This document shows positions 1 to 64,000 of a stretch of DNA of 64,000 nt, in pieces (position 1 is the stretch's first letter; each line of letters opens with the position of its first letter). The stretch is from positions 1 through 64,000 of the forward strand of contig PUQB01000754.1 of the NCBI GenBank assembly GCA_003024785.1, in the 5' to 3' direction. The notes under the pieces were generated by a model. The model saw nothing but the letters and a program-made list of their open reading frames with translations, made no database searches and was not told the origin of the DNA. Origin of the DNA: Selaginella tamariscina (lineage: Eukaryota; Streptophyta; Lycopodiopsida; Selaginellales; Selaginellaceae). The position numbers and the translations under genes are program-made.

Positions 1-740
1 AATAATTTAATATAAATTTTAAATTTTATATCCAAGGATGGGAACTTACTGGTTTTGTAACAAAACTTATGTATTATTTTATGTAGCTTATGTTTTGTTA
101 AGTTTAATTGTGACTGTCAAACAGAGCATATTCTAAGGTGGATTTGTGTATGTAAACGTTTTTAAGACATTAAGAAACTAAGTAATATTTATATTAATAT
201 AATAAAGCATATTGGTAAACATTTTTTACCGATAATAATTAAATATTTTGACTTAATGAAATATATACTTTATTTCTCACAACAATTTATTATGTTAAGT
301 TTTAATTATATTTATGCATTCTCTACTAAAATAAATTAAAAACCGCACCATGCATCCTAATCAATAATGATTATACTTTTTTAATTTAATAATTTGGTGT
401 TAATAAAGTTTTTAAATTTTATATCCAAGGATGAGAACTTATTAGTTTTGTAATAAAACTTATGTATTGTTTTATGTAGCTTATGTTTTGTTAAGTTTAA
501 TTGTGACTGTGAAACAGAGCATATTCTAAGGGCGTGTGTATGTAAACGTTTTTAAGACATTAAGAAACTAAGTAATATTTATATTAAATAATATTTTAAC
601 TAATTTATTAAGTTATATTTATGTTAAATAATAAAATGCAAGTGTACATAAGAGGTTTGGAAGGTCGGAAACTGTATAGAAGTATATCATTATTCATCCA
701 TTAAAGAATATGTTTAATATGTATATTAACCATTGTTAAA
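1..740. repeat. AT-rich ~400-bp repeat flanking giant transposon copy 1
   Basis: About two units of an AT-rich repeat. The phrase 'tttaaattttatatccaagg' occurs near 20 and again near 412, each followed by the same text including 'gtaaacgtttttaagacatt'. The block matches 27,655-28,411, in front of the second giant transposon. One diverged unit is at 19,148-19,446. No gene is visible in it. It may be an older repeat in which the transposon sits, or a part of the transposon's own unit beyond its inverted repeat. Confidence 0.8.
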
Positions 741-744
741 ATAT

Positions 745-771
745 ATGCATGTTGTAACTAAAGTGGGCATG
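745..771 (+). repeat. Left terminal inverted repeat, copy 1
   Basis: ATGCAT followed by GTTGTAACTAAAGTGGGCAT. Its inverse is at 17,496-17,523. Beyond the first ~27 bases the two ends share only looser similarity, such as 'ggaatattc' words. Confidence 0.8.
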
Positions 772-1275
772 ATACATGAAAATGGGAATATAAAATAAAT
801 TACTAATTAATACTTAAGTTTTAATTATTAATTAATTATTTAATTAATATGTAATTAAGCCTTAAATATTAATTAATTAATAAATTAATCCTTTAATAAC
901 CTTACTTAGTAAGGAATATTCCTAAATATTAGAATATTCATATTATCTTTGTTCTAAAAATAATTTATAATAATTAAAAATACTATCAAACATAAATACA
1001 AATGAAATCATTTTCTTATTAACATGTTAATTTATTATAAATGTTTTCTTCCTCATTTTGTCTAAATCATCACTCTCCGGATTAATCGAATCATTTTTAT
1101 GGTTATAGTTTTCTTAATACTAATGATAGTACGTGAACCTGTATTTCGGTCAATATCTTGATGTTGTTGCCACCACCTAACACTCTCACAGATGCAATTG
1201 GGAGTTGCCATCCTTGTTAATACATAAGATGTGATAAGACATGTCTGTATAAAGGCTCATTTAAAATGACGTTCC

Positions 1276-2247
1276 TTAAGAATAATATTGTAAAACCCAG
1301 TTGTTATTCTTTATTTTATAAAACTCAAAATCATGAGAAAGAAAAGCGTCAGAAAATGTTTGATACGGTGGATATTGCTCACAAAAGTTTTTGAGATTCT
1401 TCTTTCTAAGGCACGTATCCAAGTAGTTCACTAGCTCATCCATGGTATCGGTATCAGAATATGAGTCGAAAGTGATTGGATGAATACAAGCAATGTTTTG
1501 GTTGAGCATAGCCTTCTGAGGAAAGTCGTCTACCACTAAGATATGTGTGTTCTTCATTATCCTTAAGTGATTGATCTCCCCATGAAGCCCAATTAATCTT
1601 TCATTCTTGAAGAAGTACGACTTGCTTTACTTTTATATTGTGAAATTCGAGAGGTTTATAACATACTTGTTGGTTAAAAATCCAATTTTTACAAATCACC
1701 TTTTCAGCAACACTACAATGTTTCTTAAGCAAATTTAGTAGTGGTGTCAAGTTGTGAATCTGCATGCATGACCAATCCCCACAAATGCACCCATCTCCTT
1801 AAGCTTTTGAAAGAGACGGTTCAACCTTGGACGAAAAATAATATCATATCGAAATTTACCATGATAATAAATGAAATCTTTTTGTTTGATTTCTTTTTTC
1901 TTATCCTCAAGCCTTTGTCGATGAAGTAGAATACCATTGACATCCAACAACACAATATGGCCATGGGTAACATGGGGTAGCGTTGCCTCTTGAATACTTT
2001 GCAACTCACTTGTTTGCTCCCTTTCGAATTTATCAGTTGACATTATATCATTGCATATCCCTTTATCATTTAATTGTATATCATCCTTACAAGATTCAGA
2101 TATTGCAGGTGCTGAAGAAAGTGATTTCAGAACTGAAGCCAATAGAAATAGTGATGAAAAAACTGAAGTGGTCCCCATAGTAACGAAGTTTTGAGCTGCA
2201 TTATTATCCATTTCCTGCATGAACTCTGTCATTCTGACATGTGGCAT
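1276..2247 (-). pseudogene. NIF/FCP1-like HAD phosphatase domain gene in giant transposon copy 1
   Basis: Resembles the NLI-interacting-factor/FCP1 phosphatase domain, a HAD-family fold that in characterised members removes phosphate from serines, for example in RNA polymerase II tails. Reading leftward: an N-terminal part (start at 2,247), the first HAD motif VLLDVNGILL near 1,950, FRPRLNRLFQKLKEMGAFVG near 1,790, then VVDD, NQNI and DELVNYLDTCL near 1,430-1,540, which is the usual end of the domain. The second Asp of the DxD motif is Asn, as in many plant relatives, so activity is uncertain. The frame slips between the N-terminal and C-terminal parts (about 1,560-1,750), so this copy is probably non-functional. 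The same gene is in copy 2 at 28,963-29,858, so it is a fixed cargo gene of the element rather than a chance capture. Confidence 0.65.
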
Positions 2248-2498
2248 AAGAAATTTTTGCCAAACCCCTCTCTTACCTCATGGCAATGCTGAAAATCTAT
2301 GTTCAACTATTTAATTACATTTGTAAAATGATAGTTAGCTGACCTTATAATTATCAAAGTATATTATTTACCTTATTAATGTGTGACCCATGTTTGAACT
2401 AAAGCTTCATTAATCCTTGAGAATTTATTTTCTGTACAAATATAAATGAAATATACAAAAATGCCTTATGTTACACTCATTTACAACTATTCGTCACT

Positions 2499-4804
2499 CT
2501 AAGAACTCATTAACAATTCTTCTTCACTACTACCTTCTGAGTGAGGCGAAGAAGGTCTAGGCCGCTTGTGAGATGGTTCATGATCTTCCGTATCTTCTGT
2601 TGATGTTTCCATGGGTAATGGAGTGTGTGAATGATCAGTACTTCTCGAGATAACTTCTGGTCTAATATCTGATTGAAGTTCGTCCTCAGACTCCAACATT
2701 GAAACCAAATTCATCTTCAGAACTATCGCACTTCTCGGGAGGGAACTTTCTCAAATACTCCTGTATGGGTTTGTTGGGGTAGTAAATTAAGAACCTCTCT
2801 ATCCACTTGTTCAGGTCCTCAACCATGGTCTTATCCTTTTCAACGGCAAACACACATGTATCCGAAGGTAACACTCCTTCAAGACGGACCCCCTAGTGTA
2901 GTAGTCAAAAACCCATGCATCACTGTGAGGACCCCTAATCAAGTTGACGATGCTCTGTGCCGCTTGATTTGTAATGTTTGAATAACGTACATTGCCGAAT
3001 TCCCTCTTAGCTATCGGTGTATCGGATGGAGGTTCAGGCCCGCTGGAGTGCCAAACAGATGCCTGGCCAGTCATTTGGAAGTTTGAAATTGTTTGGCGCA
3101 TTCCTAACAACCAAGTGAACAACCGTATCAATGCACTTCGGATCAGCATCATTCATATAAAATCCTGTCCAACGATGTTTATTCTTCTTGGCAAAGGCGA
3201 AGGCAAAAGTATCGGTGACATGAGCAAGAATCAAGAAATAAATACCTGAAAACGTAGGTATCAGTGAAGATGCAAGCATGAATTCAATAATAAATACCTT
3301 CTTTGTACATGCTTGCACGGCTAAGTTTCTCCACCAAATCCTCTAGTGCCCTGTTCTGTCGAAGGATTTTTTGACACCCGCCGATCCATCAAACAATTGA
3401 AACGGTTTCCTACAAGCAGTGATGTTACCCCATAAAGTCTCCGAATCTAACAACAAACATCTGTAGGGCTTGTCGTGATTCGTAGCATCCTCCTTTATAA
3501 GGTTCAATTCGGTTCTCCGCTGCTGAAGGACTGCCATAAGAGAAGGCGTCATGCAATGTTCTCCTTTTTGGCGTTGGCGTGCAATAGATTCTTGCCCAGA
3601 TCTTCCGATTGATTCACCCATTCGACAAGCATATCATCGTTTGTCACATGCAAATATTTGCTGACCTCTTCGTATGTTGAAGCCGAGGTCCAACCCAGTT
3701 TGTGGCAGTGTATTCCCAACCACTCCTTGAAGTGCCTGACCGTCTTCAACTCCATTGCCTTGAGATGAAAAGGAGAGGTGGGCTGCTGTTGTTAATCTGT
3801 AGTTTGCCATCAATCACCAAATCAGCCAAGACTTCCATCTCCTCCATCGTTGTTCCATTTAAAGGCTTCAACCATGTGAGCTTGAAATCGTTGTCTACAT
3901 CCTTTGTAAGATTGAACAGACTTAGCCTTCGGCGTCTTACTGGGTTTCTTTGCAGACTTCTCTGAGGGCCCCTTCACTTGTCTGCTTCTTCTTCAGTGTT
4001 CCTTTTAAAAGGATTCCATAATCCCCAACCATTTGGCAAAGATCCTATCCTCGGGACAAGAAATCAACATCATCAAAAAGGATGTTTCCTTCCCCCACCT
4101 GGGCAAAATCAACTGCTACAATTTCTTCAACTCTCTGAAAAAAAAGACAGATTAATATACCGGCGAGATAAATCCCGCCCAAACAATTTGCTTACCCGGT
4201 ATTCGCAGATTGTGTATTCCTGCATAGCTCTTTGTGGTCGCTGAAGAGATTCCCACACGGCTCGCGTGTGTTTGAACTTCTCCCATATTTTGCTGTTTGT
4301 AGTGGTTGGTGTCGCAGCGTCCCATTCCGCCGATAACTTATGGTACTGCTCGATTGTGAGATTCGGCTTAGCTAAAAACGCCGATCTTTTTGTCAGCTTC
4401 TCACGGGTATGCTCGAAAGTTTTGTTGCCATCGTTCCTTTGTTGTGTTCATCGAGAAGTCGTTGGGCTGCCGTTATTATGTGCTGGCCACTAATGATGTA
4501 GTACTTGATTGATTTTCTATTCTCGTCTGAATCTTCATGATTTGTTCTGGTGTTGTGATCCACACTTTGTCACGCCTTTGTTTCTTTCGTAAGTATGGCA
4601 CAAAACAGCATTATGTGGAACGGTGTAAGAATTGTCGTCCTTCATCTTCTCCATGAGCTCAGCTACACGTTCCTGGTTGAGTGGCATGTAATTGAAGTTT
4701 GGGTTGACGCTGCAATACTTAACCCTACACTCATAAATCCTATCATCCAACATCATTTCCTTGTGGCTTATTGCAACATGGGATGTCACATGTGCAGCTG
4801 ACAA
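2499..4804 (-). pseudogene. ParB-like plus DNA-methylase-like gene, giant transposon copy 1
   Basis: A leftward gene in several pieces. The N-terminal part (4,804-4,535) contains NFNYMPLNQERVAELMEKM, which resembles the start of a ParB/sulfiredoxin-type domain. The middle (4,500-3,340) is basic and unrecognised. The C-terminal part (3,300-2,690) has AWVFDYYTRGSVLKECYL followed by VFAVEKDKTMVEDLNKWIER, which resembles the 'DxFxGxGS ... xxxxExD' SAM-binding end of DNA N4/N6 methylases. The tail (2,714-2,499) is acidic and Ser-rich. ParB-like plus methylase fusions are known in phages and mobile elements, which supports the joint call. I see no DPPY-type catalytic motif, so it may be inactive or another SAM-fold protein. 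The frame changes several times and introns are possible. Confidence 0.4.
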
Positions 4805-5408
4805 AACAACTGATGATGATTTTCTTTTATGATCGTGTTGAACCGTAAAATCCTACATCAAGCCCGTATTAAGGGTCTACCAGAATAAGATAGAGAAAAG
4901 ATTAGTCATCAGAAGGTCGGGAAAAGGATAAGGATGGCAAGGTGTATAGTAGGCAGCAGTACTATGGATCCCGTCACAGTACTGAGAAGAAGATCAGTAT
5001 ACTACATAACAGAAAGACGAGTAAGAGATAGACATATTGAGAGAGAAAGGAAACTTATATTATGTTCGTACACGGCACATGGTACAAAATAACAATATAC
5101 TCGGGATGCTCTTATAGTCCTAATCTGGTCTATTTATACCCATACTCTAGGTCCCGTACTAGCAGTTATCACAACTGCCTCCCAACCTTATCCATTCTAT
5201 TACTGTAACTCCTTATCCTTATCCAAAAATGCCGTACTCCGCTGGTATCATATTGCGGTGATGACCTGTATTACGGTATTGCGTTAGTAACTCGTATTCC
5301 GATATATCCTTCTCACTCTCGGTTTTCCACAATATATATATTTTTGATATTTTCCTATTATATTGCCCATGAAATAACAAGAAATTCTACCAATGTCTAA
5401 CTATACTC
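4805..5408. other. Spacer between cargo genes
   Basis: No convincing coding sequence or repeat. Probably intergenic or intronic sequence between the ParB/methylase-like gene and the next upstream leftward gene. The matching part of copy 2 falls within or beside the N gap. Confidence 0.4.
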
Positions 5409-6215
5409 TTAACAATCCGAATCAACATGTGTGATCCCCGATTGATGCTGTTCTAATGTTCTTGGCACATTCTTCCAGCTCCCAAAGTTTTTTAAGCAAA
5501 TTGAATGTGATCTGTAAAGAACTTGAGACCAAGCCACCCTCTCAATCTCCCTAATGATGTCGCTGTGTTCTTCTTTAATATGAAGAGGGACGATTGCTCC
5601 ACTTGTGGATGTTCTGTATTGTGAAGCAATCTCTGCTGATAATACACCTACTCGATGAGTCTAAAGATCTTCGAAGTAGACATTTAATTGGATCCCCTCC
5701 ATAGATGGGCTTTCGTTGAGTTGAAGAAGAACTCCATGATCAACATCATTAGTGAACACGTGAACATCATTATCCACAAGTCGACAAGACCACCCAAGAT
5801 TAATGTTGTAACTTGGCAATCTCTGGATCCGAGAACGTGACATTGGATAGAACAAGGCATATGTGTCGAACATCGTTCAATCTGGGTTCGCAACATACTT
5901 TCGGATGCTTGACTAGCACATCTACTTTCCATTGTTTTACTTGTCCATGTGATGTGACAAAGGTTAGTTTGACAACAACCATGGTTGCTCCAATGCGCTT
6001 CTCGTTTAATGGCCAAGTTGATTCCAGAAATCCCCCTGCCCATCTCTTCTCCTACTCTCGTCTTCAATGTCACCTCAATTCCACATCTGAATACAAAAAT
6101 GATTAGTACATATCCGAATATAACAGATTTTATTTTAATTTTTACCCAGAATTTGACGCGACGACTCCATATTAATGACTGAATCTCCTTGCTTAATCAA
6201 ATCGTCCTTCTGCAA
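5409..6215 (-). CDS. Unknown spliced gene in giant transposon copy 1
   Basis: I do not recognise this family. Reading leftward, an exon near 6,205-6,146 encodes KDDLIKQGDSVINMES and ends at a GT donor. A 'tattcag' acceptor near 6,090 begins an exon with CGIEVTLKTRVGEEMG, followed by KRIGATMVVVKLTFVTSHGQ and VLVKHPKVCCEPRL. The last part reads VYFEDLQTHRVGVLSAEIAS, then EEHSDIIREIERVAWSQVLY, and ends with DSDC and a stop at 5,409. The reading frame slips at least once. The homologue in copy 2 (33,898-34,620) shares the exon-intron plan, which argues for a real gene. It starts just left of the palindrome array and is the first gene of the leftward set. Confidence 0.4.
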
Positions 6216-6519
6216 ATTAATACACTATGAATACAAATCATATAAAAACCCAATATACAAAAATAATACACTGATAAATTTACATAAACCCTGCTTTGTC
6301 TTAGAGAGAAGTGGACGGGATTAACTGTCCAAAGCTCACTTTGTGATAGTGCAAAAGACAGATAACATTTGGTTTTAGAACCACCACAAATGTGAACTTT
6401 AGACAATTTTACATAGTTTACTGGCTTTTACTCAAAATATTATGATAAGATAATTAAAAGTAAATAAAATAAGGTATGCAACTTATATATACTAATACAC
6501 ATATATATTCACATGTAAG

Positions 6520-7260
6520 GTGGGGCAGGATTATCTCGCCACCCCTTCTATGCCTCCTGAAATGGTGGGCGGGATTAATCTCACCACCTTTCTGGAGCCC
6601 TTGAATGGGTGTGCAGGATTAATCCCGTCACCCTTCTCGGTCTCAAAGAGATTATTTGGCACACCCCTTCAGTGGCTCCAGAAAGGTGGCGGGATTAATC
6701 TTGCCCACCATGTAAGGGATGGTGAAATGGATCTCGCCACCCTTCTCAGTCCCCTCCATTAATATATTGTAAACCTTCTACGTCTCAGACAGAGACATTT
6801 GGGATTGGTTTGACTCACTAATGAAGGAAAAAAAAAAAGGGTGGCGGGATTCATCCCTTCACCAAGCATAAAAGGGTCGGCGGGATTAATCCTGTCGCAC
6901 GCCCATGCCCTGCGCGGAATGGGGCGAGATTAATCCCGTTGCCTAGGCCCCTCACACAGCTCATTGGCGGCGGGATAAATCCCATTGGATTCCGTGTAGG
7001 GCATGGGTGTGCGGCAATATTAATCCTGCCGCCTAGGCCCTGCACGTAGGCCATGGGCAATGGGATTAATCCTGCCACCCTCCACGCAAGCCATGGGCGG
7101 CGGGATTAATCCTGCCGCTCATGAGGCTAACCGAATAGCCTGCATGAAGGGCGGAGATTAATCCCGTTGCTCATGACCTGCATGAAGGGCCTCGGTGGCG
7201 GGATTAATCCCGCCGCTCATGAGGGTAACGGATGAGCGGCGGATTAATCCCGCTGCTACA
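6520..7260. promoter_or_regulatory. Palindrome array A, copy 1 (decayed)
   Basis: Many variants of the palindrome GGCGGGATTAATCCCGCC, such as 'gggcgggattaatctcacc' near 6,566 and 'ggcgggattaatcctgccgc' near 7,097. It lies upstream of the leftward gene set. Most copies carry G-to-A or C-to-T changes relative to array A of copy 2. The role is unknown. Candidates are a binding array for the transposase or for another protein. The reading frames across it (GGINPA, AGLIPP) are by-products of the repeat. Confidence 0.8.
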
Positions 7261-7640
7261 TACACACACATATATATGTATATGTATATGTATATCGTAT
7301 GTGTGTGCTAAAAAATTAAATTATACAGATACACACACACACACACATATATATATATGTATATATATGTATATACAGGAGTGTGCGTGTGTGTGCGATA
7401 GATAGATAAATAAATAAAATTATAAGATACTGATACACATAATATATGTATGTATAATGTATATAGGTATATACATATATATGTGTGTATGTGTGTGTGT
7501 GTGTGTATCGTGTGTATGCGTGTGTGAGTGAAACAAATAAAATCATACAGATAAACATGAGTGTGCATGTGTGTGCAAGAGATAAAATTAATAAATTAAT
7601 AAAATTATATAGATACACAAACACACACACACACACACAG

Positions 7641-7674
<34 letters not shown>

Positions 7675-8148
7675 AGAGTGTGCGTGTGTGTGCGAGAGAT
7701 AGATAAATAAATTATATTATTAAGATACACACACATATAAATATATATGGGAATAAAAATAAATAAATAAACTCAGGAGTGTGTATGTGAGAGAGAGAGA
7801 GATCTCACCTATGTGTGAGAGAGAGGGAGATTTCATAGTCGCCGCTTTGCTTCTTGAAACCCTAAGAATATACCTAAACCCTAAAAGGAATAGAATATAT
7901 ATTAACCTTAATCAAATAAGAATATACTTAAACCCTAAAAAAAATAAAAATAGATTCGCCTTAAACGAATATTCTTTTATTATATTATCAGCATGTGCGT
8001 GTGCGTGGGTGTATCACATACACCCCCAAGAATAAAAATCATGCAGGGGTTTAACATGTGTGTGTCCATGAGAGTGTTAAAGTTTCATGTGTAGCAATAC
8101 ATATATACACACATAGTATAGACATACATACATATTAGTACATAATAT
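7261..8148. repeat. Microsatellite belt (TG/CA/TA) in copy 1
   Basis: Dense (TG)n, (CA)n and (TA)n tracts plus repeated words such as 'gtgtgcgtgtgtgtgcgaga' and 'aaataaaattata'. These form larger irregular repeat units of about 150-250 bases. The matching belt in copy 2 is 36,510-37,700. No gene is supported here. Confidence 0.85.
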
Positions 8149-8480
8149 TAGAGAGACAGAGTACATATTATGAATGAGAGAAGAGAGACACTACATATTA
8201 TGGATCATGCATGGTGTGTATGTTTGAGAGAAGAGAGATAGTACATATTAACATGGATCATGCATGGTGTGTATGTTTGAGAGAAGAGAGACAGTACATA
8301 TTAACATGGATCATGCATGGTGTGTATGTTTGAAAGAAGAGAGACAGTACATATTAACATGGATCATGCATGGTGTGTATGTTTGAAAGAAGAGAGACAG
8401 TACATATTAATATGGATCATGCATGTGTGTATGTATGAGAGAAGAGAGATAGGCTACATATTATGAATCATGATCATGCA
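8149..8480 (+). repeat. 53-bp tandem repeat
   Basis: The word 'ggatcatgcatgg' recurs at 8,202, 8,255, 8,308 and 8,361, and once slightly changed at 8,414, a regular 53-base step. Each unit also has 'gagagaagagaga' and 'gtacatatta'. Copy 2 has only scattered related units (38,120-38,590), so the array grew or shrank after the copies split. Confidence 0.85.
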
Positions 8481-9837
8481 TGGTGTGTATGTATAAGAGA
8501 AAGAATTATGCATGGTGACACTGTGTATGTATGAGTAACAAATTAAAATCGTACACATTGCATATATTAATACACATATATACATACACACGTTTATACA
8601 CACAGACATACATATATATTACATGTGTAAATTCAATATGTTACATACACATAGACCGAGTACATATAGATCATACATGCGTTGAACATGATGTTTTTCA
8701 ATAAACAAGCAACATATTTATCAAGTTTGGTTTAGGGCAATGTGCATGTGTGTGCATATGTGTCTAATGCAAGTGCACGTGTATATATAAATTTATAATT
8801 GTGTTTATATATGTGTGCAAAACAAACATCGAATAATTAAGAAAATATATTAATAAACACACTATGAACATATTTTAAATTATACATAATAATATATGAT
8901 TTTATCTCATATGTAGTTTTAATAATATATATTAATTTAATATTGATAATAAGGTTTAACACTGGAATATTCTTGAAATAATAAGAATTTAACTGAGAAA
9001 ATCCCATTAATATATACAAATGTAGATTAAGTATTAAAATAATTAACTAAATTAATTATGATAATCATGTTTAATATTGGAATATTCTTTGAATATTAAG
9101 AAAATAATAAAGAATATCTCATTAATAGTAGGAAATGTAAATTAATTACTCGAGTAATTAAGAAAATAATATTAATAAACAGGCTATGAATATATTTTAA
9201 ATAATACATAATAATATATCAGTTTATTTATTGTATATATATATATATATATATAATAGAAAGTTAATAATATATATTTGAATATTAAGAATGTAGAATA
9301 ATTACTAAAATTTCGTAATATTAAATAGGTTGAATCACTTAAATGACATTAAATGCACACTCATTGGAATTGAAGAATATATATGTCAGAGTGTCGGTTA
9401 TTTGTGTAAACTCATCTTAAATTTTATTTTCTGTTCTTTTCAAAAAATTTGAATTTCTGACATAAGTATTGTTGGTCTGACATGTAAATTTGAAAATGCA
9501 TTTAATTTCCCACTCAAATTCAGATCTAGTTCTTTCTCTAATAAGAGTTTCTTCATTTCTGTATTTTTCACTCTTCAGATCTTTTTTTTTCTTTATAGTG
9601 ATCAGCTCAGGAGCGACATTAAATTGGGTGCTATTGTTTATAAGAAAGCACGGCGCCTTCAGTGTTGTTTACAAGTAAGTATTATAAACAAATTTAGATA
9701 TACTTATAAAGATTCACTTTCTTACATTCTCTCTTAAAATTAAAATTTAGGGGTTTAGGAATGCATTAGGATTACAATATATTCCGTTAGGGATTTATTC
9801 TGTTTAAATATCCTTCTAACTTAATATTCTTGGTTAG
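8481..9837. other. AT-rich spacer in copy 1
   Basis: No gene supported. Contains scattered 'ttaatattgataataaggtt' type repeats, a (TA)n run near 9,235 and a segment at 9,480-9,680 conserved with copy 2 (39,870-40,065) that includes 'catggcgccttcagtg'-like text. That segment could be a 5' exon or leader of the transposase gene, ending at a possible GT donor near 9,674. Confidence 0.4.
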
Positions 9838-10208
9838 CCGGGGCGGCAAGATTAATCCGGCCATTTCTTTTTCGCTTCTTAGAAGAGGTGGCAGGATTAA
9901 TCTCGTCACCATCTCTTTGATAGCCATGGCAGAATTAGTCTGGGCAATGCTTCTCCGCCTTTGAAAAAGAACGGCGAGATTAATCCTGCCGATAACTCTC
10001 TCAACTGATAAAGAGTTACCTGAATTTATTAGAAAGAGTTGTCGGCGGGATTAATCTCGCCACCACTTCCCTATTTTAAATATTTGTGCGCAGGATTTAT
10101 CCCGAGATCTCTTTGAAATCATAGCTTCGGAGAGAGTTGTGGGTGGGATTAATCCCATCACCTATTCCGTGTTGTAAGAGTTGTGGGCGGGATTAATTGG
10201 GATTAATC
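9838..10208. promoter_or_regulatory. Palindrome array B, left part, copy 1
   Basis: Decayed copies of the GGCGGGATTAATCCCGCC palindrome. The last one is split by the nested element at 10,209. The array continues at 13,518-13,805. In copy 2 the whole array (40,225-40,930) is uninterrupted and lies just upstream of the transposase. Confidence 0.8.
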
Positions 10209-10534
10209 CACCGGAAAATGTAAAATAAACAAAGCAAAAAAACTATGCCTAATTTTATAAATACTAGGGTAAAAAAATTTGACTAACATACTAGGGGAAG
10301 TACTAAGGGTCCAAGAACAAGGGTTGGTTTTTGGGTTTGTAACATGTATAAAATTATGTTATAATTCATTAAAATATAGTGAGCTAACGGGATCCTAGAA
10401 TATGCTTTAGGGTTCTTTCTGTGAAGCGGTGGAGCGTGCTCCGCAGATCCGGCGGCATGGGTTTGGCTCTCCATATGGCGTTGTGCAATATCAACGGTGG
10501 CCACTTAATCTGGTGAGTGGATTCATGGTTATAC

Positions 10535-10690
10535 ACTACCCCAAGAATATGCACCGATCATCATCCCAGCGAATACTACACTCGTAATGAAGCTCTCTTG
10601 TTTAGCGGACAGTTTCCACACCATCTGGACAGCAGGACCAACAAATGAGAGGAGCATCATCTCCATGGCCTTGGCCATCCATGACATGCC
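10535..10690 (-). pseudogene. MFS transporter (SVOP/OCT7-like) fragment inside the CACTA-like element
   Basis: Leftward text encodes WMAKAMEMMLLSFVGPAVQ and then TSVVFAGMMIGAYSWG. This matches the first transmembrane helices of SV2/organic-cation-transporter-like proteins (plant OCT7 type), which move small organic solutes across membranes. Only one exon-sized piece is present, opposite in direction to the neighbouring MECR piece, so it is a captured fragment and not a gene. The rightward frame across the same bases has no known family. Confidence 0.65.
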
Positions 10691-11048
10691 TGTGTACAGA
10701 TTTCTATGCAATGCCAACAAGGATAAGCTGTGCAATGGGTGGTCTAAAGTCCATGGACAGCCCCGGAGAAGACCCAATTTCGATCGTCCCAGTAGAACAG
10801 AGAGAATCAACAAGATGGTAAGATCAACCACATTTATCGATGTCCACAAGTAAGTGTGTATTGTAGATATACAAGTTACAGATTCAATTAATTATATGAA
10901 AATGTGGTGTAGATGTATATTATATAAACATAAACCACAGGGTCATCAACATATGTATATTGTGTATATAGATACACACACATAAATTCGTGTATGTATG
11001 TATATACATACATGTTTCTTTTATACAAATGGATGTTTATATAAAAAG

Positions 11049-12385
11049 AATAATGGAGCTTCCTGGTCGTCCTCTTGAGAAAGGGGAAGTATGCGTCAAG
11101 ATGCTGGCAGCTCCTATCAACCCATCAGACATCAACAGAATAGAAGGTTGAACGTGTGTGTACCCGTAACATAGCCACTTCAGTATCATACAGTGTTCTC
11201 AATAGTGTATGTAAGTTATAATGTTGTACGCTGTACACTTTACTATGGTTTAGCATTTGATTATAATCTATATGTATTGTATGTACATGTACATACATTT
11301 TATGTGTTAGAATTGGACTGGATTTTGAGAGAGAGAGATTTATTTGCGTTTATATATATTGATTGTAAGTTTTATATATATATATGTGGCAGACACATGT
11401 AGATATACATACATTATCAATGGTTTATTAATTTTACATGTTTTATAAAAGTTTAATTTTTTTGTCTTTTTCTTGTTTTCAGGGGTATATCCGATGCGAC
11501 CTACACCTCCTGCAGTTGCCGGTGGTGAAGGTGTTGGACAGGTAGTTTCTGTTGGATCGGATGTTAAACATTTGTCAGTAGGAGATTGGGTCATTCCAAC
11601 ATATTCCGGAATCGGTTAGTATAATAAGTATATAATTTATATATAAATACTTTATCTTAATCCAGTTAAATAAATACATAGATAACCGAAGTTACTGAAC
11701 ATTATAAAACTTAGCTTTTAAGTTACACACGTATCTGTGCAGGAACGTGGAGCACACATGTGCTAAAAGAGGAGAGTGTATGGTGTAAAGTTCCTGATAA
11801 TGTGCCCATGGAATACCTGGCTACCATCTCTATCAACCCCTGCACCGCACTCAGAATGCTCGAAGATTTTGCTTCGTTAGAAGCTGGTAATTAATTAAAT
11901 ATTAACTTACTAAAACTTCTATTAATTGTTATTTTTGAAGTTTTACGTTTAAAAACTAATATATGTATTTATATTTGTGTGTGTGTGCGCGCGTTCGTTG
12001 CAGGGGATGTGGTTGTTCAGAACGGGTCTACGAGTATGGTTGGACAATGTGTCATACAAATTGCACACGCAAAAGGTCTCCAGACCATCAATATTGTGCG
12101 TGAGAGGTACATAACGTATATTTTATGTACCGACGTACACATAGTCGTATACACGTACATATAGATAGCTGTAACCTATGTACGTACGTTCATAGTAGAT
12201 ACACACGTCTTGTAAGTGACAGTCATTACACGCTGATACATATGAATGCATATTGTGTGGTTTCTTATATAATTCGTGATTTCAGGCCAGGAATTGAAGA
12301 CGCTAAGAAAAAGCTAATGGATTTAGGTGCAACGCAAGTCGTGCTTGACAGTCAATTTGATTCACCAAACTTCAAAAATATTGTG
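11049..12385 (+). pseudogene. MECR: MECR (mitochondrial enoyl-ACP/CoA reductase) fragment inside the CACTA-like element
   Basis: Five consecutive exons with GT-AG borders: 11,049-11,146 (ELPGRPLEKGEVCVKMLAAP, NPSDINRIEG), 11,483-11,614 (GVYPMRPTPPAVAGGEGVGQ), 11,743-11,886 (THVLKEESVWCKVPDNVPME), 12,004-12,106 ([20 protein letters not shown]) and 12,286-12,385 (KKLMDLGATQVVLDSQFDSP). They cover the catalytic GroES-like part and the start of the Rossmann part of the NADPH-dependent reductase of mitochondrial fatty-acid synthesis. The N-terminal targeting region and the C-terminal half are absent. Frames are open across all five exons, so capture may be recent. It could be transcribed from an element promoter, but function as a reductase is unlikely. 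Confidence 0.85.
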
Positions 12386-12439
12386 GTGAGTATTTCATAT
12401 ACGAACAGATGTAAGCACACACGTGTGTGTGTGAGTGTG

Positions 12440-12801
12440 TGGGGAAACCGACCCCTCCCCCACCTCCGCCTCCGGAGCCACTCACTGGAGTGGTCAAGTA
12501 CAAGCTGTCCGAGTCCAGCACTCTTGTTATCTGGAAAGGGGATATAGGGCTCTGGTTCATCGATGGACAAACAGATGCAGTCGTAAGTTTTTTGTTCTTC
12601 ACACACACACCCACACACACTGTATGTATGGACAGTTCAGACAGTTATAATTCCTTATAAGCAAATTATCATCTAAGTCTATATATGCATTTATACGTCT
12701 TGATACGTCTTATTTGATTGTTTATTTTGCTCATTGTTTGGATGATGTTTCACTCACAGGGCCGCTTTGAATCTGGCAACATCAGAAGGCATTAAGTACA
12801 T
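12440..12801 (+). pseudogene. Macro-domain protein fragment inside the CACTA-like element
   Basis: The first piece (about 12,470-12,582) reads VKYKLSESSTLVIWKGDI then DGQTDAVV and ends at a GTAAGT donor. The second (12,760-12,801) reads AALNLATSEGIKYM after a 'cactcacag' acceptor. Both resemble the macro (ADP-ribose-binding) domain: 'GDIT...DAIVN' and the later 'A...A...gIkyIaFP' helix. The middle of the domain is missing, so it is a fragment. It follows the MECR piece in the same direction and could be spliced onto it in a chimeric transcript. This assignment rests on short stretches. Confidence 0.5.
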
Positions 12802-13517
12802 GTACAATGGCTTTCTTTTATCTAGTTATCACACACACACACAGAGACAGAGGAGAAGAACACAAGACATGTAGCTTAAAAGAACAACAGTTTTCAGCCG
12901 AGTCCTATTATATATATTCCTATATAGCATACATACATGTATTCTAGATGTGTATGCATTCATATATATCAGGATTGACAATATACGTATAGGCTTGTGC
13001 TTATTGCAATAATATTATAATAGCATATTTATCTATCTAGCTATACACACACACAGTATAACTGGTGAATCTTGTTTACATTAGTTTCTTTTCTTGCAGA
13101 GGCCTCGTTGATGCAGAACCTCACGCATGAAGAAACGCTTCCGAAAGGTGGACTGGTGTGGTGAGAGAGAGAGAGGGGATTCACAGAGAGATCACCAGAA
13201 ATTAATAATGTTTATTATTTTTAATTTAATTAATGAAAGTTAAAGAGTTTTTATTAAGTACAATTAAAATCAATAATCAATCTAAAATTAAATAAAATAA
13301 ATTATATAGAAAACAAAAAGAAATTATTACTGTATAAACAAAGGGTAAAAACAAGGGTAAAAACAAATAATAATACAATGTATATTAACTATGTTAAAAA
13401 ATAAACCAATGTTCAACCCCTAGTATGTTAACTACTTTTTACAAAAACAAAGGCTTGTTTTCTAGTGTTGTTTTTACCTTAAAAATGCCAAAAACTAGGG
13501 GTTTACATTTTCCGGTG

Positions 13518-13805
13518 ATCCCGCCGCCTCTTCCTTGTCGGAGGGAGTCCACGACGGGATTAATCCCGCTACCTCTCTCCAATTAGGAAGATCCGGTGGC
13601 GTGATTAATCCCGTTGATTCTTCCTCGCCAGAGGAAATCGGCGACGGGATTAATCCTGCCAACTCTCTCCAAAGGGGTAGAGTCGGCGGCGAGATTAATC
13701 CCGCCGACTCTCTCCGAAGGGGTAGAGTTGACGGTGGGATTAATCATGCCCACTGTTCCTCGTCGGAGGGAGTCGTGGGCGGGATTAATCCCACCCATCA
13801 GTTGT
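13518..13805. promoter_or_regulatory. Palindrome array B, right part, copy 1
   Basis: Six or more variants of the GGCGGGATTAATCCCGCC palindrome spaced about 40-50 bases. The spacers contain 'tcctcgtcggagggagtc' type words that are themselves partly palindromic with 'ctctccgaaggggtagagt'. The array ends about 140 bases before the transposase start. Confidence 0.85.
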
Positions 13806-13949
13806 ATTAATCAAGCATGAGATATTATCTCTATACATAATTATGTATTATTACACATGCATATTATTAAGCAACCGTAGTTCAGATTTCTTAAAAATAT
13901 TGCATAAACAGATATCATAAATAACACAATTATTTATGTGCAGGACAAT

Positions 13950-16900
13950 ATGTTTAATACTGAGATAAAGTATGTCTTCTTCGGAACAACGAATAGTTGG
14001 CACTGGAACTGTGGAAGTTCGAGATGATAATGCATCATGTCACAATATTGCCCAAGGATCTTGTGTGTATGGGTGAACACCATTTACAAGCATGTTGAGG
14101 TTCCGGAATGGAATTTGAGGAGGGTTCTCCTGTATTGTGGAATTTGGATGAAGTCAAGGCTGACACAGAATATGCAGAGTACAAACAAATAGTAGCACGA
14201 GTTTACCAGATGATGGCTTGCCTGCTGTGATGGATGAGGTGATTCTCTTTCTTCATGAGATTGAGGTTGGAGAGGCATCATCACAGCTATAAATCCAATG
14301 GAAGCAGTGTCAGAAGAGAAACTAGGGTCCGACTTCGTGGGTGTAGTTGTGACAGAGGTTTCACCTAATGGCACATTGCATCCTGGATCCCTCGTGAGGT
14401 GGCGAACATCTGAATTAAGACGGCAAGATGGTTCAACATATTCTGGGTTGGATTTCAATAATAACAACCCGGAAGAACAACTCATATTTGAAGAGGTTCC
14501 TTGCATTGGTCCTATTGTAAGAAAAAGGCGATTCATGGGTTGCATATCTTCCCTTGCAAGTTTCAGCAAGAGGGTAAGATGGATCCTACATCTTCCGAAA
14601 GTGTTACAGCATTTCCACGATTGACTGCTGCAAGAAGAAGTGTTGTCAGATGGCAGACCGAATGAAATTACCCAATGTAGACATGTCTTTCGTACGTCAC
14701 CCAAAAGCAAAGGCATGAGTTTGTATATGCTGCACTAATGGGTGTATTGATGGAATGGCCTCGGACACAGGTTATCAGAGTACATCCATGGTATTTAATA
14801 AGGTGGCCATCTGCTTCAAAGCTTGGTATAGTATATACGGGATCCCAAAGACCACGTTCTACCGTCGGAGGGATGAGTGGCTAGATGGAGCGCGAACCTC
14901 AGTACATGGGAACACTCGCTTGGTCAAAACCCGCTCTCACATTATGGCAGCCATAGAGATACTCAAGGCTTTTGTGGAAGCAAATGCAGACAGGATGCCT
15001 CACAAATGCCGAACCACAAATGCAGGGGTCAAGGAAAATCTCAAGGTTTTGCCTTCAATCTACACTCAATTGAAGCTGTGTGAACATGTGAACAAGTGCC
15101 TCAGTTTGATGGGGCTCCAAGCAATTGCACTGGTACCTTCAACAACATATGGAATACTCATTTTAAGGATGTGAGATTGCAAAACACTCTAGCTTTTCCA
15201 AGTGTGACACTTGTACATCATTGAAGGCTGCAGAGGCTTGTGCAAAAACCTTGGTGGAGATCACTGCCATTCAAAAGAAGATGGAGGCCCACATGATTGC
15301 ACAACAAACTTGCCGGTTCAGTACTATGCACACCGCATGCTTTCTGTGTCACGCCCATCAAGTACCTGTGCTTGATCCATGACAAGATGGATCATTCAAA
15401 ACCAGCATTCCAAAGCTCGTTGCAACACCAAAGTGCCTTGGAAATGTCATGAAACTTCCTATTTCATTGATAGGTGTGCTAACACATGGACACGGTTGTG
15501 AGTCATATGGACACTTTTCACTTCCACATTCTAGCGACTCCAATTTCACTATTGGGTTATTGCCATGTGTTTCAGAAACCTTAAGCCACTCACAGACAAG
15601 TCCTATCAGTGATCTCAAAGTGAAGAAACAACACCTTCAACCTTTACATAATGCTCTCATGAACACGTCTGCACTTGAGGCTACTTGGGAATATGAGAGG
15701 CATTGTCAGCCTGCACAAAAAACAGATGGCCCTGTTGAGAGTTCAGGTTCAGTGGAGGATCTAGCTCAAATAGTGTACATGTGTCCTCAACATCAAATAA
15801 GCTTCCTCGTCATTTGCTTTTACAGATGGATAATTGTGCAGGCGAGAACAAAAATAGGTAAATCATTTTACTTAAGGGTTTCTCAAGCTCATACTTACTT
15901 TTATTTTTAGATATGTGCTAGCATACTTGTCAATGCTTGTTGCCAAAGGTGTGTTTGAACAATCACGCTCAGTTTCCTTATGGTTGGTCACACTCATGAA
16001 GATATTGATGCGTTCTTCAGCAAGTCTCCAACTCTACAAAAGGACAAGTGCACTTACCTTACCGCATATGATGAATCTTTTTGAAAATTGCATCTCCAAA
16101 AAAAGTTGTGCTTTGCTTGTGACTGAGGTGCCAGACTTCAAAAAATTTCTCAAGGAAATATATAAAAGAGGGGAGTGATTCTTTAGTTGGTCACCTTGTG
16201 CCGCTACAATTCTTTTTCTCCATACGAGATGGTATACCTATTATGCAGTACAAGTTACGGCCATCAGAGCATGAGGGCTTAATGCTCTTCAAAAGTGGAG
16301 AGAATGGAAAGCCACTTCTCCCAGAAGGACAACCAGACCCTATTCCATTGAGTGCCCAGCTCAAGGAACAAGAGGTTATTATTGATGGCATCAAAAAATA
16401 TGTGGCATGGGTTCAAAAATCGATGCCAAAGAATTCTGATAAGGCAACTGGTTACTCAGAACTATATAAGCATGTGGTCGACTATTGGGAGACTGTTGTT
16501 CGGAGTTGGAAGGACCTACTGTCACAAGTACAGAATTGCAACACCCTTTTTGGCCTAAAACAAGGTGGCGAGAGGAGATTGAAATGACATCATGAGCACA
16601 GACGACATAAAGCCAGTAGTGATGTGGAAGTGCAAACCCCACACTTTGTTGACAAAGGAACCAAAAACCTAAAGCATACTTTTGATTACTGCAAGGATCT
16701 TCAAAAACTAATGATGGTTCTCATTACTCATATAATCAGCCTATTTGGATGGGTCAAATTATGACACACTGAAGTAATCACAAAAAATAGTATGTTAAGG
16801 TTGTATGGTTCAAACCACAAAAAAGGCGGCACGAGAAGGAGAGCGAAAGATATAATGGATGCCTAGAGAAAACATGGTCTCCCAATAAAAAGACCCAGCA

Positions 16901-17001
16901 TGTTTTATAAATGTTAAATCCATTCGATATGGGTGGATGTCAAAAGCATTGATAAAGTCACGATAACAAAATTGCAAGAATATATGTTTTCTGAAGCTTA
17001 A
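13950..17001 (+). pseudogene. DDE-like (DUF7869-type) transposase, copy 1, broken
   Basis: Same gene as 41,078-44,194, with numerous small insertions and deletions, so no long frame survives. Recognisable pieces: ASDTGYQSTSMVFNKVAICF (about 14,755), IYGIPKTTFYRRRDEWLDGA (about 14,840), FFSIRDGIPIMQYKLRPSEH (about 16,210). The intron before 'atatgtgctagc' (near 15,910) is also conserved. This copy probably makes no active protein. Confidence 0.75.
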
Positions 17002-17495
17002 AGCAATTACAAAATTATAAAATATCATATATTTAATATTCATAATTATTATAAACTCTTTAATAATAGTACCAAATTGTTTACTTAACTATATAAATTT
17101 ATAAAACGATATGGAAATTGACTATATTATTATAGGATTTTTATATTATATATATTATTACTACTACAAATTTTTAATTAATAATGTTATATTTAATATT
17201 AATATTTTAATAACAACATCAATATTTATATAATGTACCTCTTATGCTCTTCCTTAATTGTTATATTAGGCCATATAATCTTAAATATAATATATTATAT
17301 TTAATACCTTCTACTTTTATAATGTTATTAATTTTTGTTCAATGAATGCTATAATTTATTAAAGGGTCGATTACAAAATAGAATATTCTAAAGAATATTT
17401 TGTTTCAAACATATATTCTAAAGAATATTCCTTTAATATTAGAAAATGCTAATTAAATAGCTAAAATTGCTAATTATTAAAAAATGAGACTATAG

Positions 17496-17523
17496 CCATG
17501 CCCATTTTAGTTACAACATGCAT
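17496..17523 (-). repeat. Right terminal inverted repeat, copy 1
   Basis: Reads CATGCCCATTTTAGTTACAAC, inverse of the left end with one mismatch, followed by ATGCAT. Sequence homology with copy 2 stops exactly here, giving a sharp right boundary. Confidence 0.8.
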
Positions 17524-17559
17524 CTCTCTCTTCTTCTGTTTCTGAGCCAATTGTTCTAG

Positions 17560-19140
17560 CATCAGTAAATTTTTTGGACAAGGATTCAGTACCATCAGCA
17601 GTTGTTGTGCTTGACATTTAGTGTCCATAAGGTGTAGAGTTAGATTTACCGTCTTTGGATGAGGTTCAAGAAGTTTAAAAGGTTAAGTCATGAATTCGAA
17701 GGCTTCATGATGGATTTGAGAATCCTACATCACTTGATGATGACTTACCTTTTAGGCACTTACATTTGCAATATCGCCTTTAGGGCAACCTTCTTTATTT
17801 TGTGGGAATTGATCTGAATGATCATTTGTTGTTGGTGGTATCTTCAGTCTTCGTTCCACACTTCCTCCACGTTTACCATGACTCTCTTGTTCTCAGTGGG
17901 TACATGGGACATCATTGTGTGATTGAGAAGTTGTGTAGATCTTTCTATTGGCTAGAGTTGCGAAGAGATCTGATTTGGTATGTGCATAGTTGTGTGTGGT
18001 GTCAAGCTCACAATACTCCCTCGTGTACTTCGGAAAGACAATTGGAGTTAATTGCAGTTTCTCTTCTATTTGAGTTAGTGGTGTTTAATTTGATGAACCT
18101 TTTTTGCGGTCGGCTGTTGGTAATGAGTATGTTATTATTGCTTCTGACTACTTAACTTGCTGAGTGAAAGCTGGTGCTCTTGCTAGTGCAACTGCCTCTA
18201 TTGTTAACCAATTTCTCCTTAATCGAGTCATGTTTCAACATTTTTATCCAAAGCATATTCTCTCGGATAATAGTCCGGTGTTTATGGTTAAGGCATTTCA
18301 TGTCTTGACATCTTGGTTGGAGATACGCCACACTTTCACCTTATCATCCTCAAACAGATAGTTTGGGGAATGGTTCATTATAATTTTCAAGAGGATGATT
18401 GCAAAGTATGTGAACTTTCAACATTCGGATTGGGATGATTATTTACCATCTATCTGATATGCTTATGTCACTAAAATACAGAGTTCCATTGGTACTTCAC
18501 CATATAAGCTCTTGTATGGTCATGACCAAGTGTTGCCGACGAAGTTGGGTCTACCTTCTCGCTTGCCACGAGCTGCTGATGTTAGGTCCTGGGTGACAAG
18601 CATTCTTCCATTGGTCTGAGTGGAATTTGCAAAACACTTGGGTCGCATACAAGTGGGACAACAACAACACTACAACTCTCATCATTGTCCACATGTGGAG
18701 TATAAGGTGGATGAATTGATACTAGTTCGTTTTCCGAAACTTACGGTACATGGTTTAGCCAAGAGTCTCCTTACTCAATGGAAGGGACCATATCAAGTGC
18801 TGCAATAGGTAGAACTGTAAGTTTATGAGGTTGGACACAACATTCAACATGATCCTTCAGAGATTCTGCATGTGCAACAATTGCGTTTTATGCAATGGGG
18901 CGAAGAATAAGTTGTGCCACCTACATATCCACAAATGCCTCCTCCTGATGTTCCTATAGATCCAAGTCCATCTACTAGAGAACCCTAACCACCTTCCATT
19001 CTTCTAAGAGGAGAGGATGATGTAAAGTCTACGTGTACGACTACATGCACACATATTATTATTAGCATAGTCAATCAAATTGATTTCAATCTAGACCACT
19101 TATTCTTATATATAAGTTAGGGTTTTGGGGTTAAACTCTG
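17560..19140 (+). mobile_element. Ty3/gypsy LTR-retrotransposon fossil, 3' part
   Basis: Fossil of a Ty3/gypsy element in plus orientation, starting just right of the giant transposon. Recognisable parts in order: the region before the integrase, the integrase zinc-binding region (about 17,860-18,010), the integrase core (about 18,030-18,560), a tail region (to about 19,010), a purine tract and the start of a 3' LTR at about 19,020 beginning TGTAAAG. The LTR is cut short at the AT-rich repeat near 19,140. The 5' half is missing. Broken in many places; old. It is related to the element at 60,550-64,000. Confidence 0.75.
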
Positions 19141-19147
19141 GTAGTGT

Positions 19148-19446
19148 TAATAAAAAATTTAAATTTTATATCCAACTACGGATCACTGACTGTCAAATAG
19201 AGTATATTCTAAGATATGTGTGTGTATCTGTATACGTTGCTTGTAAACGTTTTTAAGACATTAAGGAATTAAGTAACATTTATATTAAATAATATTTTAA
19301 CTAATTTATTCTATAAGTAAGTTATATTTATGTTAAATAATAAAATGCAAGTGTACATAAGAGGTTTGGAAGGTTGGAAACTAGAAGTATGTACTTATCC
19401 ATCAGGACCTTGCATTAAAGAACATGCTTAATCTGTTATATTAACC
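19148..19446. repeat. Diverged unit of the AT-rich flank repeat, without the giant transposon
   Basis: Matches 410-735 (for example 'aataaaatgcaagtgtacat' and 'attaaccattgtt'). At 19,446 it runs directly into the 3' coding end of the SOS1 fragment, whereas in the other two places the giant transposon begins about 15 bases after the same point. Confidence 0.75.
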
Positions 19447-20003
19447 ATTGTTACAAAACTCGTCAAAACCATATAAAACACCTTGTCATTAAACGTGTTA
19501 TGAAATAGACTACTTGGGGACTCAATCTGTACAATGTGCTCATCCTCGTCCTCACTCGACTCACCTGAAGCTTGCGGCCTTGGTGACCTACTCAGAGGCC
19601 GTGGTACTGGAATATTCTGCATACTGGATGCTGGTATATTCTCCCATTCTCCTGTTATGTTCCTGAACCATCACTATCTGCCCTGTACTCCCTCTCTCCT
19701 GTTTTATGAATTCATTAACACATAATGCACCCGTATACGTGTGTATATGTGTGTGTACACACTGTGGGTGTGATTTGCATAAATCGTAGAAATGAACAGG
19801 GCTGATAGTTTGCCGATAAAAACTGTTTCCTCGGCTTCGAACACTGGATCTCCGAGGAAGTAAGAAGCCGTGTGTGAAACCTCTTCAAGCTTACAAATAA
19901 CCAGCCTTGAACGAGCCTCGATATAATATTTCCATAGTACACTCCAGCACTTGTAGAATCTGTACAATATTGACATACAAGTTATCTAAGGTGGTGAGTG
20001 ATT

Positions 20004-20036
<33 letters not shown>

Positions 20037-21106
20037 GGTCAGATACGTCTTAAGGCAAAATGTATATATATTATTAACGATGTGTAAGTAAAATGTATGT
20101 GTATGTTACCAGGATGTGGATTTGCAAATATTATTGCAGAAGTGTTTTAAACAGAATGTCAAACTTAAAACTTGTGCATAACTTATAATTTATTTGATCT
20201 ATATTTAATATAATAAATTTAATAATAATTACCAGGTCGTAGTTCGATAACTTCACGAGGTCTGAATGAGTGACCTCAGCTCATGTATAGGCAGTTATTC
20301 GAAACTCTTGGTCAGTATTATCTTTGACACAGCAAGAGTGCTCTCCTATATAATTAAATAAAATATATTAAGCAATTTAAACTTGTAAAACTATGTTTAT
20401 AAATAAATATTTTATAACATACCTGCCAGAATAACTGTTCCACGTTTGGTTCAAATTGAAGAAGCCAGAGGAGTTTAGAATCCTCAATGAAAAAACACTC
20501 AACCACAGACTCTACAACTAAGTCACATAAGTAAGGTCTTCCCACGAGGATTTCATATAGCCCCAATGTACTTCCATGAGCAAATATTGGATGTAGCTGG
20601 TTCGAGTCCATCTTGCTCCACTGTTACATTTTTTATTATATGTTTATATTTATATTATTTATCAATATGCTTATTTTTATAATTCTATGCTTATATTATA
20701 TTATTTATTAATATGTTTAATAAGAGGTGTACTTTACTTATTTAACTTTTGTTAGGCCATATACCCTCTGCTTTAGAGCCTTGTTTGTAAAGTATATTCC
20801 CTCTCATTTTGAGATCATATCCCACCAGTTGAGCTTGAACATGGTAAGGAAGATCTGCAATGGAAGGTTGATCGCGTAAAATACCGGAGTTTTTATTTTC
20901 ACAGTTGGAGAATGCCTGAGAGGCTTTTCCAACTCACGCTGCAGAACAAACATTATTTAATTAAGAATTTAATTAACGTTTAATTAGATGTTATGGATTG
21001 TTTCTCTCTCTTCCAGTAAACCAGATTTCTCCACGCTTTTTATATACTCCGACAGTCATAAGACAATCTCACATACAACTTGTTTCGTTTTCACAACTAG
21101 CAACAC
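19428..21106 (-). pseudogene. SOS1: SOS1-type Na+/H+ antiporter, C-terminal fragment
   Basis: Plant SOS1/NHX7 is a plasma-membrane sodium/proton exchanger of ~1,100 residues with a long cytosolic tail. Only tail exons are present, leftward: about 21,106-20,980 (SEYIKSVEKSGLLEERETIH), 20,938-20,768 (IADLPYHVQAQLVGYDLKMR, ILYKQGSKAEG), 20,620-20,423 (HPIFAHGSTLGLYEILVGRP, the cyclic-nucleotide-binding-like region), 20,345-20,233 (ELRSLIQTS), about 19,975-19,740 (YYIEARSRLVICKLEEVSHT) and about 19,700-19,428 (SSEDEDEHIVQIESPSSLFH, the conserved end). Introns have GT-AG borders. There are stops and one-base slips in several exons, and no membrane exons occur up to the F-box gene. It is therefore a 5'-truncated, decaying gene copy. 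Confidence 0.8.
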
Positions 21107-21129
21107 CTGTAGATTGAAGTACGTATAAT

Positions 21130-21720
21130 CATGACCCTTAGGATTGTGTCATGGGTTCAATTGCGAGTGGTTGGTGAATCTAACAAGCACATGCATGCGT
21201 TTTGAAGTGGGAGGTGCTGAGCATTGGACATCTGCCCAGGGAAGTTAGGTCTCTCGGTGCACATGTGGCTAGGGATTTGACCTAAGGGCAAAGTTGGTTG
21301 TTATACTTTGCAACATGTAACATGTCACATTGTTTTGTAGGACATAGGCTATTGTCATAACTTCTTAGAGTAAAGGGTTTCACCCCAAGATTCGCAAATG
21401 CCAACCTTGGAGTCCTTATACGAATCCTGAAATACCTAGGTAAAAGGACCTATTTGCTAATCACCCATGCTCCAAGTTGACATTAGGTAGTGCCTTCAAC
21501 TATAAATTAAAGACACTAACATTATAGTTATGGATTTGAATTCCGTTTAAGAAATTGATAAGTGGGCTAACATGAAATCTCCATGTTAAATATCATTTAC
21601 TTGAAATTCCTTGAGACATGAAATAAGTTTGATTATGAATAAGTACTACTTCAGCCCTGATGACCTAAATTAATCGGACCCAAATTCTCAAATCTTAAGT
21701 GCATTATAAAGATTATGTTT
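21130..21720. repeat. Repeat shared with 47,390-47,960
   Basis: Text such as 'gggaagttaggtctc', 'acatgtggct' and 'gttggtgaatctaacaagca' resembles 'gggaggttaggtctca', 'ggctaaagggtg' and 'actttaacaagcaagtg' near 47,430-47,550. Two diverged members of one dispersed repeat. The type is unknown. The SOS1 fragment ends where this one begins. Confidence 0.5.
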
Positions 21721-22580
21721 ACATTCCCCACATATATAACCAAGTGTAAAGTCAAAGGTTATAAGAAATAAAAAGTAAAAATTATAATATTTATTATTAA
21801 AAGAAAAGTTACATTCTATATTATAATTTTTGAGAAATTTGATTTAATACTTCAATGAACTTCACTAATGTGCAAAGTACTATATTAAGAAAGATTAATA
21901 AAAAATTGCATTTATCACCTTGGTTAAAGATGAATAATCAAATGTTGCATGTGAAATGTTGTTGTTGCATGATGATTTGTTTATTTATATTTGTGTAAAT
22001 ATTAATTTAATTGTTAACTAGATAAGTTTTATAAATAAGTGACAAAATAATATTATTTTTATAAACAAAGGTTACTATTAGAAAGTGTTGAAGATATTAT
22101 TAATAATTTTAGTATAGTTATAAGAAAAATGAAATAAGACCACATGCACACATAAATGGTTTTTTCACAAAAACTTTATAAAAAGGCACCAGGACTATTA
22201 AAATTATAATAAATTTATATAAATAAGAATGCAACATTATTTAAATAATTATTTTATCATTAGGATGCACTTAAGCATTTTTATTGGATCATATTTTATA
22301 TATTTTATCGTTAAGCTCTCCCTATTCACAAGAATGTTAAAAAAAATACACATGTTTACAAATAAAATCCATAAGTCATAAAAACTTCTTTACTAATATA
22401 TGAGGTAAAAATACATTAATCTTTTAAAGCCAATTAAAATGATATGGTATTCATTTTGAAATAATTATATATCAATTATTTAAACTATAAATAATTGTTT
22501 ATGTCAATTTTACTTTTACTTTTTTATTTTATTCACAATTAAAAAACTATATACATTATCTTATTAACTTTAATTTCTTA
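21721..22580. other. AT-rich, no feature seen
   Basis: No gene, structured repeat or known motif could be supported. Confidence 0.5.
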
Positions 22581-23890
22581 GGCCCACTTTCCACTAGCGG
22601 GTGGTTAATTGCCTCAACCAATTAAATTTTAATAAATTATTTATTCTACCAGCAGTTTGTTTTTCTACTTGCTGGTTATTTAAAATTTAATATCTACATG
22701 ACACCTATATGGCACCTACGTGGCGTCTATATGGCTTGCCCGGTTATTTGGCTACTATACATAAAATAGTGACGCGTGTATAATTTAAATATGTAGGTTA
22801 TTATTAAGCTTTTCTTTTATTTCCTTGCACGAGCCCATGGAGATTTATTCGGGATTACAATACAGTAATGCGCCACAGGAATTACAAGATGGCATGACGC
22901 CACAGCATGTAACAAATACCAATTGATCTTTTTATCATTTGTTATTAATCAATTTATTGTGTAAATGATCTCTTTTTTTAATTTAATTACTTGTTTTTTT
23001 TTATTAAATGAAGATGCGATAAGCTTCTCAATACTAATTACGACAAAGAAGAATTCTGGTGAGATACTTATACATCTTTAATCTGTATTTTATATTATAA
23101 AATACATAAATATATACATATAACATATATTATAATTATGCATATATGTATTTATGTAACTCATATATATTTAATTATATTCATTTTTGAATTATGAAGA
23201 GAAAAGCCTCAATATTAGAATTATAAAAATATATGAGTGTTTATAATTATGCATGTAATCTCTCTCTTTCCATGTGTGTGTAATCTCTCTCTCCCCATAT
23301 GCATGAGTGCATATAATTATGCATGTAATCTCTTTTTCTCTTTATGCATGTATATATGCATATATAAACATATGTATATATATGTGTGTGTATATTGATA
23401 TGTTTTATGTATGTAGATGCATTTGTTTTACATATACACACAAGTTTTGAAAACAAGAATGCCTAGAAAAAATATATAACTTTATATATATAAACAAAAA
23501 TGTATAAGTTTAATTGAAAAGTTATAATTTATGTTTATAGGTTAATTATTTAATATACACAGGAATCATTATACCATTTGATACAATTAATACGTATATA
23601 TGAACACAATATACATTGACTTATATATTGACAAAGGCTACTTATTAATATTTTTATTTCTATCTTTTTCATATAATTTATTCTTAATCTTTACAATATA
23701 TGACACACATGTATTCATATCTTCAAGCCCAAAAACCTTAATTAATAAAAAAAAACCGCTCACTGGTAATTTAATTTTTAATTCAATTAACCACTCTAAT
23801 GGAAAACCACAGTGGTAATTATTATTAATGATGTGGCATTTTTTTAATTTACCAGGGACCAAATAACCACCCGTTAGTGGAAAGTGGGCC
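22581..23890. mobile_element. PIF/Harbinger-like non-autonomous element
   Basis: Ends are an inverted repeat: left GGCCCACTTTCCACTAGCGG and right its inverse with one mismatch, continuing as 'gtggtta'. They are flanked by a 3-base TTA duplication (22,578-22,580 and 23,891-23,893). GG-start ends with a TTA duplication are typical of the PIF/Harbinger superfamily. The 1.3-kb interior is AT-rich with microsatellites and encodes no transposase. A fragment of a relative is at 44,930-45,052. Confidence 0.75.
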
Positions 23891-23893
23891 TTA

Positions 23894-25173
23894 ATGACCA
23901 AACCTAACTTTTGACTTGACTTTGGTATTACATTTTAAATATAATGAAACACTTCTTTTACATTTTAAAATCTAACTTACGAAATGAAAATTTTGTATAA
24001 ACGAAAGGTAAAAAAAATGGAACACACAAAATCAATTAATCTAAATAGTCATGCTCCTGTTATATTTAAGAAAATTTAGTCAAACTTTATAAAAAATTTC
24101 AAACATTTTTACGTTAGTGAATTATATACCTTAAAAAGTTGAGGAATGTTTTTTAGTAAACATTCACCATTTAATCGTATAAAAATTGTTGATTACCTTT
24201 TGACTAAATTCTTTTAAATTTTAATCATATTATTTTATTTGCTATGTGTTGTCTTTTTACAAGAAATTTGCATCTTTTTAACGAAGAATATATTATTATA
24301 ACGGATTTTTTGAGTATTAATAATATATTAAAATAGATGCTAATTATATATTACTAAACTTTAATACATAAATATCTTAAACAGAGTAAGAATAACATCA
24401 AGTGAGTACCTTAAGAGAATCGTTAATGATGAAGAGTAGCATGGATGATTAATTAAAAAGTAAAGAGGAAACCATTATCATTGGTGAACCTAAAAGAAAA
24501 TTGATAAAAAAATAATGTTCAATTGTGGATGTGATCTTAAATGAAATAATGAATATATTAGATTAAAATGATGATGATTGTGCAATAGATATAAACGATT
24601 TGAAGAACATTGTGATTTATAAATATAAATTTTCTTCATTCTTAATTAATTTCTAAAGTTTTTCATCATTATTAAAAATTGTTAATAATATTCCATATGA
24701 GTGCTAGTTTTATTTAAAATACTAATAATTATTAAAAATGTGGGTTAATTAGAGCATTTTGCATCGTTTGGAAACATTTTCAATTCTTAAACACTTTTTT
24801 AACATTGAGATGCTTTTACCACATGAACACATATTTAATAGTTTGCTTAAAAGTTTTAAACATATATTTAATGCGTAAACATCATTTTCATGTTTGTGGT
24901 GTGTCGTAGTCGATTCACATACACATATATACGGAGTACAACCAGGGTATGTAATTCTTGTGTTAAACGCAAGAATTATATATCTACGCCATATATATAT
25001 ATAGCACATAACGGTTATATATATCGATTTTACACGATTCTTATATTACATTTACCTCTAATGGGCTTCGGTAGATTAATACACATAAGTGATTACTTAG
25101 TAATAAGAGACACAGCCTCAATTTTTGTACAAAAGCAACATTCATTCCATACTTTAATGTATCAATATTACAA

Positions 25174-25246
<73 letters not shown>

Positions 25247-25763
25247 ATGATATGAGAATATGTATAAAAAGTTGTAATGGTGTAGATATAAAATATTGTG
25301 TGTATATGGGATTTCACACACACGCGCACACATATACATACATACGTACATACATACATATATATACACACACATATATGTATGTGTATGTGTGTAGTGT
25401 TTCTCACACATATGTGTAAACTATTAGGAGGCCACTGACATACGAGCAAGTGTTAAAACTTATATGGATAAATCTAGAAACTTACATACAATTGTGATGT
25501 ATTTATCAGATTGGGTGAGTTTTTGCATTGAGATTAATGGGTTTCTTATACTTCTAATGGCGCTTCAATAGAATGATGTGTGTATAATTATACCCAGATA
25601 CCCTATAATGTGTGTGCAGTTATTATACATATATTGATAATTAGTGACGTCTTTGTGTGTACTTATACATATTTTTACATACATACGTACTAGCTTTCTC
25701 TTTACCAAGGTAGATAATTCTTGTGTCTAATATTTACATATGAGTAACACTGATAATATACAC

Positions 25764-25847
<84 letters not shown>

Positions 25848-26030
25848 GATGCTTCCTTACGAATGTTTGATAATGCATCGAAACTTATGTGTTTCTTATT
25901 ATCCAAATAATAAAAAGAACTAAAGCACGTACAACTTCATACTTTGTGCCCGTGGACAAGGCAATCGTGTCACCATAACCCTAGTGTCGAGAAGCCCTAA
26001 ACCAAGGAAGTTGAACTGTGCGTGAACAAA
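23894..26030. other. AT-rich spacer with microsatellites
   Basis: No gene supported. Holds long (TA)n tracts at about 25,179-25,242 and 25,768-25,842 and a (CA)n/(TA)n patch at 25,315-25,400. Reading frames here are microsatellite artefacts. The last ~150 bases are the 3' flank of the leftward F-box gene. Confidence 0.6.
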
Positions 26031-26054
26031 GTACACTTTAGGGATGCAGTGTAA

Positions 26055-27195
26055 TTATTGTTGTATGGATGGGTTAAGGGTGGGAACGACAGTTGGATCG
26101 AGCTCTAAGAATAAGACCTCTTCCCGTAGCCGGCTTTGCAACGTATCAGGATGTATAGAGAAGCCTTGGTACTGGCAAATTCGCTTCCACTCTAGGTTAG
26201 ACGAGTCAAATATTATGGCCTTGTTACGATTCTCCACTGTAATAAGAGTGAGGCTTCCAAACGTGCTGAACACAGGAGGCCCACGTAAGCGTCTGTTGGT
26301 CTGAGAATGCGGTCTAGCTGATGCCTTGATGCAATCTGGTGCAGTTGAAACTCTCTCCCAGTCTATGTCTTTATTGAGTTTGTACACTGATAAGTCGCGC
26401 ACACTAATGAAACCCACCTTCCCCTGAATCTCAATCATATGCATGTCCTCCTCACCAATGTCATCTACAGGCAATCGTGTCCATGAACAGAGATGTTTGA
26501 CTTCGCCTTTCGCATCCAAGTTGAGCTGCAAAAGTTGATACTTCGTTCCGGAGAACGATATGTTGTAGTGAGCGCCACTTACTTCAGCCCAGGTACTGGA
26601 ACATAGCGTTCCTAATACATGCTCCATGGTCAACCAAGTGCCCAGCTTGGAATCGAAGAGCGAGTTACCAGACATGATCCTGAAGAATGTCTTATCAAAC
26701 TCGTTGTATGTGGTCATGACAGGCTTGGTAACCGTCCGGCATAGGGATGGCAGGGTCGGGACGTGCACAGATTCTTCTCTTCTTAGTGGGTTCCCCACAA
26801 TAAAGTCGATCATGTTCAAGTCATCTACAACACCCCACCCCACGAGGCCCCCTCCAGCTACCATTGGTAAAGTAGACTCGTCCGGCATGAGAAACTGCAT
26901 GTTTACGTTAATAACCTTCTTCTTACGGATGCTGTAAGCACGGGCTATGTCACCTTTCATACAGTACGTGCCATGGTTCCTTCTGGCTCTCAAGAACCTC
27001 ACCGCCATAACACTTTTTTCATGGTAAATTTTCCACATGTCCATGGAGGCATTGATTACGGATCTCCACTTCTTACAAACTAACCGACATGTTCTGAAAT
27101 CCTCTATTGGTAAAGGCCAAGATCCTACAACAAAGCTCCTCGGGGAGCCGTTGAACAAAGTTTAATGGGCATCTGAACCTTTTAAATCCACGCAT
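26055..27195 (-). CDS. F-box protein (kelch/FBA-like), one frame slip in the F-box
   Basis: F-box proteins are substrate receptors of SCF ubiquitin ligases. The start I prefer is at 27,195, giving FVQRLPEELCCRILAF. After a one- or two-base slip near 27,110 the next frame continues PIEDFRTCRLVCKKWRSVIN, and together these fit a standard F-box. The 367-residue downstream frame (from 27,158) is open to the stop at 26,055. It carries a C-terminal region of about 300 residues with kelch-like features (for example SGTKYQLLQLNLDAKGEVKH, WERVSTAPDCIKASARP) as in plant F-box/kelch or FBA proteins; the substrate is unknown. It is a single exon. The rest of the frame is clean, so a sequencing indel is as likely as a true mutation. 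Confidence 0.75.
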
Positions 27196-27228
27196 TCTGT
27201 TCCTACGTAAACCCTAGCAATTATAACA

Positions 27229-27340
27229 CTTATATACTATCCGTAACCTTTTTCCGGTTAGCCCTAGTCTCGTTTCCCTTTTTCAGATCCCAAAACTGCC
27301 ACGTCATCACAAACCACCTTAATTCAAACTGCCACGTCAC
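27229..27340 (-). promoter_or_regulatory. F-box gene promoter: TATA box and two TGACGTGGCA boxes
   Basis: On the minus strand, 'agtatataagtg' (27,229-27,240) is a TATA box about 35-45 bases before the ATG. Two identical TGACGTGGCA boxes (27,297-27,306 and 27,330-27,339) lie ~60-110 bases further upstream. The ACGT core with flanking TG..GG is a classic plant bZIP site. The factor is unknown. Confidence 0.55.
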
Positions 27341-27429
27341 AAACCATAGCGAGAAACCCTTACTATGTACATTATAAATAAATTCTAGTTTCCTAATAGA
27401 AAACTGGTGGGTCACTCCCACCAATCTTA

Positions 27430-28411
27430 TCATTAAAGTAAGTATAATTAATATAATAAAGAATATTAGCAAACATTTTTTACCGGATATTAAGACAATA
27501 ATTAAATTTTTGAGTTAATGTAATAAATATAATTTATTTTTCCATAACAATTTATTATGTTAAGTCAATTTAATAAAATTAATCTTTATTTATGCATTCT
27601 CTACTAAAATAAACCACTATGCATCCCATTCAATAATGATTATACTTTTTAAATTAATAATTTAATATAAATTTTAAATTTTATATCCAAGGATGGGAAC
27701 TTACTGGTTTTGTAACAAAACTTATGTATTATTTTATGTAGCTTATGTTTTGTTAAGTTTAATTGTGACTGTCAAACAGAGCATATTCTAAGGTGGATTT
27801 GTGTATGTAAACGTTTTTAAGACATTAAGAAACTAAGTAATATTTATATTAATATAATAAAGCATATTGGTAAACATTTTTTACCGGATATTAAGATAAT
27901 AATTAAATATTTTGACTTAATGAAATAAATATACTTTATTTTCTCACAACAATTTATTATGTTAAGTTAATTTAATCTATATTTATGCATTCTCTACTAA
28001 AATTTAAAAACCGCACCATGCATCCTAATCAATAATGATTATACTTTTTAATTTAATAATTTGGTGTTAATAAAATTTTTAAATTTTATATCCAAGGATG
28101 AGAACTTACTGTTTTGTAATAAAACTTATGTATTGTTTTATGTAGCTTATGTTTTGTTAAGTTTAATTGTGACTGTGAAACAGAGCATATTCTAAGGGCG
28201 TGTGTATGTAAACGTTTTTAAGACATTAAGAAACTAAGTAATATTTATATTAAATAATATTTTAACTAATTTATTAAGTTATATTTATGTTAAATAATAA
28301 AATGCAAGTGTACATAAGAGGTTTGGAAGGTCGGAAACTGTATAAAAGTATATCATTATTCATCCATTAAAGAATATGTTTAATATGTTATATTAACCAT
28401 TGTTAAAATAT
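27430..28411. repeat. AT-rich ~400-bp repeat flanking giant transposon copy 2
   Basis: About two and a half tandem units. 'ggtaaacattttttaccgga'-type text is at 27,465 and 27,870, a spacing of about 405 bases. From 27,655 on it matches window positions 1-740. Confidence 0.8.
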
Positions 28412-28438
28412 ATGCATGTTGTAACTAAAGTGGGCATG
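28411..28438 (+). repeat. Left terminal inverted repeat, copy 2
   Basis: Identical to the left end of copy 1, including the ATGCAT in front. Confidence 0.8.
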
Positions 28439-28962
28439 ATACGTGAAAATGGGAATATAAAATAAATTACTAATTAATACTTAAGTTTTAATTATTAATT
28501 AATTTTTAATTAATATGTAATTAAGCCTTAAATATTAATTAATTAATTAATCCTTCAATAACCTTACTTAGTAAGGAATATTCCTAAAATATCTTAGAAT
28601 ATTCATATTATTCTAAAAATAGTTTACAATAATTAAAAATACTATCAAACATAATTACAAATGAAATCATTTTCTTATCAACATGTTAATTTATTTATAA
28701 ATACTTTTCTTCCTCATTTTGTCTAAATCATCACTCTCCGGATTAATCAATCATTTTGGTCAATATCTTGATGTTGTTGCCACCACCTAACACTCTCACG
28801 AATGCAATTGGGAGTTGCCATCCTTGTTAATACATAAGATGTGATAAGACCAGGTCTGCATAAAGGCTCATCTAAAAATGACGTTCCTTAAGAATAATAT
28901 TATAAAGCGCCCGGTTGCTATCCTTCATTTTATAAAATTCAAAATCACGAGAAAGAAAAGCT

Positions 28963-29858
28963 TCAGGAAATGTTTATACGGTGGATACTGCTCACAAAAT
29001 TTTCGAGATTCTTCTTTCTGAGGCACGTATCCAAGTAGTTCACTAGCTCATCCATGATATCGGTATCAGAATATGGATCGAAAGTGATTGGATGAATACA
29101 AGCAATGTTTTGGTTGAGCATAGCCTTCTGAGGAGAGTCGTCTACCACTAAGATATGTGTGTTCTTCATTATCCTTAAGCGACTGATCTCCCCATGAGCC
29201 CAATTATCTTTCATTCTTGAAGAAGTATGGCTTGCTTTCATATTGTGAAATTCGAGAGGTTTATAACATATTCGTTAAAAAAATCCAATCTTTACGAATC
29301 ACCTCTTCTGCAACACTACAATGTTTCTTAAGCAAATTCAAGCGGTGTTAAGTTGTGAATCTGCATGCATGACCAAATCCCCACAAGCGCACCCATCTCC
29401 TTAAGCTTTTGAAAGAGAATCCAACCCTGGACGAAAAATAATATCATATCGAAATTTACCATGACAAGGAATGAAATCTCTTGTTTGATTTCTTTTTTCT
29501 ATCCTCGGGCCTTTGTCGATGAAGCAGAACACCATTGACATCCAACAACACAATATGGCCATGAGTAACATGGGATAGCGTTGCCTCTTGAATACTTTGC
29601 AAATCACTTGTTTGCTCCCTTTCACATTTATCCGTTGACACTATTCGTTGCCTATCCCTTTATCATTTAATTGTACATCATCCTTACAAGATTCAGATAT
29701 TGCATGCGCTGAAGAAATTGATTTCGGAACTGAAGCCAATAAAATGATGATGAAAAAACTGAAGTGGCCCCCATGGTAACGATGTTTTGAGCTGCATTAT
29801 TATCCATTTCCTGCATGAACTCTGTCATTCTGACATGTGGCACAAGAAATTTTGCCAA
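28963..29858 (-). pseudogene. NIF/FCP1-like HAD phosphatase domain gene, copy 2
   Basis: Homologue of 1,276-2,247. Recognisable leftward: HVRMTEFMQEMDNNAAQN, HIVLLDVNGVLLHRQ (HAD motif with Asn in place of the second Asp), FRYDIIFRPGLDSL, THILVVDDSPQKAMLNQNIA and DELVNYLDTCLRKKNLENF. Here the VDDSP motif matches the family consensus better than the VDDFP of copy 1. The frame is interrupted at several places, so it is not intact as sequenced. Confidence 0.65.
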
Positions 29859-30062
29859 ACCCCTCTCTTACCTCATGCAATGCTGAAAATCCATGTTCTC
29901 AATATTTATTACAAAATGATAATGATTATTAGGTATTATTAATGTTGTGACCCATGTTTGAACTAAAAGCTTCATTAATCCTTGAGAATTTATTTTCTGT
30001 ACAAATATAAAGAAATATACAAAAATGCCTTATGTTACACTCATTTACAACTATTCGTCACT

Positions 30063-31740
30063 CTAAGAACTCATTAACAATTCTTCTTCGCTATTACCTT
30101 CTGAGTGAGGCGAAGAAGGTCTAAGCCGCTTGTGAGATGGTTCATGATCTTCCGTATCTTCTGTTGATGTTTCCATGGGTAATGGAGTGTGTGAATGTTC
30201 TGTACTCCTCGAGATAACTTCCGGTCTAATATCTGATTGAAGTTCGTCCTCAGACTCCGACATTGAACCAGATTCGTCTTCAGAGCTATCGCACTTATCT
30301 GGAGGGAACTTTCTCAAATACTCCTTATGGGTTTGTTGGGGTAGTCAGTTGAGAACCTCTCTATCCACTTGTTCAGGTCCTCAACCATGGTCTTATCCTT
30401 TTCAACGGCAAACACACATGTATCCCGAAGGTAACACTCCTTCAAGACGGACCCCCTAGTGCAGTAGTCAAAAACCCACGCATCACTGTGAGGACCCCTG
30501 ATCAAGTTGACGATGCTCCGTGCCGCTTGACTTGTAATGTTTGGATAACGTACATTGCCGAATACGTCACCTCTAGCTATCGGTGTATCGGATGGAGGTT
30601 CAGGGCCGTTGGAGTGCAAACAGATGCCTGGCCAGTCATTTGGAAGTTTGAAATTGTTTGGCGCATTCCTAACAACCAAGTGAACAACCGATCAATGCAC
30701 TTCGGATCAGCATCATTCATATAAAATCCTGTCCAACGATGTTTATTCTTCTTGGCAAAGGCGAAGGCAAAGTATCGGTGACATGAGCAAGAATCAAGAA
30801 ATAAATACCTGAAAACGTAGATATCAGTGAAGAGTGCAAGCATGAATTCAATAATAAATACCTTCTTTGTACATGCTTGCACGGCTAAGTTTCTCCACCA
30901 AATCCTCTAGTGCCTGTCTGTCGAAGGATTTTTTGACACCCGCCGATCCATCACGAACAATTGAAACGGTTTCCTACAAGCAGTGATGTACCCCATAAAG
31001 TCTCCGAATCCAACAACAAACATCTGTAGGGCTTGTCGTGATTCGTAGCATCCTCCTTTATAAGGTTCAACTCGGTTCTCCGCTGCTGAAGGACTGCCAT
31101 AAGAGAAGGCGTCATCGCAATGTTCTCCTTTTTGGCGTTGGCGTGCAATAGATTCTTGCCCAGATCTTCCGATTGATTCACCCATTCGACAAGCATATCA
31201 TCGTCACATGCAAATATTTGCTGACCTCTTCGTATGTTGAAGCCGAGGTCCAACCCAGTTTGTGGCAGTGTATTCCCAACCACTCCTTGAAGTGCCTGAC
31301 CGTCTTCAACTCCATTGCCTTGAGATGAAAAGGAGAGGTGGGGCTGTGTTGTTAATCTGTAGTTTGCCATCAATCACCAAATCAGCCAAGACTTCCATCT
31401 CCTCCATCGTTGTTCCATTTAAAGGCTTCAACCATGTGAGCTTGAAATCGTTGTCTACATCCTTTGTAGATTGAACAGACTTAGCCTTCGGCGTCTTACT
31501 GGGTTTCTTTGCAGACTTCTCTGAGGGCTCCCTTCACTTGTCTGCTTCTTCTTCAGTGTTCCTTTTGAAAAGGATTCCATAATCCCCAACCATTTGGCAA
31601 AGATCCTATCCTCGGGACAAGAAATCAACATCATCAAAAAGGATGTTTCCTTCCCGCCCACCTGGGCAAAATCAACTGCTACAATTTCTTCAACTCTCTG
31701 AAAAAAAGACAGATTAATATACCGGCGAGATAAATCCCGC
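30063..31740 (-). pseudogene. ParB/methylase-like gene, 3' part, copy 2 (runs into gap)
   Basis: Leftward pieces from the gap edge: GGKETSFLMMLISCPEDRIF, then DDMLVEWVNQSEDLGKNLLH, AFAKKNKHRWTGFYMNDADP, LPNDWPGICLHSNGPEPPSD, GNVRYPNITSQAARSIVNLI, then AWVFDYCTRGSVLKECYLRD and VFAVEKDKTMVEDLNKWIER, ending with the acidic tail and a stop at 30,063. Here a run of 121 residues (30,679-30,314) reads through the methylase-like end in one frame, so this copy shows the domain best. The ParB-like N-terminus would lie in the N gap. Confidence 0.45.
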
Positions 31741-31744
31741 CCAG

Positions 31745-32668
31745 NNNNNNNNNNNNNNNNNNNNNNNNNNNNNNNNNNNNNNNNNNNNNNNNNNNNNNNN
31801 NNNNNNNNNNNNNNNNNNNNNNNNNNNNNNNNNNNNNNNNNNNNNNNNNNNNNNNNNNNNNNNNNNNNNNNNNNNNNNNNNNNNNNNNNNNNNNNNNNNN
31901 NNNNNNNNNNNNNNNNNNNNNNNNNNNNNNNNNNNNNNNNNNNNNNNNNNNNNNNNNNNNNNNNNNNNNNNNNNNNNNNNNNNNNNNNNNNNNNNNNNNN
32001 NNNNNNNNNNNNNNNNNNNNNNNNNNNNNNNNNNNNNNNNNNNNNNNNNNNNNNNNNNNNNNNNNNNNNNNNNNNNNNNNNNNNNNNNNNNNNNNNNNNN
32101 NNNNNNNNNNNNNNNNNNNNNNNNNNNNNNNNNNNNNNNNNNNNNNNNNNNNNNNNNNNNNNNNNNNNNNNNNNNNNNNNNNNNNNNNNNNNNNNNNNNN
32201 NNNNNNNNNNNNNNNNNNNNNNNNNNNNNNNNNNNNNNNNNNNNNNNNNNNNNNNNNNNNNNNNNNNNNNNNNNNNNNNNNNNNNNNNNNNNNNNNNNNN
32301 NNNNNNNNNNNNNNNNNNNNNNNNNNNNNNNNNNNNNNNNNNNNNNNNNNNNNNNNNNNNNNNNNNNNNNNNNNNNNNNNNNNNNNNNNNNNNNNNNNNN
32401 NNNNNNNNNNNNNNNNNNNNNNNNNNNNNNNNNNNNNNNNNNNNNNNNNNNNNNNNNNNNNNNNNNNNNNNNNNNNNNNNNNNNNNNNNNNNNNNNNNNN
32501 NNNNNNNNNNNNNNNNNNNNNNNNNNNNNNNNNNNNNNNNNNNNNNNNNNNNNNNNNNNNNNNNNNNNNNNNNNNNNNNNNNNNNNNNNNNNNNNNNNNN
32601 NNNNNNNNNNNNNNNNNNNNNNNNNNNNNNNNNNNNNNNNNNNNNNNNNNNNNNNNNNNNNNNNNNNN
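31745..32668. other. Assembly gap (924 N)
   Basis: Run of N. The reading frame reported across it is meaningless. By comparison with copy 1, the region 4,200-5,490 is missing around here. Confidence 0.99.
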
Positions 32669-33897
32669 AGAATTTATTTTCTGTACAAATATAAAAGAAA
32701 TATACAAAAATGCCTTATGTTACACTCATTTACAACTATTCATCACTCTATCAATTCATTATCAATTCTTCTTCGCTATTACCTTCTGAGTGAGGCGAAG
32801 AAGGTCTAAGCCGCTTGTGAGATGGTTCAAGATCTTCTGCATCTTCTATTGATGTTTCCATGGGTCCTGGAGTGTGCGAATGTTCTGTACTCCTCGAGAT
32901 AACTTCCGGTCTAATATCTGATTGAAGTTCGTTCTCAGACTCCGAGATTGAACCAGATTCACCTTCAGAGCTATCGCACTTATCTGGAGGGAACTTTCTC
33001 AAATACGCCTTTATGGATTCGTTGGGGTACTCAGTTGAGACCCAATCTATCCACTTGTTCAGGTCCTCAACCATGGTCTTATCCTTTTCAACGGCAAACA
33101 CACATGTATGCCGAAGGTAACACTCCTTCAAGACGGACCCCCTAGTGCAGTAGTCAAAAACCCACGCATCACTGTCAGGACCCCTAATCAAGTTGACGAT
33201 GCTCCGTGCCGCTTGACTTGTAATGTTTGGATAACGTACATTGCCGAATACGTCACTCCACCTATCGGTGTATCGGATGGAGGTTCAGGGCCGTTGGAGT
33301 GCAAACAGATGCCTGGCCAGTCATTTGGAAGCTTGAAATTGTTTGGCGCATTCCTAACAACCAAGTGAACAACGTATCAATGCACTTGGGATTAGCATCG
33401 TTCATATAAAATCCTGTCCAACGATGTCTATTCTTCTTGGCGAAGGCGAAGGCAAAAGTATCGGTGACATGAGCAAGAATCAAGAAATAAATACCTGAAA
33501 AAGTAGGTATCAGTGAAGAGCGCAAGCATGAATTCAATAATAAATACCTTCTATGTATATGCTTGCACGGCTAAGTTTCTCCACCAGATCCTCTAGTGCC
33601 CTATCTGTCGAAAGATTTTTTGACACCCGCCGATCCATCACGAACAATTGAAACGGTTTCCTACAAGCAGTGATGTTACCCATAAAGTCTCCGAATCTAA
33701 CAACAAACATCTGTAGGGCTTGTCGTGATTCGTAGCATCCTCCTTTATAAGGTTCAATTCGGTTCTCCGCTGCTGAAGGACTGCCATAAGAGAAGGCGTC
33801 ATCCCAATGTTCTCCTTTTTGGCGTTGGCGTGCAATAATTCTTGCCTAGATCTTCCGATTGGTTCACCCATTCGACAAGCATATCATCGTTTGTCAC
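32669..33897 (-). pseudogene. Second, extra copy of the methylase-like module in copy 2
   Basis: Repeats 29,985-31,205 almost base for base: acidic tail (stop at 32,751), VFDYCTRGSVLKECYLRH, VFAVEKDKTMVEDLNKWIDW, KKNRHRWTGFYMNDANPKCI, and NAKKENIGMTPSLMAVLQQR. At 33,897 it joins the next gene directly, skipping the ParB-like part. It could be a genuine internal duplication, or a third element joined by the assembler across the gap. Confidence 0.6.
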
Positions 33898-34620
33898 ATC
33901 AAATTGAACGTGATCTGTAGAGAACCTGAGACCGAGCCACCCTCTCAATCTCCCTTATGATGTCGCTGTGTTCTTCTTCAATGTGAAGAGGGACGATTGC
34001 TCCACTTGTGGATTTCTATATTGTGAAGCAATCTCTGCTGAAAATACACCTACTCGATGAGTCTGAAGATCTTCGAAGTAGACATCTAATGGATCCCCTC
34101 CATAGATGGGCTTTCGTTGAGTGAAGAAGAACTCCAACATCATTAGTGAACACGTGAACATCATTATCCACAAGTCGACAAAACCACCCGAAATTATGTT
34201 GTAACTGGACCTCTGGATCCAGAACGTGACATTGGATGGAACAAGGCATATCTGTCGAGAATCGTCCAATCTGGGTTCGCAGCCTGCTTTCGGGTGCTTG
34301 ACTAGCGAATCTACTTTCCATTGTTTTGCTTGTCCATGAGATGTGACAGAGGTTAATTTGACAGCAGCCATGGTTGCTCCAATGCGCTTCCCATTTATCT
34401 TAAAATATGGCCAAGTTGATTCCAGAATCCCCGCCCATCTCTTCTCCTGCTCTTGTCTTTAATGTCACCTCAATTCCACATCTGAATACAAAAATGATTA
34501 GTTCAAGTATCCGAGTATAACAGATTTTATTTTAATTCTTACCCAGAATTTGACGACGACTCCATACTAATGACTCGATCTCCTTGTTTGATCAAATCGT
34601 CCTTCTGCAAAATAATACAC
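33898..34620 (-). CDS. Unknown spliced gene, copy 2
   Basis: Homologue of 5,409-6,215, with the same exon plan: KDDLIKQGDRVISMESSSNS, a GTAAGA donor near 34,545, a 'tattcag' acceptor near 34,485, then CGIEVTLKTRAGEEMG, ESTWPYFKINGKRIGATMAA and KHPKAGCEPRLDDSRQICLV. The end reads VYFEDLQTHRVGVFSAEIAS. Its 3' end is lost at the junction near 33,897. Family unknown. Confidence 0.4.
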
Positions 34621-34902
34621 TATGAATACAAATCATATAAAAACGCACACACACTTGTATAAACCCGAATATACAAAAAATACACAGAGAGAAGTAGACG
34701 TAATTAACTGTCCGAAGCTCACATTTGTGCTAGTGCAAAAGAAAGATAACATTTCGTTTTAGAACCACCACAAATGTGAGCTCTGGACAGTTTTACATAG
34801 ATTCCTAGCTTTTACTCGAAATATTATAATAAGATGATAAAAGTAAATAAAATGAGATATGCAACTTATATATACTAATACACATATATATTCACATGGA
34901 AG

Positions 34903-36510
34903 GTGCGGCGGATTAATCTCGCCACCCCTTCAATGCCTCCTGAAAGAGTGGGCGGGATTAATCTCGCCACCTTTCTGGAGGCCTTGAACGGGAGTGCGGA
35001 ATTAATCTTGCCACCCTTCTCGGTCTCAGAGAGAACTGGGCAGGATTTATTTCTCACACCCCTTCAGTGACTCCAGAAAGGGGCGGGATTAATCTCGCCC
35101 ACCATGTAAGGATGGTTAAATGAATTTCCCCACCCTTCCCAATTCTCTCCATTGGTATGTTGAAAACCTTCTACGTCTCAGACAGAAACGTTTAGGATTG
35201 GTCCGACTCACCAATGGAGAAAAAAGCGAAGGGTGGCGGGATTCATTCCTCCAACAGGCATTGAAGACTCGGCGGGATTAATCCCGCCGCCCAGGGCCTT
35301 CACTTCCCTATGCGGCGGGATTAATCCCGCCGGACGCCAATTCCTGCGCGGAATCGGGCGGGATTAATCCCGCCGCCTAGGCACTTCAGGCAGGCCAATG
35401 GCGGCGGGATAAATCCCGCCCGATTCGCGCAGGGAATTGGCGTCCGGCGGGATTAATCCCGCCTCCCAGGCCCTTCACTCGGGCCTTAGTCGGCGGGATT
35501 AATCCCGCCGAACGCCAATGCCCTGTGCGAAATCTTGCGGGATTAATCCCGCCGCCTAGGCCCTTCAGGCAGGCCAATGGCGGCGGGATAAATCCCGCCC
35601 GATTCCGCGCAGGGCATGCGTACGCGGCGGGATTAATCCCGCCCACCATGTAAGGGATGGTGAAATTAATCCCACCACCCTTCTCAGTTCCCTCCATTGG
35701 TATTTTGTAAACCTTCTCCGTCTCAGACAGAGTTAGTCGGGATTGATTCAACATACCAATGGAGGAAAAAAAAAGGGTGGCGGGATTAATCCCGCCACCG
35801 GCAATGAAGGTTCGGAGAGACTAATCCCGCCGCCCTCTCGTAAATCATGCGCTCACACATATATATTGGCTGCGGCATTTTGAACAGGGATGGGTGGGGG
35901 CGGGATTAATCCCGCCGCTTATATCCTGCGGAAGTGCCTGAGCGGCGGGATTAATCCCGCCGCCCTCCGCGAAGGGCATGAGCGTGGGGCGGGATTAATC
36001 CCCGTTCATGTCCTGCGTGAATTCCCTGGGCGGCGGGATTAATCCCGCCGCCTTACGCGCAGGACATGTCATGCAGGCTCTTCGGTTAGCCTTCCGTGCA
36101 GGATCTTTCATGCAGGCTCTTCGGTTAGCCTCATGAGCGGCGGGATTAATCCCGCCGCCCATCCCCTGTAAATGCCCTGCGCGGAATCCGCGGGATTAAT
36201 CCCGCCCATTAGGGCCTTCACACAGGCCATTGCCGCGAGATAAATCCCGCCGCATTCCGCGCAGGGCATGGGTGAGCGGCGGGATTAATCCCGCCGCGAG
36301 GCCCCTCACGCAGGCCATGGGCGGCGGGATTAATCCCGCCGCTCTTCGGTTTGTCCTAGAGCGGCGGGATTAATCCCGCCGCCCATAGCCTGCGTGAAGG
36401 GCCTCGGCGGCGGATTAATCCCCCGCCATGGCCCCAACCATATAGCGGCGGGATTAATCCCGCCGCCAGGCCATAAACCTATAGCGGCGGGATTAATCCC
36501 GCCGCTCGAG
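34903..36510. promoter_or_regulatory. Palindrome array A, copy 2
   Basis: By eye about 18 exact or near-exact GGCGGGATTAATCCCGCC palindromes between 35,270 and 36,505, plus variants with ATAAAT in the middle (35,403, 35,580) and decayed ones at the left edge. Spacing is usually 35-60 bases. The spacers contain 'gccctgcgcggaatc' and 'aggcaggcca' words in both orientations. The array lies immediately upstream of the leftward cargo genes. Each unit is two inverted GGATT half-sites in a GC clamp and could fold into a hairpin. Confidence 0.9.
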
Positions 36511-36582
36511 GGGCTTAGCGTGTGTGCGAGAGATAAAATTAATAAATAAAAAAATTATACAGATAAAAAACACACATATATA

Positions 36583-36629
<47 letters not shown>

Positions 36630-36972
36630 GTATGTATAGGAGTGTACGTGTGTGTGCAAGAGATAGATAAATAAATAAAATTATACAGTACTGGTACACA
36701 TAATATATGTGTGTACATAGGTATATATATGTGTGTATATGTATATCGTGTGTATGCGTGTGAGCGAAACAAATAAAATCATACAGATAAACAAACACAC
36801 ACACACACATATATACACAGGAGTGTGCGTGTGTGCGAAAGATAAAACTAATAAATAAATAAAATTATACAGATAAACACACACATATATATGTGTGTAT
36901 ATAGATATAAACCCATATGAATATATAAGCATATATATAAACTAGTGTTGTATACTATTTGTTAATGCATTG

Positions 36973-37008
<36 letters not shown>

Positions 37009-37700
37009 AAGCAGTGTGCGTGTGTGTGGGAGAGATAGATCAATAAAAAAAATTATATAGATACTGGTACACATAATATATGTATGTATATATATATAGG
37101 TATATATATATGTGTATATGTATATTGTGTGTATGCGTGTGTGAGCGAAACAAATAAAATCATACAGATAAACAAACACACACACACACACATATATACA
37201 CAGGAGTGTGCGTGTGTGTGCGAGAGATAAAACTAATAAATAAATAAAATTATACAGATAAACACACACATATATATATGTGTGTATATAGATATATAAC
37301 CCATATGAATATATAAGCATATATATAAACTAGTGTTGTATACTATTTGTTAATATGCATTGATTATATATATATATATTATGTGTGTGTGTGTGTTGTG
37401 TGTGTGTGTGTAAAGCAGTGTGCGTGTGTGTGGGAGAGATAGATCAATAAAAAAATTTATAGATACTGGTACACATAATATATGTATGTATAGTATATAG
37501 GTATATATATATATGTGTATATGTATATCGTGTGTATGCGTGTGTGAGCGAAACAAATAAAATCATACAGATAAACAAACACACACCCACACACACATAT
37601 ACATACACAGGAGTGTGCGTGTGTGTGCGAGAGATAAAACTAATAAATAAATTATACGCACACTCCTATACATACATACATACACACACACACACAGATC
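36511..37700. repeat. Microsatellite belt in copy 2 with larger repeat units
   Basis: (TA)n, (TG)n and (CA)n tracts organised in at least three units: 'atacagataaac' occurs near 36,781, 37,163 and 37,566, each followed by 'aacacacacac' and 'caggagtgtgcgtgtgtg'. A tandem repeat of about 385-400 bases. No gene. Confidence 0.8.
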
Positions 37701-40224
37701 TCACCTGTGTGCACAGCCGCCGCCGCCATTTCACAGCCGCCGCCTCTTGAAACCCTAAGAATATACCTAAACCCTAAAGGAATTAAATATATATATATTA
37801 ACCCTAATAGAATATTCCTTCTGAGAATATACTTAAACCCTAAAAAGAATAAAATATAGATTCGCCCTAAACGAATATTCTTTCATTATATTATTAGCGC
37901 GTGCGTGTGCGTGGGTGTATCACATACACCCCAAAAATATAAATCATGCAGGGATTTAACATGTGTGTGTCCATGAGAGTGTTAAAGTTTCATGTGTATC
38001 AATACATACATACACATTGCATATATTAATACACATAATATATACATACACACGTGTATACACACAGACATACATACATATTACATGGGTTTAGGGTTTA
38101 GGGTTTAGGGTTTTGGATTTAGGATGGATCATGCATGGTGTGTATGTATGAGAGAAGAGAGAGTGTTGAAAAATTATTTTTGTACACATTGCATATATTA
38201 GTACACATATATACTTACACATATTATACACAGATATACATACATAGTATATGAGAGAAGAGAGACAGTACATATTATGGATCATGCATGGTGTGTATTA
38301 TACACACAGACATACATACATATTAGTACATAATATTAGAGAGACCGAGTACATATTATAGATCATGCATGGTGTGTATGTTTGAGAGAAGAGACAGTAC
38401 ATATTAACATGGATCATGCATGGTGTGTATGTATGAGAGAAGACAGAAAGTACACATATATACATACAGAGTACACATATATACATACACACGTGTATAC
38501 ACACAGACATACATACATATTACATGAGTAAATTCATTGTGTTACATATTAGGGTTTAGGGTTTAGGATGGATCATGCATGGTGTGAAGAGAGAGTGTTG
38601 AAAAATTATTTTTGTACACACATGTATACACAGGGTTTAGGGTTTGCTCCCAACAACTTAATATAAATATTACACATGTAAATTCAATGTGTTACATACA
38701 CACAGATTGAGTACATATATCATACATGCGTTGAACATGATGTTTTCAATAAAGAAGCAACATATTTCTTCAGTTTGGTTTAGGGTTGTGCATGTGTGTG
38801 CATATGTGTTTTTGTAAGTTCTTGTAATGCGTGTGTAAATTTATGATTGTGTTTATATATGTGTGCAAAACAAATCGAATAATTAAGAAAAATATTAATA
38901 AACACTATGAACATATTTTAAATTATACATAATAATATGATTTTATCTAATATATAGCCATATATAGTTTTAAATATATATTAATTTAATATTGATAAAA
39001 AGGTTTAACATTGAAATATTCTTGAAATAATAAGAAATTAATTGAGAAAATCCATTAATATATACAAATGTAAATTAAGTACTCAAATAATTAACTAAAT
39101 TAATTATCATAATCATGTTTAATATTGGAATATTCTTGGAATAATAAGAAAATAATAAAGAATATCCCATTAATATAAAGAAGATTAATTACTCAAGTAA
39201 TTAAGGAAAGAATTAATATATATATTATAAAACTATATATGACTATATATTAGATAAATGATGTATTATTATGTATAATTTAAAATATGTTCATAGTGTG
39301 TATTAATTTAATATTGATAATAAGGTTTAACACATGAATATTCTTGAAATAATAACAAATTAATTGAGAAAATCCCATTAATATATACAAATGTAGAATA
39401 ATTACTGCAATAATTAAGAACAAGACTAATTTAATTATGATAATCAGGTTTAATATTAGAATATTCTTCAAATATTAATAAAATATTAAAGAATATCCCA
39501 TTGATACTAGGAAATGAAAACTAAATACTCGAGTAATTAAGAAAATAATAATAATAAACAGACTATGAATATATTTTAAATGATACATAATAATATATCA
39601 ATTTATTTATTGTATAAGTATATTTATATATATATATATATATATATAAATATACTTGAATACTAAAATGTAGAATATAGTCTAAAATTTCGTAATATTA
39701 AACAGCTTGAATCACTTGAATAACATTAAATGCAATTTTAAAATACTCATTGGAACTGGAGAGTATATATGTCAGAGTGTCGGATATTTGTGTCAACTCA
39801 TCTTAAATTTTATTTTCTGTTCTTTTTAAAAAATTTGAATTTCTGACATATGTATTGTCGGTCTGACATGTAAATTTGAAAATGCATTTAATTTCCCACT
39901 CAAATTCAGATCTGGTTCTTTCTCCGGCAAGGGTTTCTTCATTTCTGTATTTTTCACTCTTTAGATCTTCTTTTTTCTTCATAGTGATCATCTCAGGAGC
40001 GAGATTAAATTGGGTGCTATTCTTTATAGGAAAGCACGGCGCCTTCAGTGCTGTTTACAAGTAAGTATTATAAACAAATTTAAAAATACTTATAAAGATT
40101 CACTCTCTTACATTCTCTCTTAAAATTACAATTTAGGGGTTTAGGAATGCATTAGGATTATAATATATTCCGTTAGGGATTTATCCCGTTTAAATATCCT
40201 TTTAACTTAATATTCTAGGTTAAC
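37701..40224. other. AT-rich spacer of copy 2 with telomere-like runs
   Basis: No gene supported. Holds imperfect 'ggatcatgcatggtgtg' units (38,120-38,590), short TTTAGGG runs and 'aatattgataataaggttta' repeats. A segment at 39,870-40,065 is conserved with copy 1 and ends near a possible GT donor at 40,061; it may be a leader exon of the transposase. Confidence 0.45.
38091..38122 (+). repeat. Interstitial telomere-type TTTAGGG run
   Basis: Three to four units of GGGTTTA, decaying to 'ttttggatttagg'. Shorter runs are at about 38,549-38,567 and 38,634-38,652. TTTAGGG is the common plant telomere repeat. They lie inside the transposon, next to the ATCATGCATGG units. Confidence 0.8.
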
Positions 40225-40930
40225 CGGGCGGCGGGATTAATCCGGCCATTTCTTTTTCGCCTCTTCGAAGAGGTGGCGGGATTAATCCCGCCACCATCTC
40301 TCGGGCAATGCTTCTCCGCCACTGAAAAAGAGTGGCGGGATTAATCCCGCCGATAACCTTCTCAACTGATGAAGAGTTACCAGAGTTGTCGGCGGGATTA
40401 ATCCCGCCAACCATTTTAGGAGGCAGGGAAGGGGTGGCGGGATTAATCTCGCCACCACATCCCTGTTTTAAGGATTTGGGGACAGGATTTATCCCGAGAT
40501 CTCTTTGAAATCATAGTTTTGGAGAGAGTTATGTGCGGGTTTAATCCCGCCACCCATTCCCCGTCGTAAGAATTGTGGGCGGGATTAATCCCGCCTTGGA
40601 CTCCCTCCGAAGGAAGAGCCGGCGGGATTAATCCCGCCGCCTCTTCCTTCGGGGAGTCCGGCGGGATTAATCCCGCCGACTCTCTCCGAAGGGGTGAGTC
40701 CGGCGGGATTAATCCCGCCGACTTCCTCGTCGGAGAGAGTCGGCGGGATTAATCCCGCCGGACTCCCCCGAGGAGGAAGAGGCGGCGGGATTAATCCCGC
40801 CGGCTCTTCCTTGTCGGAGGGAGTCCAAGGCGGGATTAATCCCGCCGACTCTCTCCGAAGGGGTTGAGTCGGCGGCGGGATTAATCCCGCCGACCGTTCC
40901 TCGTCGGAGGGATTAATCCCGCCCATCAGT
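40225..40930. promoter_or_regulatory. Palindrome array B, copy 2, upstream of transposase
   Basis: By eye about 11 exact GGCGGGATTAATCCCGCC palindromes plus variants, the densest run being 40,575-40,925 at about 40-base spacing. Spacers alternate 'tcctcgtcggag' and 'ctctccgaagggg' words, which pair with each other. The array ends about 150 bases before the transposase ATG, a promoter-proximal position. Confidence 0.9.
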
Positions 40931-41077
40931 TGTATTAATCAAACATGAGATATTATCTCTAAACATAATTATGTATTATTGCATATGCATATTATTAAGT
41001 AACCGTAATTCAGATTTCTTAGAAATATTGCATAAACAGATATCATAAATAATACAATTATTTATGTGCAGGACAAT

Positions 41078-44000
41078 ATGTTTAATACTGGAGATAAAGT
41101 ATGTCTTCTTCGGAACAACGAGATAGTTGGCACTGGAACTGTGGAAGTTCGAGATAATAATGCATCATGTCACAATATTGCCCAAGGATCTTGTGTGTAC
41201 GTATGGGTGAACACCATTTACAAGCATGTTGAGGTTCTGGGAATGGAATTTGAGGAGGGTTCTCCTGTATTGTGGAATTTGGATGAAGTCAAGGCTGACA
41301 CAGAATATGCAGAGTCACAAACAAATAGTAGCACGAGTTTACCAGATGATGGCTTGCCTTGTGATGGATGAGGTGATTCTCTTTCTTCGTGAGATTGAAG
41401 TCGGAAGAGGCATCATCACAGCTATAAATCCAATGGAAGCAGTGTCAGAAGAGAAACTAGGGTCCGACTTCGTGGGTGTAGTTGTGACAGAGGTTTCACC
41501 TAATGGCACATTGTATCCTGGATCCCTCGTGAGGTGGCGAACATCTGAATTAAGACGGCAAGATGGTTCAACATATTCTGGGTTGGATTTCAATAATAAC
41601 AACCCGGAAGAACAACTCATATTTGAAGAGGTTCCTTGCATTGGTCCTATTGTAAGAAAAAGGCGATTCATGGGTTGTAGATCTTCCCCTGCAAGTTTCA
41701 GCAAGAGGGTAAAGATGGATCCTACATCTTCCGAAAGTGTTACGAGCATTTCCACGATTGACTGTTGCAAGAAGAAGTGTTGTCAGATGGCAGACCGGAA
41801 TGAAATTACCCAATGTAGACATGTCTTTCGTATGCTCACCCAAAAGCAAAGGCATGAGTTTGTATATGCTGCACTAACTGGGTGTATTGATGGAATGGCC
41901 TCGGACACAGGTTATCAGAGTACATCCATGGTATTTAATAAGGTGGCCATCTGCTTCAAAGCTTGGTACAGTATATACGGGATCCCAAAGACCACGTTCT
42001 ACCGTCGGAGGGATGAGTGGCTAGATGGAGCGCGAACCTCAGTTCATGGGAACACTCGCTTGGTCAAAACCCGCTCTCACATCATGGCAGCCATAGAGAT
42101 ACTCAAGGCTTTTGTGGAAGCAAATGCAGACAGGATGCCTCACAAATGCCGAACCACAAATGCAGGGGTCAGGGAAAATCTCAAGGTTTTGCCTTCAATC
42201 TACACTCAATTGAAACTGTGTGAACATGTGAACAAGTGCCTCAGTTTGATGGGGCTCCAAGCAATCTGCACTGGTACCTTCAACAACATATGGAATACTC
42301 ATTTTAAGGATGTGGAGATTGCAAAACACTCTAGCTTTTCTAAGTGTGACACTTGTACATCATTGAAGGCTGCAGAGGCTTGTGCAAAAACCTTGGTGGA
42401 GATCACTACCATTCAAAGGAAGATGGAGGCCCACATGATTGCACAACAAACTTGCCGGTCTCAGTACTATGCACACCGCATGCTTTCTGTGTCACGCCCA
42501 TCAGAGTACCTGTGCTTGATCCATGACAAGATGGATCATTCAAAGACCAGCATTCCAAAGCTCTTTGCAACACCAAAGTGCCTTGGAAATGTCATGAAAC
42601 TTCCGATTTCATTGACAGGTGTGCTAACACATGGACACGGTTGTGAGTCATATGGACACTTTTCACTTCCACATTGGTCTAGCGACTCCAATTTCACTAT
42701 TGGGTCGTTAGCCATGTGTTTCAGAAACCTTGAAGCCCACTCACAGACAAGTCCTATCAGTGATCTCAAAGTGAAGAAACAACACCTTCAACCTTTACAT
42801 AATGCTCTCATGAACACGTCTGCACTTGAGGCTACTTGGGAATATGAGAGGCATTGTCAACACCTGCACAAAAAACAGATGGCCCTGTTGAGAGTTCTGG
42901 TTCAGTGGAGGGATCTAGCTCAAATAGTGTACATGTGTCCTCAACATCAAATAAGCTTCCTCGTCATTTGCTTTTACAGATGGATAATTGTGCAGGCGAG
43001 AACAAAAATAGGTAAATCATTTTACTTAAGGGTTTCTCAAGCTCATACTTACTTTTATTTTCTAGATATGTGCTAGCATACTTGTCAATGCTTGTTGCCA
43101 AAGGTGTGTTTGAAACAATCACGCTCAGTTTCCTTATGGTTGGTCACACTCATGAAGATATTGATGCGTTCTTCAGCAAGGTCTCCAACTCTACAAAAAG
43201 GACAAGTGCACTTACCTTACCGCATATGATGAATCTTTTTGAAAATTGCATCTCCAAAAAAAGTTGTGCTTTGCTTGTGACTGAGGTGCCAGACTTCAAA
43301 AAATTTCTCAAGGAGTATATAAAAGAAGGGAGTGATTCTTTAGTTGGTCACCTTGTGCCGCTACAATTCTTTTTCTCCATACGAGATGGTATACCTATTA
43401 TGCAGTACAAGTTACGGCCATCAGAGCAGGAGTGGTTACCGAAAGAGGGCTTAATGCTCTTCAAAAGTGGAGAGGATGGAAAGCCACTTCTCCCAGAAGG
43501 ACAACCAGACCCTATTCCATTGAGTGCCCAGCTCAAGGAACAAGAGGTTATTATTGATGGCATCAAAAAATATGTGGCATGGGTTCAAAAATCGATGCCA
43601 AAGAATTCTGATAAGGCAACTGGTTACTCAGAACTATATAAGCATGTGGTCAACTATTGGGAGACTGTTGTTCGAGAGTTGGAAGGGCCTACTGTCACAA
43701 GTACAGAATTGCAACACCCTTTCTGGCCTAAAACAAGGTGGCGAGAGGAGATTGAAATGACATCACTGAGCATAGACGACATAGAAGCCAGTAGTGATGT
43801 GGAAGTGCAAACCCCACACTTTGTTGGACAAAGGAACCAAAAACCTAAAGCATACTTTGATTGCTGCAAGGATCTTCAAAAACTAATGATGGTTCTCATT
43901 ACTCCAGATGCGTCATATAATCAGCCTATTTGGATGGGTCAAATTATCGACACACCTGAAGTAATCACAAAAAATAGTATTGTTAAGGTTGCATGGTTCA

Positions 44001-44194
44001 AACCACAAAAAAGGCGACACGAGAAGGAGAGCGAAAGATATAATGGATGCCTAGAGAAAACATGGTCTCCCAATCAAAAAGACCCAGCATGTTTTATAAA
44101 TGTTAAATCCATTCGATATGGGTGGATGTCAAGAAGCGTTGATAAAGTCACGATTAACAAAACTGCAAGGGAATGTATGTTTTCTGAAGCTTAA
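41078..44194 (+). CDS. DDE-like (DUF7869-type) transposase, copy 2
   Basis: Probable transposase of the giant element. The ATG at 41,078 follows a 'tttatgtgcag' acceptor, so an upstream leader exon is likely. Order: N-terminal domain (NTGDKVCLLRNNEIVGTG, VYVWVNTIYKHVEVLG) like the transposase-associated domain of plant elements; a Cys-rich part (CCKKKCCQ); a helix-turn-helix-like region (IYGIPKTTFYRRRDEWLDGA); a zinc motif (SKCDTCTSLKAAEACA); and a DDE-like RNase H fold with Asp in IHDKMDHSKTS, MDNCAGENKNR and VGHTHEDIDAFF. A 54-base intron (43,012-43,065) splits the second Asp block. The C-terminal exon (43,066-44,194) is fully open. The main frame (41,374-43,011) is open apart from slips near 41,310 and 42,860. 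The fold and role are inferred from motif spacing. Confidence 0.65.
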
Positions 44195-44673
44195 AGCAAT
44201 TACAAAATTATAAAATATCATATATTTAATATTCATAATTATTATAAACTCTTTAATAATAGTACCAAATTGTATACTTAACTATATAAATTTAAAAAAT
44301 GATATGGAAGATTGACTATATTATTATAGGATTTTATATATATATTATTACTACTACAAATTTTTAATTAATAATGTTATATTTAAATATTAATATTTTA
44401 ATAACAACATCAATATTTATATAATGTACCTCTTATGCTCTTCCTTAATTGTTATATTAGGCAATATATTATATAATTTAATACTTCTACTTTTATAATG
44501 TTATTAATTTTTGTTCAATGAATGCTATAATTTATTAAAGGGTAGAATACAAAATAGAATATTCTAAAGAATATTCTCTTTTCAAACATATATTCTAAAG
44601 AATATTCCTTTAATATTAGAAAATGCTAATTAAATAGCTAAAATTGCTAATTATTAGGAAATGGGACTATAGC

Positions 44674-44700
44674 CATGCCCATTTTAGTTACAACTTGCAT
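44674..44700 (-). repeat. Right terminal inverted repeat, copy 2
   Basis: CATGCCCATTTTAGTTACAAC followed by TTGCAT. Homology with copy 1 stops here. Confidence 0.8.
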
Positions 44701-44929
44701 ATATGCATATATCACATAAATGTAAGTCTAATATATTCACACACAAGGTATCTTCTGAAGCATCATATAAAGAATATGTGTGTATATACACACACTATAT
44801 ATATATGGCATATATACGCACATGTATAATATCTATAATATGTATATATAACTACTTTCATTCATGTGATATTTAAGAATTGATTATATGTTTTCTATGT
44901 AATATGTTATGTTTAAAATATGTGCATTT

Positions 44930-45052
44930 GTAATTTAATTTTAATTCGATTAACCAATAAGTAAAAAACCACATTGGTAGTTATCATTAATGATGTGATA
45001 TTTTTCTAATTTACTAGGGTCAAATAATTGCCCACTAGTGAAAAGTGAACCA
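44930..45052. mobile_element. Fragment of a Harbinger-like element
   Basis: Matches the right end of the element at 22,581-23,890: 'taattcgattaacca', 'ttaatgatgtg', 'aatttactagggtcaaata' and 'actagtgaaaagtga'. Its left end was not found, so it is a partial or old copy. Confidence 0.5.
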
Positions 45053-45399
45053 TAGTAAAATACATATATTTAAATTTAATATGATTAATATTTTGTTTAT
45101 TAAAAGTAAAACAATTAACATAAAATAATATTATTAATTTGATGTGGCATAACTACCTTTTTCAATTATTACAAAATTAAGTATTATAACTTTAATTTTG
45201 TTATCTTTTTTATGGTATAATATTTATGGCATGTTGCAATATATTACATGTGCATGTTGTCAATAAATTAAACTCCATAGGTACAACATACTGAAGGAAT
45301 ATTTATTTGAAAAACTTACACAACAATATTTGTTGACCATGGAATGTTATTACCAATTAAAGAATATATTATCAAGATTCTAAAATATTCTAAGCACAA

Positions 45400-47330
45400 G
45401 CTTCTTAAGCTGGAGCCTTCTTTTTGGTAAACTCCTCCTCACTCCTCCTTAAGCTAATTGTTATTTATTAACATAAGTTGTTCTAGGAAGTGACTTGGTA
45501 AAAATATTCACGAGCATCCTTTGGGTTAAATAGTAAAGTTGTTGAAGTTTACCCTTTTATACTTATCCTTGGATAAAGTAGAAATGCAACTCTATATGTT
45601 TAATTTGATAGTGAAACCTAGAATTTCTTGTTAGAGCTTTAGTAGCTTGGCTCTCACAAAAGAGTAGAATGTCACTCATACTAACATCTTGGAAGAGAAC
45701 TTGTAACCAAGTTGCTTTTTTGCTTCATTACTAACAGCAATATACTCAGCCTTCATGCTAGACATAGTAGTTACTAATTATTTTTTACTACACTAACTCA
45801 CAAGAGATCTATTTAATAAGAAAATATAACTAAATGTGAATTTGTGAACTTTTAGATTTACTACCCAATCTACAACAATATATCTAACTAGGCTAAAAGC
45901 CATGAAGTTGAAGATGAAGCCATGTTCTTGTTGTTTGTTACTCACACCACCAATATTATCATATGTCAATAAAGAGATTTGGTTCTTTTTTAAGTATTCA
46001 AAGATACGTTTTACAATTGCTTAATGAATAAGAGTTGGTCTTTCTAAAAATTATGACACAAGTCCCATTGCAACGTTAAAACCATAAGGTAGGTCAAACT
46101 ACTTAACAACATTCCTATAAGCTCAGTTACATTTGCTTCTTGTTAAAGATGAAAAAGAGCATGTAGGAAATACATTAATTAAATAACATATTGTAGAGGA
46201 ATAAGAAGTAGGTAGTCCACACAAAGAGTTTATATGAAATCCTTAGTAATAAGATAACCTTTAGAATATGAAATCATGTAGGGAAGAAAATCCTATGGTG
46301 AGAGGATATCAAATAATTATGGCAATTGGATCACATGACATAAAGTAAATCTCCACACATGAATCTCGAAATTTGTTTCTCATGTACATTTTAATAATGT
46401 AAGGCATGTTATATAAGAAAATTTATATATGTAATCATGTGTATAAGCTAATTTAATATGTTATGTGATCATAAGTAAATTTGTGAATTGACTTCAGAGA
46501 TTGGTCAAGAGGTCTAAATGCGATATGAAGTATAAATGTAGGAGATATATTTTGTAGTTATGAAGGTTATTCTAACATTGTTTTCCCATAAGAAATTATG
46601 TCAAACATTTATTCTCCTCGACATTTAGATCATATAGTTCTAAACGTTGTTGAATTTCAAGTCTAGTAGTAATAGGCTTTGCACGAGAGCACTTCATTTA
46701 TGTAATTTTGTTGAGAGAACTTTGTATATCGATCACTAATTACTATAAAATAAGTTTTAATCTTGTTTAACATTTGAGGTTGGAGGCAAGGATGCAATCA
46801 TTCATGTATAATGCCATGAATATCCTTGAAAGTAGATGCACAAGTTCTTATTTATGCACTACATATGAAACCAAAGAAAATGAGAAAATTATCAATCTTC
46901 TCATATTATATTCTTTAAAATTATTTTAAGAGCTTTCTTAAAATTTCAAATTAGATGTTCTTGTCTTTTTTGAATGAACCCAAGTGGTTGAGCAATGTAG
47001 ACCACTTCCACTAGTTTGTATGTCTCCCAAAATCCACTCTAATTATTTGAGAAAACTTTGTATCTCTTTGTATTTATTAAGTCTGTATTTCTTCTTGAAG
47101 ATCCATTTTGTATTGATGAGCTTCTTTCTTGGAGGCAAAGGAACAAAAGTCCAAGTCTCATTTTTAATCAAGGAAGTATATTTGTCTTCCACAGCTACTC
47201 TCCATGTTATAACTTGAGCTTGCATTTTTCAAAAACAAGACACCTCTCATCCTCATGTTTGACTATCTTTATAATATTTGATGTCAGAAAGGGCCAACAC
47301 GTAATTGCCAAGTGGCCATTTACTCTATGT
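45400..47330 (-). mobile_element. Ty1/copia LTR-retrotransposon fossil
   Basis: Fossil in minus orientation. Recognisable parts are the start of the reverse transcriptase region (47,225-47,043, with KNETWTFVPLPPRKKLINTK) and the RNase H region (about 46,080-45,560). No LTRs were recognised. It is broken in many places and looks old. Confidence 0.7.
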
Positions 47331-47389
47331 GAATAATACTAAATCTTTCAAGATGACCCTTAAAGTATAACTTCTAAAGTGAATTCTAA

Positions 47390-47960
47390 GGCATGCCCTT
47401 TGGGGTTATGTCATGAGTTTAACATTGACGGGTTGGATACTTTAACAAGCAAGTGTGCTTGTGCTTGCATTATAGTGCGTTAAGCCTTGGTCATTTACTC
47501 AAGGGAGGTTAGGTCTCATAACTAGGTGTGCTAACACACTTGGCTAAAGGGTGTTCACTTTAGGGTGTGAACATGTTCAGGGTGGAACGACCTAAGCTTG
47601 TCAATATAAGCCCTTTCATGAGGCACTTGCGTGGTTGTGTAAAATTTACTTAACCCTCACTAAGTACTAACCCTATGTCTAAGGTATGACTTTTAGGGGT
47701 TAGTCTTGGATCAGAGTCCCTTGTCACCCTAAAGAGGTTATACTCTTAGATGAGGATGATTTCTCAAGGGTAAGTGATAATGTCTTAACCTTGTCATGGA
47801 AGTATGTATGAGACACGTAAAGTTATGACATGAGTCTATCTAGGTTTTCTAAGGCAAGATAAGTCTACTCGGATTATCTTCTAAGTTTTGAGGGATAGTG
47901 TACTATGTGCCATCTAGCCAGTGTCACATTTTCATGTGACATTATTTCTCAAGATGTGGC
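47390..47960. repeat. Dispersed repeat related to 21,130-21,720
   Basis: Shares words such as 'gggaggttaggtctca' and the 'tcatgagtttaa' region with the earlier block. Type not identified. It lies right after the copia fossil and could belong to it, though the earlier member has no copia sequence beside it. Confidence 0.45.
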
Positions 47961-50580
47961 TATCTTACCATAACCCCTTAGATTTAAAAATTACATATGA
48001 TGTCATAAATTGTTTTGCAGATGCCAACTTTAAAACCCTTTGTGAACCCTTTGGAACTTGGTAAATAAAACTTATTAATTAAGATTTCATGTCCATAATT
48101 GGATAAAACACGAACATGTCCTAATTAGTCATGAGTGCTGCTCTTAGTTTAACATGGAGAAGTTTGAAAACATGTCTCAACCTTTGACTTTGGGAACATA
48201 TATTCTGACATGACCTCCCATGCATGGATTAACCAATGATAAGGGTACACTACCCTTAAAGTGTGACATATTCCTATTGTTTGGAAGTTGATGTGGGACA
48301 TGAATGAGCTCATTATTTTTTTACTGGTGCAACATAAGGTTGTGTCATCAAGGCATAACTCTCTATTCTAAATAATATTTTATAATACCCTTATGTTAAT
48401 ATATTGTAAGTACAACATTTCACTGTATCACATTATAATAGTGATGTCTTACATTGTTTTTATTAATTAAGTATTTATTTTATTTATATAAGTACCTTGA
48501 TAATATTTTAAGTTAATTTAATGTATTAATTTAATTATAAACGTTAACATTTAAAGTTATCATAAAAGTTTATTATGTATAATAAAGTTTTAAATGTTTT
48601 AGTTTATGTTGAGTTCTCCTTGTTGACATAAAAATTTCACTTTAATTAATAATTTATCATATATATATATATATAATTAAATTTATTTTTTCATCTTATA
48701 ATTTTTTCTTAACAACTTTTCTTATTACTTATGTAGTGAATTACAATTTAAAATTTAAGCTTTTTTATGAAGTATGTATTGGTGTTTTTCAAATTGCTTA
48801 ATTAAGTGAACATTAAATTATAAAATAAGAAGTTATTTGATTTTATTTAATATTAATTATTATTGAGTTAATTATGCATGTTTTGTGAACTTTTTAGTAT
48901 TGTAGGCTGATCGATATTCTACTAGTATGATATTGTGTTATATGGTTTAATTATATACAAATGTAATATTAATTATTAATTAAGCCTCAACAATTTATAT
49001 AAATTTTTTTTTCCATGTTAAATTTTATATATTGCTTAATATGTAAAAGACTCATATTACTTGGTATACCTTTATTTCTTATGTTCATTTTATAAAATAA
49101 AGACTTACAATTATTATATAATGAAAAAACATAATAACACAATCAAAATTTTTAAATTTTTAATGCATTATCTTTATTGGTTTATAAAAGAATACTTTTT
49201 AATTATATGATATTAATATTTAAATGTATATATTCAAGCTATATAATAAACACAAATAAGATATAAAAAATAAAAAATTTACTATAAATTTAAAATATAT
49301 GATAAATTAAATTTAATATTAATATTTATTAAATATATTAAATGTTTTAAAAAAAAAATATGTAATTATAAAATATAAATTAAACTAAAACAATTTTCTT
49401 TAAATATAATATAATTAAATTATATAAAACATTTAAAATTATAAGACTTTATATTTATATATAATATATAAATGTATTTTTGAAAAGTTATTCTCTCAAT
49501 AAAAGATTTTGTACTTTAAAACACTTATAATACACATTATTACGTACATATTATATTATATTATTCTTAAATAAAATATTTCGCATTTTAAAATTATTAC
49601 ACTGAAATATAATGTAATAGTCATCAATTAATGGATAAGTGCATATTTAGTATCTTAAAATATCAAATTAAATATAGCATATAAATAAATATAAGTTGTA
49701 TATAATGAATAAATCAAATTACCTACAAATTTGTAATTGTAATATATGTATAATTGATGTGTTAACATATTAAGTATTAAATATTCAAATAAAATATAAT
49801 ATATCTAAATTTTAAATAAAAAATTATACAATTTAATTTGTTGATTTTTTAATATATCATAAATAAAGTTTATATTATAATAATTTGGTTCCAATGAATT
49901 TTGACAAGTTTAAGTAAGATTGTCATAAATAACCTAAATATAATATGTTTTATAAGATAATATATAAATATTCACTAATCATATTTTTTTAAGAGTATAA
50001 ACACCCTAAATTTATACTGTAGTACATTTCCTTTACAATTATAATTAATATGTATCATTAATTAAACGACGAGGCATGAAAAATTAGGCAAAAATTAATA
50101 TTAATAATTATAAATAAATAAAACTTGTAACATCTACAGCGATTCATACTAATATATATAATCAATTAAACAAATGCATAACATAATGTGTATGACAAAA
50201 AGTCCGCAAGGTTTCTGGGAAACCTAGGTTTGTTTTTTGTTTCTATATATTTTAGGGCTTCTAGGTGGACTGTTTTACATAACATAATATTATAAAGTAT
50301 GTATTTTAAAGCTATAGTATTTGGTCAGAAAATATATAAATATGCACTGAAAACTATATTACACAATAAATAACAATTTTGAGTATATTGGAGTTTTATT
50401 TAATTTAAAGATTTGTATTAACACAATAAGTTCTAAGTATTATGAAATTACTTCTATTATAATTTGATATACAAAAGCATTATGTAACCTTCTAATATCT
50501 TTAATTTATTATATATATACATTATAAATAAAAAAAAATACATGTATTAACTAACCATACAATCTTCTAAAATTAATAGT
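47961..50580. other. AT-rich region, nothing seen
   Basis: Very AT-rich with no long frames, inverted-repeat ends or recognisable motifs. Confidence 0.5.
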
Positions 50581-50661
50581 AGCTTAAACATGACGTATGC
50601 ATGTTTAACTATATTTACCTTTATTTATCTCATTTTTCACGCACACCGCGTGGTATACACG

Positions 50662-50882
50662 GGCCACACGTGTGCCTAGGCATATATAAAGACCGAGCTT
50701 GTAGGGCTCTGTCTTGGTTAGGTCAAAATCAAAGTTGGTGTTCTTCCGCTGGCTCGACAAGCGCCTCCGATAATCTAATCTCTTGAATCGGTTGTGATAT
50801 GTAAGTTCATAGTCAGCTCCTATCGATCGAGGTAAGCATAGTTGTGAAATCTATATAAATCTGTGGGAAATCTACATTGCAG
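50662..50882 (+). promoter_or_regulatory. RING1 promoter, G-box, TATA and 5' leader intron
   Basis: A CACGTG G-box in 'ggccacacgtgtgcc' (about 50,664) is followed by the TATA box 'gcatatataaag' (about 50,680-50,691). The leader probably starts near 50,715. A leader intron runs from 'cgag|gtaagc' (about 50,832) to 'cattgcag' (50,882), just before the ATG at 50,902. Confidence 0.5.
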
Positions 50883-50901
50883 GTTTGTGTGTTTCCCTTT
50901 T

Positions 50902-51677
50902 ATGGGAATGGCGGACGACCCATCACTGGAATGTATGACGGAGGCTCCAGGTATGGCTATTTTGCAGGTTTTTCTATGTCTTTCTGAGTGAATTTCTTTT
51001 TGACCAGCTCCTGCTCTTATAGAGCCTGCCCCTGTTGGGGATTCTGAGTAAGTACTGGGTTTTCTATGTGTATATATGTGTGTTTTTGGGGTGTGTAATA
51101 CACATATATAATGTGCTTTCTTGGATGTAAAATGTGTAAGTTCTGTGTACGTGTGTTGGGTGTTGGGTTTGTTTCTGCAATGTGTTATGTTTATGTATGT
51201 GTGTTTTCAGTGCATGTGAGACATATTATATATACACATACATGCATGCCAACTTTTCTACAATCTGTTGGTACAGATGTGTCTATATCTGTGAGAACAC
51301 AGAACATATAGGTATATATCAACGTATTTTCTAGTGCATAGTACACATATCCATAGTACATGTGCATGTGTGTGTGCTTCTGTATTGGTGTATAGCATCA
51401 CTTAAGTGAATTTGTTAACAGGTACAGGCATGAATGGATCAGTAAGAAGTTTCAGTGTCCTATTTGTAAGGGTAAGTGATAATATGTGTGTATATAGCGC
51501 ATACGTGACAAGGAATTTGTGCTTTTATATACATGTGTGTTGCAGGAATTTTACGGAAAACAAGTCGTGTAATGGGCTGTCTTCACCGATTTTGTAGGGA
51601 GTGCATAGAGAAGTCTCTACGCCTTGGGTACGTTAAGATGAAAGTATATACAATGTTGTATTCTATAAATGTGTTTG

Positions 51678-51714
<37 letters not shown>

Positions 51715-53387
51715 ACACACACACACACGCTTGCACAGAGGGAAGTGATAAATATTATACAGGAACAACGAGTGCCCAATTTGTCGGGCGCACTGTGCTA
51801 GCAGAAGGTCCTTACGTGATGAGAAAACATATGATGAGACTATTGCAATTATATATGGAGACTTGAACAAATACGAAGAGCAGGTACGAAGCTTGTTACA
51901 TTTAATATTCTCTATACACTAAAATTTCTTTTTTCCATCTAGGAAATGGCTGTGCTCGAAGAGGAAAAATGAGGAACAACAAGCAGGTAAGCACGGCACA
52001 CACACACGTGCGCGCATGCACAGACGCAGAGGTATATAGGGTATTTTCTTTCTTTTGTTCCCTTTTATCCAGATTCAGAAGAATATGCAGAAACTGCGAA
52101 GAGGCAATCTGAAGCTCTTGCAAAGGGTAAAAATGCAGCAGCTATCATGCAGAAGAAGTCTGGACCATCTTCAAGCCAGAGAAGTCGAGGTTAGCTTGTG
52201 TGTGTGTGTGTTATATAACTACATGCAAGATCTCTCTCTCATATATAACACGGCTCCTTTCGATGTGTATATACTAACTTAGCTATTATAGGCACATCAA
52301 GGAAGAAGTCGAGGAGGTCTCTTTCGCCGTTGGAGGAAGAAGAGGAGGACTACTATTATCTGGAAAGGGAGGAGGCTATACCTGAGCCACGTAGAACCTC
52401 AACACGCAAGAGAAGGTATCATATATGTGTTCACACGTATAAGCGCATACAAGCACACAGATATGATTAGTATCAACTGCATATCGATTTGAACAGGCGC
52501 ATAACATCGGTTGGCTTAAATGAAGACGAAGACGAAGAAATATTTGAAGCGCCAAAGATTACGAAGCGTAAAAGTAAAGGCAGCTGGAAATGGGGATGCT
52601 CCTGTTGCAACTTCGCCCGGTGTCATACACGCAGTGATGCACGAGTTGTTAACCACGCTGGTTCGCCATTGGAGGAAGAAGAGGAGGCTATACCTGAGCC
52701 ACGTAGAACCTCAACACGCAAGAGAAGGTATCATATATGTGTTCACACATTCGTATAAGCGCATACAAGCACACAGATATGATGATTAGTATCAACTGAA
52801 TATCGATTTGAACAGGTGCATAACATCGGTTGGCTTAAATGAAGACAAAGACGAAGAAATATTTGAAGCGCCAAGGATTACGAAGCGTAAAAGTAAACCG
52901 GCAGCTGGAAATGGGGATGCTCCTGTTGCAACTTCGCCCGGTGCTCATACACGCAGTGATGCACGAGTTGTTAACCACGCTGGTTCGCCATTGGAGGAAG
53001 AAGAGGAGGCTATACCTGAGCCACGTAGAACCTCAAACGCAAGAGAAGGTATCATATATGTGTTCACACATTCGTATAAGCGCATACAAGCACAGATATG
53101 ATGATTAGTATCAACTGAATATCGATTTGAACAGGCGCATAACATGGGTTGGCTTAAGTGAAGACGATGACGAAGAATATTTGAAGCGCAAGGATTATGA
53201 AGCGTAAAAGTAAACCGGCAGCTGGAAATGGGGATGCTCCTGTTGCAACTTCGCCGGTTCTCATACACGCAGTGATGCACGAGTTTGTTAACCACGCTGG
53301 AGTTAACAGGCAACACGTACAGAGCATGCGCGCTGCTGACTGTTGAAAACTTACTCAGCATACAAGGACGATCTCAACGAGGTACGT

Positions 53388-53436
<49 letters not shown>

Positions 53437-54166
53437 TTTTAATACAACAGTTACATGGAAGAACATTGCTGATCCTTTTTTTAGCTACATTCTGTAAAGA
53501 CTATATACTTACATTATTATATAATCACTAAGCGCTCCTTGTCACGATAACTGTGTTTTACTTATCTGAAAGTTTATAACATACATAAAACACAGACAAA
53601 CTGTACACTCTGTATATATGATTTTAATCCGTGTGTTGGTTTTACAGCTTGAAGTTGCTTCACATTGAATCCGGTGATCGATGAAGCGAATCCTGAAAAC
53701 ACTTTACCAAGTATTGAGAGGCCATACTTGTCCACTTCACCTAAACTATCTATACAACAACTTTGTTCGGTAATTGTGTGTATGTGGGTGTGTGTGTTTC
53801 TCCAACCCTAAACCCTGACTATTAATTAATTGCAGTCTCTGATGAGTGAACACTCTTTACACTGGACATGGATCTGGAGATTGTGGCAGAATGCATTACT
53901 AAGAGCACAGCCTGGTGAAACCACTAAAAGCCTCAAAGTTCTCGACATGAGTGCGACTCTGGGGGATGTATATAATACTTACTGGAACAGATACAACAAT
54001 CTGGTGCGTATTTAACCAATACATATTAGATATGCTTTAGACGTAGCATATATATCTAACTCCTGCTCTCTCTCTCTCATATACATATATATATGATGGT
54101 TTTTCCTTGCAGTCGCTGTTGTATAGGAGGAAGCAAGTACCTATTAATAGGGAGAGAACCTTCTGA
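50902..54166 (+). CDS. RING1: RING1-type Polycomb E3 ubiquitin ligase
   Basis: Plant RING1 with its partners monoubiquitinates histone H2A in Polycomb repressive complex 1. Exons: 50,902-50,950 (MGMADDPSLECMTEAP), 51,008-51,047, 51,422-51,471 (HEWISKKFQCPICK), 51,546-51,627 (MGCLHRFCRECIEKSLRLG), 51,763-51,883 (NNECPICRAHCASRRSLRD), about 51,943-51,995, about 52,073-52,191 (KRQSEALAKGKNAAAIMQKK), 52,292-52,415, three tandem copies of one exon (52,497, 52,816, 53,135), 53,648-53,769 (NPENTLPSIERPYLSTSP), about 53,836-54,002 (LDMSATLGDVYNTYW) and about 54,114-54,166 (SLLYRRKQVPINRERTF, stop). The C3HC4 RING Cys/His set is complete and the C-terminal RAWUL domain is recognisable. One-base slips occur in the exon at ~51,943 (A run), at ~53,335, at ~53,657 and in the exon at 53,836. 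All domains are present, so a real gene with sequence indels is more likely than a dead copy. Confidence 0.8.
52330..53320 (+). repeat. 319-bp tandem exon-intron repeat inside RING1
   Basis: The exon beginning 'cgcataacat' starts at 52,497, 52,816 and 53,135, exactly 319 bases apart. Each unit has the same exon (TSVGLNEDEDEEIFEAP, then SDARVVNHAG and PLEEEEEAIPEPRRTS) and the same intron with GT-AG borders. The third unit switches into unique sequence after VNHAG. The left junction lies in the 'ttggaggaagaagaggagg' stretch of the preceding exon (about 52,338), which shares the end of the unit. The repeats are nearly identical, so the duplication is recent. It lengthens the acidic linker between RING and RAWUL. 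Confidence 0.9.
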
Positions 54167-55132
54167 TGTAATTTGCCGGGAGAGGTTTTTTTTTTCCACT
54201 TCGTTTTTGTTTTTAATTACCATTTTCTCTACTTTTTAATTCTTTTTCATTTTTATACATGTGACACTCACACACACCCAGATACACACGGATATGTACA
54301 TAGCGTTTATGCATGTAGACATCATGTACATAGATACATAGACGCCACGTATGTGTACTATCTGTATTAATTAAAGTATTAATTCATTTTGTGTACATGA
54401 AGAGACACACACACACACATGTACGCAGATATTCGCAAAGCTGGTAATATAAACATATATTGTATATTTCATAGATAGATATATATTAACCAAGAGCTTG
54501 TGTTGTGTGAGAGAGAGATCATACGTACACTCACATAAACGATGTTGAGTGCGGTTTGTTTGTGAACGTTGTATAGCTATTTGAATACACACACGCACAC
54601 ACTGAACAGTTACATAATTAAAACGTTTATTCAACTATATATTATTTAGACATTAATTTTTTTTAAAACATCATTTTAGCAAAGTAATGGATGCCACTCA
54701 AAAACAGGTGGAAGTTATCCTTGGGAAAAATACGTCAAAGATCGAGATCTTTTAAATTAGAATATTCTTATCAACGAGGGGAATATTCAATGGCACACGC
54801 CTTTCGGCTTTTTGATACGTGCATCTCTCTCCGGCCTTAGATTTAATCTATGCTTCTATCCACCGCATTCTGCAATTTTACACTTTGGGTATTCTAAGCT
54901 GTAGAAAAATACACATATTGCGTATGTTTATACGTATATTGCGTGTACTCAAAGACATAGATTGCGTATAGGCTCAATTTTCAAGGTTTTCTGAGGTACA
55001 AAGGGCCAATTTCTGTGAATTAATTTGTTGGGCTCTGTAAAATGAACTCTTAGAATAGGACCCAATTGCTTATATAGATCTTCTACATTAGAGTGCAGGA
55101 ATATAGTTACTTGTGCACGATATTTGGGTTTT
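54167..55132. other. RING1-NYC1 intergenic region
   Basis: Contains (CA)n tracts and the probable NYC1 leader. No further gene supported. Confidence 0.5.
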
Positions 55133-55705
55133 GTTAAGTAAGAAGAGTGGTTTGCATAGAGATTTCAAGCATATTCACAGGATCACTCCGTTTTGTGCTC
55201 TGCAAGAAGGATTTAGACGAGGAGCAGCTACAAAGCAGGTTCGTTAATATTTTTTGTTGAATTAGTTTTAATATATTAATAATTTTGTTGTACATTCTGT
55301 ACGTGTGCATAATGTTGAGAGGTAGTATACAACTCTCACACATGCATAAATGTACACTAGACACACATATACACACATCTGTACAACATGTATATCTGTG
55401 TATGCGGTAAATATTTATATTACACTCTCTTCTCTCTATTATAGACATTATATATTCTTTGATCGAACATATGCTTATTTTAGTTTCTGTTCGGGTAGTA
55501 TATTATTTAGCTTAAATTTCTAATTGTATCTATTAATATTCTGTTCAGACATAACACGTGTTGTGTGTGTGTGTATTTGCATATGTTTCTATATAGTTGT
55601 GTGTGATCTCTCTGTTTAAACATTGCTAAATATTAAGGTCCTTAATCAAAGATTATTTAGATATTCTTATGCTTCCAACAAAAGAGTCTCTTTGTTTCAT
55701 TGACT

Positions 55706-55741
<36 letters not shown>

Positions 55742-56034
55742 GTATGTTTATTTGATACATCTTACATACAGAAGAGCTAAGAAAATCTGGATTCTGGAAT
55801 GGTAAGGCTGGAAAGTTGATAAGACCATTGATCATGTTCTGAACGGGAGTACAAAAAATAATGAAGAAGTTAATGAGATTCGAATCCGGTTAAGACTTAC
55901 CCGGAAAGCTTGTTACAAATTTTAAGTGGGACCTCACCCATATTAACCGAGTCTCAGTAGCCCCCCTTAAGCATGCCGTTGCGAAGAGCTGAAAAAGACA
56001 CCTACAGAGTAAGATGTTGTGTGTGTGTGTGTGG

Positions 56035-56100
<66 letters not shown>

Positions 56101-56300
56101 GAGAACTGTATTATTACACGCATACACGCATCTTAAAATGGTTTGGCGTTCAGTTTATTAGGAACCTAGGGAAAGGCACAGTTGTAATAGCAGCGACAGG
56201 AGCCATTTTAGCTACAGCGTTGCAACTTTCAGGTGTGTTTAACGTGTGTGCATGTCTTGTGTGTGTGCTTAATATATTAATTACATAGAAACTAATAGTA

Positions 56301-56348
<48 letters not shown>

Positions 56349-58203
56349 TATTTAACAAGCCTATGAATTTAATATATAGATGGAGATCCTAGACTGGAGA
56401 ATTGGATGTGGTTCAGCTGGATATCTGGAGTGATTATTGGTGTAATGATTGGCTCAAACGATGTCTTAGAAGCTAATGCAAAACCTGGACCACTTAATAT
56501 TGTTGTAACTGGAAGGTAAAAAGGAACAATTAATTAGATATTATTAAGTGCTAATAAATAACACTAATAACATTAATATAATAATAATAACTTAAAATTA
56601 GAAGTTGTGAAACTTTGCAGTACTCGTGGTTTAGGAAAAGCATTGGCTCGGGAGTTCTTACGTGCTGGAGACAATGTAGTTGTGGCTTCTCGCAGGTAAA
56701 AGTAGTACTAATTATATGCTTTCATATTAATACTTTAATATATTTAATACTTCCAATATTTATTATATATTTAATATACTTTGATAAAAAAAAATTATGT
56801 GCTTTAGTTCGACGTCAGTGGATTCCACTGTGGAAGAACTAAGAAATGAAAGCCAGGGGTGGCTCGACGAGGATCGATGGCACAAAACCGTACGGACATG
56901 TCGTTGGTACGACATGTGACGTGTCGAATGGTGAGGACGTACAAGCCTTGCTGAGTTTGCAATGCAAAAGCTTGGAAGCATTGATATATGGGTAACTTAT
57001 CTAATTACATTAAATAAACATATATATAATCGTGGATTATTCATTCTTTATATCACAATTAATATATTAAATGGTAATTAAGTTTTGTATGAACATTCCA
57101 GATTAATAATGCTGGTGTAAACAAAGGGTTTAAACCATTAACAGAGTTTACCGACGAAGAGATTAACCAGGTAATTTGTACCACTTCACTTTAATATGTT
57201 AATACACACACAAAGTGTGGAATAGTTGATAGAAGTATATCTAGATACATATGTTCATATAATTATGTTTAATCCTAATTATTCTAATTCTATGTAATAT
57301 TTTTTATATTGCAGATTGTTTCAACAAATCTCGTGGGGTCTATGATATGCACTGGGGAAGCTATTCGCGTCATGCAAAAACAACGAAAGAAAGGGCATAT
57401 TTTCAACATGGATGGAGCTGGCTCAAATGGAGCTAGCACTCCATTAACTGCAGTGTATGTTGTGTTGTGTGTGTGTGTGGAAAAATACACACACACACAC
57501 ACACACACACACAACACACACACACACACACACCACATATATATATATATATATATATAGAGAGAAGAGAGAAGAGAGAGAGGAGAGAGAGAGAGAGAGA
57601 GAGAGAGTTTACTGTAATAAATTTATTTGGTTTTCAAGATATGGAGCATCTAAAAGTGGATTAAGACAATTACATGAATCACTTCGTAAAGAATGTAAGG
57701 GTTCTCGTGTTGGTCTTCACACAGCTTCTCCAGGAATGGTTCTCACTGACCTCCTCTTAAGGTAAACTTTATTTAATATAATTTTTTAAAGTAAACTATC
57801 TGAACTTAAATTTATCTATTGTTGTATATTAAGTATAGACATTGATTTTATTAATTAAGTACAAAACGATTTACAGCGGGGCGTCGCTTCACAATAAGAA
57901 AATGTTTAACATTATCTGTGAGCAACCAGAGACTGTAGCTCGTGATTTAGTACCAAAAATGCGAAGGTTAAAGGAACGGGTAAATCAATTGAGTATTTAA
58001 CTCCACCAAAAAATCATACTCGCTATTATTACTGCATGGTTACGTCGTGGTCGCTGGTTTGATGAAGAGGTAACATCAATGATCCTATTTAACTATCATC
58101 CTGTGTTTGTATGACATTGTCTGTGGTATATGTATCTTGTAACACTCACACACTCTGGAGTGTGGTGTGTGTGTCTCTCTCTCTCTCTCTCTATATATAT
58201 ATA

Positions 58204-58249
<46 letters not shown>

Positions 58250-58451
58250 AACATGATATGTCTACAGGGAAGAGCAGTGTATGCAGCCGAGGCCGATAGG
58301 TTACGAGTATGGGCAGAAAACGGCAGCGTTCAAGTTTTGCAGCGGCCATGGAGACCGTTCCGAGTGGGGCATGGGTGTCTTGTTCTCTTCTTCAGTTATT
58401 TGTGCATACATTATGCTTACCAGTATTGGTACCAACATGCCTGGGACTTAA
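55133..58451 (+). CDS. NYC1: Chlorophyll b reductase, NYC1-type
   Basis: NYC1 reduces chlorophyll b to 7-hydroxymethyl chlorophyll a at the thylakoid membrane, the first step of chlorophyll b and light-harvesting complex breakdown. Certain exons: about 56,160-56,231 (VVIAATGAILATALQLS, first membrane helix), 56,380-56,515 (WFSWISGVIIGVMIGSNDVL, second helix, then NIVVTGS), 56,621-56,695 (TRGLGKALAREFLRAGDNVV, Rossmann TGxxxGxG), 56,808-56,991, 57,102-57,170 (INNAGVNKGFKPLTEF), 57,315-57,454 (IVSTNLVGSMICTGEAI, NMDGAGSNG), 57,639-57,761 (YGASKSGLRQLHESLRKE, the YxxxK site), 57,877-58,069 (MFNIICEQPETVARDLVPKM, AWLRRGRWFDE) and 58,268-58,451 (GRAVYAAEADRLRVWAE, ending in SIGTNMPGT). The N-terminal exons (55,133-55,241, a basic transit-like stretch, and about 55,773-55,990) are tentative. 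Small frame slips occur in the exons at 56,808, 57,877 and 58,268. All SDR motifs are present. Confidence 0.8.
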
Positions 58452-60549
58452 ACATATACATATGAGAAGTCCAGATTTGCTGTACAGAAGAACAAGTTTT
58501 ATACTTCACAAACTACATATTTGTTGTGTCAATTAAAATTCATTTTATCCATATATAAAATGCATACAGATTTAATTAATTTAATCATTAACGAAAGAAA
58601 TAAGCTGACTTTGTCGAACTCCTTGAGTCTTGCCAAGGCCTTCACTATTGCAACGTCCTATGTGATGCCATATAGAGGAGCTCTCTTAATGGTATTTTAT
58701 AAAATACATAAATACACCATATTAATATATAAGTAACTATAAAAGGGAGACTAGGTATGTAAAGAAAAGGAAGACCTAAGTTAATTTAACAATATAAGTT
58801 TAAAATATATTATGATAAATGAGTGAGATATATATTAAATATTAAATATTATACATAAATCTGTTAATGTTAATATGTTTCATACTGGGCATTCAAGCGA
58901 ATGAAAACTTTTTTATTATCCTTCATTTTTAATACATCTATATATCAATTCATATTTTTGTGGTGATATCTTTGTATGGCATTTAAGTAAATAAAAACCT
59001 TTTTCATTGCTTTGATATTCTTTAAAATCTGGTTCACAGCAATATAAGTTATTAGAGTGTCTTATATATAGTTGCATTGTTAAAGAATTTTTTAAAAGAT
59101 TTAGGTGTTAAAGATACAATATCAAACACAGTGTATATATACATCATTTGTATAGTTGATACTATTAAAGACAATTGTTTAAGATTTTGGTGCTATAGAT
59201 ATAATATCTAATACAATATATTATATATATAATATATATAATAATAGCATATGTTGTACAAATGATTAAATAAACCTTTTTGTTCTTGGTTCTTTCTTCC
59301 TTAATATGGTATGCAAGTTTTTTGCTTGAAATTCTTTTGGTTAAATAAATTATTATATTGATAAAATAAAGAGTTTAATAAGTTAAGTTTAGTTTTATTA
59401 CAAGTCATTACACCTTTTAATGGAAGGTATAGTTTTTCAACTAAGAAGATATTAATTTATGTTTTCAAAATAAGAAAAACTTAGAAGTGTTATTTTTAAT
59501 TCATAGAGTTTAAAAAAGTTTAACATGAAGTAAATGCATCAACCTCATTCAAAAAATGAAGTCATTAATGAAGAGACAATAACACTATGATTTGGTAAAG
59601 GTTATTTATGTAAAACTTAAAAAGAAAGAAATTAAATAAAGGACTTAATTTTGTTCAAGTTTTTGTCAATACAACTGTATAATAAAATAATAAGAAAGGT
59701 CTAGGTTTATCTTAATAATTATTTTGAAATGGTGATTTCTAAATGAACATTATTAAGAGAGCAATTATTAAGAATTATTAACAAAGCTTTAAGAATTTCG
59801 AACTAAATTGAAAAGTAACCGCATGATTTATTGTGAATTTAAAAAGATTCTTGGTCTTTATGATGTTATGTAAGGGTCAACATTGGATACATTTGTTTTA
59901 AATTTTAAACATTAATCAAAAAAGTAATTAAAAATCAAGTTATGATTAATAATTTTAATTGATTTAACATTTTGGGTAGTAAGATTCAAATCAAAGATAA
60001 AATAGTTAAGGCTTGAAATATAACAATCATTGTTACACCTCTAAATAATTTGTTAATCATAACCATTTTTAATAAATTATTCAAATTTTAATTCATTGGT
60101 TGTCTTAAAAATGAAATTTATAAATCACAAAATATTTACATATTCATGATATCATTGAGTAATAATAATAAATTCATTAATATCATGTTACATAAACAAA
60201 GAACAATCAACATTTAAGATTGTCAACTTGGCATAAGTAAATTTTCTTTATGAATGAAGTACCGTTTTAAATTATATTTTTTGTTTATGTACATGCAAGT
60301 GGCTTCACAAAACATTTTTCAGCCCAAGATATATAAAAATCTCTCAAATTTGGCTAATCTAGAACATTTTGAGAGAAGAAAAAGCATATATTATCATTTA
60401 TTTATTTTAAAATTCAGAACAAGCATTCTTTATTGAATCTTCTTTCAAGAAAGTTCATATACATTTTTTTTTGTGTCATTTCTACAACACGCTCCAGAAG
60501 TCATGGTTTATCATCTTTACAAACTAGTAAATTTAATTAGTTCCATGTG
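58452..60549. other. AT-rich spacer, nothing seen
   Basis: Downstream region of NYC1. No gene, structured repeat or transposon ends recognised. Confidence 0.5.
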
Positions 60550-60754
60550 TGTAAGAGAATATGAAAGAACAAATAAATACGCATAGAACGTAATAATTTA
60601 TTCATGTATAAAACCATGCTTATATATAGAAGACCCTCTACACGTGGCACACATGTGACACATGGCGCTGAAACATGGGGGCCAAATCACCACCCATGGT
60701 CACTACGCATGTGTGTATATACACATGCGTATATACAGTATACAACATCTTACA
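60550..60754 (-). repeat. 3' LTR of the gypsy element (205 bp)
   Basis: Bounded by TGTAAG and CTTACA (a short inverted pair with TG...CA ends) and preceded, in element direction, by a purine-rich tract at about 60,755-60,770. It contains a TATA-like 'tctatatataag' and an 'aataaa' signal on the minus strand. The 5' LTR is outside the window, so the age cannot be judged from LTR divergence. Confidence 0.75.
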
Positions 60755-60777
60755 TTATCCTCCCCTCTACGGCTGTG

Positions 60778-61050
60778 TAGATGGTGATGGATCTGATGCT
60801 CCTAGATCCATGTGAGTAGATGTGATGGATCTGATGCTCCTAGATCCATGTGAGTAGATGGTGATGGATCTGATGCTCCTAGATCCGTGTGAGTAGATGG
60901 TGATGGATCTGATGCTCCTAGATCCGTGTGAGTAGATGGTGATGGATCTGATGCTCCTAGATCCGTGTGAGTAGATGGTGATGGATCTGATGCTCCTAGA
61001 TCCGTGTGAGTAGATGGTGATGGATCTGATGCTCCTAGATCCGTGTGAGC
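60778..61050 (-). repeat. 39-bp tandem repeat at the 3' end of the gypsy coding region
   Basis: About seven near-identical units of 39 bases, each encoding a 13-residue motif THTDLGASDPSPS on the minus strand. The number is a multiple of three, so the frame is kept. The two units nearest the LTR differ slightly (ATG for ACG). Confidence 0.9.
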
Positions 61051-64000
61051 TGACTCATCTAAGGTATGACCAAATGTACTCAACGGGTCTCGAATGACAA
61101 ATCGTTTCATTCGAATTATGTGAACTATCTCAACCTTATGAGATCCCACCAACTGTACTTGATACACCTGAGGACCAACCTTTCGAGTACTCGGTAGGGA
61201 CCAAGCCACTTATGTAATAAACCAGTTGCAAGCCCAGTGCAGTCAGCTTGGGAAAACGTACCAGGACTAAGTCACCGTCAGCAAAATCTGGTGGAATTTG
61301 ATGTCGTGCATTGTAAGAAGATTGCTGCCGATTTGAGCTCGACCAAGATGTTCAGCAGACTCTGCACGCAGAAGAGGCAAAACAATCCAAATGTCGAGCC
61401 CACATCTTTGCATCCTCGGCACGTGGCAGATTCGATGATAACCCCAATTCACTAGGCAACTTAGGATCATATCCATACAATGCCTTGAATGGAGAGATAC
61501 CAATCGAACTCTGAATGCCTGTTACATAAGCAAATCTCAAACGCAAATACCAATCCCAGTCCGTGTGATTGAAGTTCACATACTTCGAGATCATACCCTT
61601 GAAGGTCCGATTCAATCGCTCCACCAAACCATCAGTTTGTGATATAGAGGCAAATGAATGTTTTACCCCTAACCTCTCACACAACACTCGGAATACCTCT
61701 GCAATGAAAGCGGGGCCATTATCTGATAACATCCGCTCTGGACAAGAATGCTGCAAAACCACATTATCGAACAGAAACAAAGCTGTTGACATGGCAGTTG
61801 CATCCGGAAGAGCACCAACCTCCACCCATCGAGTTAAATAATCAATACAAATGATGTACTGGTTACCTTGAGAAGAACGTGGAAAAGGTCCCATTAAATC
61901 CACTGCAATTAACTCAAAAGGGCGAGAGACATTGATGGATTCCAACACCCCATGGCCCGAGTCGTAGAGGAATTCCGAGTTTGACAAATGGGACAGCTTT
62001 GAATATACCTGATCACATCACCACGCATGCTGGCCAATAAAAGATCGGCAGCTTCTCCAACACTCGTTGGTGACCAAGATGACCTCCAACAATAGGTGAA
62101 TCATGATATGCTCGAAGAAGGTGTGGAACATATGTAGAGGGTACAGCCAAACGCCATCTGTCTCTGGATTTGTCCCAATAAAATACAATAAACCATCCTG
62201 AAGTCGAAACTGAGCATGATATTGTCGAAAGATTCGGAAGAAGGATTTGCAAACGCATCGCGTAATTGCCTCGTCCATGGTTCATGTTTTTGAGCATCCT
62301 GCCACTGTTCCAAGGATGGTAAGTCGGCATCGAATACCTGAGGGGCTTGTATCAAACCGAAGCTGCAGCTACTGCATGAGCAGGCAAAGTGGAATCGGAA
62401 AGGGGTGCTCGAGAAAGTGCATCTGCATCCACCATTGTTTGCCTAGGCTTGTGCACCACCTTAAAGTTTATACCTAGAGATGGTAATGCCCATCTGGCTA
62501 CACGACCCACTAAATTCTTCCGTTTTAATAAGGAAGTGACAGCAGCATGATCACACTCCAAAAGTGTTTCACTCCCATGTAAGTAGGCATGAAGTCGTTC
62601 AAAACCCCAAACAGCAGCAAGGCATTCTTTTTCAGTAGTGGAATAATTCCGCTCAGGCGTGAGTACTCGACTAATGTAAGCCACCGGGTGTCGAATTGAA
62701 GAATCCAGCATCAGTTTGCATCAATACACCACCAATACCAACATCTGAGGCATCTACTCGTAAAATGAAACGAGTAAAATCTGGGTATTGAAGCAATGGT
62801 GGAGTTGTCAGGAACTCTTTTAACTGGTCAAATGCCTGCTGACACCTGCGAGTCCACCTGAAAGATACCTGTGGACGAACTAACTCCCGAAGAGGGGCAG
62901 TTCGATCAGTGAGATGATCGATGAATCGACCCAAGTACTGCACCTTGCCCAAGAAACGCTGGACTTCCTGTACTGTAGGGACGGGAACTCTCGAACAGCT
63001 CGCAACTTCATTGGATCCACCTGTAAACCCTCTCGAGATATACGGTAACCCAAGTAAGTGGTGTCGGTCGAACCAAACACACACTTTTCAAGTTTCAACT
63101 TCAGGCCAACTTCTCGAAATCGATCAAGAACGCGCCGTACATCACGAATGTGATCCTCCAAGAACCAGACCCATGAATGAGCACATCGTCGATAAAATCG
63201 GCAGTGATATCAGGCATATCGGAAAGAAGCTCATCCATCATGCGTTGAAAGGTGGCAGGAGCTGAAGTCAATCCAAAAGGCATGACCAAAAACTCGTAAA
63301 GACCAAATGGTGTCCGGAAGGCCGTTTTTGGAATATCCTCCTCAGCCATAGGAACCTGCCAATATCCTGATGCCAAATCCAACTTAGTAAACCATCGACT
63401 CTGACCCAAACGATCTAATAGATCGGCAGAGTTCGGAAGTGGATAGACATCTTTGATGGTAACATCGTTAAGAGGTCGGTAATCCACACAAAATAGAGAT
63501 CCATCAGGCTTGGGAACCAAATGAGGTTCACATGCCCATGGACTCCGTGGACGACACACTCGTTTACCAATCATATCAGTAACAGCTGTTCGCATGGCTG
63601 ATAACTCCTTTGGTGACCTGCGTCGAACCGGGACTTTGAAAGGCTTTGCATTGCCGGTGGGTATACAGTGTCGAGTCTTCACACGTGCACCTTGGGACAG
63701 ATCAAATTTGAACAAACTTGCATACTTCTTAAGTTGTTCGATGCAGTGTGCTCGACACTCAGGTGACGGATCCGCATTTGAACCTGTTGAGATGAACACC
63801 ACCCAAGACCGGAATCAAAGGAGCTGTATGCGTGATACAAACAGCAACAAGCTTCTCTGGACGTAAAGGAACAGACTGAGACACAGACTCCAAGCGTAAT
63901 ACAGGAGGAGAGAGTGAAAAATCACATACCTTTCGACTGCTTTAACCAATCACATCCCAGAATGATGTCAAAGACCTGGGAAGGGACAACCCTAAGAGAC

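What the first reader, a model, noticed from the sequence alone, without database searches (positions are those of the whole stretch)
751..44694. Giant DNA transposon with a phosphatase-like and a ParB/methylase-like cargo
Two copies of a ~16.5-kb unit share inverted ends (GTTGTAACTAAARTGGG), gene order and palindrome arrays. Besides a DDE-like transposase they carry a NIF/FCP1-type phosphatase gene, a gene with ParB-like and methylase-like parts, and an unknown spliced gene. Because both copies hold the same cargo, it belongs to the element. I know of no described family with this combination, but I could not search.
Basis: partly seen in the sequence, partly recalled or inferred. Interest (0 to 1): 0.9.

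Follow-up and report, generated by a model that had tools for sequence, protein, structure and literature searches.

The report
Giant plant transposon with ParB-like cargo
A roughly 14-kb cut-and-paste DNA transposon, present in many copies in what is probably a spikemoss genome, carries a phosphatase-like gene, a gene with a weakly ParB-like part and two arrays of an 18-base palindrome that look like binding sites for one of its own proteins.

Summary
The ends occur 3,263 times in the 300.7-Mb host assembly, 0 times in the reversed control. Of 28 facing pairs among the first 100 listed ends, 24 are 10-29 kb (median 14.4). True ends lie 6 bp further out, with a 4-bp target-site duplication in 11 of 22 copies. 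The 16 interiors examined all hold DUF7869 transposase and NIF/FCP1-type phosphatase sequence; 15 hold the ParB-like gene. The ParB-like gene and first transposase part show purifying selection; the other parts do not clearly. Some copies are nearly identical: recent movement. New here: two arrays of GGCGGGATTAATCCCGCC, 16-48 sites per copy, upstream of the ParB-like and transposase genes, absent from the rest of the window. Corrections: the methylase part has no profile support; no separate 'unknown spliced gene' was found. ParB-plus-methyltransferase accessory proteins on giant transposons are already reported in algae (PMC12477816, passage). Best mechanism, inferred: the ParB-like protein binds the palindromes and counteracts silencing, as VANC does for VANDAL elements. 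New variant of a known kind.

The parts
745..17523 (.). Element A, whole transposon (ends ATGCAT|GTTGTAACTAAAGTGGG ... CCCATTTTAGTTACAAC|ATGCAT); few intact palindromes, no matching TSD
28412..44700 (.). Element B, whole transposon, 4-bp TSD ATAT; contains 924 Ns at 31745-32668 and a repeated stretch at 32669-33904
1009..2277 (-). NIF/FCP1-type phosphatase gene of A (broken by indels); motif DVNG where FCP1 has DxD
28670..29796 (-). NIF/FCP1-type phosphatase gene of B (broken by indels)
   Evidence: tblastn with frames of copies L023 and L027
2505..6106 (-). ParB-like gene of A (broken by indels); about 1,000 codons when pieces of copies L015 and L025 are joined, with two short GT-AG introns; C-terminal part of unproven (methylase-like) kinship
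30069..34531 (-). ParB-like gene of B, interrupted by the N gap and the repeated stretch
6568..7214 (.). Palindrome array 1 of A, upstream of the ParB-like gene; mostly degenerate sites
13553..13795 (.). Palindrome array 2 of A, upstream of the transposase
34951..36503 (.). Palindrome array 1 of B (GGCGGGATTAATCCCGCC, mostly 43-46 bp apart), upstream of the ParB-like gene
40230..40923 (.). Palindrome array 2 of B, upstream of the transposase
13908..16998 (+). DUF7869 transposase gene of A (broken by indels)
41036..44191 (+). DUF7869 transposase gene of B: pieces 41036-41359, 41211-43076 and 43016-44194; DDE-like motifs HDKMD, QMDN, GHTHED

Best explanation
It is a recently mobile cut-and-paste DNA transposon family of about 14 kb, probably autonomous, in a lycophyte-like genome (probably Selaginella). 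It has 23-bp inverted ends, makes 4-bp target-site duplications and carries three genes: a DUF7869 DDE-like transposase on one strand, and on the other an NIF/FCP1-type phosphatase and a roughly 1,000-residue protein with a ParB-like region. Shown: boundaries, TSDs, copy number, near-constant cargo, purifying selection on the ParB-like gene and the first transposase part, and two arrays of an 18-bp palindrome in front of exactly these two genes. Inferred: the ParB-like protein (or a partner encoded by the element) binds the palindrome as a dimer, loads densely on the arrays, and keeps two promoters of the element open against host silencing, as VANC proteins do at motif arrays of VANDAL elements. 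The phosphatase would act locally in the same process, for example on RNA polymerase II or chromatin proteins; that step is a guess.
For: Ends and copies. TSD: 11 of 22 copies have an exact 4-bp duplication outside the 23-bp ends, against a mean of 1.05 and never 11 in 20,000 re-pairings of the same flanks. Cargo: phosphatase and transposase sequence in 16 of 16 interiors, ParB-like gene in 15 of 16. Selection: dN/dS 0.31 and 0.24 for two parts of the ParB-like gene and 0.30 for the first transposase part, the lowest of the six frames in each case, and the fewest stop gains (4, 1 and 2 of 4,550, 5,078 and 7,700 codon comparisons). Recent movement: 0 substitutions in 1,176 bases (L011 against element B) and 1 in 1,977 (L019 against L011). 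Arrays: 16-48 sites per copy at up to 4 mismatches, commonest spacing 44-46 bp; 69 sites in the window, all inside the two elements; 83 of 85 half-sites lie in a full-length site, as dimer binding predicts. ParB-like region. Precedents: VANC (PMC5735166, passages); ParB plus methyltransferase accessory protein (PMC12477816, passage).
Against: No binding, expression or methylation data. No copy read is open through the whole ParB-like gene. The ParB score is low (21.7) beside true phage ParB proteins tested the same way (76-121), and two windows of the same gene without the motif reach 17.5 and 18.2, about the best shuffle. Pfam, PHROGs, NCBIfam and PDB sequences give no ParB hit. The two structure models are too poor to use (mean pLDDT 46 and 39). 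Selection on the phosphatase (0.47; another frame gives 0.34) and on the C-terminal part (0.57; another frame gives 0.51) is not separated from control frames; the second transposase part (0.47) is not either, and its own frame does not have the fewest stop gains (5, others 2-7). Whether the palindrome occurs outside the elements genome-wide could not be tested because the genome search did not complete. One of 16 copies lacks the ParB-like gene, though it could be moved in trans.
Confidence: 0.45

Rival explanations
1. The palindromes are binding sites of a host transcription factor, for example an E2F-like cell-cycle factor (GGCGGGA core), and only serve as strong promoters; the ParB-like protein does something else.
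For: The arrays sit upstream of two of the genes. The half-site GGCGGGA resembles an E2F core (recalled).
Against: Half-sites rarely occur outside full-length sites (2 of 85), and canonical TTTSSCGS sites are few (5 in the window, 3 of them in the elements). None of the 69 palindromes lies in the 31 kb of the window outside the elements.
Confidence: 0.2
2. The ParB-like protein with its palindrome arrays is a partition or clustering system, like ParB/parS, that tethers or condenses copies, perhaps an excised circular intermediate, rather than an anti-silencing system.
For: A palindromic site in arrays plus a ParB-like region is the ParB/parS layout (parS recalled as a 16-bp palindrome).
Against: I saw no ParA-type ATPase among the shared ORFs (by eye; not all were scanned against families). 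The arrays lie before two genes. No evidence of an extrachromosomal form was looked for or found.
Confidence: 0.12
3. The cargo genes are passengers captured from the host (Pack-type capture) with no role for the element.
For: Large DNA transposons capture genes; the phosphatase resembles a plant FCP1-type family (recalled). Its selection signal is not separated from a control frame. One copy lacks the ParB-like gene.
Against: Phosphatase sequence in 16 of 16 and the ParB-like gene in 15 of 16 interiors, in the same order except in one rearranged copy; dN/dS 0.24-0.31 in the ParB-like gene with very few stop gains.
Confidence: 0.18
4. The palindrome arrays act as DNA structure (cruciforms or hairpins) that promotes replication, recombination or amplification of the element, without a specific binding protein. 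(Raised from 0.10 to 0.12 on re-check, because the conservation argument against it is weaker than first written.)
For: A 401-base part of array 1 of B folds far better than shuffles (z -17).
Against: The inner GATTAATC keeps its base in 417-453 of 455 sites, which suggests sequence recognition; but all positions keep it in at least 393, and the sites were chosen by likeness to the consensus, so this is weak.
Confidence: 0.12

Closest known systems
Sola1-1_Ec32 and other algal giant transposons with ParB plus DNA methyltransferase accessory proteins (PMC12477816, passage; Iyer 2011 and Petroll 2025 are cited there, not seen)
   Same: Giant DNA transposon; accessory gene of about 1,000 codons on the strand opposite the transposase with a ParB-like part; its authors propose that such proteins bind and modify their own transposon. 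Sola elements also have 4-bp TSDs (recalled).
   Different: Here the transposase matches Pfam DUF7869 (whether this equals Sola was not testable); a methyltransferase part is not supported and its catalytic motifs are not recognisable; a phosphatase and palindrome arrays are added; the host is a land plant (inferred).
VANDAL/Hiun elements with VANC anti-silencing proteins, Arabidopsis (PMC5735166, passages)
   Same: Element-specific short motif arranged as tandem arrays in non-coding regions, differing in number between copies; an element-encoded protein is the (there shown, here proposed) binder.
   Different: VANDALs are MuDR-type elements; no VANC sequence was compared here; the motif here is an 18-bp palindrome; binding and demethylation are not shown here.
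KDZ (Kyakuja-Dileera-Zisupton) and other fungal transposons with TET/JBP genes (PMC12730594, abstract and passages)
   Same: DNA transposons with an added gene thought to counteract silencing.
   Different: Zisupton has 8-bp TSDs (passage), here 4 bp; no TET/JBP gene seen here; transposase family not matched to KDZ.
NIF/FCP1/SCP phosphatases (Pfam PF03031)
   Same: Pfam NIF hit over 159 residues, E 5e-9; VVDDSP motif present.
   Different: Nucleophile motif reads DVNG, so the second aspartate of DxD (recalled) is asparagine; activity uncertain.

Membership tests
Cut-and-paste TIR DNA transposon | Inverted ends, fixed boundaries, TSD | tested here: met
   same ends in the copies read; 4-bp TSD in 11 of 22
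Cut-and-paste TIR DNA transposon | DDE/D transposase | tested here: inconclusive
   DUF7869 E 1e-26. Of 8 homologues, P0003-P0007 show HDKMD, LDN and GHTHED; P0002 shows variants of the first two; P0001 is truncated; P0008 matches only partly. The AF2 model of P0007 is too poor to prove the RNase H fold
Sola superfamily | 4-bp TSD (recalled) | tested here: met
Sola superfamily | Transposase clusters with Sola1/2/3 | not testable with these tools
   no Sola profile or reference sequence at hand; PMC2727372 not held
KDZ superfamily | 8-bp TSD (Zisupton) | tested here: not met
   8-bp match in at most 1 of 22 at any offset tried
ParB/Srx superfamily | ParB fold with GxxRxxA-type motif | tested here: inconclusive
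   KYYIINGQHTITAAQ; hhalign score 21.7, 0 of 200 shuffles; no Pfam ParBc hit; fold not modelled
DNA N6-adenine/N4-cytosine methyltransferase | Profile similarity and DPPY / FxGxG motifs | tested here: not met
   41 of 120 shuffles score as well (72 of 200 with a smaller profile); the stretches that would correspond read LLLDSET and FDYCTRGS (by eye); positive controls score 201-232
NIF/FCP1 phosphatase | Pfam NIF above cut-off | tested here: met
   36.4 bits, cut-off 21.8, frame of copy L027
NIF/FCP1 phosphatase | Catalytic DxDx(T/V) motif | tested here: not met
   DVNG in the copies where this stretch is in frame; motif definition recalled
VANC-type anti-silencing system | Element-specific motif arrays in non-coding DNA | tested here: met
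   (within the window; a genome-wide count did not complete)
VANC-type anti-silencing system | Protein binds motif and lowers DNA methylation | not testable with these tools
   needs experiments

The most novel reading that the evidence does not exclude
A land-plant transposon has turned a prokaryote-type ParB/parS-like module into a self-recognition system: its ParB-like protein loads on tens of 18-bp palindromes in front of its own transposase and its own gene and, together with an element-encoded FCP1-type phosphatase, overrides host silencing, which explains its spread to hundreds of copies.
Probability: 0.25. Interest if true: 0.85.

Novelty: new variant of a known kind. Interest (0 to 1): 0.6.

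Why it matters
How transposons recognise and protect their own copies in plants is open outside the VANDAL case. Here a candidate protein and a clearly defined, dense, palindromic candidate site sit in the same recent, high-copy element, so the question can be tested with one binding assay and one methylome. It would also extend ParB-like transposon accessory proteins from algae to a vascular plant and give the Pfam family of unknown function DUF7869 a role as a transposase.

Tried and rejected
Methylase identity: Pfam and NCBIfam scans at E up to 10, a PHROGs scan, tblastn in phages, and hhalign against 2 and then 11 phage methyltransferases gave nothing above shuffles. Homologues of the ParB-like protein: none in two searches of the large protein collection (the first could only see proteins of 0.55-1.75 times 478 residues), no credible one in phages (best E 2) or PDB. 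Structure: the transposase homologue P0007 with 10 sequences (mean pLDDT 46) and one 124-residue window piece of the C-terminal part (mean pLDDT 39) were too poor, so no fold search was made. E2F sites: rejected as sole explanation. A separate unknown gene: not found. Frameshifts as real decay: partly rejected. Over the comparisons there are 421 indels against 1,691 substitutions, but in the closest copies indels outnumber substitutions (1 substitution and 5 indels for L019, 0 and 2 for L011) while stop gains are rare, which fits uncorrected long-read errors in a repeat; older copies may be truly broken. Host identity: the plastid psaA reading frame has many serines where leucine or phenylalanine is expected (heavy C-to-U editing, comparison recalled); with TTTAGGG repeats and introns of 53 and 61 bp this points to Selaginella. 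S. tamariscina with a genome of about 301 Mb is recalled, not confirmed; PMC10541799 (passages) only says that such an assembly exists. Repbase and Dfam could not be searched.
Full report
What was checked. The 17-base end motif lies at all four stated places. In the host assembly (300.7 Mb, 1,391 contigs) it occurs 1,654 times forward and 1,609 reverse, and 0 times in the reversed-pattern control. The tool lists only the first 100 places. In that list 28 neighbouring ends face each other: 24 are 10-29 kb apart (median 14.4 kb), one is a 233-bp miniature copy and three are 44-87 kb apart. If those 100 are typical, 48% of the ends belong to full-size pairs, which gives roughly 780 copies and 11 Mb, or 3-4% of the genome. 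This is an extrapolation from contigs in list order.

Boundaries. Twenty-two copies were compared (10 read whole, 9 read at the ends, the two in the window and the miniature copy). In 19 of 22 the motif is preceded by ATGCA plus A, C or T, and in 19 of 22 the right end is followed by NTGCAT; the others differ in one or a few bases. Taking these six bases as part of the element, 11 of 22 copies have an exact 4-bp duplication outside; re-pairing the same flanks gives 1.05 on average and never 11 in 20,000 trials. Element B has it (ATAT), element A does not. The other copies may have recombined or mutated. The window elements are therefore 745-17523 and 28412-44700.

Cargo. Of the 24 full-size pairs, 14 were read inside (10, 3, and C42 over all but its last 350 bases); with elements A and B this makes 16 interiors. 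Phosphatase and transposase sequence was found in 16 of 16, the ParB-like gene in 15 of 16. The copy without it (C42) is shorter. Copy C27 is rearranged and has only the second transposase part, and C1:2368600 holds extra copies of the cargo. Otherwise the order is phosphatase (minus), ParB-like gene (minus), array 1, AT-rich middle, array 2, transposase (plus). Inverted ends around an unrelated interior were not seen among these 16; the 233-bp copy looks like an internal-deletion form.

Genes. Transposase: Pfam DUF7869, E 1e-26 for the C-terminal half of B; eight homologues with E at or below 0.001 in the large protein collection, seven of them at 34-51% identity and the eighth at 26%. P0003-P0007 conserve HDKMD, LDN and GHTHED, which I read as a DDE-type triad; this is inference, because the model was poor. 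No paper in the library mentions DUF7869. Phosphatase: Pfam NIF, 36.4 bits against a cut-off of 21.8, with DVNG in place of DxD. ParB-like gene: read from L025 it has a possible start MESSSNSG and two GT-AG introns of 61 and 53 bp (by eye, no cDNA); joined from pieces of L015 and L025 it is about 1,000 codons, and no single copy read is open throughout. Its middle part aligns with ParB proteins around NGQHTITAAQ; the hhalign score of 21.7 is not reached by 200 shuffles (maximum 17.5), and among 98 windows of element and homologue proteins the five best all cover this region (20.3-21.7). Two windows from the N-terminal part of the same gene come next (18.2 and 17.5), and the best window of another protein scores 15.3. 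True phage ParB proteins score 76-121 in the same test, so the kinship is remote at best. The C-terminal part has no such support as a methyltransferase (41 of 120 shuffles do as well), and the stretches that would be the catalytic motifs read LLLDSET and FDYCTRGS. If it was once a methyltransferase it is probably inactive.

Selection and age. Over 10-12 copies the reading frames give dN/dS of 0.31 and 0.24 for the two parts of the ParB-like gene and 0.30 for the first transposase part, each the lowest of its six frames, with 4, 1 and 2 stop gains against 6-27, 4-24 and 6-14 in the other frames. The phosphatase (0.47) and the C-terminal part (0.57) each have a control frame that is lower (0.34 and 0.51). 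The second transposase part (0.47, 11 copies) is no lower than its control frames (0.39-0.66) and has 5 stop gains against 2-7; it has few substitutions. Frames of a non-coding stretch give 0.57-1.14, so a value near 0.5 is not evidence by itself. Some copies differ by 0 substitutions in 1,176 bases or 1 in 1,977: recent movement. In these closest copies one finds more indels than substitutions although stop codons are rare, which suggests assembly errors in the repeats and may explain many of the broken frames; over all comparisons there are 421 indels and 1,691 substitutions.

Arrays. The palindrome GGCGGGATTAATCCCGCC occurs 50 times in the window at up to 2 mismatches, 0 expected, and 69 times at up to 4, all inside the two elements. 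Each of 12 copies has 16-48 sites, mostly in two arrays with a commonest spacing of 44-46 bp; single sites also lie inside the ParB-like gene (4162 and 31724). Over 455 sites the inner GATTAATC keeps its base in 417-453 and the outer positions in 393-441; since sites were chosen by likeness to the consensus, this overstates conservation. Of 85 half-sites, 83 lie in a full-length site. Site numbers differ between copies, as VANC target repeats do in VANDAL elements (PMC5735166, passages). Element A has 1 perfect site of 24, element B 27 of 45.

Interpretation. Arrays in front of the ParB-like gene and the transposase, paired half-sites, and selection on the ParB-like gene make an element-encoded DNA-binding protein with its own sites the best reading, and anti-silencing the most likely use, because a close functional precedent exists. 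A ParB-plus-methyltransferase accessory gene opposite the transposase in an Ectocarpus Sola1 element, with a similar proposal by its authors (PMC12477816, passage), makes this a member of an emerging class rather than something without precedent. What is new here, so far as my searches show, is the transposase family, the phosphatase, the palindrome arrays, the land-plant host and the absence of recognisable methyltransferase motifs. Binding, silencing and phosphatase function are untested.

Noticed in passing
window 31745-32668 and 32669-33904: 924 Ns followed by a second copy of about 1.2 kb of the ParB-like gene (95% like 29985-31204): probably an assembly join error rather than a real duplication.
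   Followed up: partly
window 1-744 and 27656-28411: The left flanks of both elements are alike (within a 1,097-bp alignment at 95.6%), while the right flanks differ; element A lacks a TSD. Either a segmental duplication or a recombinant copy.
   Followed up: partly
palindrome sites in 12 copies: The commonest changes are the symmetric pair G5 to A (43 of 455) and C14 to T (61 of 455), the CCG (CHG) cytosine of each half, more often than C to T at the CpG cytosines C3 and C15 (17 and 25). Could record CHG methylation or inherited variants.
   Followed up: no
L047 (G000:C1:1442841-1443673): A 233-bp miniature copy (245 bp with the extended ends) with TSD TTAA.
   Followed up: partly
L011 copy, element positions 8146-8262: Plant telomere-type TTTAGGG repeats inside the element.
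   Followed up: no
window 26055-27161 (-): Open frame of 368 codons with an F-box hit at or near cut-off, between the two elements.
   Followed up: no
window 61352-63814 (-): Pieces of a Ty3/gypsy-like retrotransposon (integrase-like and reverse-transcriptase-like frames; by eye, no family search).
   Followed up: no
window 60774-61088 and 52369-53300: A 39-bp tandem repeat, and a tandem repeat of about 315-bp units.
   Followed up: no
L049 (G000:C536): psaA frame with many serines in place of leucine or phenylalanine: a heavily edited plastid genome, pointing to Selaginella.
   Followed up: partly
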